Source: Runella sp. (GTDB lineage Bacteria > Bacteroidota > Bacteroidia > Cytophagales > Spirosomataceae). Taken from it: DNA of 55,638 nt. Below the pieces are notes generated by a model, which saw nothing but the letters and a program-made list of their open reading frames with translations, was not told the origin of the DNA and did not search any database. The first letter of the stretch is position 1, and the number at the start of each line of letters is the position of its first letter. Position numbers and translations under genes: made by a program. The DNA lies in the NCBI RefSeq assembly GCF_027484545.1, contig NZ_JAIXST010000244.1, positions 1-55,638 on the forward strand. The letters run 5' to 3'. Below, in pieces: positions 1-55,638 of the stretch.

Positions 1-463
1 CCATTCCGGATGGTTTTCCTTAAATTTGTTCAATAAGTGAGCGTACATTTTGCGTTGTTTTGGTTGCACAACAACAACACTTCTTTTACCTCACTTATTC
101 ATTGTGTACCGTATTATAGATGAAGATAATAAGTTTTTACTTATAAGCTCGGTCCTAAAATCGGGGTACATTATAGTAAAAAGAAAATCACGTCGGTCAA
201 TACATTGGGGTGATTGATAGACATCGCTTCTGAATTGGTTTTTCATTTACGGTATCCCCAAACCGAATCCATTTGTTTCTTCAACAAGTAGAAGTTGACC
301 GAATCATCCAAAGGCTATCATTCGGATACTTTTTCCCTAACCCAAGTCAGATACAATTTTTCTTTTATCGGATAATCATGGGCTCAAACCTATTTAGCCG
401 ATTTTGTTATAACTTTACTCAAAAAGTAATGTTCAGGCAATCGCACTGACTTTTCTAAAATTA
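1..463. other. Mostly non-coding left flank, with a possible partial or decayed minus-strand frame at 1-111
   Basis: This stretch has no convincing complete gene. On the minus strand a frame is open from the left edge up to about position 111. It can start at ATG 48-46 or GTG 69-67. Further upstream in the same frame, ATG-AAT-AAG is followed by TGA, so a longer version would need that TGA to be a mutated sense codon. The visible peptide is short and basic, and I do not recognise it. It is either the 5' end of a gene running off the window or a degenerate fragment. A small AT hairpin (129-134 pairing with 139-144) lies next to it. Positions 150-463 show nothing I can name. Confidence 0.3.
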
Positions 464-487
464 ATGACGACTAAGCTATCTCTTATT

Positions 488-2140
488 ATGAAGCATCAAC
501 TCCTGATATTCCTCTTTTTAATCGGTACATTGGTGATCCAAGCGCAGGATAAGGGCCCGCTTGAAAATGTAGTAATCACCTCCCAAAAGGAAAAAACCCG
601 GGTGTATACCAATGAAAACGGAGACTTGCAGGTAAACGTCTCCCCCAAAAATGTCGTTAAATTTAAAGCCGCCGGATGGGTTCGGTACAGTGACTTTGGC
701 GCCCGAGGTGATGGCAAAGCCGATGATATAGATGCTATTGCTGCCACCCATGCATTTGCCAACCTGCATGGCCTTTTGGTGAAAGCCGACGAGGGAGTCA
801 CCTACTACATTGGAGGCAAAGAGCGTACTGCGGTCATCCAGACTGACACTGATTTCGGCACGGCATCCTTCATTATTGACGATTCCGATGTACAAAATCG
901 GAATGCTTCTGTGTTCACGGTAAGTTCAGACCTCAAGTCGTTTAAACTGGAATCAATAGTTTCCTTGAAGAGGAATCAGAAGAAAATCGACGTGCCTTTG
1001 CCCGGACCCTGTTTAATCACAGTTACGAATGCTAACGTGAAGCAATACATCCGATTTGGTCTCAATCAAAACAATGGGTCTTCGCAGACCGATATCTTTG
1101 TCGTTGACAAAAACGGAAATGTAGATATGAATGCCCCAATCATCTGGGATTTTGACCAAATCACAGACATCACCGCTCTGCCCATAGATCAGACTCCAAT
1201 GAAAATCACCGGAGGCCGTTTTACCACTATTGCCAATAAAGCCGAATCAAAGTATACCTATTATAACCGAAACATTGCCATCAGACGGTCCAATGTGCTT
1301 ATAGAAGGACTCCAACATCACATCAAGGGAGAGGAAGACCACGGTGCACCTTACGGAGGCTTCATCAATATCGGTGAGTGCTCGTACGTAACCGTAAAAA
1401 ATACCATCCTAACTGGACACCGGACTTACAGCACCATTGGCGCGGCAGGTAAGCCTGTTACCATGGGTACTTACGACCTTTCTGTCAACCGTGCGCTTAA
1501 TGTATCCTTTGTGAATTGCAGCCAGACCAATGATATAAATGACAATACCTACTGGGGCATTCTGGGCTCCAATTTCTGTAAAAATCTTCTTTATGATCAT
1601 TGTACCCTTTCTCGGTTTGATGCTCATCAAGGCGTTGCCAATGCCACCATCCGTAACTCGACCTTGGGACACATGGGCATCAATGCCATTGGCAGCGGGG
1701 TCTTACTGGTGGAAAATTCCACGATTCGCGGCAGGAGCATTGTGAACCTGCGCCCCGACTACGGGAGTACTTGGCAGGGAGAGCTGATTATCCGTAACTG
1801 TGTTTTTGTGCCAGCAGACGGAAAACCAATCAGCGCGGCCCTGATAAGCGGTTCCTATTCCAGTCAACATGATTTCGGCTACACTTGCTATATGCCCGAA
1901 CGAATCACCATTGAAAATCTTCGTATCGACGACTCCCGACATCCTGAAAATTATCAGGGGCCTGCCATTTTCTCAAATTTTAATCCGGAAATGACGGACA
2001 ATTCCTACCGCGAAAAATTTCCCTATTTCGTAACGAAAGAGGTCATTCTCAAGAATATAACAACCGGCAGTGGAAAAACACTGAGAATCAGCGATAATTC
2101 GTTCATGTTTCGGGATGTAAAGGTTAATGCTGGTCAATGA
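488..2140 (+). CDS. Exported right-handed beta-helix protein (pectate-lyase-3-like)
   Basis: A 550-residue secreted protein. A frame start exists at 464, but ATG 488 gives a clean signal peptide (MKHQLLIFLFLIGTLVIQAQ), so I prefer it. Around residue 65 it carries the segment VRYSDFGARGDGKADD, the hallmark start of the pectate-lyase-superfamily parallel beta-helix seen in GH28-like and phage tailspike-like proteins (Pectate_lyase_3). The rest is rich in the short Ile/Val/Asn strands typical of beta-helix coils (for example VTVKNTILTG and ATIRNSTLGH). Such folds usually bind or cleave polysaccharides, but I cannot identify catalytic residues, so the activity is unknown. It stands alone, 170 bases from the next gene, and need not belong to the PUL that begins at 5803. 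Confident on fold and export, not on function. Confidence 0.8.
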   Translation: MKHQLLIFLFLIGTLVIQAQDKGPLENVVITSQKEKTRVYTNENGDLQVNVSPKNVVKFKAAGWVRYSDFGARGDGKADDIDAIAATHAFANLHGLLVKADEGVTYYIGGKERTAVIQTDTDFGTASFIIDDSDVQNRNASVFTVSSDLKSFKLESIVSLKRNQKKIDVPLPGPCLITVTNANVKQYIRFGLNQNNGSSQTDIFVVDKNGNVDMNAPIIWDFDQITDITALPIDQTPMKITGGRFTTIANKAESKYTYYNRNIAIRRSNVLIEGLQHHIKGEEDHGAPYGGFINIGECSYVTVKNTILTGHRTYSTIGAAGKPVTMGTYDLSVNRALNVSFVNCSQTNDINDNTYWGILGSNFCKNLLYDHCTLSRFDAHQGVANATIRNSTLGHMGINAIGSGVLLVENSTIRGRSIVNLRPDYGSTWQGELIIRNCVFVPADGKPISAALISGSYSSQHDFGYTCYMPERITIENLRIDDSRHPENYQGPAIFSNFNPEMTDNSYREKFPYFVTKEVILKNITTGSGKTLRISDNSFMFRDVKVNAGQ

Positions 2141-2314
2141 TGTTTAAGAGTCAAAATAAAAGCACCGAAATAATACCACTTCCCTATCTGCCCAAAAAGC
2201 GATAGAACATGAGTGAAAAGGCAAGGGGGCTAGGCGCAAAAATGCAACTCAGCAAGAGGATTAATAATTCTCGAATCATCAAAAAACAACTTTCATTACT
2301 AAAACCCATTTACA

Positions 2315-2845
2315 ATGAAACCTTTCTACTTGCTTTTTAGTCTTTTAATTGGGCAAAACACGTTTGCTCAAAATCCATTTGTCAAGGATGCTCTCAGCAA
2401 GTGGAAAAGCATGAAAAGCTATACACTTGCCGTAGCAGAAGCCATGCCCGAAGAAAAGTATGCTTACAAGCCCACTCCCGAAGAAATGACGTTTGGTTTC
2501 CAATTTGTCCACATGGCTGGTAAAATGTATTTTCTTTCGGCCAAACTCATCAGAGGTATTGACACTCCCATTGACATAAATGCTCTGTTAGCCAAAGCCA
2601 CAGAAGGGAAAATGTCAAAAAAAGAAATTGTTGAGTTGCTATCCAACGCTTTCGACTACGCCGAAGCAACTATTGCCCAAATGACCGACAAAACGTTGGA
2701 AGAAGAATTGGATTATTGGGGAGGTCATTCGACCAAACGAAAAATTGTCTTTTTGCTCAATGACCACCAAACCCACCACCGTGGCCAATTGATTGTCTAT
2801 CTGAGGTTAAACGGTATCAAGCCACCTACTTATATTGGCTGGTAG
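2315..2845 (+). CDS. Exported DinB/YfiT-family four-helix protein
   Basis: A 176-residue protein of the DinB-like superfamily, four-helix bundles that bind a divalent metal through three histidines. Visible candidate ligands are His66 (FQFVHMAGK) and His151/His155 in DHQTHHRGQLIVYLR, the classic C-terminal DinB motif. Length is normal for the family. The N-terminus MKPFYLLFSLLIGQNTFAQ is a typical signal peptide, so this version is predicted to act in the periplasm, whereas most DinB proteins with known roles (for example bacillithiol transferases) are cytosolic. The substrate is unknown. The gene ends 36 bases before coaX and is probably co-directional rather than functionally linked. Confidence 0.85.
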   Translation: MKPFYLLFSLLIGQNTFAQNPFVKDALSKWKSMKSYTLAVAEAMPEEKYAYKPTPEEMTFGFQFVHMAGKMYFLSAKLIRGIDTPIDINALLAKATEGKMSKKEIVELLSNAFDYAEATIAQMTDKTLEEELDYWGGHSTKRKIVFLLNDHQTHHRGQLIVYLRLNGIKPPTYIGW

Positions 2846-2881
2846 TGAGTTTTTATTTATACTTCTCAAACCTCTATACTT

Positions 2882-3640
2882 GTGAATGCAGCCATTGATT
2901 TAGGAAATACATTTGCCAAAATTGGCTATTTTGAAAAGGAAACACTCATCGAAGCCCGCTATAAAATTCCGTTGGAAGAATTAGCGGAAGTATTGACTCA
3001 GCAATTGCCGGAGCAAGCGATTTTGTCGTCTACGAGTCAGGATACGCAGCCTTATGCCGATTTGCTGCAAAAGTCAGGAGTCCGCGTTGTTCAGCTTTCG
3101 CCGTCACTTCCCCTGCCGATTGGTAAAGAATATGATACTCCTCAAACCCTCGGGGCTGACCGTTTGGCGGCGGCGGCAGGAGCAAAATCGCTGTTTCCCG
3201 AAGCCAATTGCCTGGTCATTGACATGGGTACGTGTGTTACCTACGATTGGGTAAGTGCCGATGCGATTTTTCAGGGCGGAATAATTTCTCCGGGGCTTCG
3301 TATGCGATTTCAAGCCATGCACGCGTTTACTAAAAGGTTACCCTTGATTGATGTTGAGACGCAATATATTCGGTCCGCCGATGCGGTGTCTTTACCTCTG
3401 ATTGGGAAAAGCACCCGAGCTGCCATGCAGAGCGGAGCATTCAATGGTTTGCTGGCAGAAATGGATGGTTTTATTGAGCGCTATAAGCGAGAAGGGGGTG
3501 AATGTCAGGTGCTTTTATGCGGGGGCGATGCCCCTTTGTTTGAAAATAGCCTCAAAAATTGCATCTTTGCGGCACCAAATCTGGTTTTGGTAGGTCTGAA
3601 TCGAATTTTACAATATAATGTTAATTTACAAAATGCGTAA
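2882..3640 (+). CDS. coaX: Type III pantothenate kinase
   Basis: Cytosolic kinase that phosphorylates pantothenate in the first step of coenzyme A synthesis (ASKHA fold). The 252-residue length fits the family. Visible motifs are the N-terminal phosphate loop AIDLGNT (Asp6), GADRLAAAAG with the catalytic-region Asp93, DMGTCVTYD near residue 114, FQGGIISPG, and the C-terminal LCGGDA glycine motif. The start is GTG at 2882; no upstream in-frame ATG fits better. Its last bases overlap the start of the next gene in ATGCGTAA, so the two are translationally linked. Housekeeping gene with an intact motif set. Confidence 0.95.
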   Translation: MNAAIDLGNTFAKIGYFEKETLIEARYKIPLEELAEVLTQQLPEQAILSSTSQDTQPYADLLQKSGVRVVQLSPSLPLPIGKEYDTPQTLGADRLAAAAGAKSLFPEANCLVIDMGTCVTYDWVSADAIFQGGIISPGLRMRFQAMHAFTKRLPLIDVETQYIRSADAVSLPLIGKSTRAAMQSGAFNGLLAEMDGFIERYKREGGECQVLLCGGDAPLFENSLKNCIFAAPNLVLVGLNRILQYNVNLQNA

Positions 3641-4901
3641 GCTTTTCTGGTGGAGTTGGGTAGTCGTTCTGTTTTTTCTTCAAACAAAAATTTTCGCCCA
3701 GGGATTAGGCAACTCTCCTTATTCGGCCATTGGACTTGGTGAATTGTTAAGTTCCGCGTATTCGCCAAACAATGGAATGGGAGATGCAGGGGTGAGCAGT
3801 GCCAACCCACTTTATATAAACGCATTGAATCCGGCATTGTTGGCCCGCAACCGTTATACCATGTTTGACGTGGGGGTTATCGGTCAATACAAAGGATTAC
3901 AGGATTCCAAACAAAATCAGCGTGATTTCGGTGGTAACTTAGGATATTTGGCATTGTCGTTTCCGGTAGCACCCAAGTGGTCGACTGGGATTAGCCTTAA
4001 ACCTTACAGTTTTGTCAATTATCAACAAAACTCTTACAGTCGTATCGGGACTTCTATTTACGAAGCCCAATATGTGTACAGTGGTAAAGGCGGTTTGAAC
4101 CAAATCAATTTTACCAATGGATTTCAAGTAACAAAAAGCCTGAGTTTAGGTGTTGACCTTGCCTATTTATTCGGCAACTTCAACCGAAGCGTAACCTCAC
4201 AATTACGCATTGGTGATGGCCGCGATTACATTGTCAGTCGCGATGACCGCTTGAATTTGGGCGGAGTCAAATTGAAGGCGGGAGCAGCTTGGAAGCAAAA
4301 ATTGAAAGGGGATCATTACCTTAATTTTGGCGCTACCTACAATTTACCGACTTCGTTGTCTACCACACGAAATACCACTGTCGAAGTATTGAACAGTGCC
4401 GGTTCGCCCGTGACCAACCCGGATACAGTCACACAAACAAATTTGCACGTAAAACTTCCTGCCACCTGGCGAATAGGAATGAGTTATGAGTTCCAATACC
4501 GACTGATGATATCGGCTGATTATGAACGTCAAAACTGGTCAGAGTACGTAGGGGTTTCAAATACTAATGAAAACATGCGGAATAGTCAGAGTTACCATTT
4601 TGGATTGGAATACATGCCTAAATACAACTCCACTAAATACCGGGATTTGGTGCTGTATCGAGCAGGATTTACCTACAAACAAACTCCTTTGGTGATTGGC
4701 ACGAAGCCCGTAGATGACATAAGTGTGTCGTTGGGTATGTCGCTTCCCGTGGGGCGTGGTCTTGTTAATCTAATCAATTTCTCTTTCATTGCGGGTCAAC
4801 GGGGAAGTGTTTCATCCCAAACTTTTCGTGAGCGATACGGAAGAGTGGTGGTCGGATTTTCTCTGAAAGACGAATGGTTCAGGAAGTTTAAAGTGGATTA
4901 G
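3633..4901 (+). CDS. Outer-membrane beta-barrel protein linked to coaX
   Basis: A 422-residue exported protein. ATG 3633 overlaps the coaX stop (ATGCGTAA) and gives a proper signal peptide ending IFAQ. The alternative ATG 3618 only adds five residues. After the signal come GLGNSPYSAIGLGE and a run of alternating aromatic/polar strands (YLALSFPVAPKWSTGISLKP, SYEFQYRLMISADYE). It ends in a predicted beta strand, VVVGFSLKDEWFRKF. This pattern resembles FadL/OmpP1-like barrels of Bacteroidota, which from general knowledge are often found beside coaX and lptC. Substrate or role is unknown; transport or envelope assembly is plausible given its neighbours. Confidence 0.75.
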   Translation: MRKLFWWSWVVVLFFLQTKIFAQGLGNSPYSAIGLGELLSSAYSPNNGMGDAGVSSANPLYINALNPALLARNRYTMFDVGVIGQYKGLQDSKQNQRDFGGNLGYLALSFPVAPKWSTGISLKPYSFVNYQQNSYSRIGTSIYEAQYVYSGKGGLNQINFTNGFQVTKSLSLGVDLAYLFGNFNRSVTSQLRIGDGRDYIVSRDDRLNLGGVKLKAGAAWKQKLKGDHYLNFGATYNLPTSLSTTRNTTVEVLNSAGSPVTNPDTVTQTNLHVKLPATWRIGMSYEFQYRLMISADYERQNWSEYVGVSNTNENMRNSQSYHFGLEYMPKYNSTKYRDLVLYRAGFTYKQTPLVIGTKPVDDISVSLGMSLPVGRGLVNLINFSFIAGQRGSVSSQTFRERYGRVVVGFSLKDEWFRKFKVD

Positions 4902-4977
4902 TAGAGTTGAATCAAATGTATTTGTTTGTTAAAAAAGATTAAAAACGGAATACAAGGGCTTTATTATCAGCATATTT

Positions 4978-4991
4978 GTATGCAAGCATAC
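4978..4991. repeat. Short inverted repeat upstream of lptC
   Basis: GTATGC-AA-GCATAC is a perfect 6-bp inverted repeat in the gap between the barrel gene and lptC. It could be a small operator or chance. No flanking T-run marks it as a terminator. Confidence 0.3.
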
Positions 4992-5041
4992 GATTAACTG
5001 CTAAGAAAAATGAAAAAAAATCCCTTAAAAAAACAATTGTT

Positions 5042-5073
5042 TTTGGAAAAGATTCTAAAACCCCTTAATTTTA
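5042..5073 (+). promoter_or_regulatory. Possible Bacteroidota-type promoter for lptC
   Basis: TTTG at 5042-5045, then 20 bases, then TAATTTTA at 5066-5073. This matches the Bacteroidota housekeeping pattern TTTG-N19/20-TAnnTTTG at all but the last base. Transcription would start near 5080, which supports translation of lptC from ATG 5115 or 5121 rather than 5010. Pattern match by eye only. Confidence 0.4.
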
Positions 5074-5114
5074 CAACCAAGATGTTAAGGTGGGTTAATA
5101 CAACATCTGCAAAG

Positions 5115-5678
5115 ATGCAAATGGGAGATAAATTTTTATCTCCTATTTGTTTTTTACTCCTCTCCCTTTTTTTTGTTGCCTGTCAGGAAGAAAAGAGCAA
5201 TCAAAAATTTATTCCCTACAAAGGTCCCTTAGAAGAAGCTGAAAACATTGAAGTGCTCTACAGCGAGTCCGGAATGCTGAAAGTACGCATGAAAACGGCC
5301 AAACAAATCAAGTTGGGCTCCGAAGATAAAGTCTTTCCAAAGACCGTTTTTGTTGATTTTTTCGCTCCAACAGGGCAAGTTACCACAACCCTGCAATCGG
5401 ATTCCGGGCGGTATGAATACCATACGGGGCTTTATAAAGTGAAGGGGAATGTGAAGGTGATTAATACCGCTAAACAGGAGCGCCTGCTTACGGATGAGTT
5501 GACTTGGAATCCACAAACCCAAAAGGTGTATACCGATAAACGTGTAGTAGTGGAAAATCAAGTGACGGGCGAGCGTCTCAACGGATTGGGATTAGATGCC
5601 AATCAGGACTTTACTCAATATAGCATTCGCAAACCTACGGGCTTTTTCAATGCCCCTGCGGGAATGACTCCCAACTGA
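5115..5678 (+). CDS. lptC: LPS export system protein LptC (lipoprotein form)
   Basis: Component of the Lpt bridge that carries lipopolysaccharide from the inner to the outer membrane. The mature part is an LptC/OstA-like beta-jellyroll: KFIPYKGPLEEAENIEVLYS, KVFPKTVFVDFF, SDSGRYEYHTGLYKVKGNV, ERLLTDELTWNPQTQKVYTD. These are the repeated strands of the family, with the usual RYE and LYKVKGNV motifs. A frame start at 5010 exists, but it would bury the lipobox (SLFFVAC) at residue 58. Starting at 5115 (or 5121) puts the cysteine at residue 23 (or 21), as expected for a lipoprotein, and leaves room for a promoter at 5042-5073. The product is about 187 residues. It lies directly upstream of the PUL. 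Confidence 0.85.
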   Translation: MQMGDKFLSPICFLLLSLFFVACQEEKSNQKFIPYKGPLEEAENIEVLYSESGMLKVRMKTAKQIKLGSEDKVFPKTVFVDFFAPTGQVTTTLQSDSGRYEYHTGLYKVKGNVKVINTAKQERLLTDELTWNPQTQKVYTDKRVVVENQVTGERLNGLGLDANQDFTQYSIRKPTGFFNAPAGMTPN

Positions 5679-5709
5679 GTTTTTTACGTTATTATCACTA
5701 TCTAAAGAT

Positions 5710-5723
5710 TTATTTTAAAATAA
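5710..5723. promoter_or_regulatory. AT palindrome upstream of the PUL sigma gene
   Basis: TTATTTTAAAATAA is a perfect 14-base palindrome in the 124-base gap between lptC and the ECF sigma gene. It could be a binding site for a dimeric regulator, or simply AT-rich chance. No recognisable sigma-A promoter is evident in this gap. Confidence 0.25.
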
Positions 5724-5802
5724 TCATAAAATAGGCAAGGGTAAACGGGGGTGAAAACACTCTTAGTAATTAAACGTCTGTTATCGCACGACTATTTACC
5801 CT

Positions 5803-6534
5803 ATGCCCTTTATGGATGCCAATGAGTTAAATTACCTCCAACCGGAAGAGAACCATCGTTTAGGTCCTAAATTGGAGGACGGTACTCCCGGCATTATTGA
5901 TGCGGAGCTCTTTATAAAACGTGCCTTTGAGACAAATAACGAAAAGGGATATGAATTGCTTTTTAAGCGATACTATCAGCCCCTTTGCAGTCATGCAGTC
6001 CGTTTTGTTTACTCGAAGGAGGTGGCAGAAGACTTGGTAATGGAAGTCTTCAGTCAATTTTGGCAAAAGCAACTGCACCAAATCGTTACTACTTCCTACC
6101 GCGCTTATTTGTTTACCACCGTTCGCCATGCGGCCTATGCCTATCTCCGCACAGAATTCAGCCGTGAAAAGCCGACAGAATTTCCTGCGGATACTGATTC
6201 GGTGAACGCCCCGGTAACCCCTCAACAATTGCTTCAGTTTGATGAATTGTACATAAGAATTGAAGAAATCATTCGTTCCACATCCCCTCAAAGTCAAAAA
6301 GTGTTTGTAATGAGCCGGTTTGAAGGAAAAAAGAATGCAGCTATTGCCGAGGAGCTGCATCTTTCAACCAAAACGGTTGAAGGACACATTACAAAAGTTC
6401 TTTCCCTGTTGCGACAGTCATTGCGTAATTATGGGCTGGTTACCACGGTATTAGTCAGCACATTTTTGAGTCAGGGACAAGGATTTTGCGCTATTTTTTC
6501 TCTTTTCTTAACAGCAATCTATCCACACTTATGA
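5803..6534 (+). CDS. ECF RNA polymerase sigma factor (Bacteroidota SusCD-linked type)
   Basis: A 243-residue extracytoplasmic-function sigma factor that would direct RNA polymerase to the PUL promoters when released by its FecR partner. Region 2 is visible at about residues 47-85 (ELLFKRYYQPLCSHAVRFV, then SKEVAEDLVMEVFSQFWQK). Region 4 follows near 160-210 (SQKVFVMSRFEGKKNAAIAE, HLSTKTVEGHITKVLSLLRQ). After region 4 there is a roughly 35-residue hydrophobic tail (from LVTTVLVSTFLSQ to the end), which makes it longer than a usual ECF factor and could touch the membrane. The stop overlaps the next start as ATGA at 6531-6534, giving translational coupling with the anti-sigma. Start 5803 versus ATG 5812 is undecided. 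Confidence 0.93.
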   Translation: MPFMDANELNYLQPEENHRLGPKLEDGTPGIIDAELFIKRAFETNNEKGYELLFKRYYQPLCSHAVRFVYSKEVAEDLVMEVFSQFWQKQLHQIVTTSYRAYLFTTVRHAAYAYLRTEFSREKPTEFPADTDSVNAPVTPQQLLQFDELYIRIEEIIRSTSPQSQKVFVMSRFEGKKNAAIAEELHLSTKTVEGHITKVLSLLRQSLRNYGLVTTVLVSTFLSQGQGFCAIFSLFLTAIYPHL

Positions 6535-7532
6535 GCCGGAACATATACAAACAAATGCTGCAATCGCTGTTTGAGGGGCGAGCGACGCCTTTACAAAAAA
6601 CGTTGATTGCCGATTGGTTGTCCGACCCAAATCATCAGGAACTTTATTTTCAATGGCTGGAAGAATGGGAACGGCAAAACCCACAATTGATTGTGGATGC
6701 GGATGTAGCTTACCTGCGTTTACCGAGTCAGAACGATTCAGAGGAGGTAGCAGTCATTCCAGTACATCCCTTGCCAAACCGATTGAATTTCTTTTGGGGA
6801 TTAGTAGCTTCGTTACTTTTATTGATGACCACTGCATACCTCCTGCGTGATTCTATCCTGTATTTACACTACAAGACTACGAATGGAGAGTTGAGCACCA
6901 TACATTTATCGGATGGAAGCCGAGTCATTCTAAACGCCAACTCTACTTTAAAAGTACCCAGATTTGGCTATTTTCAGAATGCCCGCGAAGTGTTTTTGAC
7001 GGGAGAGGCTGAATTTTCGGTTCAGCATTTGCCTGACCATCGTCGGTTTATCGTTCGTACTCCTGATCAGTTGGAAGTATTGGTGTTGGGTACTGAGTTT
7101 ATGGTTTATAGCCGAGCACGAGGCAGTAAAGTCGTGCTGAACAAAGGAAAAGTGCAGCTTCGTTCTCTCAAAAATCAGGAAATTAAACCCTTGGTCATTA
7201 CATCCGGTGATGTAGTAACGATTTCCACTCAGGGACGTCTTACGTTGAGGCATAACCAACTTACTGCGATTTATGCCGGTTGGAAAGAACATCGTTTCAC
7301 GTTTGAAAATACATCGGTTTCAGAAATAGCGTATCAATTGACCGAGCAATTTGGCGTACACATCGTCATTGGTGATTCTTTACTCGCCAAACGAACATTG
7401 GGCGGTACTTTCAAAGCCACTACGGCCGAAGACCTGCTTCAAGTGATGGCCGAAATGCTGGATGTGAAAATTACCCGAAGTGCTCCTTCCGAAAACAATC
7501 CACTAACCTATACTTTAACGTATTCAAATTAG
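6531..7532 (+). CDS. FecR-family anti-sigma factor
   Basis: A 333-residue inner-membrane regulator that holds the preceding sigma factor and reads the state of the SusC receptor. I place the start at ATG 6531, within the ATGA overlap, because the frame upstream lies inside the sigma gene. An N-terminal cytosolic helical part (about 1-85) precedes one membrane segment (FFWGLVASLLLLMTTAYLL, about 87-106). Next is the periplasmic FecR domain with the diagnostic LSDGSRVILNANSTLKVP and GEAEFSV motifs. The C-terminal DUF4974-like domain contains FENTSVSEIAYQLTEQFGVH and GTFKATTAEDLLQVM. The order sigma-FecR-SusC-SusD is the standard Bacteroidota arrangement. Confidence 0.95.
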   Translation: MSRNIYKQMLQSLFEGRATPLQKTLIADWLSDPNHQELYFQWLEEWERQNPQLIVDADVAYLRLPSQNDSEEVAVIPVHPLPNRLNFFWGLVASLLLLMTTAYLLRDSILYLHYKTTNGELSTIHLSDGSRVILNANSTLKVPRFGYFQNAREVFLTGEAEFSVQHLPDHRRFIVRTPDQLEVLVLGTEFMVYSRARGSKVVLNKGKVQLRSLKNQEIKPLVITSGDVVTISTQGRLTLRHNQLTAIYAGWKEHRFTFENTSVSEIAYQLTEQFGVHIVIGDSLLAKRTLGGTFKATTAEDLLQVMAEMLDVKITRSAPSENNPLTYTLTYSN

Positions 7533-7555
7533 ATTTTAAAACCCCTTTATTGATT

Positions 7556-10500
7556 ATGAATCGATCTATACGCATTCCTGTTCTGCTACTGAGCATCGTT
7601 GCGTGGCTACTCACTGCGCCACGACTTTCGGCCCAATTGCTGGCATTTAATCAACAGTCAGCCCCCAATTTGGATGTGCCCATGCAATCCAATAAAGTTT
7701 CTTTGCGAGATGCGCTGCTTCAATTTAAAAAACAGCAGGGCATTGATATTTTGTTTGAAGAAAAATTGCTCGAAGGTATTACCGTAACCGCCAGCCAGCT
7801 CAAAACTGCCAATAACGTGGAACGGAGTTTGACGCCTGTGTTGAAACCCTACGGGCTGCGCCTGAAAAAGGTAAGTAAAGATACTTTCGTGATTGTTGCC
7901 GCAAAGGAAACTCCGAAAGTTACGTCGGTGGAAACTACATCTCCCGTTTTGCCTACGGCCGCAATGGTCAATCGCCCAAACGATCTTACGGCGCACCTTT
8001 CAAGAGCAAGCACGTTGGCCACCATCAATGAAGCTCTTGATAAGACTATTTCTGGGACCGTCACAAGTGAGTCTGGCGAGCGTTTGCCAGGGGTAAACGT
8101 GGTTATTAAAGGCACACAGCGCGGTACAGCTACTGACCAAAACGGCAGCTTTCGCATAGAGGTCTCTAATGAAAACAGCGTATTGATTTTCAGCTTTATC
8201 GGTTATGTAAAGCAGGAGGTCATTGTGGGAAACCGCACCGCCGTCAATATTTCATTGAAGCAGGATGATTTGGCTTTGAATGAGGTAGTTGTGGTGGGGT
8301 ATGGTGAACAGAAAAAGAGCGATTTGACTGGTGCAGTAGCTTCTGTGCAATCAAAAGATATCATCAGAGCAAACCCTACGCTTGCGGCAAAAGCAATCCA
8401 AGGGCAGGTAGCAGGGGCAACGGTCACTAAATCTGATAACCGTCCGGGGAGTGGTTATAACATTACGATTCGCGGCGAAAATACAATCAATAACTCAACG
8501 GCTCCTTTGGTCGTGATTGATGGGTTGATGGGGGGAGATATCAACAACCTTAACCCCAATGATATTCAGTCGATGGACGTTTTGAAAGATGCGTCGTCAA
8601 CGGCTATTTATGGAGCGAGAGGAGCGAACGGGGTGATTATCATTACCACTAAAAAGGGAATCTCAGGTAAACCTCGCGTGAGTTACGATGCGTACGTGGG
8701 TGTAAAAACGCCCGCACACGTTCCGAAATTGATGAGCAGCGAGCAGTTTTACAAAGCCACTTATACGGATAGAATCCTGGAAGGCTCAACGGGTAGCACG
8801 TTTACCGCGGCTGAATTGGACAATATCAAAAATAACAGAACGACGGATTGGGTAGATTTAATTACCAAACCGGGGATTCAGACAAGCCAAAATATAAGCG
8901 TTTCGGGCGGTACTGAAAAAACAACCTATCGGTTTTCGGGCGGTTTTTTGAATGAGGATGGCAACGTATTGAGTACCAATTACAAACGATATAACATGAA
9001 TGCCGGCCTTGACAGTAAATTGGGCGAGCATTTCAAGGTTGGATTTACTTCGTATGTGACGTACTCCAACCAAAATTTGGGTTCACAGGAATCATTGAGA
9101 GGCGCGTATCGGGCAAGACCCACGGGAGTAGCCTACTATGCAGATTTGGCTAACCCCTCTGAAAATCAGGATTTGAACGTCAATGGGATTGCCTTCTGGA
9201 TGGGAATAAACGACAAGCAGGTACCCAATCCATTGCTTGATGTGGACCCTAAACAATCTAAATTACAAACCACTACGGCCAACATCATGGGCAATGCCTA
9301 CGTTGAATACTCACCCATCAAAGGGTTGAGCATTCGTTCGTCACTTTCGGCTACGTATGGTTCTACTCGGGTAGGCGATTTTAGAGGTATGTGGACTAAA
9401 GCGCAGATTGGTGCCAAACCAAGAACTCAATTTGATAACCGTACGATAGGAAGTTATACCCTCGATAACATCATTAACTACAATATTGATTTAGGAAAGC
9501 ATAAAATCAATTTGACAGGTTTGCAAAGTGCGTTCTATCAGCGTAATGAAGCCTATACAGTAGCCGCCAAAGACCTGCCTTTTGATTCGTATTGGTATGC
9601 CTTGAATACCGGTACCATTACAAGTTTTGGAAGTTCATTGGTAGAGCGTTCGCTATCCTCTTTTATGGGAAGAGCCAACTATACATTTAACGACAAATAT
9701 TTATTGACCGTAACGGGCCGTTCCGACGGAGCCTCTCAATTGGCAGACGGTAACAAATGGGCGTTTTTCCCATCGTTAGCTTTGGCGTGGCGATTGGGTG
9801 ATGAGTCATTTATAAGAAACATAAAAGCCATCTCAAATCTTAAATTGAGAGCAAGTTATGGGGAAGTGGGCAACTCAACGGTCAATCCGTACAGTACACA
9901 GGCAGGCTTGTTGAACACTGGTTATGATTTTGACGGAACGGCCGCTTACGGTTTTGCGCCATCAAACTTGGGTAATAAAGATTTGCGTTGGGAAAGAAGT
10001 AAAGAATTTAACTTTGGTTTGGATTATGGTTTCTTAGAAAACCGCATTTCTGGAACCATTGAGTTGTATGATAGAAAAACGGTTGACTTGATTTTGAACC
10101 AGAAAATTCCAACGGCTTCTGGCTTCTCGCAAGTGACGTCAAACGTTGGTAAAATTCAGAATAAAGGAATTGAGATTTTACTGAACACTGTCAACTTTGC
10201 GACCAAAGACTTTAGCTGGAACACGACGATTACTTTCACCAAAAACAAAAACAAATTGCTTGAATTGTACGGCGACGGTCAAACCGTTGACAAGGGCAAT
10301 AAACTATTTGTAGGCTATCCGATCAAAGCCAATTTTGATTACAAATTTGATGGTATCTGGCAAACAGCTGATAAAGATTTGGCGACCAAATACAAGCAGG
10401 TACCGGGCTCGGTTCGGGTAGTGGATGCTAATAATGACGGTGTGATTTCATCGACAGAAGGTATTGATGACCGCATGTACTTAGGAACCCAACTTCCCAA

Positions 10501-10957
10501 TTTCCTAATGGGGATGACCAACCGTTTCAAATACAAAGAGTTTGATTTTTCATTCTTTACCTATTATCGCAACGGAACCCAGTATAACAACAATACGTTG
10601 TCGGGTACATTTGGTGACATGGGAACTCGCTATAACAAATTAGCTTCATTGGATTACTGGCGCAGCGACAATCCTTCCAATACCTATTATGGTGTAGTGG
10701 CAGCCAACCCTTATAGAAATGCTATCAACTACCAAACCGCGAGTTTTTTGAGAATCTCGGATATTACCTTAGGATATAGTTTGCCAAAAGGAGTAATGAA
10801 CCGTATGAAACTCTACAATGCTCGGGTGTACGGACAGGTGATTAACCCTATTATTAAATCAAAATTCACAGGATTTGACCCGGAATTCAATTCAGCGATT
10901 TATCAGGATGATGTTCCATCAATGACGATTAGTTTGGGGCTGAATGTTAGTTTTTAA
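7556..10957 (+). CDS. SusC/RagA-type TonB-dependent receptor with STN signalling domain
   Basis: Outer-membrane glycan importer of 1133 residues, powered by TonB. TTG 7550 is in frame, but ATG 7556 is the better start. Domains in order: signal peptide ending APRLSAQ; STN domain at about 50-115 (SLRDALLQFKKQQGIDILFE), the module that contacts FecR and allows transmembrane signalling; a carboxypeptidase-D-like insert at about 165-235 (ISGTVTSESGERLPGVNVVI); the SusC signature LNEVVVVGYGEQKKSDLTGA; the plug; and a 22-strand-type barrel ending SMTISLGLNVSF. The STN domain ties it to the sigma/FecR pair upstream. It forms a pair with the SusD lipoprotein 20 bases downstream. No frameshift seen. 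Confidence 0.96.
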   Translation: MNRSIRIPVLLLSIVAWLLTAPRLSAQLLAFNQQSAPNLDVPMQSNKVSLRDALLQFKKQQGIDILFEEKLLEGITVTASQLKTANNVERSLTPVLKPYGLRLKKVSKDTFVIVAAKETPKVTSVETTSPVLPTAAMVNRPNDLTAHLSRASTLATINEALDKTISGTVTSESGERLPGVNVVIKGTQRGTATDQNGSFRIEVSNENSVLIFSFIGYVKQEVIVGNRTAVNISLKQDDLALNEVVVVGYGEQKKSDLTGAVASVQSKDIIRANPTLAAKAIQGQVAGATVTKSDNRPGSGYNITIRGENTINNSTAPLVVIDGLMGGDINNLNPNDIQSMDVLKDASSTAIYGARGANGVIIITTKKGISGKPRVSYDAYVGVKTPAHVPKLMSSEQFYKATYTDRILEGSTGSTFTAAELDNIKNNRTTDWVDLITKPGIQTSQNISVSGGTEKTTYRFSGGFLNEDGNVLSTNYKRYNMNAGLDSKLGEHFKVGFTSYVTYSNQNLGSQESLRGAYRARPTGVAYYADLANPSENQDLNVNGIAFWMGINDKQVPNPLLDVDPKQSKLQTTTANIMGNAYVEYSPIKGLSIRSSLSATYGSTRVGDFRGMWTKAQIGAKPRTQFDNRTIGSYTLDNIINYNIDLGKHKINLTGLQSAFYQRNEAYTVAAKDLPFDSYWYALNTGTITSFGSSLVERSLSSFMGRANYTFNDKYLLTVTGRSDGASQLADGNKWAFFPSLALAWRLGDESFIRNIKAISNLKLRASYGEVGNSTVNPYSTQAGLLNTGYDFDGTAAYGFAPSNLGNKDLRWERSKEFNFGLDYGFLENRISGTIELYDRKTVDLILNQKIPTASGFSQVTSNVGKIQNKGIEILLNTVNFATKDFSWNTTITFTKNKNKLLELYGDGQTVDKGNKLFVGYPIKANFDYKFDGIWQTADKDLATKYKQVPGSVRVVDANNDGVISSTEGIDDRMYLGTQLPNFLMGMTNRFKYKEFDFSFFTYYRNGTQYNNNTLSGTFGDMGTRYNKLASLDYWRSDNPSNTYYGVVAANPYRNAINYQTASFLRISDITLGYSLPKGVMNRMKLYNARVYGQVINPIIKSKFTGFDPEFNSAIYQDDVPSMTISLGLNVSF

Positions 10958-10977
10958 TACCTTTAATCTGAGAAAAA

Positions 10978-12840
10978 ATGAAATTACTTCTTAAAAAACA
11001 ATATAACCTCTTGATTGCACTTGGCTTACTGCTCGTGTCAACAAGTTGCAAAGACGAATTTTTAGTTGAAACCCCCGTTTCTACCTTAACGACCGACGTT
11101 TATTACAAAACAGAAGCCGGTTTTGAAGATTTAGTACGCTCGTGTTATCCACTGTTGAGAAACATTCATCAAAACAGGGTTTTGGTGTTAAATGGAACCG
11201 ATATTTTTGCCTCGCAAAGCGGTTGGAATCCTTCAGCAGTTAATGGGAAAGAAAATACACCGAGTCAGATAGACGTGTATGACGCTCGTTTTAATGCGAC
11301 GCTGGCAGAACTTCAAAGCCTTTGGCAACTTTTGTACGCTGAAATAGCCAGAACAAATACAGCCATTACCCGTTCTGAAGGTATCACCACCATGGCGGCG
11401 GCATTGAAAGATACGAGAGTTTCAGAAGCGAAATTTTTGCGGGCTTTGAGCCTGTTTTACGCCGTACAGCAATGGGGCGATATTCCAATGCCTTTGAAAG
11501 AAGTAACTACGCCGAGCAAAGACTTCCCGAGAGTAGCTTCGGCAGAAGTGTATAAACAAATCATTGCTGATTTGCTGGATTGTGAAGCGAAATTGCCCGT
11601 GGCCGCTTCTAATTACGGACGTATTACTAAAGGAGCTGCCCACTTTTTGTTGTCAAGGGTTTACTTAACCAGAGGCTGGAACTTCAACAATGCCTTGGGC
11701 GGTACCGCCGCTGATTTTGATTTGGCACTTCAATATGCCGACAAAGTCATTGATACCTATCCATTGGCGACTAATTATAAAGATTTGTTCCCAACTCGTT
11801 CCAACAATCCGTTGACCCAATACACTGGCGCTCAGAATGACAAGAATGCCGAAATCGTCTTTGCGGTTCAATACAATTCGGATGTACTGACCAACAAGAC
11901 CGACGCAGCTTTCAGTCCGGATCCGGCAGGTGGAAATGATTTGCACTCCAAATTCGGCCCAAGCGGGGAAGGTTTTATCGGAAGCAAAGGCAGAACAACC
12001 GACTATAATCGCTGTTTAGGTGTGCATCAGGTGACACCCGCCGGCTATCGTTTCTTTGATCCGGACAATGATACTCGTTATGCGCACAATTTTGTAAACG
12101 TTGGGTATGCGTTGGCGGCAGTAAAAGACTACAAACCCCTTCCATTGTCCAATGCCAACCTGAAAATTAACTTTGCAGTGGGCGATACTGTATTGGTTTG
12201 TCGGCCTTGGAATAAACCCGCCACTACGCTTGCGGAAAGAGGTATTGATTTAGGCGGTAAGAAAAATTACGCAGTGGTCAATACCGACGAGTACGGCGGT
12301 GGCTATCCCATTGATAACTCCGGATTGAACATTCAGCCGCCGTTGATGTGGAAATTCTGGCAGCCGGGTATTCCTTACGGAGACGCCTTTGGTACGTTTA
12401 ACGAATGTATCTTCAGAGCGGCAGAAGCCTATCTGATTGCCGCAGAAGCGATTGTAAAAGGGGCAAAAAATGGTAAATTAGGCGGAGCAGAGGTTTATTA
12501 CAACAAAGTGTTGGATCGCGCTTTGGGTGCTAAAAAAGGAACTGACCCTAAATGTGCAGCCGCGCCCGAAGATCAAAAATCATTGGCTACTGCCTCCTAC
12601 AGAGCCACTGCTGCCAATATCACCGTCGACTTGATTTTGGACGAAAGAGCCAGAGAATTGATGGGTGAATACAGCCGATGGTTTGATTTGAAACGTACCA
12701 GCAAATTGGTGGAGCGTGTTAAAAAATACAACCCTTGGGTGAAAGGACAGTCCATTTCTGCGATTCACAATTTGAGACCTATCCCTCAGTCTGAGTTGGA
12801 TTTGTCGTTCCCTAAGATGGCTCAAAATCCCGGGTATTAA
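10978..12840 (+). CDS. SusD/RagB-type glycan-binding lipoprotein
   Basis: A 620-residue surface lipoprotein that caps the SusC barrel and binds glycan. The lipobox is STSC with Cys24, followed by KDEFLVETP. The SusD-like N-terminal domain contains LWQLLYAEIARTNTAI and ALSLFYAVQQWGDIPMP. TPR-like helices follow (AAHFLLSRVYLTRGW). The C-terminal RagB/SusD segment includes FRAAEAYLIAAEAIVKGA, LILDERARELMGEYSRWFDL and LRPIPQSELDLS, all typical. It is longer than average for the family because of an insert around residues 270-420, which probably shapes the ligand site. A strong terminator follows immediately. Confidence 0.96.
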   Translation: MKLLLKKQYNLLIALGLLLVSTSCKDEFLVETPVSTLTTDVYYKTEAGFEDLVRSCYPLLRNIHQNRVLVLNGTDIFASQSGWNPSAVNGKENTPSQIDVYDARFNATLAELQSLWQLLYAEIARTNTAITRSEGITTMAAALKDTRVSEAKFLRALSLFYAVQQWGDIPMPLKEVTTPSKDFPRVASAEVYKQIIADLLDCEAKLPVAASNYGRITKGAAHFLLSRVYLTRGWNFNNALGGTAADFDLALQYADKVIDTYPLATNYKDLFPTRSNNPLTQYTGAQNDKNAEIVFAVQYNSDVLTNKTDAAFSPDPAGGNDLHSKFGPSGEGFIGSKGRTTDYNRCLGVHQVTPAGYRFFDPDNDTRYAHNFVNVGYALAAVKDYKPLPLSNANLKINFAVGDTVLVCRPWNKPATTLAERGIDLGGKKNYAVVNTDEYGGGYPIDNSGLNIQPPLMWKFWQPGIPYGDAFGTFNECIFRAAEAYLIAAEAIVKGAKNGKLGGAEVYYNKVLDRALGAKKGTDPKCAAAPEDQKSLATASYRATAANITVDLILDERARELMGEYSRWFDLKRTSKLVERVKKYNPWVKGQSISAIHNLRPIPQSELDLSFPKMAQNPGY

Positions 12841-12858
12841 AAAGTAATGCATTCCCTG

Positions 12859-12897
12859 AAAAAGAGAAGAAGAAGCCATTTTTCTTCTCTTTTTTTT
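12859..12897 (+). terminator. Intrinsic terminator after susD
   Basis: Perfect 13-bp stem 12859-12871 / 12882-12894 (AAAAAGAGAAGAA with its complement), extendable inward to 16 pairs with one G-T and a 4-base loop, then a T-run to 12897. Placed between the importer genes and the enzyme genes, it probably sets SusCD transcript level apart from the enzymes. Confidence 0.75.
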
Positions 12898-12940
12898 AAC
12901 TCTTTTGCGTCTTCCTCCCCAATTTTTATTCAAAAACACA

Positions 12941-14305
12941 ATGAAATCCCTTCATTTACTTTGTGCAATTACCCTTCTTTCCTTCAACTCCTTAGCTCAA
13001 TGGAAAGACCTTTTTAATGGAAAAGATTTGAACGGTTGGGTAAAGAAAAACGGCAATGCCGAATACAAAATCGTCAATAACACCATTGTAGGCGTTTCAC
13101 AACTCAATACTCCCAATTCGTTTCTATGTACCGAGCAGATCTACGGTGATTTTGTGTTGGAACTGGAATTAAAAGTAGAGGCGGGGCTAAACTCAGGCAT
13201 CCAAATCAGAAGCATCAGCGACCCCGCGGTCATGGCTGGAAAAGTACACGGCTATCAGGTGGAAATCGACCCGGGCGATCGGGCTTGGTCGGGTGGGATT
13301 TTCGACGAAGGACGTAACGGTTGGTTGTATCCGTTGTCCGTAAATCCCAAAGGCCAAAAGGCATTTAAGATGGGTCAATGGAATAAATACCACATCGAAG
13401 CGATTGGTAACAACATTAAAACGTGGATAAACGGCATTCCGTGTACCAATCTTTTGGATCCTCAAACCGCTCGCGGGTTTATTGCTTTGCAAGTACATCA
13501 AATCAAGAGAGAGGAGCAGGTAGGGCTGACGGTTCAATGGAAAAATATTAGAATTGCGACCGACAACTTGAAAGATGTCGTTATTAAAGGAGGCGAAGAA
13601 GCACCCGAAGTAAACTATTTAATCAATCAATTGTCTGAAAATGAAGCAAGAAAGGGCTGGCGCTTACTTTGGGATGGCAAAACCACGAATGGCTGGCGTT
13701 TGGCCAATGATGATAAATTTCCAACGGTGGGTTGGGCCATTCAGGATGGAGTGTTGAAAGTATTGGGTACGAAAAAAGATACGTTGGTAAAAAGCGGTGA
13801 CATTATTACCGACAAAGAATTTTCCAACTTTGAACTCGAAATGGATTTTAAAGTAACCACCGGTGCAAACAGCGGATTGAAGTATTTTGTGGTGGAAGAC
13901 CGTAAAAAAAGAGCAGGTACGGGTTTGGGTCCTGAATTTCAAATCCTTGACGATAAAGTACATCCCGATGCCAAAGAAGGCGTAGGGGGCAATCGAACTA
14001 CGGGGTCGTTGTATGACTTGATTACGGCCGAAAACCTATCGGAAGGCAGTAAAGACAAACGCATGAATCCCCCGGGAAAATGGAATAAATTACGATTGGT
14101 GGTGAAAGACGGTCACGTAGAGCATTGGCTCAACAACCTCAAAATGGTGGAATACGACCGTTATTCGCAGATATTCCGCAATCTCGTGGCCAAAAGTAAA
14201 TATACTACCTATCCGAATTTTGCACAGGCTCCCTCAGGACATATTCTATTGCAGGACCACGGCGACGAGGTACATTTCCGAAGTATAAAAATTAGGGAGT
14301 TTTAA
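12941..14305 (+). CDS. Two-domain exported DUF1080 (3-keto-disaccharide hydrolase family) protein
   Basis: A 454-residue secreted protein with two concanavalin-like DUF1080 domains. ATG 12941 gives the signal peptide MKSLHLLCAITLLSFNSLAQ; the upstream frame start is TTG and unlikely. Domain 1 (about 20-220) begins WKDLFNGKDLNGWVKKNG. Domain 2 (about 237-454) begins GWRLLWDGKTTNGWRL. Both contain the family pattern of small strands with NSGIQ or NSGLKY (LNSGIQIRS, ANSGLKYFVVE). Members of PF06439 include hydrolases acting on 3-keto-glycosides, so this enzyme could split oxidised sugars. That would fit the cytochrome-linked dehydrogenase-like proteins in the same cluster. The double-domain form is common in PULs, but its substrate is not predictable from sequence. 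Confidence 0.88.
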   Translation: MKSLHLLCAITLLSFNSLAQWKDLFNGKDLNGWVKKNGNAEYKIVNNTIVGVSQLNTPNSFLCTEQIYGDFVLELELKVEAGLNSGIQIRSISDPAVMAGKVHGYQVEIDPGDRAWSGGIFDEGRNGWLYPLSVNPKGQKAFKMGQWNKYHIEAIGNNIKTWINGIPCTNLLDPQTARGFIALQVHQIKREEQVGLTVQWKNIRIATDNLKDVVIKGGEEAPEVNYLINQLSENEARKGWRLLWDGKTTNGWRLANDDKFPTVGWAIQDGVLKVLGTKKDTLVKSGDIITDKEFSNFELEMDFKVTTGANSGLKYFVVEDRKKRAGTGLGPEFQILDDKVHPDAKEGVGGNRTTGSLYDLITAENLSEGSKDKRMNPPGKWNKLRLVVKDGHVEHWLNNLKMVEYDRYSQIFRNLVAKSKYTTYPNFAQAPSGHILLQDHGDEVHFRSIKIREF

Positions 14306-14347
14306 GAATACGATGTCCAATGCGGCAATCAGCGATGGATTAATTGC

Positions 14348-14400
14348 TTGGGAAAAGAGTAGAAGAGTGATTTTTTTGCTCTTTTTCCAATACCTTTTTT
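14348..14400 (+). terminator. Intrinsic terminator after the DUF1080 gene
   Basis: A 12-bp stem, 14348-14359 pairing with 14379-14390 with one G-T pair, followed by TACCTTTTTT. It resembles the terminator after susD, suggesting stepwise attenuation along the PUL. Confidence 0.55.
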
Positions 14401-14446
14401 GCCGTGTTCAATTTTTTAAACTACCCCTTAAAACCACTCATTTCGA

Positions 14447-16153
14447 ATGAATAGAAGAACTTTTGTCACCACAGGGGTTAGCACACTCTGTGCCATGCCG
14501 GTATTGGGATTTCAACTTTTTGAAAAATATACTACTGCCAAACCCGCCTGGTTGTTGGAGTGGATTAAAATCTATGACCAAAATGTGCCCAATTACAAAC
14601 CGCTGAAGGTTACGGATATCAACCACAGGTATGTGGGCGGTTACATGAATGACGTGGAAATTCCCAATCCTCATTCTACTGCGGGCATTATTGCGGCTTC
14701 CTGTATGCTAATGTCCTGCCCCGAATCGGCATATTATCAATCAAAAGAATTACTCAAAGAAGTGGAATCTGCGGCGTGGTGTATGCTCAAATTTCAGCAT
14801 ACCGACGGTACCATTGATTTATTAGATACCAATTTTCACTCGACGCCCGACACGGGTTTTATTTTGGAAAATATCGTTCCTGCGTATAAATTTTTGAAAC
14901 TGGCCAACGTCAAAGGCTCGGAAACGACGCTTAAGCTGTTAAAAACGTTTCTAAAAAATGCCGGCGAAGCACTCACCGTGGGAGGAATTCATACTCCCAA
15001 TCACCGTTGGGTGGTATCGGCGGCGCTGACTAAATTGAATGAATTATTTCCCGACCCCCGCTACGTCAATCGCATTGAACAGTGGTTGGCCGAACACATT
15101 GATATTGATGCCGATGGACAGTACAACGAGAAAAGTACTAACAGTTATTCGCCGATTGTCAATCGGTCGCTCATCATCATTGCCAAAGGATTGAACAAAC
15201 CGGAGTTATTGGAACCGGTTCGCAAAAACCTGATGATGACGTTTTACTACGTCCATCCCAACGGAGAAGTGGTGACCGAAGCCTCCAATCGACAGGACAA
15301 AGGCACGATTGGCAACATGGCTAAGTATTATTATTGCTATCGTTACATGGCGCTGTTGGACAACAACGGCGAAATGGCCGCGATGTGCCGCCTGATTGAA
15401 AATACAAGTACCAAGAATCAATTAGCTGGGTATCTGGATTATTTTTTGGAGGACCCCAACCTTTGGAAAGAATTGCCCGCGAGCAAAGCCTTGCCAACCA
15501 ACTACGCCAAGGCGTTTCCGTATTCGGGCGTAGTGCGGATTCGGCGGGAAAATTGGGACGCCACTATTTTGTCTAATAATGCGAGCTGGCTCACTTTTCA
15601 CAAAGGCAATGCCATTTTACAAGCGATGCGGGTAGCGGCATCTTTCTTCGGGAAAGGGCAGTTTGACTCCGTAAAGATTGAGCAGCAGGGAAATGTATGG
15701 GTATTGCAGAAATCGCTCGAAGGGCCTTATTATCAACCGATTGCTAAAGAGCAAATCGTTGCCGACGGTGATTGGGACAAAATGCCGAGGGCGAATCGTC
15801 CGCAGAGTGAAATTCAAAAAATGGAAACCATCGTAAAAATCAGCGAAGTCAATAATGGATTGCAAATAGACATTGACATGAGCGGAACGGAAGGTGTTCC
15901 TGTCTCTTTTGAGTTGATATTTCGGGCGGGAGGTACCTTTTCGGGCGTAACCAAACATCCCAAAAAAGACAATGCCTATCTCTTAACAAGTGAATCAGGT
16001 TCGTATACGGTCAATACAGATACCATTCAATTTAGCCCCGGAAAAGCCGAACACAAAGGGAGCCAATTGAGAGGGGCGTTGCCAGCAATGGATGCCCCAA
16101 CGGTTTACCTTACCGGTTTTACCCCTTTTAAACATACGATTACGTTGAAGTAA
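14447..16153 (+). CDS. Exported helical-toroid-like protein, possible polysaccharide lyase/hydrolase (unassigned)
   Basis: A 568-residue protein starting MNRRTFVTTGVSTLCAM, a twin-arginine-like export signal. The first 370 residues look like an alpha-helical barrel with conserved-looking blocks: NPHSTAGIIAASCMLM, DLLDTNFHSTPDTGFILEN, GGIHTPNHRWVVSAALTK and NEKSTNSYSPIVNRSLI. The remaining 200 residues are beta-rich and end in TVYLTGFTPFKHTITL. A helical toroid followed by a beta-sandwich is the general plan of heparinase- and alginate-lyase-like enzymes. The paired His residues in FHST and TPNHRWV, with the nearby Asn/Tyr, are candidate catalytic groups. I cannot assign a CAZy family. It is followed 10 bases later by another unassigned exported protein. 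Confidence 0.6.
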   Translation: MNRRTFVTTGVSTLCAMPVLGFQLFEKYTTAKPAWLLEWIKIYDQNVPNYKPLKVTDINHRYVGGYMNDVEIPNPHSTAGIIAASCMLMSCPESAYYQSKELLKEVESAAWCMLKFQHTDGTIDLLDTNFHSTPDTGFILENIVPAYKFLKLANVKGSETTLKLLKTFLKNAGEALTVGGIHTPNHRWVVSAALTKLNELFPDPRYVNRIEQWLAEHIDIDADGQYNEKSTNSYSPIVNRSLIIIAKGLNKPELLEPVRKNLMMTFYYVHPNGEVVTEASNRQDKGTIGNMAKYYYCYRYMALLDNNGEMAAMCRLIENTSTKNQLAGYLDYFLEDPNLWKELPASKALPTNYAKAFPYSGVVRIRRENWDATILSNNASWLTFHKGNAILQAMRVAASFFGKGQFDSVKIEQQGNVWVLQKSLEGPYYQPIAKEQIVADGDWDKMPRANRPQSEIQKMETIVKISEVNNGLQIDIDMSGTEGVPVSFELIFRAGGTFSGVTKHPKKDNAYLLTSESGSYTVNTDTIQFSPGKAEHKGSQLRGALPAMDAPTVYLTGFTPFKHTITLK

Positions 16154-16163
16154 TTCACCCCTC

Positions 16164-17702
16164 ATGGTAAAAAATCCGATTTTAGTATTCTTGTTTCTTA
16201 TTTGTATTGGCTTTGCTCGAACAAGTCAGGCGGATGAATTATATCAAAAACACTTTGAATACAAGACGTTAAGTCCACTTCAAAAACAAATATTCGACGA
16301 ATTTATTGAAGAAGAACTTCCGAAAGGTTCAGCGTTGGTATTGGATGAAAAAGCAGGGGCCAGAAACAAAATGCGCTTGGCTTGTGCCTTGTTTTACCGA
16401 AACCAAGCGGGAGATGTTCAAAAGGCAGTACGCATCATTCAATGGATTTTTACGCTTCAAAATGTAGACGAAAAAAGTAAGAATTACGCAGTTTGGCGCG
16501 GAGACAGCAAACCTACCGAAAATTATGACCAAAATATGCGTGAATTTATTGGTACTGATTTGATTACCGTTTACCATAAATACCGCGAAAAACTGCCGAA
16601 TAATGTTAAAAAAGAGTTGGAAACGTGCTTGATTCGGACGGCAAAAGGCGCTTTAATGCGAGATGTAAATCCTGATTACAACAACATTTCTATCATGAGT
16701 TCTTTTATGATGGAATACATCGGAACTGCCTTTGCCATTCCTGAACTCAAAGAAGCAGGAATTGCGAAAGCAAAAGCCATTTATACAAATTTTCAGCAAT
16801 ACCATACCTTATGCGAATACAATACGCCCACGTACTACGGGGTTGATTTTGTGGGACTTGCGCTCTGGCGAGAATTGTCTTTTTCAAACGAAATGAAGGA
16901 GATGAGCAAAGTGCTGGAAAAAGAGCTATGGCTGGATGTAGCTGCTTTTTACAACGCCAACCTGCAAAATATGTGCGGACCGTATTTGAGAAGTTATGGG
17001 ATTGACATGAAAAAATACAATGCCATTGTTGGTACTTGGATTGCCGCCGCGGTTGATAATCCTCGGATTGCCAACTTGCCTGATAAACACGGCGTTCATG
17101 ACGAATGTAATTTCATCGTTCCCATCGTGGAATTGGGCATTTCGATGCCAGTCCAAGCCCTTGCTCAATTTAATAAATTTGATTCGCCAAGATTCATTAC
17201 CCGCACTACCTCCAATTATTACGAAGGCGATAGATTGAAACGAGTGACGGCTTACATTCAAAAAGACTGGATGATGGGCGGATTGTGGGGGAATAGAAAA
17301 GTGTCGCACATTTTAAAAACGGGCACCATGCACTGGAAATGTGCCAACGGTGATATCGGTTGGTTGTTTGTGCCCGGTGAGGGAAAGACAAATGTCAAAG
17401 TGGATGAAAAACGAATGGAAATTTACCTGGCCGACACCCTTGCCACGACTTTTCAAATTTTTGTTTACGCTAAAAACGTTACCTCCGAAAATTTCAAAGA
17501 CCATTTATGGCAATTACCCAATATGAATTTGGGCATTAAAAGTGAACTGTCAAAGGTGAACGCAGCTGTTTTGTCCAAAGAATTAATTGATTCAGAAGGA
17601 GTTGGTACAAAAGACTATCCTTTCGTTATCAATGTAGAATATACCGTACCACCTCATTGGAACATCAAAAATCCACTGGTAACCATTACTCCCAATTATT
17701 GA
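16164..17702 (+). CDS. Exported protein, possible helical-toroid glycan enzyme (unassigned)
   Basis: A 512-residue secreted protein (signal peptide ending RTSQA). It is rich in helices through about residue 300, with blocks YNNISIMSSFMMEYIGTAF and CEYNTPTYYGVDFVGLALW. A beta-rich C-terminus contains THWKCANGDIGWLFVPGEG-like strands (visible as MHWKCANGDIGWLF). The NTPTYYG block and the late beta sheet suggest a lyase/hydrolase-like toroid plus sandwich. I find no family signature that I recognise. It sits between the Tat-exported protein and a cytochrome-tailed dehydrogenase-like gene with short gaps, so all are likely co-transcribed. Treat the enzymatic role as a hypothesis from architecture and context. 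Confidence 0.55.
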   Translation: MVKNPILVFLFLICIGFARTSQADELYQKHFEYKTLSPLQKQIFDEFIEEELPKGSALVLDEKAGARNKMRLACALFYRNQAGDVQKAVRIIQWIFTLQNVDEKSKNYAVWRGDSKPTENYDQNMREFIGTDLITVYHKYREKLPNNVKKELETCLIRTAKGALMRDVNPDYNNISIMSSFMMEYIGTAFAIPELKEAGIAKAKAIYTNFQQYHTLCEYNTPTYYGVDFVGLALWRELSFSNEMKEMSKVLEKELWLDVAAFYNANLQNMCGPYLRSYGIDMKKYNAIVGTWIAAAVDNPRIANLPDKHGVHDECNFIVPIVELGISMPVQALAQFNKFDSPRFITRTTSNYYEGDRLKRVTAYIQKDWMMGGLWGNRKVSHILKTGTMHWKCANGDIGWLFVPGEGKTNVKVDEKRMEIYLADTLATTFQIFVYAKNVTSENFKDHLWQLPNMNLGIKSELSKVNAAVLSKELIDSEGVGTKDYPFVINVEYTVPPHWNIKNPLVTITPNY

Positions 17703-17746
17703 AACATCATTTGTTTGAAATATTTTGAATCCTTACCAAAACCAAC

Positions 17747-20059
17747 ATGAAACGCATTTATCTAAAATACAGTGTATTAGCTTTTGCGGTCGTCATTTAT
17801 GCCTGCTCGGTGAAAGTTGCCCAAAAAGGCACGACAACGAATACGTCAGTGGTTGCTGCTTCGAGCAATGTACCTACTGCGGAACTCAAAGCGGAGACTA
17901 AAAAAGACACGGTTCCGTCGCTTGGCGAATTTTCCTTAGTCCCCCTTACGCCTGAGCAAAGCCTGAAAAAATTTATCCTCCCAGAAGGGTACCATTTGGA
18001 ATTGGTGGCCAGTGAACCCATGATAACGGAGCCCGTCGCCATTGCTTGGGACGGGAATGCCAAAATGTACGTGGCCCAAATGGAAACCTATACGCAAGAC
18101 GCCGACGGCACGGGCACAAAAGACCCAAAAAGCCGAGTAATGCTGTTGGAAGATACGGACAATGACGGTAAAATGGACAAGAGCTCGGTCTTTATTAAAG
18201 ATTTGATTTTGCCCCGCATGATTCTTTGCGTCAATCATGAGTTGCTGGTCAATGAAACCGATACTTATGATATTTTCAGCTATAAAGACACCAACGGCGA
18301 CGGTATTGCCGATGCAAAAAAGCCCGTTTATACCGTAGGAAAAGTAGCCCCCGGCAACTTGGAGCATCAGCGAAGCGGATTAATTTGGAACCTTGATAAT
18401 TACATTTACCAGACGGTTGACCCCATTCGTTTTCGGTACGTAAATGGTGTACTTCAGCCCGATTCACTGCACAGCGGTTCCAATGGACAATGGGGATTAA
18501 CTTCAGACAATTACGGTCGTTTATTTTATAGCCGAGGTGGGGGCGAAAATGCCGGTTCAGGTTTTCAGATCAACCCAAAATATGGTCAATTGGAATTTGC
18601 CGATGCCTACAGCGAAGAAAAATTCAGCCCTGTTTGGTCAAAGATTCAAAATCCTGATGTGCAGGGTGGTTTACCAAGAGTACGTTCCGACAGCACCTTA
18701 AATCATTTTACTTCTGCCAATGGGCAATCCATCTTTAGAGGAGATCGCCTTCCCGCCGATCTGGTCGGCGATTATATTATCAATGAACCTGTTGCCCGTA
18801 TCATCAGACGCGCAAAAGTCATTAACCGAGAAGGAAAAACGTACCTTGAAAACGTATACGATCACAAAGAATTTATCGCTAGTACCGATACCTATTTCCG
18901 ACCGGTGAATACCTACACTGGGCCTGACGGATTGCTGTATATTGTGGATATGAGCCGAGGGATTATTCAGGAATCCAATTGGACGCAGAAGGGCAGCTAC
19001 CTGCGTGGGAAAATTGATTATTACGGATTAGCAAAAGTAAATCAACGCGGACGGATTTGGCGATTGGTGCACGACGGTTATAAAGCAGGGCCGAAACCTA
19101 CGATGCTGGATGTGCCGGCAAGCAGTTTGGTGAAATACTTAGACCATCCCAACGGTTGGTGGCGCGACAATGCACAAAAACAAATCATCATTTTGGGCGA
19201 TAAATCAGTAGTGGCTGAATTAAAGTCCATGGCAACCGGTCAAAAAGGAGTGTCAGCTTTAGGACGGCTACATGCTTTGTGGACCCTCGAAGGACTCAAT
19301 GAAATCAACAAAGAAACATTAACTACAGCTCTGAAAGATACGGACCCCCAAATCAGACGGGCTGCTATTTGGATGAGCGAACTGTATATCAAAAAGAATG
19401 ATAACCAATGGATTGAGCAGCTTGGTCACTTAATGACGGACGAGAATTTTGATGTTAAAACACAGCTTCTTTTGTCCTTTGGGGCAAGTAAAAATGAATT
19501 GGCTAAGAAGATTGTGCAGGACATTTTAGCCCAAAATCCGAATAACCAAATGCTGGCAAGTGTAAAAAAGAGCACGGATAGAAACGAAGATGCCAAAATA
19601 TACGGTGCCAAATTGGCAGGCTTTACCCCGGTCGAAAGAAAACTGATTTTGGGTGGCGGAGAAATCTATAAAGGGATGTGCTCACCTTGTCACGGGGGCG
19701 ACGGCAAAGGACTCCCCACCAATGCGGCTCCTCCGTTGAGAGGTGCCAGACACGTCAACGCCGATAAAGAAATTGCCATTCGGATTTTGTTGCACGGGTT
19801 GAAGGGACCCATTGAAGGGAAAACCTATCCGAGCGAAATGGCTTCGATGAAAGATAATTCTGATGAATGGATTGCCTCGGTCTTGAGTTATGTTCGCTAT
19901 GAATTTGTGGGAACGTCGTTACGTGCGGCCAAAGGTCGGCAATCGGCGGTAGTGCAGCCTTCCGATGTAAAAGCGCTGCGTGATAAGTATTCAAAAGTAA
20001 AAACGGCCTGGACGATTGACGCGTTTGATGACCTGTTTGCCCCCACCATCAGAAATTGA
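17747..20059 (+). CDS. PVC-type heme-binding sugar-dehydrogenase-like lipoprotein (propeller + HEAT + cytochrome c)
   Basis: A 770-residue protein, apparently a lipoprotein (lipobox-like IYAC then SVKVAQ). Residues about 75-470 form a glucose/sorbosone-dehydrogenase-like beta-propeller: EGYHLELVASEPMITEPVAI, DTDNDGKMDKSSVF, ANGQSIFRGDRLP, GPDGLLYIVDMSRG. HEAT-like helices follow at about 470-620. The C-terminal cytochrome c domain has one heme site, CSPCH (Cys645-His649), in GEIYKGMCSPCHGGDGKGLP. Family members are thought to oxidise sugars or alcohols and pass electrons through the heme, although few have been studied. It lies 10 bases upstream of a GH92 gene. A second protein of the same plan is encoded at 44885-47152. 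Confidence 0.87.
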   Translation: MKRIYLKYSVLAFAVVIYACSVKVAQKGTTTNTSVVAASSNVPTAELKAETKKDTVPSLGEFSLVPLTPEQSLKKFILPEGYHLELVASEPMITEPVAIAWDGNAKMYVAQMETYTQDADGTGTKDPKSRVMLLEDTDNDGKMDKSSVFIKDLILPRMILCVNHELLVNETDTYDIFSYKDTNGDGIADAKKPVYTVGKVAPGNLEHQRSGLIWNLDNYIYQTVDPIRFRYVNGVLQPDSLHSGSNGQWGLTSDNYGRLFYSRGGGENAGSGFQINPKYGQLEFADAYSEEKFSPVWSKIQNPDVQGGLPRVRSDSTLNHFTSANGQSIFRGDRLPADLVGDYIINEPVARIIRRAKVINREGKTYLENVYDHKEFIASTDTYFRPVNTYTGPDGLLYIVDMSRGIIQESNWTQKGSYLRGKIDYYGLAKVNQRGRIWRLVHDGYKAGPKPTMLDVPASSLVKYLDHPNGWWRDNAQKQIIILGDKSVVAELKSMATGQKGVSALGRLHALWTLEGLNEINKETLTTALKDTDPQIRRAAIWMSELYIKKNDNQWIEQLGHLMTDENFDVKTQLLLSFGASKNELAKKIVQDILAQNPNNQMLASVKKSTDRNEDAKIYGAKLAGFTPVERKLILGGGEIYKGMCSPCHGGDGKGLPTNAAPPLRGARHVNADKEIAIRILLHGLKGPIEGKTYPSEMASMKDNSDEWIASVLSYVRYEFVGTSLRAAKGRQSAVVQPSDVKALRDKYSKVKTAWTIDAFDDLFAPTIRN

Positions 20060-20069
20060 AAAAGTCGGT

Positions 20070-22358
20070 ATGATGATAAACCCTTTACGTTCGACAGTCG
20101 TACTTTTAGTATCCTTGCTTGGCAGTGTTTTTTCGGCAGTAGGTCAATCTGATTTTAAGCCCGAAGAATTGGTCAATCCGCTGATGGGAACCGATTCTAA
20201 GATGACGTTCTCCAATGGGAATACCTATCCGGCCATTGCACTGCCTTGGGGAATGAACTTCTGGACGCCACAAACCAACACGAACGCAAACGGCTGGCAA
20301 TACCAATACACTGCTGAAAAAATCAGAGGTTTCAAACAAACTCACCAACCATCACCTTGGATTGGTGATTATGGACAATTTTCGATTTTGCCCATGACGG
20401 GCAAAATGCAAATCAACGAAGAGAAGCGAGCCAGTACCTTTTCGCACAAAGCCGAAGTGGCTCATCCGTATTATTACAGTGTTTATTTGTCTGATTATAA
20501 CGTGCTTACTGAAATAGCCCCGACCGAAAGGTCTGCCTACTTTCAGTTTACATTTCCAAGGTCAGACAGTTCATATCTATTGGTGGATGCCTATGACAGA
20601 GGGTCTTACGTAAAAATAATTCCCGAACAAAACAAGATTGTAGGGTATTCAACGCGCAATAGAGGGGGAGTGCCCGCGAATTTCAAAAACTATTTTGTCA
20701 TTCAATTAGACAAATCGTTTCAATGGACATTCACCACAAAAGACAGCATTGTGTCGGCCTTTGACAAAGAAGCCACTGGTTTTCATGCCCAAGCGGTGAT
20801 TGGTTTTAAAACAGTAGGCGGTGAAAAAATAAACGTCCGGGTTGCGTCTTCCTTTATCTCGTTAGAGCAGGCTGAATTGAATTTGAAAACAGAAATTGGT
20901 ACTCAATCTTTTCTGGAAGTTAAGCAAAAAGCAAAAGCGATTTGGCACAAAGAGCTATCAAAAGTAAAAGTCGAGGGTGGGACAATGGATCAACTCAAAA
21001 CTTTTTATTCGTGTCTCTATCGCATGATTTTGTTTCCGCGAAAACTGCACGAAATCAACGCCGAGAATCAAGTGGTGCATTACAGTCCTTTTAATGGAAA
21101 CGTAGAGAAAGGGTTCATGTATACCGATACCGGTTTCTGGGATACTTTCAGGGCCTTATTTCCTTTTTTAAGTATTGTGTATCCCGAAACAGACGCCCAA
21201 ATTATGGAAGGATTGACCAATACCTACAAAGAGAGCGGTTGGTTACCCGAATGGGCAAGTCCCGGTCATAAAAAAAGCATGATTGGCAGCAACTCCGCAT
21301 CGGTTATTGCGGAGGCTTACTTAAAAGGAATTCGGGGCGGCGATATCGCTGTTTTGTACGAGGGGCTTTTGAAAAACTCCGAAAATGAAGGTCCTATCAA
21401 TACACTGGGCAGGAATGGGGTAAAATCGTACAATACACTTGGTTATGTACCTGTAGATGAGACAGGTGGAAGCGTAGCCAAGACGTTGGAGTATGCTTAC
21501 GATGACTTTTGTTTAGCCCAGTTGGCGAAGTCGTTGAAGAGACCCCAAGAAGAAATCGAACGATTTGTAAAACGGTCTCAAAACTACCGCAATGTGTTTG
21601 ACCCGAACCTGAATCTAATGCGCGGCAAAAAGAAGGATGGTACATTTCAACGGGATTTCAATCCTTTTGCTTGGGGAAATGAATTTGTGGAAGGAAATAG
21701 CTGGCACTATAGCTGGTCGGTTTTTCACGACTTTCGGGGCCTTTATCAATTGATGGGCGGACGAAAAAAGATGGAAATCATGCTGGACAGTGTGTTTACA
21801 TTGCCACCGATTGTCGAGTACAGTTACTACAAACGCATTATCCACGAAATGACCGAAATGCAGGTAATGAATATGGGCCAATATGCGCATGGCAATCAGC
21901 CGATTCAACACATGCTATATGTTTATAACTATTGCGGGGCACCTTGGAAAGCCCAAAGCCACGTGCGGGAGGCGCTAGATAAATTGTATAAACCAACTCC
22001 CGACGGGTACTGCGGCGACGAAGACAATGGACAAACGAGTGCGTGGTACGTATTTAGCGCATTGGGTTTTTATTCTGTTTGTCCGGGAAGTCAGGAGTAT
22101 GTGATTGGCTCACCATTATTTGAAAAAGTAAGTTTACAATTGCCGCGTGGGAATCGGTTGGTAATCAATGCCGTCGGCAATAACGAGCAACGGGTGTATA
22201 TACACTCGGCTGCTCTGAATGGGAAAAATTTAACGAAGAACTTTATCACTCATTCCGATCTGTTAAAAGGCGGAACGCTTACCTTTAAAATGAGCGAACA
22301 GCCTAATTTGAAGAGAGGAACAGAAGTGGAAGCAGAACCTTTTTCGGTTTCTAAATGA
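20070..22358 (+). CDS. GH92 exo-alpha-mannosidase (copy 1)
   Basis: A 762-residue exported glycoside hydrolase family 92 enzyme; the family removes alpha-linked mannose with inversion and needs calcium. The start is ATG 20070 (or 20073), ten bases after the preceding stop; frame starts further up overlap the cytochrome gene. After the signal peptide (ends SAVGQ) come VNPLMGTDSKMTFSNGNTYP, GFKQTHQPSPWIGDYGQF, and the family core YTDTGFWDTFRALFPFLS, NMGQYAHGNQPIQHMLYVYN. The strongly diagnostic GDEDNGQTSAWYVFSALGFY then CPGSQEYVIGSPLF follow. The acidic cluster GDED should hold the general-base region. The motif set is complete, so it is probably active. Confidence 0.94.
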   Translation: MMINPLRSTVVLLVSLLGSVFSAVGQSDFKPEELVNPLMGTDSKMTFSNGNTYPAIALPWGMNFWTPQTNTNANGWQYQYTAEKIRGFKQTHQPSPWIGDYGQFSILPMTGKMQINEEKRASTFSHKAEVAHPYYYSVYLSDYNVLTEIAPTERSAYFQFTFPRSDSSYLLVDAYDRGSYVKIIPEQNKIVGYSTRNRGGVPANFKNYFVIQLDKSFQWTFTTKDSIVSAFDKEATGFHAQAVIGFKTVGGEKINVRVASSFISLEQAELNLKTEIGTQSFLEVKQKAKAIWHKELSKVKVEGGTMDQLKTFYSCLYRMILFPRKLHEINAENQVVHYSPFNGNVEKGFMYTDTGFWDTFRALFPFLSIVYPETDAQIMEGLTNTYKESGWLPEWASPGHKKSMIGSNSASVIAEAYLKGIRGGDIAVLYEGLLKNSENEGPINTLGRNGVKSYNTLGYVPVDETGGSVAKTLEYAYDDFCLAQLAKSLKRPQEEIERFVKRSQNYRNVFDPNLNLMRGKKKDGTFQRDFNPFAWGNEFVEGNSWHYSWSVFHDFRGLYQLMGGRKKMEIMLDSVFTLPPIVEYSYYKRIIHEMTEMQVMNMGQYAHGNQPIQHMLYVYNYCGAPWKAQSHVREALDKLYKPTPDGYCGDEDNGQTSAWYVFSALGFYSVCPGSQEYVIGSPLFEKVSLQLPRGNRLVINAVGNNEQRVYIHSAALNGKNLTKNFITHSDLLKGGTLTFKMSEQPNLKRGTEVEAEPFSVSK

Positions 22359-22389
22359 ATTAAATGTCAAGAATAGCTTAACCTACAAA

Positions 22390-24771
22390 ATGAAAAAATT
22401 ACTCCTTTACTTTTCGTGCCTTTTCTGTTTTTATGTAATAGGGGGCAACCCGACTTTCGCCCAAAAAGCAAAAGTTGAACCTGTTGATTTAGTCTATCCT
22501 TTGGTCGATGCGGCCAATTCTCGATGGTTCTTTTTTAACTCTGCAACAAGACCATTTGGCATGGTCAATTTAAGTCCCGATAATGCCATTGAGGCTGACT
22601 GGAATGCAGGTTATCGTTATGAAAAAGATAGTATCAAATGTTTTAGTCATGTGCATGGATGGCAGTTATCAGGCATTCCTGTTCTGCCCACAACTGGTGA
22701 TTTTAAAGGACATTTAGGCTCAAATATATACGGTTCAAAGTTTTCACATACAACCGAAACCATTAAGGCTGGCTATCATAAAGTTGTTTTAGATGCTTAC
22801 GGAATTACAGCCGAATTGACCTCAACAACTCGTGTTGGTTTTCATAAATATACTTTTCCGAAATCAGCAAAAAGTCAAATCCTCTTCGATTTTTCTACTT
22901 TTCTTGGCCCTTCTGACACGCAAAAAGGATTTGTAAAAAAAGTAAGCAATCAAGAGATTGAAGGCTACGCAATTATGGCACCGACCGTTCGCCGACCAAA
23001 AACCTTGACTGTTTTCTTCGTAGCTCAATTCGATAAACCTTTTGATTCGTTTAAAGGCTGGCGAAAAGGACAATTAGAAGAAATAAATAATAGTATTGAA
23101 GGCGAAAAAGTTGGAGCGTATGTAAACTTTACAACACAAGCTGGCGAAGTTAGAAAAATGAAAGTGGCGATTTCGTATGTAAGTGAAGAACAAGCAAGAT
23201 TGAATCTGACAAGTGAATTACCTTATTGGGATTTTGAAAAAGCGGTAAAAGATAGCAGAGAAGATTGGAACAAATGGCTGAGTAGAATCGAAATTGAAGG
23301 CGGAACTGATATTGAAAAAAGACGATTTTACACCGATTTATGGCATGCTTTGCAAGGAAGACGCATTATTTCGGACGTGAATGGCAAATATTCTGACATG
23401 ACAGGCCCCGAACGCCTCATCAAGCAAATTCCGTTGGATTTCCAAGGCAAGCCCAAGTACAACCACCACAATTCAGATTCATTTTGGGGAGCTCAATGGA
23501 CAATCAATACTCTCTGGCATTTGGTTTACCCCGAAGTTACCGAATCATTTGTCAATTCGATGGTGATGATGTATCAAGACGGCGGGCTCATTCCCCGTGG
23601 CCCTGCGGGTGGCAATTATACCTACGTGATGACAGGAGCAGCAACAACGCCTTTTATTGTCAGTGCATATCTAAAAGGCATCAAAGGTTTTAATATTGAA
23701 AAAGTCTATGAAGGCCTACGAAAAAATCATTTCCCAGGCGGAATGATGAGCAAAGCAGGCTACGAACACAACACTTTCAAAGGCGGTGGGATTGAATATT
23801 ATTTAGAGCGTGGCTATGTGCCGCACCCTTTGAGCAAAACCAAATATGGTTTTCACCAAGACGGTTCTACCCAAACACTCGAATATGCCTATCAAGATTA
23901 TACTTTGGCACAGATGGCTAAGAAACTGGGCAAAAAAGATGATTATGAGCTATTTATGAAACGTGCTACCAACTATAAAAACATTTGGAACGCTGACATT
24001 GGTTGGATGTGGAATAGAACTTTAGATGGAAAATGGGCAGAACCGGTTGACATTTTACGTTATGACAATGGTTGGGAAGAGGGCAATGCCGCCCAATATG
24101 TATGGTTTGTGCCGCACGATGTGCAGGGCTTGATAAATTTGATGGGAAGCAGAGAGGCATTTACGACTAAGCTAAATACTTCATTTGAAAAAGCCCAAAC
24201 ACATGATTTTGTTTCGGGAAAATCGCACTATAAAGAAACGTTGGAGGAATTACGTCGGGTTTATATCAATTATGGCAACCAGCCGAGCATTCAAACGGCC
24301 TTTTTGTTTAATTATGCGGGCTCTCCGTGGTTAACTCAATATTGGTCACGCCAAGTAATTGACAAAGTTTATAGCGGCATATCGCCTCAATTTGGTTACA
24401 GCGGCGACGAAGACCAAGGTCTAATGGGCAGTTTGTCTGTTTTAATGAAATCGGGTATTTTTTCTACGAATGGCGGCACTTCTCCTGAGCCATTTTACGA
24501 AATCAGTAGCCCAATTTTCAATAAAATAACCTTTCATCTAAACCCAAAATATTATTCGGGCAAAACATTTACGATTGAAGCAAAGAATAATTCTTCAAAA
24601 AACCTTTATATCCAATCAGCACAGCTGAATAGTCAAGCGTTAAATAAACCCTGGATTTTGCATGAAACCGTTGTGAAAGGCGGAAAATTGACCTTAAATA
24701 TGGGCGAAAAACCCAATAAATCATGGGGAAGTAAACCAGAGCAAGCACCGCCTTCAATGACTGGAAAATAA
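22390..24771 (+). CDS. GH92-family exo-alpha-mannosidase-like protein (divergent copy 2)
   Basis: A 793-residue exported GH92 protein, 31 bases after copy 1 (signal peptide ends PTFAQ). It keeps the family opening VDLVYPLVDAANSRWFFFNS and ATRPFGMVNLSPD, the substrate-pocket strand FSHVHGWQLSGIPVLPTTG, SFWGAQWTINTLWHLVYPE, YINYGNQPSIQTAFLFNYAG, and GDEDQGLMGSLSVLMKSGIF. Where copy 1 has the usual CPGSxxYxxGSPLF, this one has a changed segment ending YEISSPIF. It probably belongs to another GH92 subfamily with a different mannoside preference. Base composition becomes visibly more AT-rich here than in copy 1, so the two are unlikely to come from a recent duplication. Confidence 0.9.
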   Translation: MKKLLLYFSCLFCFYVIGGNPTFAQKAKVEPVDLVYPLVDAANSRWFFFNSATRPFGMVNLSPDNAIEADWNAGYRYEKDSIKCFSHVHGWQLSGIPVLPTTGDFKGHLGSNIYGSKFSHTTETIKAGYHKVVLDAYGITAELTSTTRVGFHKYTFPKSAKSQILFDFSTFLGPSDTQKGFVKKVSNQEIEGYAIMAPTVRRPKTLTVFFVAQFDKPFDSFKGWRKGQLEEINNSIEGEKVGAYVNFTTQAGEVRKMKVAISYVSEEQARLNLTSELPYWDFEKAVKDSREDWNKWLSRIEIEGGTDIEKRRFYTDLWHALQGRRIISDVNGKYSDMTGPERLIKQIPLDFQGKPKYNHHNSDSFWGAQWTINTLWHLVYPEVTESFVNSMVMMYQDGGLIPRGPAGGNYTYVMTGAATTPFIVSAYLKGIKGFNIEKVYEGLRKNHFPGGMMSKAGYEHNTFKGGGIEYYLERGYVPHPLSKTKYGFHQDGSTQTLEYAYQDYTLAQMAKKLGKKDDYELFMKRATNYKNIWNADIGWMWNRTLDGKWAEPVDILRYDNGWEEGNAAQYVWFVPHDVQGLINLMGSREAFTTKLNTSFEKAQTHDFVSGKSHYKETLEELRRVYINYGNQPSIQTAFLFNYAGSPWLTQYWSRQVIDKVYSGISPQFGYSGDEDQGLMGSLSVLMKSGIFSTNGGTSPEPFYEISSPIFNKITFHLNPKYYSGKTFTIEAKNNSSKNLYIQSAQLNSQALNKPWILHETVVKGGKLTLNMGEKPNKSWGSKPEQAPPSMTGK

Positions 24772-24800
24772 ATTTAACAGCAGTATTTTGAGTAAAAACT

Positions 24801-25640
24801 ATGAGATGTTTTAAAAACTTTCGGCTCGTTTTATCTTCGTTACCTATCCTTTTCTCCTTGAATTGTTTTTCACAAGAAAAGAGCAATATGGTAGAGTTGA
24901 TGTATAAGCAGGTGGATACCTTAAAGTTAGGCTTAAAAGTCTATTATCCAACATCTTTACAGAAAGAACAAACTTATCCAACCATCGTTTTCTTTTTTGG
25001 GGGCGGCTGGAATGGGGGTTCTACAAAACAATTTGAAACCCATGCCTTGCACTATGCTGCAAAGAATTTTATTACGGTTTTGGTAGATTATCGGGTAAAA
25101 ACAAGACACAACACCACGCCATTTGAAAGTTTAAAAGATGCGAAATCAGCAATTCGATATTTGAGAAAAAATGCCACAAAATTGGGTATTGATGCCAATC
25201 GAATCGTCGGGTCGGGCGGTTCTGCGGGTGGGCATTTGGCGGCAGCCTGTTTTACTAATGAATCTATTAATGAAGCTAATGACGATTTGACAATAAGTGC
25301 AAAGCCGAATGCCTTAGTCTTGTTCAATCCTGTCATTGACAACGGAATAGGCGGTTATGGCTTTGAGCGAATTGGAGATAGATACATGGAGTTTTCGCCT
25401 ATACACAACATCCAAAAAGGTTTTCCACCTACCATTTTCTTTTTGGGAACAAACGACAACCTGATTCCAGTGGAAACGGCTCAGAAATTCACGAATAAAA
25501 TTGAGGAAGTCGGAAGTCGCTGCGACCTTTATTTGTTTACAAATCAAGTACATGGTTTTTTTAATAAAGAACCCTTTCTGTCAGAAACGATTTTGAAAAC
25601 CGACGTTTTTCTTCAATCAATAGCCTATTTGAAGCCTTAA
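24801..25640 (+). CDS. Exported alpha/beta-hydrolase esterase
   Basis: A 279-residue secreted alpha/beta-hydrolase likely to remove acyl (for example acetyl) groups from the glycan. Signal peptide ends NCFSQ. Visible: oxyanion-loop segment FFFGGGWNGGS (about 64-74), nucleophile Ser141 in GSGGSAGGHLAA, acid Asp219 in LGTNDNLIP, and base His251 in NQVHGFFN. The complete triad in the right order supports activity. It lies directly upstream (11 bases) of a sulfatase gene and belongs to the same run of plus-strand enzymes. Acetyl- or xylan-esterase-like members of this fold are common in PULs. The exact substrate cannot be read from sequence. Confidence 0.85.
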   Translation: MRCFKNFRLVLSSLPILFSLNCFSQEKSNMVELMYKQVDTLKLGLKVYYPTSLQKEQTYPTIVFFFGGGWNGGSTKQFETHALHYAAKNFITVLVDYRVKTRHNTTPFESLKDAKSAIRYLRKNATKLGIDANRIVGSGGSAGGHLAAACFTNESINEANDDLTISAKPNALVLFNPVIDNGIGGYGFERIGDRYMEFSPIHNIQKGFPPTIFFLGTNDNLIPVETAQKFTNKIEEVGSRCDLYLFTNQVHGFFNKEPFLSETILKTDVFLQSIAYLKP

Positions 25641-25650
25641 TCCAATTGAT

Positions 25651-27165
25651 ATGAAAAAACTTATCCTGATTTTTTCTCTTTTTTCAACTTTAACTTTTGC
25701 TCAAAAAATCGCAAAACCCAACATCGTTTATATTCTTTCTGACGATTTAGGCATTGGTGATGTTTCTTGTTATAATTCAGATAGCAAAATACAAACGCCC
25801 AATATTGACAAATTAGCCAGTAGAGGAGTAATTTTTACTGACGCTCACAGCAGTTCATCCGTATGCACACCTACTCGTTATGGTATTCTGACGGGTCGTT
25901 ACAATTGGCGTACGAAACTGAAAAGTGGGGTTCTATTTGGATACGATATATCTTTGTTAGACCCAAAAAGACAGACAGTTGCTTCATTTTTACAAACCCA
26001 GGGCTATTATACTGGTGTGGTAGGCAAATGGCATTTGGGTTGGGACTGGGCAAATATTAATGCGGGCAAAGAAAAGGTGGACTTCTCAAAACCAATTCAA
26101 AACGGGCCAAACACTTTTGGCTTTGACTATTCCCATTGCATCATTGGGTCGTTAGATATGAACCCTTATGCGTATGTAGAAAACGGAATTTGCACCACTA
26201 TACCCGTAGATACCTGTGCAGCCGAAAAAGGTGTGCAATTTTATCGGGCAGGAATGGTGGCACCTGATTTTAAACACGAGGAAGTATTGCCCACTTTTAC
26301 TCAAAAGGCAATCAGTTTTATCAACCAAAAGGCCAACAAAGCCAAGCCTTTCTTTTTATATTTTCCACTTCCTGCACCTCATACTCCTGTTTTGCCAACG
26401 GGCGACTTTAAAGGTAAAAGTCAACTTTCGCCCTATGGAGACTTCGTTTTGATGGTAGATGATGTGGTAAAGCAAGTGGTTATGGCTCTCAAAACCCAAG
26501 GAGTTTATGAAAATACCCTCATCGTATTTACTTCAGACAACGGTTTTTCGCCCGCGGGAGATTTAAAAGCACAGTTGGACAAAGGCCATAATCCTTTTAT
26601 GCAACTCAGAGGAACTAAGGCCGATATTTTTGAGGGAGGGCATCGAGTGCCTTTCATTGTGGCGTGGGATAAAGAAATAAAAAAGGCTAAAACGAGTACT
26701 CAATTGATGTGTTCAACCGACTTCTTTGGAACAATTGCAGCACTTTTTAATCAAAAATTATCTGATAATACCGCCGAAGACAGTTTTAGTTTTTTGCATG
26801 AAATTCAGCCCCAAAGAACTACTAAACTAAAGCGTGAAGCCATTGTTCATCATTCAATAGATGGATTTTTTGCGATTCGAAAGGGTGATTGGAAGCTAAT
26901 TATGTGCTCACATTCGGGCGGATGGAGTAATCCCAAGCCAGATAGTGAGGAAGCAAAAAAGCTGCCTCCTATTCAATTGTATAACCTTACAACAGACATT
27001 GGCGAAACGCAAAATGTGCATGACAAACATCCTGAGATGGTCAAAGAACTTACCGACTTATTGACCCAATACGTAAAAAATGGACGAAGTACCCTTGGGG
27101 CATCCCAACCCAATGACGGCAATCCTTATTGGAAACAATTGACATGGATACCAGAAGCTAAATAG
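25651..27165 (+). CDS. Type I sulfatase (CTPTR motif)
   Basis: A 504-residue exported arylsulfatase-family enzyme that hydrolyses sulfate esters. Signal peptide ends TFAQ. The metal-site start is IVYILSDDLGIGD. The formylglycine motif is CTPTR with Cys72, which must be converted by a maturation enzyme (not encoded in this window). GVVGKWHLGWDW contains the usual active-site Lys and His. TSDNGFSP and GGHRVPFIVAW are the later metal-ligand and C-subdomain strands. All key residues are present. It starts 11 bases after the esterase and is followed 9 bases later by another sulfatase, so esterase and two sulfatases form a tight block. Confidence 0.95.
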   Translation: MKKLILIFSLFSTLTFAQKIAKPNIVYILSDDLGIGDVSCYNSDSKIQTPNIDKLASRGVIFTDAHSSSSVCTPTRYGILTGRYNWRTKLKSGVLFGYDISLLDPKRQTVASFLQTQGYYTGVVGKWHLGWDWANINAGKEKVDFSKPIQNGPNTFGFDYSHCIIGSLDMNPYAYVENGICTTIPVDTCAAEKGVQFYRAGMVAPDFKHEEVLPTFTQKAISFINQKANKAKPFFLYFPLPAPHTPVLPTGDFKGKSQLSPYGDFVLMVDDVVKQVVMALKTQGVYENTLIVFTSDNGFSPAGDLKAQLDKGHNPFMQLRGTKADIFEGGHRVPFIVAWDKEIKKAKTSTQLMCSTDFFGTIAALFNQKLSDNTAEDSFSFLHEIQPQRTTKLKREAIVHHSIDGFFAIRKGDWKLIMCSHSGGWSNPKPDSEEAKKLPPIQLYNLTTDIGETQNVHDKHPEMVKELTDLLTQYVKNGRSTLGASQPNDGNPYWKQLTWIPEAK

Positions 27166-27173
27166 AAAAAGCG

Positions 27174-28652
27174 ATGATAAAATCACTCATTTCAAGTGTC
27201 GTTTTGCTACTTTGTTTTTCAAGTTTCAATCACGATGCTCAGCAACAATCACCCAAAAAGCCCAATATCCTTTTTGTTATTGCTGATGACCAATCGTGGG
27301 TACATACCAGTATTGCTGGTGATAAGGTCGTAAAAACCCCAGCTTTTGATAGAATTGCCAAAGAAGGCGTACTTTTTACGAATTCTTTTACGGCATCTCC
27401 ATCTTGCACACCTTCTCGTTCGGCTGTTTTGAGTGGGCAAGCTATTTGGAGAGTCAAAGAGGCAGGGCTTCTCTATGGCTCTATTCCACCCGACCTTAAA
27501 CTGTATCCCCAACTATTGAATGAAGCAGGGTATCATGTGGGCTACACAGGCAAGGGATGGGGCCCAGGCAAACCCAACTACCAAGGATTTAAAGGAAGTC
27601 CTACGGGCAAAGAATACAACTCAAAAATCACTGATAATGTGCCAAAGGGCATTTTTAAAAATGACTACACGGCCAATTTTGAAGCGTTTTTGACGGATAA
27701 AGCCAAAGACAAACCATTTTGTTTTTGGTTTGGCTGCTTTGAGCCACACCGTATTTACGATGAAGGCATTGGCTTGCGAAATGGAAAAAAATTGGAAGAT
27801 GTGCAAGTTCCATCTTTTTTGCCCGACACCAAGGAAGTAAGAACAGACCTGCTGGATTACTATTACGAAATAGAATGGTTTGACGCCCATCTGGCAAGAA
27901 TGTTAAAAAAATTAGAAGAAATAGGAGAGCTGGACAATACGCTCATTGTCGTAACGGCTGACAACGGTATGGCGTTTCCCCGTGCCAAAACTACCTTGTA
28001 CGATTGGGGAGTAAGAATGCCTTTGGCCGTCATGTGGGCTAACAAAATAAAAGGTGGACGAGTGATTAATGACATGGTGAGTCATACCGATTTTGCGCCT
28101 ACTTTTTTGGAAGCGGCTGGAGTACCAATCCCAAATGAGATGACTGGAAAGAGTCTTTTACCCATTTTATTATCACAAAAACAGGGTGCGGTTGACCCTA
28201 AACGTAACCGCGCTTTTACAGCCATTGAACGCCATACGCTTTGCCGTCCCGACAATGGTACGTATCCCTCCAGAGCCATTCGTACCAAAGATTATCTCTA
28301 TATCCTCAATTTTGAACCCGACCGCTTTCCTACGGGTGGACCCGATTTTGTATCGTCCAACAATACCTACCACGGCGATGTGGATGCAGGAATTACCAAA
28401 GAATTTATGGTGATGGAGGCCAATCAGAAAAAATACCCAAAAGAGTACCAACTAAGTTTTGGCAAACGCCCCAAAGAAGAATTGTACAGAATAGCCTCTG
28501 ATAAAAACCAAACCAACAATCTGGCTAACGATAAGTCTTATGCTAAAATTAAAAATGAATTAGCGGATGCTTTGACAAAATATTTACTGGAAACGGGCGA
28601 CCCTAGGGTTAGAGGGGAAGACCCTTGGCAAAAATATGCCTACCTGAAATAA
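27174..28652 (+). CDS. Type I sulfatase (CTPSR motif, GKGWGPG type)
   Basis: A 492-residue exported sulfatase. Metal-site strand NILFVIADDQSW; formylglycine motif CTPSR with Cys78; VTADNGMAFPRAKTTLYDWG as the later metal-binding loop. In place of the common GKWHLG it has TGKGWGPG, a pattern seen in sulfatases usually annotated as heparan-N-sulfatase-like. The second half holds SRAIRTKDYLYILNFEPDRF. It resembles the sulfatase at 35415-37013 in these same blocks, so the two look like paralogues within the cluster. Substrate is uncertain; a sulfated sugar of the PUL target is likely. Confidence 0.93.
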   Translation: MIKSLISSVVLLLCFSSFNHDAQQQSPKKPNILFVIADDQSWVHTSIAGDKVVKTPAFDRIAKEGVLFTNSFTASPSCTPSRSAVLSGQAIWRVKEAGLLYGSIPPDLKLYPQLLNEAGYHVGYTGKGWGPGKPNYQGFKGSPTGKEYNSKITDNVPKGIFKNDYTANFEAFLTDKAKDKPFCFWFGCFEPHRIYDEGIGLRNGKKLEDVQVPSFLPDTKEVRTDLLDYYYEIEWFDAHLARMLKKLEEIGELDNTLIVVTADNGMAFPRAKTTLYDWGVRMPLAVMWANKIKGGRVINDMVSHTDFAPTFLEAAGVPIPNEMTGKSLLPILLSQKQGAVDPKRNRAFTAIERHTLCRPDNGTYPSRAIRTKDYLYILNFEPDRFPTGGPDFVSSNNTYHGDVDAGITKEFMVMEANQKKYPKEYQLSFGKRPKEELYRIASDKNQTNNLANDKSYAKIKNELADALTKYLLETGDPRVRGEDPWQKYAYLK

Positions 28653-28711
28653 GTATGTAAACCTATAGTTTTAAATCTCAATGACAATGAAGCAATAAAA
28701 ATCCGTTGAAT

Positions 28712-29566
28712 ATGAATAAGTTACTTGTATTATTTCTGTTCTTAACAAGCCACTTTTTGTTTGCTCAAAAATCAATAAACATTGAGAAAATAAAAGCGAT
28801 GAAGGGTTTTGTGGCACTATGGGATTTTAAAGAACCCGAAGGCCAAGACCGAAGAGCCGTTGGTAAAGGCGATTTTCCTTTGAAAGAAACCAATGGCAGC
28901 ATTCAACGCATTAACGAGGGGCCTTTGTCGGGTTATTCTGCGTTGTTTGGCGGTAGTAGTTTTTTGTCATTACCCAATGTCCAAACGGGGGCATTGAACA
29001 TTTATGGCCCCAATCAAGGGGTTACGGTGGTGGCTTGGGCAAAATGGACGGGCGAACAAACGGGTTTTGTGGGCGGAATGTGGAACGAGTACCAAGACGG
29101 TGGCAAACGCCAATACGGACTGTTTGTGTCGTTGCCGCACTACAACGGCAAAAACCAAGTCTGTGGACACATCTCGCATACGGGAAAGCCTACGCCACCC
29201 TTTCCATATTCAAGTGATTATTCGGCAAGTAAACAGCAAGTACCTGCCAATGAGTGGGTTTGTGTGGCATTTACCTACGATGGTAAAAATATTAAATCGT
29301 ATCTGAACGGTGTTTTTGAGAAACGTGAACCCGAACTTATCAACAATACCAAAGGCTTTGATGGCTATCCAGAGGGCTTGGTTCAATCCAAAAATCCCTA
29401 CTATTTTCCCTACGGCATGGGCAACAACGGCTCTGATTTCACCGTTGGGGCGGTGCTTTTGAAAAGAGGAATGGGTAATTTTTTCAAAGGACAAATAGGC
29501 GGGTTAGCTGTATTTGACAGAGCGCTCACCGAAAAACAGATTAAAATGTTTAGTTTGAAAGATTGA
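28712..29566 (+). CDS. Exported LamG/concanavalin-like protein
   Basis: A 284-residue secreted protein; ATG 28712 fits the signal peptide (ends LFAQ), and the TTG at 28706 is less likely. It is a single LamG/pentraxin-like jellyroll: GFVALWDFKEPEGQ, GYSALFGGSSFLSLPN, TVVAWAKWTGEQTGFVGGMW, WVCVAFTYDGKNIKSYLNG, FKGQIGGLAVFDRALTEKQI. These are the canonical strands of LamG-type sugar-binding domains. No catalytic motif is seen, so it may be a carbohydrate-binding or surface protein that helps the enzymes around it. It ends just before the 250-base gap holding a hairpin repeat. Confidence 0.82.
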   Translation: MNKLLVLFLFLTSHFLFAQKSINIEKIKAMKGFVALWDFKEPEGQDRRAVGKGDFPLKETNGSIQRINEGPLSGYSALFGGSSFLSLPNVQTGALNIYGPNQGVTVVAWAKWTGEQTGFVGGMWNEYQDGGKRQYGLFVSLPHYNGKNQVCGHISHTGKPTPPFPYSSDYSASKQQVPANEWVCVAFTYDGKNIKSYLNGVFEKREPELINNTKGFDGYPEGLVQSKNPYYFPYGMGNNGSDFTVGAVLLKRGMGNFFKGQIGGLAVFDRALTEKQIKMFSLKD

Positions 29567-29621
29567 TTGCATGTTACTATTTTTTTTAATAACAAATAAA
29601 CAAATCCTTGCGCGTGAGGAA

Positions 29622-29737
29622 TGGCTGTCCAGCGTGGTGCGCGTGGGATTGCGCGTAGAAGCTTTGGACAGGCTGCCCTTTTCTTTGGTTCGTTTCTTTT
29701 GGGCAATCGGAACGCCGAAGCGTCAAAAGAAATGAAC
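29622..29737. repeat. Intergenic hairpin repeat between the LamG gene and a cytochrome gene
   Basis: The 250-base gap 29567-29816 holds two nested structures. CTGTCCA near 29626-29632 pairs with TGGACAG near 29665-29671. GTTCGTTTCTTTTG at 29688-29701 pairs with CAAAAGAAATGAAC at 29724-29737 over 14 bp with one G-T. GCGCGT occurs three times nearby. The stretch is also open on the plus strand for about 90 codons but reads into the next gene, so I do not call a gene. It looks like an interspersed repeat or a terminator-like element. Confidence 0.5.
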
Positions 29738-29816
29738 GGGCTTACCAAATTAAATTTGGCAAGTTGGCTAATCCGAAGCAAAAATTTTTCAAACATATTC
29801 TTAAATCCCCATAACG

Positions 29817-32486
29817 ATGAAAAAGAGTCATTTCTACCTTTTGTTTGGACTTGTATTGATGCTTGTCAATTGCAAAACGAGCACCAACATCGTTTATAAT
29901 CTTTCCTCAAAAGACCTTCCTCCGACCGAGAAGGGCTTAGACCATGTGGGTTTCATTAAAGATTTTGACAATAAAGCATTGACCCGTGGCGAAAGAGTCT
30001 ATAATGCCACATGCATAAGTTGTCATGGAAATGAAGAAAACGAAGGTTCGATTCCGATGTCCTTAAAGTTTTGGTCAGAACCTTTCAAAGCGGGTGGTGA
30101 TGCCTATTCCATGTACCAAACGGTTACCAGAGGCTATGGTTCTATGCCACCGCAAGTGGCACTTAGTCCTCAAGAAAAATACGATGTCATTCACTACATT
30201 CAGCAGGAATTTGTTTCAAAAAACAAAACTGTAACCCTTCCAAAAGTAACCCCCGACTATCTTTCATCTCTGCCAAAAGGCAAATCCAGAGGCCCAGCCG
30301 TTAAACCTTACCAACCTTGGGCCGATATGGATTATGGGAATTTCCTGATGAATACTTATGAATTGGCCGATGAAAAAACAGGCATTCCACGCTATCATTC
30401 CCCAAGCCCGTCGCCTTTTCGGGATGAAGATTACTCAAAAAACAATTTTGCCTACAAAGGCATTGCGGTACGTTTGGACAAAGGTACAGGCGGGGTGTCA
30501 AAAGGAAAATCTTGGATGGTTTTTGACCATGACCTCATGCGAGTAGCGGGAGCATACACGGGCGAAGGTTTTATAGATTGGAACGCCATTTTGTTAAACG
30601 ACAAGCACGAAACCTACCCCCGCACCATCGGAAAGCTACATTTTGAAACACCCGTAGGCCCTGGCTGGGCCAATCCCACTACTGGGAAATTTGACGACCC
30701 CCGTTTTGTAGCTCGTGACGGGCGTGCTTTTGGTCCATTGCCTAAATCTTGGGCAAATTATAAAGGACTTTATCATTTCGAAGACCAAGTTATCATTTCT
30801 TATACCGTAGGCGAATCTGCCGTTTTAGAAAAATTTGGGTTTATTAGCCCTTCCGTTTTTACCCGAACACTCAATATTTCGCCATCCAATTCCATTTTGA
30901 AAATGCGGGTAGTCAATTCCTCTGCCAAAGTGAGTGTAGTGGGAAATGGGGCTACATTGGTAGAAGAAAACGGGCAGATTTTTGTGAATATCAATGCCAA
31001 AGAAGAAATAAAAATCACTTTGGCAATTAGTGAAAAAGGGGTTAATTTTTCTGAAAAAGAGCTACCTACCCCCGAATCGTTGACAAAATACACCTTGGGT
31101 AAAGGTCGTGCCCATTATCCCGAAATAATAAAAACATTCGTAACAAATGGCAAAGAAGATGGCCCCTTTGCGGTGGACCAATTGACCCCGCCTTTTGAGA
31201 ATCCTTGGGCTTGTCGAATGAAACTAAGTGGTATTGATTTTTTTAAAGATGCCAATGTAGCCGCTGCCTGTGCTACTGACGGGGATATTTGGCTGATAAA
31301 AGGGCTACTCAACCCTGATGGTGTATTGACTTGGCAGCGAATTGGCTCGGGGCTTTTCCAGCCTTTGGGGATTAAGGTAGTAGAAGAAAAAATATATGTT
31401 ACTTGTCGAGATCAGCTCGTTTTGCTACGAGATTTGAACGGCGATATGGAAACCGACTTTTATGAAAGCTTTAATCATGACCACCAAGTGACAGACCATT
31501 TTCATGAGTTTGCGATGGGACTTCAAACCGACAAAGAAGGCAATTTTTACTATGCTAAAAGCGGCAGACACGCTCGTGAAGCCCTTATTCCGCAACATGG
31601 TACGCTGCTAAAAGTGAGTGCCGATGGCTCAAAAACTGATATTATAGCCACGGGTTTTAGAGCAGCCAATGGGGTTTGTATCAATCCCGACGGCAGTTTT
31701 ATTGTAACCGACCAACAGGGTTATTGGAATCCAATGAACCGAATCAACTGGGTGAAAGGCGTAGGGAAGTTTTATGGCAATATGTGGGGCTACAATCCAC
31801 CCAAAGACTCTTCAAGGGCGGCTATGGAACAGCCTTTGGTGTGGGTAGATATGAAATATGACCGTTCGCCTTCGGAAATGGTTTGGGTAGAAAGCCAAAA
31901 ATGGGGTGCCTTAAATGGCGGCCTTTTGAGCCTTTCCTATGGCTATGGTAAAATTCAATATGTTTTGAATGAAACCGTAAACGGACAAGAACAAGGAGCA
32001 GTGATTGATTTACCTGGAGTTAAGTTTCTGACGGGGGTGATGCGGGGCAGGTTTAATCCAACCGATGGTCAACTCTACGCCTGTGGGATGTCGGCTTGGG
32101 GAACCAATCAAATGATGCGTGGTGGTGGATTGTATAGGGTAAGGTACACAGGCAAAACCATTCCAATTCCTGTCAAAATGAAGGTGCGTGAAAAAAGTGT
32201 AGTGCTTGATTTTGATAGCCCAATAGACCAAAATACGGCATCTGATTTGTCCAATTTTGAAGTAAAAACTTGGCAATTGTTGCGAAGTAAAAAATACGGT
32301 TCAGACCGCTTAAGCCAGAAAATATTGAAAGTGACTAAATCGCAGGCCGAGGGTAAAAGCCTGAAATTAAGTATTGAAAACTTAGAAAAAGTCGATGTAA
32401 TCACGATTGACTACAAAATCAAGAATCTCAAAGGTGAGTCACTGAGTGGCTCGATACAAGGCACAATTCATCAATTAGGTAAATAG
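29817..32486 (+). CDS. Cytochrome-c/DUF6797-like/propeller lipoprotein, putative sugar oxidoreductase
   Basis: An 889-residue protein, lipoprotein-like (VNC then KTSTN). An N-terminal cytochrome c domain has one heme site, CISCH (Cys66-His70), with GSMPPQVALSPQEKYDVIHY after it. Next is a block at about 155-350 (FAYKGIAVRLDKGTGGVSKG, SWMVFDHDLMRVAGAYTGEG) that matches what I know as DUF6797. From about 430 to 760 follows a glucose/sorbosone-dehydrogenase-like beta-propeller (GLQTDKEGNFYYAKSGRHAR, TGFRAANGVCINPDGSF). A C-terminal sandwich ends in VDVITIDYKIKNLKGESLSG. Heme first and propeller later is the reverse of the other two cytochrome proteins here. A 96-base remnant of its 3' end recurs at 38418-38513. 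Confidence 0.82.
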   Translation: MKKSHFYLLFGLVLMLVNCKTSTNIVYNLSSKDLPPTEKGLDHVGFIKDFDNKALTRGERVYNATCISCHGNEENEGSIPMSLKFWSEPFKAGGDAYSMYQTVTRGYGSMPPQVALSPQEKYDVIHYIQQEFVSKNKTVTLPKVTPDYLSSLPKGKSRGPAVKPYQPWADMDYGNFLMNTYELADEKTGIPRYHSPSPSPFRDEDYSKNNFAYKGIAVRLDKGTGGVSKGKSWMVFDHDLMRVAGAYTGEGFIDWNAILLNDKHETYPRTIGKLHFETPVGPGWANPTTGKFDDPRFVARDGRAFGPLPKSWANYKGLYHFEDQVIISYTVGESAVLEKFGFISPSVFTRTLNISPSNSILKMRVVNSSAKVSVVGNGATLVEENGQIFVNINAKEEIKITLAISEKGVNFSEKELPTPESLTKYTLGKGRAHYPEIIKTFVTNGKEDGPFAVDQLTPPFENPWACRMKLSGIDFFKDANVAAACATDGDIWLIKGLLNPDGVLTWQRIGSGLFQPLGIKVVEEKIYVTCRDQLVLLRDLNGDMETDFYESFNHDHQVTDHFHEFAMGLQTDKEGNFYYAKSGRHAREALIPQHGTLLKVSADGSKTDIIATGFRAANGVCINPDGSFIVTDQQGYWNPMNRINWVKGVGKFYGNMWGYNPPKDSSRAAMEQPLVWVDMKYDRSPSEMVWVESQKWGALNGGLLSLSYGYGKIQYVLNETVNGQEQGAVIDLPGVKFLTGVMRGRFNPTDGQLYACGMSAWGTNQMMRGGGLYRVRYTGKTIPIPVKMKVREKSVVLDFDSPIDQNTASDLSNFEVKTWQLLRSKKYGSDRLSQKILKVTKSQAEGKSLKLSIENLEKVDVITIDYKIKNLKGESLSGSIQGTIHQLGK

Positions 32487-32492
32487 TTTGGC

Positions 32493-32519
32493 ATCAAAAA
32501 TAGTCGTCGAATTTTTGAT
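32493..32519. repeat. AT-rich hairpin in gap
   Basis: ATCAAAAAT (32493-32501) pairs with ATTTTTGAT (32511-32519), 9 bp with a 9-base loop, right after the cytochrome/DUF6797-like gene. No T-run follows, so it may be a weak terminator or an mRNA end-protecting hairpin. Confidence 0.35.
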
Positions 32520-32592
32520 TGAATCATGCCCGAAAGGTCTATTAATTAATGAGAGAGTATGAGGTTTTTTATTTTTTTAATTTAAGCAAAAA

Positions 32593-33978
32593 ATGGTAAG
32601 GTTAATTTTAGTAATATATCTACTTTTTGGAGTTAGCAGTTTAAAGGTTCCTTCAAAAAGGCAATTAGAAAATCGTCCAAATTTTATTTTGATTTTGACG
32701 GACGATTTGGGTTGGTCGTGCTTTTCATCAAAAATGGATGATCGTGTAAATGATTCAAAAAGCGATTATTATGAAACGCCAAAAATAGATTTATTTATTA
32801 AAAAAAGTATGAGGTTTTCAAAAGGTTATGCACCTGACCCCATCTGTTCGCCTACACGCAGAAGTATTCAATTTGGGCGAACTTCTATTAAAATGGGTGA
32901 TGATGATGATTTTCCTCAAAAATATACCACGGCTTTACACACTATTCCCCAAGTATTAAAATCAATAGATAATAGATACAAAGCCGCCCATTTTGGTAAA
33001 TGGGATTTGCGTGCAAAAATTACCCCCGAACAATTGGGCTATGATGTAAGCGATGGCGATACTGGAAATGTAAATGGAAATATTGGTCAAGGAAAAGAAG
33101 AAAAATGGGAAAGACATTTTTTTTCTGAAAATCCTAAACAAATGGACAGCTTAAATGCTCGAGCCATAAAATTTATGAAGGATCAAGTGAATTCTAAAAA
33201 CCCTTTTTATTTGCAGGTCTCACATTATGCCACTCATGTAGATTTTGTGACACGACAAAACAGCTATGATAAATTCAAAGCCAAGCCCGTGGGCAAAAAG
33301 CATGACAATCCAGCTTGGGCAGGAATGCTTTATGATTTAGATACCAAGATTGGAGAGTTGGAAAGAATGGTGGAAAACTTGGGTATAGCAGATAACACCT
33401 ATATTGTTTTGATGGCAGATAATGGTGCAGTTGAATTTATTCCGCCTGTTAGTAATAAACTGGACTTACCCGCATCTTTTAGTAAACAAATGAGAAACTT
33501 CCCGCTTCGAGGAGGCAAATGGACATTGTATGAAGGGGGAATTCGAGTGCCTTTTATTGTGAAAGGACCGGGTATTCAAAAAAACACCCTGTCGGATGTG
33601 CCAGTGGCTGGATGGGATTTAATGCCCACTTTTAGCGAATTGGCTGGTGGTAATAAATCAATAGAAAATTTAGATGGAGGAAGTTTTGCAAATGTTTTAA
33701 AAAACAAAGGAAAAGGGGAAGTAGAGCGAGCCAATAAGGCATTTTTCTTTCATAGGTTTGCGAAAGCCTATCCTCATTCGGCGGTGATTATGGGTGATTA
33801 CAAATTGATAAAATTTTGGAAAACAAATAAAATAGAGATGTATAATATTTCCAAAGATTTGGGGGAGCTTAATGACATTTCGAAGGTAGAAAAAACCAAG
33901 TTAAAAGAATTGGAAAGCACATTGATGAGTTACATTGCTAAACACAATCCCGATTTGATAGGCAAATTTTCCAAATAA
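32593..33978 (+). CDS. Type I sulfatase with altered active-site motif (CSPTR; GKWDL)
   Basis: A 461-residue exported sulfatase. Metal-binding strand FILILTDDLGWS; formylglycine motif CSPTR (Cys85) in APDPICSPTRRSIQFGR; later loop LMADNGAVEFIPP; C-terminal KWTLYEGGIRVPFIVKGPG. Unusually, the GKWHLG block, which normally supplies a Lys and a His to the sulfate pocket, reads HFGKWDLRAKITPE here, so the His is replaced by Asp. His residues in HYATHVDF are present. It may act on a different sulfate position or belong to a distinct subfamily. Strongly AT-rich coding sequence relative to the early PUL genes. Confidence 0.9.
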   Translation: MVRLILVIYLLFGVSSLKVPSKRQLENRPNFILILTDDLGWSCFSSKMDDRVNDSKSDYYETPKIDLFIKKSMRFSKGYAPDPICSPTRRSIQFGRTSIKMGDDDDFPQKYTTALHTIPQVLKSIDNRYKAAHFGKWDLRAKITPEQLGYDVSDGDTGNVNGNIGQGKEEKWERHFFSENPKQMDSLNARAIKFMKDQVNSKNPFYLQVSHYATHVDFVTRQNSYDKFKAKPVGKKHDNPAWAGMLYDLDTKIGELERMVENLGIADNTYIVLMADNGAVEFIPPVSNKLDLPASFSKQMRNFPLRGGKWTLYEGGIRVPFIVKGPGIQKNTLSDVPVAGWDLMPTFSELAGGNKSIENLDGGSFANVLKNKGKGEVERANKAFFFHRFAKAYPHSAVIMGDYKLIKFWKTNKIEMYNISKDLGELNDISKVEKTKLKELESTLMSYIAKHNPDLIGKFSK

Positions 33979-34027
33979 TTTTTAGCTTTTTAATTTGAAA
34001 TAATTACCTTCAATTGAGTCATTAAAT

Positions 34028-35413
34028 ATGAAAAAATATTCGGCAATCCTGATTTTGGCAATTTTATCACTAACGGCATTTCAGATAGATGTAAAGCAAG
34101 AAATCGAGTCCAAAAAGATGAATGTTTTATTTATCCCCGTGGATGACCTAAATCATTGGATTGGTTATTTTGGGCGAAATAATCAGGTAAAAACACCCAA
34201 TATGGATAGACTTTCGGCAATGGGTATGAGCTTTACAAATGCCTATTGTGCTGCACCAGTTTGTTGCCCTTCCCGTGCCGCATTGATGTCTGGCCTACGC
34301 CCAAGTACCTCGGGGGTGTATGATAATGACGACGATTGGCGTAAAGCAATTCCGAAAGAAATAACATTACCCACTTTTTTCAAAAACAACGGATATGCTG
34401 TTTTAGGAGGTGGTAAAATCTATCATGTGGAGTATGACCGTGAAGAAGAATATGATTATTATTTCCATAGTCCAACCAATAATCCAAATAAAAATATTAC
34501 AAAAAAAGGAAATTTTGGTGGCGTAAAATGGGCTCAATTAGATGCAGAAGATGATGTTTTGGCCGATTTTCATGTGGCAAAATGGGCAGCTTCAGAATTG
34601 TTGAAAAAACATGACAAACCCCTCTTTTTGGCAGCTGGGCTTTTTAAACCTCACTTGCCCTGGCACGTTCCAAAAAAATATTTTGATTTATACCCCATAG
34701 ACAAAATTGTTTTGCCGCCTTACAAAGAAGACGATTTGGAAGATTTGCCAGAAGAAGGAAAAAAAATGTCGAAAAACACCCATGCTCAAATTCAATCTGA
34801 AACCCAATGGCGTGAAGCGATTCAAGCATACCAAGCTACTATTTCTTATGCCGATGCCCAATTAGGAATTATACTGGACGCTTACGAAAAAAGCTCAGAA
34901 AAAGAAAATACGATGATTGTTTTGTGGGGCGACCATGGTTGGCATTTAGGTGAGAAACACCATTGGCGGAAATTCGCCCTGTGGGAAGAAGCCACCCGTT
35001 CGCCATTGATTTGGGTAGTGCCAAATCATACAAATCCTGGCTCTAAATGCAGTAGAACCGTCGACTTTATGAGCATTTACCCCACTTTGGCTGACCTTAA
35101 TGGACTCAAAACGCCTACACATGTGGAAGGTAAAAGCATCAAAAAACTATTGGCCAATCCCAATGCCGAATGGAATATTCCAGCATTGACTACCTATAAA
35201 GAAGGAAACCATGCGGTGCGTTCGGAAAACTATCGATACATCAGATATGCGAAAGGCGGGGAAGAATTTTACGATGAAAAGAATGACCCTTATGAATGGG
35301 TAAATATTATTAATGACAAAAACATTCTTACTCAAAAAAAAGAATTATCTAAAATGATACCTAAAACGGAGAAAAAAGGAATTGGAAATAATGGTAATAA
35401 AGTCGAAGAATAA
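34028..35413 (+). CDS. Iduronate-2-sulfatase-like type I sulfatase (CCPSR)
   Basis: A 461-residue exported sulfatase. Metal strand VLFIPVDDLNHWIGYFGRN; formylglycine motif CCPSR (Cys79) in AAPVCCPSRAALMSGLRPST, a hallmark of the iduronate-2-sulfatase-like subgroup; GGGKIYHVEYD in the pocket position where GKWHLG is found in others; LWGDHGWHLGEKHHWRKF, also typical of that subgroup. It would release 2-O- or similar sulfates from sugars. It ends one base before the start codon of the next sulfatase gene. Signal sequence is short but present (MKKYSAILILAILSLTAFQI). Confidence 0.93.
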   Translation: MKKYSAILILAILSLTAFQIDVKQEIESKKMNVLFIPVDDLNHWIGYFGRNNQVKTPNMDRLSAMGMSFTNAYCAAPVCCPSRAALMSGLRPSTSGVYDNDDDWRKAIPKEITLPTFFKNNGYAVLGGGKIYHVEYDREEEYDYYFHSPTNNPNKNITKKGNFGGVKWAQLDAEDDVLADFHVAKWAASELLKKHDKPLFLAAGLFKPHLPWHVPKKYFDLYPIDKIVLPPYKEDDLEDLPEEGKKMSKNTHAQIQSETQWREAIQAYQATISYADAQLGIILDAYEKSSEKENTMIVLWGDHGWHLGEKHHWRKFALWEEATRSPLIWVVPNHTNPGSKCSRTVDFMSIYPTLADLNGLKTPTHVEGKSIKKLLANPNAEWNIPALTTYKEGNHAVRSENYRYIRYAKGGEEFYDEKNDPYEWVNIINDKNILTQKKELSKMIPKTEKKGIGNNGNKVEE

Positions 35414-35414
35414 T

Positions 35415-37013
35415 ATGGAAGACCTGACACTTTTCAAAAAAATTGGATTGGTTTTGGCCTTTTTATTGGTGGTTTTATCATCATTTCAGAATCAAAATGA
35501 TGCAAAGCCGCTGACAAAACGCCAGCCAAATATCCTTTTTGCCATTGCCGATGACCAATCGTTCCCTCATGCTTCGGCATATGGTCAATCCACTTTTCAA
35601 ACACCTATTTTTGATAGTATTGCGGCACGAGGCATACTTTTTAATAACGCTTTTGTGGCAGCACCTCAATGCAGCCCATCAAGAGCGGCTATTCTAACTG
35701 GTAAACAAATTTGGCAATTGGAAGAAGCAGGTACGCATAGCAGTTTTTTTCCTAAAAAATTTCCTGTTTTTACAGATGCACTTGAAACTGCAGGCTATAC
35801 ATTAGGCTTTACTGGCAAACCTTGGGGACCAGGTAATTTTACAGATTCGGGCTGGAAAAGAAATCCAGTTGGCTCAGAATATAATTCTCAAAAGTTTGAA
35901 AAAGTACCAACAAGTGGCATTAGTAAAACAGATTATGCGGCCAATTTTAATGATTTTCTAAAAGACAAACCCAAGGATAAGCCTTTCTTCTTTTGGTATG
36001 GTGGGCAAGAACCACATCGAGAATATGAAGAAGGATCGGGAAGGGTAGCGGGTTTGTCTGAAAAAGACCTAAAAGTACCAACTTTTTTGCCAAATACAGA
36101 TTTAGTGAAAAACGATTTGCTTGATTATGCCTTAGAAATAAAGTGGTTTGATACCCAATTAGGTAAAATGTTGCAAATCTTAAAAGAGGCAGGTGAATTA
36201 GAAAATACCATTATTGTGGTTACTGCCGATAACGGTATGGCGTTCCCTTATGCCAAAGCCAATTTACAAGAATATGGAACACATGTTCCATTGGCCATCG
36301 CTGGGCCGATGATTACAGGCAAAAACAGAAAAGTAGATGACCTCATTAGTCTGATTGATTTAGCCCCTACTTTTTTGGATGTAGCTGGCATCAAGCATTT
36401 TGAAGGCATTTCTGGTAAGACTTTAATGCCCATTTTTAAAAGTCCGAAGTCTGGCTATATTGATGCTTCTCGAAAATACGTGTTTTCAGGTAGAGAAAGA
36501 CATACCCATGCTCGCCCCGACAATTTGGGGTATCCAGCCCGAGCAATTCGTTCAAAAGAATACCTTTATATCAAAAATTTAAAGCCTGAGCGGTGGCCAC
36601 TTGGTGACCCTGCCCCAGAGATATCAACATCTACTAATGGTGTTAAGGGTATGAAACCCATTTTGGAAGGTTACGAAGATATTGACGATTCGCCAACCAA
36701 AACATTTATGATTAAAGAAAAAGCTACTTATGCTTCACTATTTAAAATTGGCTTTGAAAAACGGGATTCCGAGCAATTATATGACATCAAAAAAGACCCA
36801 TTTTGCCTCAATGACCTTTCAAATTCCGAGAAAATGAAGCCTATTTTGCAGAAATTGAGCAGAGAGTTGGAGCAAAAACTAAATGAACAAAACGACCCAA
36901 GAATGACGGCTGATGGTGATATTTTTGACTCTTATCCACGTTTCGGGGCAATGCGGCCCTTTGACGGATTCAAAAAACAAGGAAAATACAACCCAAAGTA
37001 TATGAAGAAATAG
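35415..37013 (+). CDS. Type I sulfatase (CSPSR motif, GKPWGPG type)
   Basis: A 532-residue exported sulfatase. ATG 35415 starts just after the preceding stop at 35411-35413; a TTG frame start at 35382 overlaps the upstream gene and is less likely. Visible: N-terminal hydrophobic signal (LVLAFLLVVLSSF), NILFAIADDQSF, formylglycine motif CSPSR (Cys86), GFTGKPWGPGNF in the pocket, VTADNGMAFPYAKANLQEYG. It shares the shape GK-x-WGPG and the ARAIRSKEYLYI block with the sulfatase at 27174-28652, indicating paralogy. Longer at the C-terminus (about 40 extra residues ending KYNPKYMKK). Confidence 0.92.
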   Translation: MEDLTLFKKIGLVLAFLLVVLSSFQNQNDAKPLTKRQPNILFAIADDQSFPHASAYGQSTFQTPIFDSIAARGILFNNAFVAAPQCSPSRAAILTGKQIWQLEEAGTHSSFFPKKFPVFTDALETAGYTLGFTGKPWGPGNFTDSGWKRNPVGSEYNSQKFEKVPTSGISKTDYAANFNDFLKDKPKDKPFFFWYGGQEPHREYEEGSGRVAGLSEKDLKVPTFLPNTDLVKNDLLDYALEIKWFDTQLGKMLQILKEAGELENTIIVVTADNGMAFPYAKANLQEYGTHVPLAIAGPMITGKNRKVDDLISLIDLAPTFLDVAGIKHFEGISGKTLMPIFKSPKSGYIDASRKYVFSGRERHTHARPDNLGYPARAIRSKEYLYIKNLKPERWPLGDPAPEISTSTNGVKGMKPILEGYEDIDDSPTKTFMIKEKATYASLFKIGFEKRDSEQLYDIKKDPFCLNDLSNSEKMKPILQKLSRELEQKLNEQNDPRMTADGDIFDSYPRFGAMRPFDGFKKQGKYNPKYMKK

Positions 37014-37018
37014 TAATT

Positions 37019-38383
37019 ATGAAGAATATGAACTTTGAAAAAATATCAACTTTAAAACTGAGCATTTTTTTAGTAGGCTTATGTCTGGGCTATACACCCA
37101 TTAAAGCTCAAATTAAACCCAATGTAATTATCATTTATTCCGATGACCAAGGGGCAATCGACCTCAATTGTTATGGTTCAAAGGATTTAGAAACGCCCAA
37201 TATTGACCGTTTGGCAAAAAATGGGACGATGTTTACGCAGTTTTATGCTTCGCCTGTTTGTTCGCCTTCAAGGGCTTCATTACTTACAGGGCTAAATCCT
37301 CAAAGGGCAGGATTGCCCAACAATGCCTCAGAGGCAAATAAAGCCGATGGATTGCCAGCCGATCGATTTACGATGGCCGAACTTTTTAAAAGTGCAGGGT
37401 ACAAAACCGCTCATATTGGCAAATGGCACTTGGGATATACCCCCGAAATGAGTCCGAATGCCCAAGGGTTTGATCATTCATTTGGATATTTAGCTGGGTG
37501 CATTGATAACTATTCACACTTTTTTTATTGGAATGGCCCTAATAAGCACGACTTATATAGAAATGGAAAGGAGGTACATTATTCTGGACAATTTTTTCCT
37601 GATTTGATGGTGAAAGAGGCGGGTCAATTTATGAAACAAACAAATAAAAGTCCGTTTTTTATGTATTTTGCTATAAACCTACCCCATTATCCCTACCAAG
37701 GCGACCCCAAATGGCTGGACTATTATCAGAAAAAAGGGCTCGCTTATCCGAGAGATTTGTACGCAGCTTTTATGTCCACCTTAGATGATAAAGTAGGTCA
37801 ATTACTCAAACAGGTTTCGGACCTTGGACTAACCGAAAATACCATTATCATTTTTCAATCAGACAATGGCTATTCTACCGAAGAACGAGCTCATTTTGGT
37901 GGGGGCAATGCTGGTATTTATAGGGGTGCAAAAGCCTGTCTTTTTGAAGGTGGAATTCGTGTACCATCAATTATTAGTTGGCCCGGCAAAATCCCGAAAG
38001 GACAAGTTAGAAATCAAATGGCCATCAATACCGACTGGTTTCCAACTTTGGCAGAATATTGCGATATCGAAATTCAACAAAAAGATTTAGATGGAAAAAG
38101 TTTGGTTTCGGTTATCAAGGACTCAAATGCAGCTTCTCAGCATGAAGAAGGCTATTGTTGGGCATTCAGAAAGTCGTGGGTGGCTCGAAAAGGCAAATGG
38201 AAGTTACATGCAAATCCTGAAGACACCAGTAAAAAAGGGTCATTGACAGAGGCGGATGCCTTTTTTTTAGTGGATTTAGTAGCAGATCCAGGCGAAACCA
38301 AAAATCTGGCGGCAGCTCATCCTGAACTCGTAAAGGATTTAAAACAACAATACCAAATTTGGGAACAAAAAAACAAGAAATAG
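37019..38383 (+). CDS. Type I sulfatase (CSPSR motif, canonical GKWHLG)
   Basis: A 454-residue exported sulfatase with all canonical marks. Metal strand VIIIYSDDQGAIDLNCYGS; formylglycine motif CSPSR (Cys81) in FYASPVCSPSRASLLTGLN; GYKTAHIGKWHLGYTPE with the usual Lys and His; NAQGFDHSFGYLAGCIDNY; IIIFQSDNGYSTEERAHFGG; ACLFEGGIRVPSIISWPGK. Signal peptide ends PIKAQ. It begins six bases after the preceding sulfatase stop and is the last of the row of four (32593-38383). The likely target is a sulfated monosaccharide at a chain end, but the subfamily cannot be fixed by eye. Confidence 0.95.
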   Translation: MKNMNFEKISTLKLSIFLVGLCLGYTPIKAQIKPNVIIIYSDDQGAIDLNCYGSKDLETPNIDRLAKNGTMFTQFYASPVCSPSRASLLTGLNPQRAGLPNNASEANKADGLPADRFTMAELFKSAGYKTAHIGKWHLGYTPEMSPNAQGFDHSFGYLAGCIDNYSHFFYWNGPNKHDLYRNGKEVHYSGQFFPDLMVKEAGQFMKQTNKSPFFMYFAINLPHYPYQGDPKWLDYYQKKGLAYPRDLYAAFMSTLDDKVGQLLKQVSDLGLTENTIIIFQSDNGYSTEERAHFGGGNAGIYRGAKACLFEGGIRVPSIISWPGKIPKGQVRNQMAINTDWFPTLAEYCDIEIQQKDLDGKSLVSVIKDSNAASQHEEGYCWAFRKSWVARKGKWKLHANPEDTSKKGSLTEADAFFLVDLVADPGETKNLAAAHPELVKDLKQQYQIWEQKNKK

Positions 38384-38405
38384 CACATTGAATAATCTAA
38401 AAAAC

Positions 38406-38513
38406 ATGATCCTTTTCGTGGACGTAATCACGATTGATTTCAAAATCAAGAATGTAAAAGGTGAGCTGCTGAGTAGCTCCATTCAAGACACAATTCATCA
38501 ACTTGGTAAATAG
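38406..38513 (+). pseudogene. Remnant 3' end of a cytochrome/DUF6797-like gene
   Basis: The 157-base gap after the sulfatase row holds a 96-base stretch (38418-38513) collinear, without gaps, with the last 96 bases of the gene at 29817-32486 (32391-32486). I count about 81 of 96 identical bases. It encodes VDVITIDFKIKNVKGELLSS and then SIQDTIHQLGK with the same stop TAG. It can be read from ATG 38406 as 35 codons, but it has no independent look of a gene. It is best explained as the tail of a lost paralogue, left after deletion or recombination. Confidence 0.85.
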
Positions 38514-38540
38514 AATAATTTTAAAAAGAATCAGCCGTAA

Positions 38541-40142
38541 ATGAGAGTTATCCTTTTGACTTACTTAACTATTTCATTGTTTTCGATACAAAGCAATGGT
38601 CAGTCAATGGTGCAAATACCGCACCAACGAACAATTGCGTGGAAGACAAACGCTGATTTGGCAATTCAGGTTTATCAATCGTTTGCGAGCAAAAAAATCA
38701 ATTTTGACAAATTGAGCGAACGAGGTAATACACCCAGAATTTTACTCGCAAAATTGCTTTTGAAACAAGACATCGAGGACGTAAATAAGGCAATCCAACA
38801 AATGAAAGTTCGGGGCGTTACGGGTTCGCATTGGGCATTGAATCCCAAAGGCGATTATGATTTTACGCTCATGCCCTTGACCACCATTCTGTTTTTGTTC
38901 GATAATCAACCTGATTTGCTTTACCCCAAAACAAAAGAACATTTGATAAACACATTGCTCACCGAAGAAGGTGGTAAATACCGACGGGCCACGCCACGTA
39001 CATTAGGTTTAGTGGCCGATACCGAAAATCATATTTTAATGACCGAAGGCTCTCGTTATCTAAAAAATCGTTGGAAGATGCTTCATGGCAATTCGTCGCC
39101 CACCTATGATAACGTCTCAAATGGTATGGAAGTTAAGATTTTGGCTTATTTAAACCGCATGAAAACCAATGGTTTGTATGAATATAATTCCATTCCTTAC
39201 ATTGGCTACACCATAGCAGCTTTGTTAAATTTAGAAGCTTTTGCTTCTGAAAAAGTGAGCACCGAAGCCCGCAATGTATTGGATTACATGAATTGGACTT
39301 ATGCCTTGGGGTCTTACAAATTAAGGCATTATCCACCCATGCGTAGGCGGTACGAAAAAGCTAAAATTCAAGAGTTAACCACTGACTATCAGTCTGTTTT
39401 CGTAAAAGCTTGGTTGAGTTATGCCCCCATTGAGCCATTTAATACCGATATTTCAAACGCAGAAGTACACGCCTTAGTGGGTTCGTGCATGCCTTATCGG
39501 CCTGCTGATAAAGTGGTAGAAGTAATTTTTAACAAAGGCGAAGGCTATTTCGTAAAATTAGGCCACGGCAAAAAATCTTGTCCTGAAATATTCACGGCGG
39601 GCAAGCACTTTTTGCTTTCGGCAGGTGGAGCCAATCAAGGCAAAAACTCATTGGTGGTAGCACGCCCAACTACACTTTTTCTGAATGACATGGCCGATCA
39701 ACTGCCTAAAACTTTTCATTTGACAGGAAAAGGCAATGATTTTATGAAATGGAACAATACAGGCGTTTATAAAAACTTTGCTTGTGCTTCGGGCAAAGTC
39801 TTTGTGCCAGAAGGGTTTAAGCCCGTTTTGGAAAGAAAAAATTGGGCGATTTATGAAGGAAATAGCAATGTCAAAATCGCAGTTTATGCTACCGAAAATG
39901 TAGGTTTGATGTTGGTGTTTGAAGACAAGAAAGCCGAAGATTTATTGGCAAATCTTGAAAAATCCAATCCGAGTGATGAGCAATTAAAAACCCAATTTCA
40001 ATTCCCTGATGGCCAAATCATCACTTACGATGTCAATGCCCCTCAAAACAAATGGGTCATAAAATCTATTGATGGCAAATCAATAGAAAGAGATTTTAGT
40101 AAATGGGAATTGATAAACAACGAATCCAATGTTTTAAAGTAA
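38541..40142 (+). CDS. Exported protein, possible helical-toroid glycan enzyme (unassigned)
   Basis: A 533-residue secreted protein (signal peptide ends SNGQ). The helical first 350 residues contain PRTLGLVADTENHILMTEGS, a NHxxM-like pocket that recalls lyase/heparinase-type toroids, plus NGLYEYNSIPYIGYTIAALL and NYMNWTYAL-like helices (visible DYMNWTYALGSYKLRHYPPM). A beta-rich second half contains VFVPEGFKPVLERKNWAIYE. The general plan matches the two unassigned proteins at 14447 and 16164, although similarity between them is not obvious by eye. Its neighbours are sulfatases upstream and an esterase 9 bases downstream. Candidate novel lyase or hydrolase; no family signature recognised. Confidence 0.6.
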   Translation: MRVILLTYLTISLFSIQSNGQSMVQIPHQRTIAWKTNADLAIQVYQSFASKKINFDKLSERGNTPRILLAKLLLKQDIEDVNKAIQQMKVRGVTGSHWALNPKGDYDFTLMPLTTILFLFDNQPDLLYPKTKEHLINTLLTEEGGKYRRATPRTLGLVADTENHILMTEGSRYLKNRWKMLHGNSSPTYDNVSNGMEVKILAYLNRMKTNGLYEYNSIPYIGYTIAALLNLEAFASEKVSTEARNVLDYMNWTYALGSYKLRHYPPMRRRYEKAKIQELTTDYQSVFVKAWLSYAPIEPFNTDISNAEVHALVGSCMPYRPADKVVEVIFNKGEGYFVKLGHGKKSCPEIFTAGKHFLLSAGGANQGKNSLVVARPTTLFLNDMADQLPKTFHLTGKGNDFMKWNNTGVYKNFACASGKVFVPEGFKPVLERKNWAIYEGNSNVKIAVYATENVGLMLVFEDKKAEDLLANLEKSNPSDEQLKTQFQFPDGQIITYDVNAPQNKWVIKSIDGKSIERDFSKWELINNESNVLK

Positions 40143-40151
40143 ACGAATAGC

Positions 40152-41660
40152 ATGAAAAGAGCAAATTTCATTTCCCTGTTTTTTATTTTGTTAAGCCATT
40201 TGTTGCACGCCCAAGATGTAATTTCTTGGAAAGTCAGCATTGCAGTGGCTCCAGAAATGAGACAATCTTTTATCGAAGGTGGGAGATTAATTTTTCATGT
40301 AACCAAACAGCATGAACGAGAACCACGCCTTCGTTCAGAAATCACTTTTGGCGTAACTCCTCAACATTGGGAGGCTAATTTGCCATTTGTTTTAGATTCA
40401 AAAGATAAAAATGGTTTAACTATTGGCTTGGATAAACTAAAACCGAATGCTTCGGATAAGTACTATTTTCAGGTTGTTTACAAGCAAAATATAGACGATG
40501 GACAGGAAAACGTGTCGGGCAATTTGTACAGTAACATTGATTCGGTGTCGTTTTCAACACAAATTCAGCTTAGCCTGACCCTCAACAAAATCATTCCCGA
40601 AGCCACAGTTATTAAGCATGAATTTGTCAAGTTGGTAGAAATCAAAAGTAAATATCTATCTGAATTCTCGAGTAAGCCTCGCTATTTGAAAGCAGCCATT
40701 TTGTTACCATCAAGTTATTTTGAAAATCCTAATAAAACGTATCCGATTTGTTACCGAGCGGCGGGTTTGAATGGGCGTTACACTGCCATCAATGGTTTGG
40801 TCAATAACAAAGATTTTACAGATTGGTGGTTTACCAAAACAGCACCTCAAATCATCTATGTCTTTCTTGATTCACAAGGTCCTTACGGCGATACCTATCA
40901 AGTCGATTCAGAGAATAATGGCCCTTGTGGCAAAGCATTGACCGAAGAATTGATTCCCGAAATTGAAAAGCAAGTTCGCTACAAGGCAGATTCAAAAATG
41001 CGTTTTCTGACTGGCAATTCTACTGGTGGATGGGTGTCGTTGGGTTTACAAATTTTGTATCCCGATTTCTTTGATGGTACGTGGTCGTATAGCCCCGATC
41101 CCGTTGATTTTGAGCATTATGGATTGATAAATATTTACGAAGATGAGTCCATTTTTTATAATCGCTACGGCTATTTACAACCTGGCCGAAGAACAATTTA
41201 CGGTGAACCAACTTTTTCAATGAAGGATTGGATTGCGGGAGAAAATCTCAACAGTCGGACGGGCAACTACTTGGTTTCGGGCGGGCAATTTGGTGCATAT
41301 AATGCAGTTTTTGGGCCAAAAGGCAGTGATGGTCTACCTTCCTTAATGTTCGATCCGATTTCTGGAAAAATCGACCATAACATTGCCAAACAGTGGGAAA
41401 AGTATGATTTGAAGAAGGTTTTAGAAAAAAACTGGTCAACGCTTGGTCCTAAATTGCAAGGGAAAATATGGATTTGGATGGGCGATATGGATGGACTTTA
41501 CTCGAATGTAGCAACACGTTTTTTACAAAAATTCATGGATAAAACCGAAAACCCAAAATCAGATGCTAAGATTTCGTTTACGGCAATGGCAGGGCATGGA
41601 CAAGAGTGGAGCGATAAGGCAGTTTTGACTTTGATTGCCGAAAAAGTAGATAAAAAATAA
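40152..41660 (+). CDS. Exported esterase-D-like alpha/beta-hydrolase
   Basis: A 502-residue secreted protein (signal peptide ends LLHAQ). The first 170 residues form beta-rich domains (ISWKVSIAVAPEMRQSFIEG, LYSNIDSVSFSTQIQLSLTL), which may bind carbohydrate. The catalytic domain then begins YLKAAILLPSSYFENPNKTY. The nucleophile is Ser290 in TGNSTGGWVSLGLQ, a G-x-S-x-G elbow. The late block FTAMAGHGQEWSDKA supplies a plausible catalytic His. This is the esterase-D / enterochelin-esterase-like fold. It probably removes ester groups from the glycan. It sits between an unassigned toroid-like protein and an alpha-galactosidase, with gaps under 10 bases. Confidence 0.8.
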   Translation: MKRANFISLFFILLSHLLHAQDVISWKVSIAVAPEMRQSFIEGGRLIFHVTKQHEREPRLRSEITFGVTPQHWEANLPFVLDSKDKNGLTIGLDKLKPNASDKYYFQVVYKQNIDDGQENVSGNLYSNIDSVSFSTQIQLSLTLNKIIPEATVIKHEFVKLVEIKSKYLSEFSSKPRYLKAAILLPSSYFENPNKTYPICYRAAGLNGRYTAINGLVNNKDFTDWWFTKTAPQIIYVFLDSQGPYGDTYQVDSENNGPCGKALTEELIPEIEKQVRYKADSKMRFLTGNSTGGWVSLGLQILYPDFFDGTWSYSPDPVDFEHYGLINIYEDESIFYNRYGYLQPGRRTIYGEPTFSMKDWIAGENLNSRTGNYLVSGGQFGAYNAVFGPKGSDGLPSLMFDPISGKIDHNIAKQWEKYDLKKVLEKNWSTLGPKLQGKIWIWMGDMDGLYSNVATRFLQKFMDKTENPKSDAKISFTAMAGHGQEWSDKAVLTLIAEKVDKK

Positions 41661-41666
41661 GATTTA

Positions 41667-43685
41667 ATGAAAAATTTAATAAAAAAAATAGCCTCGTTGT
41701 TAATTATCTGCCTGTGTTTTAGTTCTGGCATTTTTGCCCAAAATACTAAGACAATTTGGTTAGATGATTTACCAATTAAGTCATTTTCTGAGGGAATTCC
41801 TTCGGTTTCGGCCAAAACAAATGCAGGTGGTGATTCTATTCGGATGAATGGAAAACTTTTTAAACATGGTATAGGTGTAAGTTCAACCAGCGTTTTGTCA
41901 TTCTTTTTAGATGGACACGCCACCAAATTTACAGCAATAGTTGGCGTGGATGATAAAGGCGTGAAAGATTTACCTCTCAAATTTTATGTAATTGGTGATA
42001 GAAAAGTTTTGTTTGAGAGTGGTGAAATGAATTTAGGTGATGAACCAAAAACCGTCAAAGTTAATTTGACAGGAATTAAACGTTTAGGGCTTTTGGTAAC
42101 TATCGAAGAAAAAGGATTTAATAGGTCTTATTCCAATTGGGCAAATGCAAAGTTTGAAATGAAAGATGATTTTATTCCTAAAAATACGCCTAATGTTGAT
42201 GAAAAATATATTCTAACGCCTCAACCTGACAAAAAACCTAAAATCAATTCACCAAAACTTTTCGGGGCAAGACCCAATAGCCCTTTTCTTTATTCGATTG
42301 CTGCCACTGGCGAACGCCCAATGAGTTTTTTGGCAAAAAACTTACCACAAGGTCTTTCAATTGATTCAAAAACTGGACTAATTACTGGAAAAGTAGCTAA
42401 AAAAGGTACTTACTTAAGTACTTTAACGGCTAAAAATGCCTTTGGTGAAGCTACAAAAGAACTAAAAATTATCATCGGCGATACCATTGCACTTACTCCC
42501 CCAATAGGGTGGAATGGGTGGAATTCTTGGGCAAGAAACATTGACCGAGAAAAAGTAATAGCCTCAGCCGATGCCATGGTAAAAATGGGACTCAACCAAC
42601 ATGGTTGGACTTACATCAACATTGACGATGCTTGGCAAGGACAACGTGGTGGGGCTTTTAATGCCATTCAACCAAACGAAAAATTTCCGAATTTCAAAGA
42701 AATGGCCGACTATATTCATAGTTTGGGTTTGAAACTTGGGGTTTATTCTACACCAATGATAACAAGTTATGCAGGATACATTGGTGGTACATCAGATTTT
42801 GCCGATGGAAAAATCACTGATTCCATTAAGAATAATAAGCGAGCATTTCGCTATGTCGGAAAATACCGTTTTGAAGAAAACGATGCCAAACAAATGGCTG
42901 CATGGGGCGTCGATTATTTAAAATACGATTGGAGAATTGAAGTGCCATCTGCCGAAAGGATGTCGTCAGCTCTAAAAAATTCGGGACGAGATATTGTTTA
43001 CAGTATTTCAAATTCTGCCCCTTTTGCAAATGTGATAGATTGGGTACGATTAACAAATACTTACCGCACAGGCCCCGATATTCGTGATTCTTGGCTCAGT
43101 CTTTATGTTTCGGCTTTTACACTTGACAAATGGAGTCCTTACGGTGGGCATGGGCATTGGCTCGACCCCGACATGATGATTTTAGGAAATGTTACCACTG
43201 GCTCTGAACTTCATCCAACCCGACTTACGCCCGACGAGCAGTATAGCCACGTAAGTCTATTTAGCTTACTATCAGCACCATTGCTAATTGGCTGCCCGAT
43301 TGAGCAATTAGATGCTTTTACCTTGAATTTGCTTACAAATGATGAAGTTATTGAAATTAATCAGGACCCTTTAGGGAAATCGGCCCGATTGGTTTGGGAG
43401 AATGATGGTATCCAAATTTGGTTAAAGTCCCTGGAAGACGGTTCGTATGCGGTGGGACTTTTCAACGTGGGAGATTTTGGAAAAACACCCGAATCGTATT
43501 TCCGCTGGGGTGATGAAGCCGCTAAATCGTTTACGTTTGATTTTGCCAAAGTAGGCTTGAAAGGAAACTATAGGTTGCGGGATGTCTGGCGTCAAAAAGA
43601 TTTAGGCAGTTTTAAAGAGGTTTTTAAAACAAATATTCGGCATCATGGAGTTATATTACTGCGAATGTTTCCTTCAAAGAATTGA
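41667..43685 (+). CDS. GH27 alpha-galactosidase with NPCBM and Ig-like domains
   Basis: A 672-residue exported glycoside hydrolase. Domains in order: signal peptide (ends GIFAQ); NPCBM carbohydrate-binding module, about 27-165 (GIPSVSAKTNAGGDSIRMNG, FKHGIGVSSTSVLSFFLDG); a putative Ig fold, about 195-270 (GERPMSFLAKNLPQGLSIDS); and the GH27 barrel from about 272 (LTPPIGWNGWNSWARNIDRE, WTYINIDDAWQGQRGG). The predicted nucleophile is Asp421 in YLKYDW and the acid/base is Asp471 in RTGPDIRDSW. GHWLDPDMMILG follows. A beta-sandwich completes the C-terminus. This is the standard NPCBM-GH27 arrangement of Bacteroidota. It should remove terminal alpha-galactose (or a close analogue). Confidence 0.95.
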   Translation: MKNLIKKIASLLIICLCFSSGIFAQNTKTIWLDDLPIKSFSEGIPSVSAKTNAGGDSIRMNGKLFKHGIGVSSTSVLSFFLDGHATKFTAIVGVDDKGVKDLPLKFYVIGDRKVLFESGEMNLGDEPKTVKVNLTGIKRLGLLVTIEEKGFNRSYSNWANAKFEMKDDFIPKNTPNVDEKYILTPQPDKKPKINSPKLFGARPNSPFLYSIAATGERPMSFLAKNLPQGLSIDSKTGLITGKVAKKGTYLSTLTAKNAFGEATKELKIIIGDTIALTPPIGWNGWNSWARNIDREKVIASADAMVKMGLNQHGWTYINIDDAWQGQRGGAFNAIQPNEKFPNFKEMADYIHSLGLKLGVYSTPMITSYAGYIGGTSDFADGKITDSIKNNKRAFRYVGKYRFEENDAKQMAAWGVDYLKYDWRIEVPSAERMSSALKNSGRDIVYSISNSAPFANVIDWVRLTNTYRTGPDIRDSWLSLYVSAFTLDKWSPYGGHGHWLDPDMMILGNVTTGSELHPTRLTPDEQYSHVSLFSLLSAPLLIGCPIEQLDAFTLNLLTNDEVIEINQDPLGKSARLVWENDGIQIWLKSLEDGSYAVGLFNVGDFGKTPESYFRWGDEAAKSFTFDFAKVGLKGNYRLRDVWRQKDLGSFKEVFKTNIRHHGVILLRMFPSKN

Positions 43686-43717
43686 TAGCTGTTTATTAGT
43701 GTACTTGAAGTCCTTTT

Positions 43718-43804
43718 AACCACTAAGAACACTAAGGGTCCACAAAGAACAAAAGAAAAAATCTTCATGCACTTTGCGTAAAACTCTTTGTGTTCTTTGT
43801 GGTT
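43718..43804. repeat. Imperfect long inverted repeat upstream of the GH43-like gene
   Basis: AACCACTAAGAACACTAAG (43718-43736) pairs with CTTTGTGTTCTTTGTGGTT (43786-43804), 17 of 19 positions, around a 49-base loop that also holds CACAAAGAAC. This actual/ACAC-AAG type of intergenic inverted repeat is of a kind often scattered in bacterial chromosomes. It lies in the 178-base gap between the alpha-galactosidase and the GH43-like gene. Confidence 0.6.
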
Positions 43805-43863
43805 TTTGTAAACAATATCAAACAGAGCAGAGCCAATTATATTTCCTCTTTTGGGGCATTTTT

Positions 43864-44865
43864 ATGAGAAACGAAATTCGACTGAATAAAAAAACAGTAC
43901 TAAACATTTTGCTTTTCTTTCTATTTATAGGGAAGGGAGAAATGCTGTTTGCTCAAAACCCCGAAATGTATTACGGAGATTTGGACGTTCCTGCAAGACC
44001 CTATGCCAAAGATCCTTACGTGATTTTTTTTCAGGGAACGTATTGGATGTATTATTCGGTGCCAAGCGAGGACCGCAAAGAATGGTATATTGGCATTGCT
44101 AACAGTAGGGATTTGGTACACTGGAATAAAAAAGGGGATATCAAAGGTCAAAAAGGAACTGTGGAAGAAAAAGGCATTTGTGCGCCGGGAGCATTGGTAA
44201 AAGACGGTGTTTTGCACCTTTTTTATCAAACCTACGGGAACGGTAAATTGGATGCTATTTGCCACGCTTTTTCTACCAATGGTATTAATTTTGAAAGAGA
44301 TGTCACCAACCCCATTTTTAGACCAAAAATAAGCGATTGGAGTTGCGGCAGGGCGATTGATGCAGAAGTGATTGCTTACAAAAACAACTATTTTTTGTAT
44401 TACGCCACAAGAGACCCGGAATACAAAATTCAGCAACAAGGCGTAGCTGTAGCACCGATTACTGCTAATTTTGACCGCAACAGCTGGACTGAATTACCCA
44501 ATATGCCCATGCTGAAACCTGAATTGACTTGGGAGAAAAAATGCATAGAAGCCGCATCTTGCATTCAAAAAGGGAAGTATTTGTACATGTTCTATGCAGG
44601 AGCTTATAACAATGAACCTCAGCAAATAGGAGTTGCCAGAAGCCAAGACGGGATTCATTGGAAACGGTTATCTAAAGAGCCTTTCCTGAAAAACGGCGAG
44701 GTCGGAGCATGGAATGAAAGTGAAAGCGGGCACCCCAACATTTTTAAAGCCCAAGACGGTCGATATTATCTGTTTTTTCAAGGCAATAATGACAAAGGAA
44801 AAACGTGGTATTTGTCTAAAGTTGAAATCGGTTGGAATAAAAAAGGACCTTATTTGAAAAAATAA
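43864..44865 (+). CDS. Exported GH43/GH117-like five-bladed beta-propeller hydrolase
   Basis: A 333-residue secreted protein. ATG 43864 gives a signal peptide ending MLFAQ; the frame upstream runs into the inverted repeat and is not used. The propeller strands recur as RPYAKDPYVIFFQGTYWMYY, GICAPGALVKDGVLHLFYQT, GRAIDAEVIAYKNNYFLYYA and HPNIFKAQDGRYYLFFQGN. Candidate catalytic acids are Asp in AKDPY, Asp in AIDAEV and Glu in WNESESGHP. Such enzymes remove arabinose, xylose, galactose or anhydrogalactose; the substrate cannot be told apart here. It follows the alpha-galactosidase and precedes a cytochrome-tailed protein by 20 bases. Confidence 0.8.
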   Translation: MRNEIRLNKKTVLNILLFFLFIGKGEMLFAQNPEMYYGDLDVPARPYAKDPYVIFFQGTYWMYYSVPSEDRKEWYIGIANSRDLVHWNKKGDIKGQKGTVEEKGICAPGALVKDGVLHLFYQTYGNGKLDAICHAFSTNGINFERDVTNPIFRPKISDWSCGRAIDAEVIAYKNNYFLYYATRDPEYKIQQQGVAVAPITANFDRNSWTELPNMPMLKPELTWEKKCIEAASCIQKGKYLYMFYAGAYNNEPQQIGVARSQDGIHWKRLSKEPFLKNGEVGAWNESESGHPNIFKAQDGRYYLFFQGNNDKGKTWYLSKVEIGWNKKGPYLKK

Positions 44866-44884
44866 AACCAGTAGCATATAACAA

Positions 44885-47152
44885 ATGAAAATGTCCAAAT
44901 TCACCATTAAAAATCTTAACTATAAGATTGTATTTCTCTCCATCTTAGGGCTTTCCGCCTTCATGGTAAGTTTTAGAAACCTCACTTTTGAACAACCCAA
45001 ATTTTCTCTTGAAAACTATAAAGTGGAAGAAGGGTTTGAACTAAAGCTAATCGCTTCCGAGTCGTTGTTGAAAGCTCCCGTCAGTATGGATTTTGATAAC
45101 AAAGGCCGTATGTGGGTGGTGGAAATGATTGGGTACATGCCCAATCTCGAAGGCATCGGTGAGGAGATACCAAACGGCAGGATCAGTATTTTGGAAGACG
45201 TAAACAAAGACGGCGTCATTGACCGTTCCAAAGTCTTTTTGAATAAACTCGTTTTGCCGCGCGGACTGGCTCACGTCTACGGCGGATTGTTGTACGTGGA
45301 TGGTCCCAAACTGTGGTTTGTAGAAATAAACAACGACAAGCCCGGCAAAAAAACACTGGTCGACCCGGTCTACGCCGAAGGCGGCAACGTAGAGCATTCT
45401 TCCAACGGATTGATGATGAACATTGACAACTGGATTTACAATGCCAATTACAATTTCAGGTATCAGTTAAAAAATGGGAAATGGGTAAAAGAACCCACCT
45501 CAAACCGGGGTCAGTGGGGGATAACGAAAGACAATTTTGGACGACTGTACTACAACAACAACAGCACCCAGTTACAGGGCGACTTTGTGTTGCCCAATAA
45601 AGTGATTCGGAACCGTTATTTTAAGCCTACCATCGCTGAAAATCAACGATTGACCAACAATAAGGTATTTCCAATTCACCAAACCTCGGTCAATCGGGGG
45701 TATCAAAAAGGAGTTTTGGACGAAAAAGGAATGCTGGTGGATGTGACCGCAGCTTGCGGTCCTTTGGTGTATCGGGGAGGGGCTTTTCCAGAAACGTACA
45801 ATCAGAATGCGTTTGTCTGTGTTCCGGAAGCCAATTTGATCAAACGAAACATTCTCACCTTTAAAAGCACTCAAACTGCTGCTAACCAGGCCGTTGAAAA
45901 GACAGAGTTTATCGCCTCTACCGATGAAGGTTTCCGTCCGGTCAATCTGTTTAACGGACCCGATGGGGCCATGTATATTGTTGATATGCACCGGGGCATT
46001 ATTCAACACAAGGCGTATATTTCGCAGTACCTTGCCGAACAGTTGGCCGCTAAAAAACTGGATACGTTACAGAATGCGGGGCGAATTTTGAAAGTAACCC
46101 ACAAAGAAACCAAACTCAATCCCGTACCTGATTTATCAAAAGCCTCTGCTGCTCAATTGGTGACGTTGCTCAGTAATCCAAATGGCTGGTTACGAGACCG
46201 TTCGCAGCAATTGTTGATTCAAAAGAAAGACCCTTCGGTGGTTAAAAACTTAATGGATTTAACCAAAGTAGCCAATGATTTTTCAACGTCCATTCATGCT
46301 TTGTACGTATTGGATGGGATAAATGCGCTGACCTTTGACGTTCTGAGCGATGTGGTAAAACAGTCAAAACAGCCCGAAACCATTGCCCATGCATTAGGAC
46401 TGTTGGAGCGTTTTGCAACCACGCAGCAGGTGGCGAAAATGAAAGAGAACAGCACCCAATTGTTAGCTCAAAACAATGAGACTATCGACCTTTATTTGTC
46501 AATATCCCTTGCTCCCTGGCTCAAATTGTCTGAAGCGATATTCCTGCCCATTCTCTCAGAAATAGAAAAAAAATACGCTGACCGACGCATCTTTCAGGAG
46601 GCCATTGTCAGCAGTCTGGAAGGAAAGGAGGAAAACTATCTTGCTACTCAGAATCCCAATTCGATTCTTAAAAGCAATTTGACATTGGCCGTCAATAATC
46701 ACCAAAAGAAAGAACTAAATCCCATTTTTGTCAAGGAAACGAATGTGGTGGACAACAGAACAAAAGGCTTGCAACTGTTCAGAAGCATTTGTGCTACCTG
46801 TCACGGGGCCGACGGTAAAGGCATTCAGGACTTGGCGCCGCCGCTTAAAGAATCCGAATACATTGACGGTTCGATGAAGCGTTTGGCCGCCATCATTCTG
46901 CACGGCGTCAGCGGGCCGATTCATGTCAATGGGAAACTGTACAAATTAAACAACGAAATGCCGGCGCTTATCAATAACAAGTCCATCAGCGATCAGGACA
47001 TTGCGGACATTATTCGATTCACCCAGAATGCCTTTGCGAAAGTAGGAAAAGGTATCTCTACTGATGATGTTAAAAAAATGAGAGAGAGAAAACCCGCAGG
47101 AAACGGTATTTTGACCGAAAAACAATTGATGGAAGATGATTTCGAAAAGTGA
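44885..47152 (+). CDS. PVC-type heme-binding sugar-dehydrogenase-like protein (propeller + HEAT + cytochrome c), second copy
   Basis: A 755-residue exported protein of the same plan as the one at 17747-20059. The propeller is at about 40-400 (VEEGFELKLIASESLLKAPV, VNKDGVIDRSKVF, STDEGFRPVNLFNGPDGAMY, IVDMHRGIIQHKAY). HEAT-like helices are at about 420-600. A C-terminal cytochrome c has one heme site, CATCH (Cys636-His640), in LFRSICATCHGADGKGIQDL, with APPLKESEYI and NEMPALINNK as the distal region. Start ATG 44885, or ATG two codons later. Presumed periplasmic sugar oxidoreductase; electrons would go to the heme and onward to the respiratory chain. The natural substrate of this family is unsettled. 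Confidence 0.86.
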   Translation: MKMSKFTIKNLNYKIVFLSILGLSAFMVSFRNLTFEQPKFSLENYKVEEGFELKLIASESLLKAPVSMDFDNKGRMWVVEMIGYMPNLEGIGEEIPNGRISILEDVNKDGVIDRSKVFLNKLVLPRGLAHVYGGLLYVDGPKLWFVEINNDKPGKKTLVDPVYAEGGNVEHSSNGLMMNIDNWIYNANYNFRYQLKNGKWVKEPTSNRGQWGITKDNFGRLYYNNNSTQLQGDFVLPNKVIRNRYFKPTIAENQRLTNNKVFPIHQTSVNRGYQKGVLDEKGMLVDVTAACGPLVYRGGAFPETYNQNAFVCVPEANLIKRNILTFKSTQTAANQAVEKTEFIASTDEGFRPVNLFNGPDGAMYIVDMHRGIIQHKAYISQYLAEQLAAKKLDTLQNAGRILKVTHKETKLNPVPDLSKASAAQLVTLLSNPNGWLRDRSQQLLIQKKDPSVVKNLMDLTKVANDFSTSIHALYVLDGINALTFDVLSDVVKQSKQPETIAHALGLLERFATTQQVAKMKENSTQLLAQNNETIDLYLSISLAPWLKLSEAIFLPILSEIEKKYADRRIFQEAIVSSLEGKEENYLATQNPNSILKSNLTLAVNNHQKKELNPIFVKETNVVDNRTKGLQLFRSICATCHGADGKGIQDLAPPLKESEYIDGSMKRLAAIILHGVSGPIHVNGKLYKLNNEMPALINNKSISDQDIADIIRFTQNAFAKVGKGISTDDVKKMRERKPAGNGILTEKQLMEDDFEK

Positions 47153-47168
47153 TTACCTACAAAATAGT

Positions 47169-49625
47169 ATGAAACTAAACACCCTTCTGTTCTTTTCAAT
47201 TGTCTTTCTATCAGTAATTTATACCAACGCACAGCACGTTGATTTTTCTAATAGACTCAATGCGAAAGCTTTTAATCCATCTACGGTAAGTTGGTACAAT
47301 ACGCCAGCCAAAAAATGGGACGAAGCCCTGCCTGTCGGCAATGGCAGATTAGGTGCAATGGTTTTTGGACGAAGTGGCGAAGAACGGATTCAACTCAACG
47401 AAGAAACCTATTGGTCAGGAGGGCCTTATTCTACGGTTGTAAAAGGCGGTTATAAAGTGTTGCCCGAAATTCAAAAATTAGTTTTTGAAGAGAAATATTT
47501 AGCGGCTCATAATCTATTCGGGAGAAATTTGATGGGTTATCCTGTTGAGCAACAGAAATACCAAAGTCTTGCCAATCTCCATTTGTTTTTCAAAAACCAA
47601 GATTCAACCACCGAGTACAAACGATGGCTAAATTTAGAAAGTGGAATCACTTCTGTTTCGTACAAATCAAACGGAATTGCCTATCAACGTGAGGTGTTTG
47701 CCTCCGCTCCCGACCAAGTAATTGTCATTCGGCTGACGGCAGATAAACCGGGTAGCATTTCTTTCAAAGCCAATCTCAGAGGGGTGAGAAACCAAGCCCA
47801 TTCCAATTACGCAACCGACTATTTCAGAATGGATTCGTATGGCTCAGACGGACTGGCTTTGACAGGCAAATCGGCTGATTATATGGGTGTGGCAGGAAAG
47901 CTAAAATACGAAGCCCGAATAAAAGCTATTCCCGAAGGCGGAACGATGAAAACTGATGGAGTGGATTTAATCATCGAAAATGCCAATGCCGTCACCTTGT
48001 ATTTTGCTGCGGCTACCAATTTCGTGAACTACAAAGACGTGAGTGCCAATCAGCACCAAAGAGTAGATGATTATTTTAAAAAGATTCAAAACAAATCCTA
48101 TACCACCATTTTGGAAGCCGCTGTGGCTGATTATAAACACTATTTTGACCGCGTTTCGCTTCAATTACCCACCACCGAAAACTCATTTCTTCCTTTGCCC
48201 GAACGAATTCAAAAAATACAAACAAGTCCTGATCCCTCACTGTCGGCACTCAGTTATAACTTCGGCAGGTATTTGATGATTGGGTCTTCTCGGCCTGGAA
48301 CTGAGCCTGCTAACTTACAGGGTATTTGGAACGATGACATGAACCCGTCGTGGGATTCAAAATACACGACCAATATCAATACCGAAATGAATTATTGGCC
48401 TGTGGAAAGCAGTAATCTTTCTGAATGTGCGGAGCCATTGGTTCGCTTCATCAAAGAACTAACCGACCAAGGTACACAAGTTGCCCGGGAGCATTATGGC
48501 GCAAAAGGCTGGGTTTTTCATCAAAATACTGACGTATGGCGCGTGGCCGCCCCCATGGACGGCCCTACGTGGGGGACATTTACCGTAGGTGGTGCTTGGC
48601 TATGCACCCACCTTTGGGAGCATTATCAATACACCATGGACGCAGCATTTCTCAAAGAAACCTATCCATTGATGAAAGGCTCTGTGCAGTTTTTTATGGA
48701 TTTCTTAAAGCCACATCCTAATGGTAAATGGTTGGTAACCAATCCTTCTACCTCGCCCGAAAACTTTCCTGATGGCGGGGGCAACAAGCCTTATTTTGAT
48801 GAAGTAACGGCAGGGTTTAGAGAAGGCACAACGATTTGCGCAGGTTCTTCGATAGACATGCAAATTCTCTACGATTTGTTTGGCTATTACTTGGAAGCTG
48901 CTGCCATTTTGGGCGATAATGGTACTTTTGTGCAGCAGGTAAAAGCCGCACGAGAAAAATTAGTGCCGCCCCAAATCGGCAAGGATGGTTCATTGCAAGA
49001 ATGGGCCGATGACTGGAAATCGTTAGAAAAAAATCACCGACATTTTTCACACATGTATGGCCTATACCCAGGCAAGGTATTGTACGAAAAAAGAACGCCT
49101 GCTTTGATAGAAGCCTACAAAAAAGTATTGGAGGAAAGAGGAGATGCCTCCACGGGCTTTTCAAGGGCATGGAAAATGGCACTGTGGGCAAGGCTGGGCG
49201 ATGGCAACAGGGCCAATAAGATTTACAAAGGCTTTATCAAAGAACAAAGTTGTATGTCACTGTTTGCTCTTTGCGGAAAAGCCCCGCAGGTGGATGGTAC
49301 ATTTGGTGCTACTGCCGCCATTACCGAAATGTTGCTGCAATCACACGATGGTTTTATCAAATTACTCCCCGCTTTACCCGACGATTGGGGTTCGGGAGCG
49401 TTCAAAGGCGTATGTGCCAGAGGGGCTTTTGAATTGGATTATGTTTGGGAAAATAAGCAAATCAAGCAATTGAAAATTACCTCAAAAGCGGGTGGACTTT
49501 GCCGATTAGAAGCCTTACCCAATGTAAAGATTACCCAAAATGGTAAAACGGTAGCATTTCAAAAATCACCCAATGGAATCATCGAGATTAAAACCGTGAA
49601 GGGTGACGTGTATGTTGTTGAGTAA
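47169..49625 (+). CDS. GH95-family alpha-L-fucosidase
   Basis: An 818-residue exported glycoside hydrolase family 95 enzyme (alpha-L-fucosidase, some alpha-L-galactosidase). ATG 47169 lies after the preceding stop and opens the signal peptide (ends YTNAQ); an upstream frame start at 47136 overlaps the cytochrome gene. Visible: KKWDEALPVGNGRLGAMVFG, EERIQLNEETYWSGGPYST, ANLQGIWNDDMNPSWDSKYT, NINTEMNYWPVESSNLSECA, KGWVFHQNTDVW, NHRHFSHMYGLYPG and PQVDGTFGATAAITEMLLQS. The last should contain the catalytic-base Asp region of the family. All blocks are intact, so activity is expected. It is the clearest pointer to fucose in the target glycan. Confidence 0.95.
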   Translation: MKLNTLLFFSIVFLSVIYTNAQHVDFSNRLNAKAFNPSTVSWYNTPAKKWDEALPVGNGRLGAMVFGRSGEERIQLNEETYWSGGPYSTVVKGGYKVLPEIQKLVFEEKYLAAHNLFGRNLMGYPVEQQKYQSLANLHLFFKNQDSTTEYKRWLNLESGITSVSYKSNGIAYQREVFASAPDQVIVIRLTADKPGSISFKANLRGVRNQAHSNYATDYFRMDSYGSDGLALTGKSADYMGVAGKLKYEARIKAIPEGGTMKTDGVDLIIENANAVTLYFAAATNFVNYKDVSANQHQRVDDYFKKIQNKSYTTILEAAVADYKHYFDRVSLQLPTTENSFLPLPERIQKIQTSPDPSLSALSYNFGRYLMIGSSRPGTEPANLQGIWNDDMNPSWDSKYTTNINTEMNYWPVESSNLSECAEPLVRFIKELTDQGTQVAREHYGAKGWVFHQNTDVWRVAAPMDGPTWGTFTVGGAWLCTHLWEHYQYTMDAAFLKETYPLMKGSVQFFMDFLKPHPNGKWLVTNPSTSPENFPDGGGNKPYFDEVTAGFREGTTICAGSSIDMQILYDLFGYYLEAAAILGDNGTFVQQVKAAREKLVPPQIGKDGSLQEWADDWKSLEKNHRHFSHMYGLYPGKVLYEKRTPALIEAYKKVLEERGDASTGFSRAWKMALWARLGDGNRANKIYKGFIKEQSCMSLFALCGKAPQVDGTFGATAAITEMLLQSHDGFIKLLPALPDDWGSGAFKGVCARGAFELDYVWENKQIKQLKITSKAGGLCRLEALPNVKITQNGKTVAFQKSPNGIIEIKTVKGDVYVVE

Positions 49626-49677
49626 ATGTTGTAATTTGATATTGTTTCCTTCTTTTTAACATTTTTACCCTAATAAA

Positions 49678-51896
49678 ATGAGTAAGCACCTATCCCTTTG
49701 GCTATTCTTTGCCGTAGTTATTTTGTTGAATAACAGCGCATTTGGGCAAAAGTCAACCAAAGTGCTGACCTTGGAAGACATCTACAAAAACAACTTGTAC
49801 AGCGCCAAAGGATTTGGGGCCATCCGATGGATGAAAGACAATGCTGGCTATTCAACGATTGAAAATAATGCATCATCTCAAGGGAACGAAATAGTGAGAT
49901 ACGAGGGAAGACCCTCGTGAGTGCAACCCAACTCACGCCTACGGGGGCATCAAAATCGTTGGTAATTGCCAATTATAGTTGGTCAGAAGACAACACCAAA
50001 CTTTTGATTTTTACCAATACACGTAAAGTTTGGCGACAAAATTCGAGGGGAGATTATTGGGTTTTAGACCTCCAAACCAATAAATTGAGCCAACTTGGCA
50101 AAGGATTGGAAGAGGCTACGCTGATGTTTGCTAAATTCTCGCCCGATGGCACACGTGCTGCCTACGTGAGTAAACTCAATATCTATGTAGAAGACCTTAT
50201 TTCTGGTAAGAGTACAAAATTGACGACCGACGGCGGTGGCAATATCATCAATGGTACTTTTGATTGGGTTTACGAAGAAGAACTTGATTGCCGAGATGGT
50301 TTTAGGTGGAGTCCCGACGGAAAGAACATAGTCTACTGGCAGTCGGACACCAAAAACGTGGGGACTTTTTACATGATTAACAATGTGGACTCTATTTATT
50401 CAAAACCCATTCCGTTGCCTTATCCCAAAGTAGGAACGGCCAATTCTGCCGTAAAAGTAGGGGTGATTTCGGCTTTGGGTGGTGAAACCGAATGGTTTAA
50501 TGTACCTGGCGACCCAACAAATAACTACTTGGCTCGCATGGAATTTATTCCGGCATCCGACGAAGTGATGATTCAGCAATTGAACCGTTTGCAAAACACC
50601 AATACTGTCTGGATCGGAAATACCAAAACGATGGCTCTGAATATCATTTTGACCGATAAAGACGCTGCCTATTTGGATTTGCACGACAACATTGTTTGGC
50701 TGGAAAACAATCAATCTTTTACGTGGACAAGCGAAAAAGATGGTTGGCTACACCTCTACAAAATGTCGAGAGATGGCAAACAATCAAGCGTAATCACGAA
50801 AGGGAATTTTGATGTAGTGAATATCAATTGCATTGACCCTAAGGGAGGATACGTGTATTACATCGCCTCGCCCGAAAACTTTACCCAACGCTACTTGTAC
50901 CGAAGCAGAATAGACGGCAAAGGCGAAGCGGAACGAGTTTCTCCAAAAAATTTGGCTGGCCAACACAGTTATCAGATTTCTGACGATGCCCAATATGCCA
51001 TTCATACGTTTGAAAACGCGACCACACCCCGAAGAATTTCGCTTATCAATCTCAATACGCACACAGAAATCAAGCTTTTGCAAGACAACGCGGACTTAAA
51101 AACCAAAATGAAAGAACTGGCGCTGCGTCCCAAAGAATTTTTTAAGGTGGACATTGGAGAGGCGGTTTTGGACGCTTGGATTATTAAACCTAAGTCTTTC
51201 GATCCAAAGAAAAAATACCCCGTTATTTTTCACGTTTATGGCGAGCCCGCTGGCTCAACGGTACAAGACAATTGGGGGACGGGCGACAATTTTTGGCACC
51301 AATACCTCGCCAACCAAGGCTATGTAGTGATGAGCGTGGACAACCGAGGAACCAAAGTGCCGAGAGGCCGTGATTTCAGAAAGTGCATTTACCGGCAAAT
51401 TGGTCTTTTGGCGGCTGATGACCAAGCCAAAGCGGCCAAAAAAATCATAACGATGTATCCATTTGTTGATGCCAAACGCATTGGTATTTGGGGATGGAGT
51501 GGCGGAGGTCAAATGTCGCTCCATTGTATGTTTCGCCATGCTGATGTCTATAAAACGGGCATTGCGGTGTCTTTTGTAGCACATCAAACCCTTTATGATA
51601 ACATTTACCAGGAAAGATACATGGGCTTACCTTCTGACAATGTGGAAGGCTACAGAGAAGGCTCACCTGTGACGCACGCCGGCAAACTAAAAGGAAATTT
51701 GATGATCATACACGGTACCGCCGACGACAACGTGCATTATCAAAACTTTGAATTACTGGCCAATGAATTAATCAAAAACAACAAACTTTTCAGCATGTTG
51801 TCTTATCCCATGCGCGACCACGGCATTAGTCAGCGTGAAAATACCACGTTGCACATGCGGCGCTCGATGGAAAAGTTTTGGAAAGACAATTTGTGA
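49678..51896 (+). pseudogene. Frameshifted S9 dipeptidyl peptidase IV
   Basis: Two frames together encode a DPP IV-like serine peptidase of about 735 residues. The first part (49678-49920) has a signal peptide (ends NSAFGQ) and the beginning of the propeller (DIYKNNLYSAKGFGAIRWMK). It stops at TGA after RYEGRPS. The second part continues from around 49905 in the next frame (GKTLVSATQLTPTGASKSL). The DPP IV core is intact: GWSGGG nucleophile (Ser codon 51498-51500), GTADDNVHYQN acid, PMRDHGIS base. The jump lies between RYE and GKTLVS, where a few residues seem to be missing, so a small deletion (1 mod 3) is likely. Otherwise a sequencing error. It should be inactive as a full-length protein. 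Confidence 0.85.
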
Positions 51897-51946
51897 GACA
51901 TGTCATTTTATTTTGAAAATCCTGATTGTAGCATTACTTTATTGTG

Positions 51947-51964
51947 GTCTGTGTTCTCACGGAC
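51947..51964. terminator. Possible terminator hairpin between convergent genes
   Basis: GTCTGTG (51947-51953) pairs with CACGGAC (51958-51964) around a TTCT loop, with one G-T, followed by TTGCTATTTTGTT. It lies between the ends of the DPP IV gene and the minus-strand helicase gene. The T-run is weak. Confidence 0.35.
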
Positions 51965-52049
51965 TTGCTATTTTGTTAGCTGAAAAGAAGGTCTGTGGAG
52001 ACACACGGAGTAGCTCTTACCTCACTTTGTCATACCGAAGGTATTTACA

Positions 52050-55000
52050 TCAGGGGCTTTCACTGTCTGTTTGTTTTAAATTGCTTTCCACTGTCAAGCC
52101 GTTTATTTTATGTTCTTTTAAATCTCTTAATTGTATGTCTATTGCTGTGTCGTTGGCTTTGATGAAATATTTCATTTCAGAAAGTCCAAAAACATTTACA
52201 TTGTCGTGTCCTGAAACGTAACTGTTGCTTTCTATATAGTTTCTGTCATTGAACAATATATTTTCAATGTCGTTAGTATTTAAAATTTTTGCGTTGCCAA
52301 AATTGTTTTTGTATGAATGTCCAATTTTGTTGATGAAATTATTGTTTGGAATTGCTGAGTATGGGTGTAAAACAACCAAATAGTCCTTTGCCCTGCTGAT
52401 TGCAACATTGTATATGTATTCTTTTGATAACAATGCTTTTTCGTGGCTTGAAAAGAAATAGTTATTTGGATTACAAACAAAAAATACAATGTCACATTCA
52501 TCGCCTTGAAAACCGTGAACCGTGTCAGAAATCACTTTTATGTTTTCAGAAATTCCGTAAGATGTTATCAATTTGTTGAGCAACATTGCTTGTGCTTTGT
52601 ATGGTGCAATTAGTCCGATTGTCCATTGTTCGTCTTTGTTTGTGGTGTCAAAATATTTAATGATTTCGGAAACTAAAATTGCACAATAAGTATGATATGA
52701 ACTGTAAAACAGTTTATTTACCCTGTAAATAGAATTGTCTTGGTTTAACGGAATATCTACAAAAGTTACGTTTGATGAAATTAAGCTTCTAAATTCTTCG
52801 GGCAACTGTTTTGCTTCTTTTCTATTTATTGCTCTGTCGTGCTTTAATAGACTTGAATAGGAGAGTTCACTAAATAATTGTCCAATATTGGGAACACTTC
52901 TGTATTGAGTTGCAAGATTTACAATGCTGTCATTATCTCTAATCACCTGTTCTTCGGGTTTAAAACTTTCAAGATTCATCATTTTATAAATGTTCTCGTC
53001 TTGAAAGTCAAAATTTTCTAACTCTTTTTCATCAATTTCAATAACAGGCGGAATTTGTTTTGGGTCGCCTGCAATAATGAAATTTGTATCTGGATTCGTC
53101 TTGAACAATGCCATTATTGCAAAAGTTATGTAATGCAAACCTGTCATTGATGATTCATCAAAAATTACATAATCCCACTTATATTGAAACAATAAACCGA
53201 TTTCTTGGATATCAAAATATGGCAAACGGTGAATTGTTGATGCTACAACACTTATATCTTCAATATCCACATCATTCAGCGTATCTCGGTAAATAGCTTC
53301 TTCCTCTAAGTCTGGGTCGGTTGGGCTACTCAATCGTATAGCAAAGATATCCGAGTCTATATCCCAAAGTTTTTTACAAACTACGTCCGCAGCCTTGTTA
53401 GTTGGCGTAAGCACCAAAATTTTCGCATTTGGATTTTCAATTAAAATGTCGTTTATGTTATTGCATAATGTTGTTGTTTTGCCTGTTCCAGGTGGCCCAT
53501 AAATGTAATTTAAAGAAGGCATTGCTTCTTCAATATCTTGCCACTCGTTAATATTATGATTGTTTGTAAATGCTTTGTATAACCTGTCGAGCAAATCAAT
53601 TACTGGTGTAAAGTTGATTTCAACTTTAAATATGTTTGAAAGTCGTGATAGCGTATTACTTGACAAGGGTTCACGGCAATAAATCAATAAATCTTGCCCT
53701 TTTTTAGAAACGCCTTCAACCGTTATATTTTCTCTTTTGCCACCTGCAAAAACAAGCGAAACTTTAAAATCGTCTGCATTTTCAATTTCAGGCGATATGT
53801 AACTACTTGCACCACAAAGTAAAAAGTATTTATTGTCTGTTTTGTAGGGTTTAATTTCTTGAAACGAAATTGATTTTTGTTTCTGTGTGCCTTGTTTTTC
53901 TCCGTATGTTGTAAGTAACTGCAAGTATGCCTTAAACCAATCGTAAGAGTATTTTACACTTTTATCGATGTTTTTAGCTAAATCAACTCTGCTTTTCTTG
54001 ATTTCAAGTTGATTTTTTAAATCTTCAATTCCTTTGGCAAATTCTTCGTCAAAGTTTATTTCGGGCTTATTTTCAATTTCTTGACTTTCGTTTTTCTTGA
54101 CTTTTTGTTTAGGTGTAAATTCACTTTGTAAATCGTCTAAATATTTGATAGTCTTTTCAATTTTTGATAATTTAGGAGTTGAATCAACTGAATCATTTGA
54201 ATTTGCATTTTTAGGATTAGTTAAATTATTACTATGTTGTCTTGCTTTATACTCATCTAACAGTTTTTTTGCAAATTCCGCTTCTTCTTCACTTTCAAAT
54301 TTAGAGGCAATTCTTTCGGTTTTGGATAATATAACAGTTGGCTTAAACCCAAGTAAACGTTCTAATTCTGGATTACATTGGTAATCACTTGCTAATTCTT
54401 GAATAGTAATTTTATTTGGGGCGACAAGTTCATTGTTATTTGATAATAACCATTTTTTTGTTTTTAATAGAGTTAATGTAGTGGCTTCAAAAGATTGACG
54501 TTGTTGCGAATAATAAAAATATCTGTGTTCTCCTTTTAATTCTGAAAGTTGCAGTTTTCCTAAATACCGCCATAATAACAAAGATTTATCTATTTCAATT
54601 TTATTCAAAACTTCCTTACAACCGTCTATTATTCTGTCAAATGTGCCTTGTCCGCTGTGACCAGAAGTTCCATCTATTAAACTATCTCCCCGATCAGATT
54701 TTATTTTGCTTCTTTCTTCCCAATCATTCCATTCAGTAATTTCTCGTTTCAAAATTCTTGGCAAATCTACAACACCAAGTTTGGTTAAAAATTCTTTCAA
54801 CAAATGCTTGTCTTCTTTGTCTGTAATAAAGCTGTGGTAATCTTCCAAATCAACAAACTTGGTGTCTGGTTTTGTTTCAAAATATTTCAGTAGCTCATCT
54901 GTTGGATAATAGATTGTATTGGCTAACCCTCTATATCTCGTCTCGGTATCATTCGTCTTACACAAAATAAATGACTTGTCTTTTATCGAGCTAATAAAAT

Positions 55001-55638
55001 CTTCTGGTCTTCCTTCTTTTTTCCAATATTTAAAAAACTGTTGGAAGTGTGGTCTCGTATCTATACCCTCATCTGTGTTATATAATGGCAAAATAGAGTT
55101 ATAGATTTCATCTTTTAAACTTGGTTTTTTAATTCCGAAGTGTTCAATAAATTCTTTAGTCTTTCGGTTTGTCAGCAATACTGGGTCAATGGTTTTGCAA
55201 GTCGCATTTGTTTCGTCTAAGGGCAAAAACAAAATACCGTGCAATTCATTGCCCTTTTGTTCAAATGCAGGAACTGCATTTCCTTGTGTATCTTTAAAAA
55301 TAGGTTTTGTTTTGAATTTATCTTGGTATGATTTTCTTTCAGACAAATATTCGTAAAACGTATGAAGCCATTCATTTGATTGACTTTTTATAAAATTGCT
55401 TGTTATTAAGTCAGCAATCTTATTTTCAAAGTCCAAATTTGATTTTATCAAATTTGGTTCTTTTCTGTCCCAAGACCTTTCTGAACCACCGTCAATATAA
55501 TCTGTAATTTCTTTGTCTTTTGTTCTACCGATTGTTGAGAAAACCCACTTTGCGTTTTTATTTTTGACTAATTCTGCAAGTTGTTCGTTAGTGAACAAGT
55601 TTGCCAAATCAGGCGAATCAGCCCAATATGCGTTTGGC
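52050..55638 (-). CDS. Large SF1 (Upf1-like) helicase, 5' end outside the window
   Basis: A protein of at least 1195 residues on the minus strand. The frame stays open past a TTG at 55607 to the right edge (codons reading NAYWADSPDLANLF), so the N-terminus is missing. Numbering from 55607: an unassigned region of about 1-430; a charged, probably coiled-coil part, about 440-570 (KLLDEYKARQ, IEDLKNQLEIKKSRVDLAK); and a C-terminal SF1 helicase. Its motifs are Walker A YGPPGTGKTTTL (about 703), DYVIFDESSMTG (about 815), AGDPKQIPPVI, TIGLIAPYKAQA, DTVHGFQGDECDIVFF and YNVAISRAKDYLVV. The set is complete, so ATPase/helicase activity is likely. The gene is very AT-rich, unlike the PUL, and looks acquired. 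The missing N-terminus could contain a GHKL/Hsp90-like ATPase, as in sacsin-type helicases, but this is inference. Confidence 0.8.
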   Translation of the reverse strand, partial: PNAYWADSPDLANLFTNEQLAELVKNKNAKWVFSTIGRTKDKEITDYIDGGSERSWDRKEPNLIKSNLDFENKIADLITSNFIKSQSNEWLHTFYEYLSERKSYQDKFKTKPIFKDTQGNAVPAFEQKGNELHGILFLPLDETNATCKTIDPVLLTNRKTKEFIEHFGIKKPSLKDEIYNSILPLYNTDEGIDTRPHFQQFFKYWKKEGRPEDFISSIKDKSFILCKTNDTETRYRGLANTIYYPTDELLKYFETKPDTKFVDLEDYHSFITDKEDKHLLKEFLTKLGVVDLPRILKREITEWNDWEERSKIKSDRGDSLIDGTSGHSGQGTFDRIIDGCKEVLNKIEIDKSLLLWRYLGKLQLSELKGEHRYFYYSQQRQSFEATTLTLLKTKKWLLSNNNELVAPNKITIQELASDYQCNPELERLLGFKPTVILSKTERIASKFESEEEAEFAKKLLDEYKARQHSNNLTNPKNANSNDSVDSTPKLSKIEKTIKYLDDLQSEFTPKQKVKKNESQEIENKPEINFDEEFAKGIEDLKNQLEIKKSRVDLAKNIDKSVKYSYDWFKAYLQLLTTYGEKQGTQKQKSISFQEIKPYKTDNKYFLLCGASSYISPEIENADDFKVSLVFAGGKRENITVEGVSKKGQDLLIYCREPLSSNTLSRLSNIFKVEINFTPVIDLLDRLYKAFTNNHNINEWQDIEEAMPSLNYIYGPPGTGKTTTLCNNINDILIENPNAKILVLTPTNKAADVVCKKLWDIDSDIFAIRLSSPTDPDLEEEAIYRDTLNDVDIEDISVVASTIHRLPYFDIQEIGLLFQYKWDYVIFDESSMTGLHYITFAIMALFKTNPDTNFIIAGDPKQIPPVIEIDEKELENFDFQDENIYKMMNLESFKPEEQVIRDNDSIVNLATQYRSVPNIGQLFSELSYSSLLKHDRAINRKEAKQLPEEFRSLISSNVTFVDIPLNQDNSIYRVNKLFYSSYHTYCAILVSEIIKYFDTTNKDEQWTIGLIAPYKAQAMLLNKLITSYGISENIKVISDTVHGFQGDECDIVFFVCNPNNYFFSSHEKALLSKEYIYNVAISRAKDYLVVLHPYSAIPNNNFINKIGHSYKNNFGNAKILNTNDIENILFNDRNYIESNSYVSGHDNVNVFGLSEMKYFIKANDTAIDIQLRDLKEHKINGLTVESNLKQTDSESP

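Follow-up and report, generated by a model that had tools for sequence, protein, structure and literature searches.

In the open-licence literature we found one purified protein with the TIGR02604/DUF7133 plus cytochrome c architecture, Lac161_ORF7 (AGW45552; TIGR02604, HEAT_2 and cytochrome c). The available portion of that report (PMC5342196) presents it as a beta-galactosidase encoded on a cosmid of verrucomicrobial origin, with DUF377 and PF14100 genes next to it. The protein was produced by IPTG induction in E. coli BL21(DE3)pLysS, a strain with no lac deletion in the genotype given, and was assayed through glucose release, with a reported Km of 1.8 mM and kcat of 13.2 per s for lactose, the Km being called similar to that of LacZ by the authors. 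In the planctomycete Paludisphaera, 18 Lac161_ORF7 homologs are counted among glycoside hydrolase (GH)-like proteins outside the CAZy families, and the same organism has 20 DUF1080 proteins (PMC5352709, available part). Genes for planctomycete-specific cytochrome c (PSCyt) lie beside sulfatase genes in Verrucomicrobia and were suggested to mirror GH function (PMC5615132, available part). As to 3-keto-glycosides, the DUF1080 protein BT2157 is cited as a 3-ketotrehalose hydrolase and another, CCNA_01705, is proposed for 3'-ketolactose (PMC9007349, excerpt), while AtOGE, a TIM-barrel protein annotated as a sugar phosphate isomerase, beta-eliminates 3-keto-O-glycosides (PMC10628242, excerpt). We found no open-licence paper on the combination of sorbosone dehydrogenase with a polysaccharide utilisation locus (PUL).

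Here we analysed a contig of Runella sp. (NZ_JAIXST010000244.1; 55,638 nucleotides, the whole of which is called the window). It holds a SusCD PUL, recognised by a SusC/SusD pair together with CAZymes and a regulator, and composed of an ECF sigma factor, FecR, SusC, SusD, a double DUF1080 protein, two GH92, a GH27-like protein, GH95 and six sulfatases, among which stand three heme proteins, P1, P2 and P3. The features are as follows.

5803..6534, + strand: ECF sigma factor of the PUL (Pfam Sigma70_r2/r4_2)
6486..7532, + strand: FecR anti-sigma (Pfam FecR, FecR_C)
7550..10957, + strand: SusC-type TonB receptor (Pfam CarbopepD_reg_2, Plug)
10978..12840, + strand: SusD (Pfam SusD_RagB, SusD-like_3)
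12905..14305, + strand: double DUF1080 (3-keto-disaccharide hydrolase family; two PF06439 stretches, 291 bits)
14447..16153, + strand: U144, recurrent PUL member of no known family (twin-arginine-like leader, by eye)
16164..17702, + strand: U161, no known family
17747..20059, + strand: P1 (DUF7133 propeller 69-443, HEAT 524-599, C-terminal cytochrome c with CSPCH at 645)
20016..22358, + strand: GH92
22390..24771, + strand: GH92
24801..25640, + strand: BD-FAE-type esterase
25651..27165, + strand: sulfatase (PF00884)
27174..28652, + strand: sulfatase (PF00884)
28706..29566, + strand: Laminin_G_3 protein
29817..32486, + strand: P2 (N-terminal cytochrome c with CISCH at 66, DUF6797 234-338, C-terminal propeller)
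32593..38383, + strand: four sulfatases (starts 32593, 34028, 35382, 37019; PF00884)
38541..40142, + strand: U385, no known family
40152..41660, + strand: esterase-like (PF00756)
41667..43685, + strand: GH27-like (Melibiase_2 + NPCBM)
43774..44865, + strand: GH43/GH32/GH130-like protein
44885..47152, + strand: P3 (DUF7133 propeller 38-408, C-terminal cytochrome c with CATCH at 636)
47136..49625, + strand: GH95

A sequence-only reading of this DNA had described a PUL with a double DUF1080 protein, which agrees with the two PF06439 stretches and the accompanying SusC/SusD, GHs and sulfatases; residues 32-465 of the DUF1080 protein match the solved protein 4jqt (E 4e-154). U144 has no Pfam or NCBIfam match and a PDB search gave just two chance-level matches, and its orthologs in the same PUL elsewhere are 66-87% identical; the PDB search with U161 returned no relative. 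A Bacteroidota-type promoter pattern occurred 3 times versus 4.5 expected and not in the gap before P2, and sigma-70 and terminator scans of 12000-30500 stayed at background level.

The same reading had placed three heme proteins at 17747-20059, 29817-32486 and 44885-47152, coordinates that are exact, and its c-type heme sites are confirmed. P1 (770 aa), P2 (889 aa) and P3 (755 aa) each contain a single CxxCH, and since all three sites fall within cytochrome c domains they are not chance motifs. The Pfam cytochrome c domain is matched in P2 (E 9e-11) and P3 (2.5e-9); in P1, Cytochrom_C scores 21.7 against a cut-off of 21.3 (E 5e-4), CBB3 matches below its Pfam cut-off (E 2e-4), and heme domains from nitrite-reductase structures are a further match (E 2.6e-12). 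By eye, a Met downstream of CxxCH is a candidate second heme ligand in all three proteins, and the P1 leader appears lipoprotein-like. P1 (157.4 bits) and P3 (177.9 bits) exceed the NCBI cut-off of 122.2 for TIGR02604 (PVC-type heme-binding CxxCH), so that assignment to a curated family succeeded for these two, whereas P2 reached 28.4 bits. Pfam names the propeller of P1 and P3 DUF7133 rather than glucose/sorbosone dehydrogenase (GSDH), and that of P2 gives only a sub-cut-off SGL match; P2 is a cytochrome c joined to DUF6797 and a distant propeller. Direct BLAST between P1 and P2 was not significant, and P3 matched P2 at the cytochrome end only (E 0.002). HEAT repeats before a C-terminal heme domain, claimed for two proteins, stand for P1, the only one with HEAT above cut-off, but not for P3, which has no Pfam HEAT match at E<=0.001. 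To call the system undescribed was too strong, given that P1 and P3 belong to TIGR02604, that the available parts of PMC5342196 and PMC5352709 present the P1 architecture and its homologs, and that PMC5615132, as far as available, discusses other heme proteins beside sulfatases in Verrucomicrobia.

The likeness of the propellers to GSDH, also proposed by the sequence-only reading, is borne out by profile and fold comparison but not by a Pfam assignment, as none of the three proteins matches PF07995 at E<=0.001. With hhalign against six GSDH proteins of the same genome, DUF7133 (P1, P3) scored 97% and the P2 propeller 95%. The fold search covered P1 and P2. For P2, the first and third Foldseek matches were the glucose dehydrogenases 7cdy (E 1e-10) and 7cgz (E 2e-9), and Asd 3das and sGDH ranked lower; for P1, whose model is poor (pLDDT 63.5), HHIP came first, followed by sGDH 1c9u (2e-7), 2ism, the AA12 structures 6i1q/6jt5 and 3das. 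These comparisons support homology of all three propellers to those of PQQ-type sugar dehydrogenases. In sGDH, PQQ is contacted by His, Arg, Lys and an Arg-x-Arg pair. In our sequence alignments, the His of the GSDH H-x-G-G motif aligns with H207 of P1 and H171 of P3, a putative catalytic His, and a calcium-type loop of these two proteins is nearly invariant across 72 rows (D136, D140 and G141 100%, D144 97%). The RNPQG Arg aligns with R208 of P3 and R615 of P2 and is Asn in P1, the 72 rows having Arg in 18 and Asn in 34. P2 conserves H563, R615, R743 and R745 in 38/38 sequences, although the Arg-x-Arg placement depends on gaps. No Lys aligns with the GSDH GSLK position in P1, P3 or P2, the invariant K712 of P2 lying three residues beyond it; a PQQ site is thus not established, and the PQQ pocket to which the sequence-only reading had tied its oxidative model gains no support from these alignments. 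No PqqE above cut-off was found in the genome, and the control genomes were also all below cut-off.

The sequence-only reading had further argued that the propellers may be the oxidases because the usual 3-dehydrogenases are missing. The absence itself is correct: among the 33 window proteins scanned (of 58 ORFs of at least 100 aa) there is no Gfo/Idh/MocA or GMC protein, nor any LacC or TIM-barrel protein. On other contigs, however, six PF13618 (LacC-like) genes each lie ~1.5 kb or less from a GMC gene, one pair with a DUF1080 gene nearby and one with a TIM-barrel gene nearby. The absence among the scanned proteins therefore does not support the propellers as oxidases, and the six pairs count against an oxidation model in that they could perform the oxidation instead. 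P1-P3 might act as electron relays or substrate positioners for FAD-GMC/LacC-type 3-dehydrogenases encoded elsewhere. In LacABC it is the cytochrome subunit that accepts electrons, and the PQQ-site Lys is not conserved in P1-P3; a 370-residue propeller, on the other hand, is superfluous for a relay, and GMC/LacC is missing from the scanned window proteins. We regard a relay role as unlikely.

P2 and P3 proved to be recurrent members of the PUL. Sixty-nine P2-related loci were found, 12 of them relatives in context A; in the 10 that were re-annotated, DUF1080, U144 and P2 occur together in 7/10 and P2 with P3 in 7/10. In related genomes DUF1080, U144, GH27, P2 and P3 recur together, which argues that the PUL link is not chance. 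P1, P2 and P3 lie within ~22 kb in 4/14 genomes (G297 and those of loci L074, L103 and L107), and P3 adjoins GH27 or lies within two genes of it in L074, L087, L103, L107, L047 and L057. DUF7133 is common: 13 genomes of the genus carry 8-21 matches each and 47/59 genomes are positive (own included), so that two copies in one PUL could mean little. Coincidence is nevertheless highly improbable, as P2 and P3 have orthologs in this PUL in different genera and G297 has a different P2 at the locus instead of lacking one. Window and G297 proteins are 93% (DUF1080), 92% (GH95), 90% (P3), 89% (P1), 88% (GH27, 364 residues), 85% (SusD) and 83% (U144) identical. P2 is a diverged ortholog at 65%, with 78% between the G297 and Spirosoma proteins; amid neighbours mostly 83-93% identical, this suggests that the locus retains some P2. 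Mosaicism is a general feature of the PUL, SusD being 85% identical between the window and both G297 and Spirosoma while GH95 is 36% identical to that of Spirosoma, and exchange is therefore not unique to P2. In the P2 tree, PUL-borne sequences fall in separate clades that force at least 2 label changes with 10 short contigs of unknown context excluded, or 3 when these are counted as outside the PUL.

Outside this PUL, P2 has sugar-type neighbours. TIM-barrel proteins, sugar-isomerase-like, number 23 around P2 elsewhere versus 2.6 expected and occur in 11/29 loci; these loci come from related lineages and hence are not 11 independent events. ThuA-like proteins occur in 19/69 loci (the cluster representative scoring 32.0, below the Pfam cut-off of 33.4) and Gfo/Idh/MocA in 6/69. 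The clusters counted were chosen for recurrence and each named from one representative. A general coupling of DUF7133 with sulfatases or DUF1080 was rejected, each making up 2/77 neighbours of 20 of the 53 matches (among the matches listed) in three genomes, one of 78 neighbours having been dropped at a locus edge. TIM-barrel enrichment near DUF7133 is weak (6/77 versus at most 1/80, P 0.05; the control set of 20 regions includes one that overlaps with a DUF7133 site and was retained). In 12 other stretches of the same genome, HMMs from window and neighbour proteins detected DUF1080 in 1, TIM barrels in 3 and sulfatases in 0. Since DUF7133 and P2 turn up in many contexts that lack the genes of this PUL, and esterases accompany P2 in several PUL copies, the propellers might act on something other than sugars of the polymer (a released aldose, aromatic ester, alditol or polyphenol) and be linked to the PUL through a substituent. 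We consider this improbable, given that P2 has sugar-type neighbours and that DUF1080 and GH27 belong to the core of the PUL.

Our tentative preference, held with somewhat less than even confidence, is that P1-P3 may be periplasmic c-heme-linked sugar oxidoreductases that serve the PUL and feed its DUF1080 enzyme, the reaction being unproven. In this scheme, SusCD would import sulfated oligosaccharides, which sulfatases, esterases and GHs would trim; the propeller would oxidise a sugar hydroxyl, most likely at C3 of a terminal hexose, and pass electrons through its fused cytochrome c to a periplasmic cytochrome/oxidase chain, and the double DUF1080 enzyme would cleave the keto-glycoside product. 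Domain make-up, heme motifs, propeller homology and recurrence with the PUL are observed; propeller catalysis, its cofactor, substrate and C3 position, the electron route and DUF1080 coupling are what we infer from them. Oxidative glycan breakdown, as first proposed, thus has the support of the propeller homology, PUL recurrence and sugar-type P2 neighbours, but not that of a PQQ pocket or of the missing-dehydrogenase argument. A bolder version appears doubtful: that the PUL is a respiratory glycan-oxidation locus in which three PQQ-independent (or altered-PQQ) heme-propeller enzymes oxidise sulfated oligosaccharides, with keto-sugar cleavage via DUF1080 and electrons passing directly to cytochrome c, and that P2 (DUF6797) represents a new, repeatedly recruited enzyme family.

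The report of lactose hydrolysis by a protein of P1 architecture (PMC5342196, available portion) counts against an oxidation model. The propeller could itself be a glycosidase, with the heme either in an accessory role or allowing oxidation and elimination as a transient step, as that report, the 18 homologs listed with GH-like proteins in Paludisphaera (PMC5352709, available part) and the proximity of P3 to GH27 would suggest. Yet host LacZ carry-over may be the source of the Lac161_ORF7 activity given the missing lac deletion, and the plasmid description, in the portion available, names no cytochrome c maturation helper; we judge a glycosidase role quite unlikely. The protein types are already known; it is their recurrence together in a sulfated-glycan cluster that merits attention. 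A PUL whose recurrent core includes heme propellers defines the context of the substrate and would let genetics distinguish cleanly between oxidation, hydrolysis and relay; if oxidation is true, part of sulfated-glycan breakdown would be directly coupled to respiration.

Compared with described systems, P1 and P3 are by score members of the TIGR02604/PF23500 (DUF7133) proteins that include Lac161_ORF7. Only P1 shares its TIGR02604, HEAT_2 and cytochrome c order (compared by domain order), P3 having the propeller-cytochrome c order, and unlike Lac161_ORF7 both belong to a SusCD PUL that also encodes sulfatases and a double DUF1080 protein. The PSCyt genes of Verrucomicrobia likewise place heme proteins beside sulfatases, but that system is defined, in the available part of PMC5615132, by PSCyt1-3 domains; P1-P3 were compared with it by description, and the Pfam families reported for them include no PSCyt-type match. 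With the LacABC/GMC plus DUF1080 pathway (PMC9007349; PMC10628242, excerpts), the locus shares the DUF1080 partner and, around P2 elsewhere, TIM-barrel, ThuA-like and Gfo neighbours, and differs in having heme propellers, while the 33 scanned proteins include none of the GMC, LacC, Gfo or TIM-barrel types. From PQQ sugar dehydrogenases (sGDH, Asd, AA12 pyranose dehydrogenase; PF07995), P1-P3 differ in lacking a PF07995 match and the aligned Lys (P1 also the Arg) and in the fusion of their propellers to cytochrome c, whereas the fold (P1, P2), profile homology, the aligned His (P1, P3) and Arg (P3, P2) and the calcium-type loop (P1, P3) are alike.

The window takes up all of contig C28 of a 7.12-Mb genome, and its PUL (5803-49625) forms a single locus with every gene on the same strand, ordered as follows.

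Gene order of the PUL
From 5803, same strand: ECF sigma, FecR, SusC, SusD, double DUF1080, two orphans, P1, two GH92, esterase, two sulfatases, LamG protein, P2
To 49625, same strand: four sulfatases, orphan, esterase, GH27-like, GH43/130-like, P3, GH95

Neighbouring genes tightly abut P1 (17747-20059) and P3 (44885-47152), and a gap of 250 bases lies 5' of P2 (29817-32486). The sequence-only reading had described a trio of heme-propeller proteins in this PUL, and this was borne out in the main. P1 and P3 passed the TIGR02604 cut-off of 122.2 bits (157.4 and 177.9 bits) and each scored about 300 bits with PF23500, their identity being 29% over 732 aligned residues; P2 fell below the TIGR02604 cut-off with 28.4 bits and is made up of cytochrome c, DUF6797 and a propeller. 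DUF7133 is abundant, with 18 matches in this genome (16 above cut-off, some being fragments of one protein), 8-21 per genome in 13 genomes of the genus, and presence in 47 of 59 genomes, own included. DUF6797 is less common, with one copy here and a total of 6 positive genomes, this one among them, out of 295 in the class. Relatives of P2 were found at 69 loci, nearly all in Bacteroidota and one in a planctomycete, many of them in MAGs. In 38 of 63 P2 homologs (e.g. L065, L074, L089 and L104) the heme motif lies at least 150 residues from the called start, versus 66 in the window P2; these homologs have either an N-terminal extension, which the window copy lacks, or misplaced starts.

The orphans U144 (14447-16153), U161 (16164-17702) and U385 (38541-40142) matched no Pfam or NCBIfam family, and a PDB search with U144 and U161 gave no relative. 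U144 has orthologs of 66-87% identity in copies of the PUL elsewhere; it is possibly a lyase or glycosidase of a type not yet described.

AlphaFold gave pLDDT 82.4 and pTM 0.81 for P2 and a weak prediction for P1 (63.5 and 0.61). For P2, the top Foldseek hit was glucose dehydrogenase 7cdy; 7cgz, 3das and sGDH also ranked high, interspersed with hits such as a heparin-sensor propeller, SMP30 and cytochrome cd1. For P1, HHIP came first, followed by sGDH, 2ism and AA12 entries. With hhalign against six GSDH sequences of this genome, the sole family so compared, DUF7133 (72 rows) gave 97% and P2 95%. The H-x-G-G His of GSDH aligned to P1 H207 and P3 H171, in a column with His in 36/72 rows (39/72 in the adjacent column). 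The RNPQG Arg aligned to P1 N246, P3 R208 and P2 R615, the DUF7133 column holding Asn in 34/72 and Arg in 18/72 rows and P2 R615 being kept in 38/38. At or adjoining R-x-R-D are P2 R743 and R745 (38/38), their exact placement being gap-dependent, and P1 R385 (column Arg in 38/72) fits this motif only by ungapped count from the PDG motif. The calcium-type loop of DUF7133 is invariant. At the GSLK Lys position none of the three has Lys (P1 V349, P3 E315, P2 G709), although in P2 a Lys, the invariant K712, lies three residues further on. The propeller fold is thus retained, together with some probable active-site residues, and a PQQ site is putative. The results decide neither for nor against a purely structural propeller lacking PQQ or metal pockets, which the sequence-only reading had named as evidence against its oxidative model.

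We searched the window genes across the 69 P2 loci and found other genes of the PUL at 12 of them (context A), 10 of which were re-annotated (all except L050 and L075). DUF1080, U144 and P2 occur together in 7 of these 10 loci; P2 and P3 likewise co-occur in 7, and DUF1080 is missing from three, two of which are truncated at a contig end. All three heme proteins lie together at a single locus, within about 22 kb, in 4 of 14 genomes, namely G297, Spirosoma fluviale, Flavobacterium sp. SUN052 and Spirosoma telluris, the last with an interrupted P2 reading frame. The Spirosoma-like PUL version in the genome named Flavobacterium sp. SUN052 (L103/L229) reflects either transfer or a misnamed genome. 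In same-genus G242, G303 and G305, a P1 ortholog (69-70%) sits in a different stretch.

Between the window and the related genome G297, identity was 93% for DUF1080, 92% for GH95, 90% for P3, 89% for P1, 88% for GH27 (364 residues), 85% for SusD and 83% for U144. P2 of G297 (L209) is a diverged ortholog with 65% identity to the window P2 and 78% to the Spirosoma P2. In the P2 tree (63 rows), PUL-borne copies split among separate clades, and the starred branches force at least two label changes, with 10 short contigs of unknown context left out. These could represent one gain and one loss; P2 has probably been exchanged within the PUL, a P2 being retained. SusD and GH95 vary too, and this general mosaicism of the PUL weakens the argument.

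To name the neighbours of P2, we clustered the ORFs of the 69 loci and scanned one representative per cluster with Pfam. Xylose-isomerase-like TIM barrels formed three clusters (18, 9 and 6 loci); further clusters were ThuA-like (19 loci; representative below cut-off, 32.0 vs 33.4 bits), MFS (12), alpha/beta hydrolase (9), Gfo/Idh/MocA (6) and a DUF6807-DUF7133-HEAT-cytochrome c fusion (5: L067, L062, L063, L065 and L110, with Pfam run on L067 only). In L067 the fusion (12745-16659) is directly 3' of P2. In four Saprospiraceae-type MAG loci (L052, L055, L056, L092), a heme-motif protein of 951 aa and a DUF1501 protein are encoded downstream of P2. In 29 genomes, covering 29 of the 57 non-context-A loci, P2 flanks held 23 TIM barrels versus 2.6 predicted from TIM-barrel density, at 11 loci, which are not 11 independent events, the clusters being selected for recurrence and the lineages related. 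AtOGE, a protein of TIM-barrel fold whose annotation is sugar phosphate isomerase, is reported to beta-eliminate 3-keto-O-glycosides (PMC10628242); the tie of P2 to keto-sugar chemistry is by association only.

The propellers had also been proposed as oxidases from the absence of 3-dehydrogenases in the window, but this argument fails. Six PF13618 (LacC-like) genes lie on other contigs (C162, C251, C27, C132, C166 and C191), each with a GMC gene no more than about 1.5 kb away, so standard 3-dehydrogenases are available in trans; a DUF1080 gene is located about 4 kb or less from one of these LacAC-type pairs, and a TIM-barrel gene about 1 kb or less from another. At 20 of the 53 DUF7133 matches in three genomes, TIM barrels were weakly enriched (6/77 neighbours vs at most 1/80 controls, the control table covering the top 25 families), Gfo counted 5/77 vs 2/80, and sulfatase and DUF1080 2/77 each. 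In the 12 other DUF7133 stretches of this genome, TIM barrels occurred in three, Gfo in two, DUF1080 and SusC in one each, and sulfatases in none. Two long proteins of this genome with a GSDH propeller (L187 on C136, L189 on C11) are further heme-propeller designs; by eye, both contain a PKD-like region and a CxxCH heme motif, and L189 starts with a ThuA-like stretch.

Taken together, glycan oxidation by the heme propellers is plausible though unproven, and its support in the case of P2 exceeds what the sequence-only reading had available.

Neither DUF6797 nor DUF7133 was named in the open-licence papers searched. PSCyt genes are reported to adjoin sulfatases (PMC5615132), and Paludisphaera to encode 18 propeller homologs of AGW45552, 20 DUF1080 proteins (two double-domain) and 41 PF01408 proteins (PMC5352709); roles of DUF1080 proteins are treated in PMC9007349. 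Lac161_ORF7, which shares the architecture of P1, is reported to hydrolyse lactose (PMC5342196, values repeated in PMC7823827). In PMC5342196 the protein was produced in BL21(DE3)pLysS under IPTG induction and assayed by glucose release, with a Km that the authors call similar to that of LacZ; host LacZ carry-over is a possible source of the activity. Genes for a DUF377 and a PF14100 protein lie in what may be its operon (PMC5342196), PF14100 being the DUF6807 that is fused to DUF7133 in L067.
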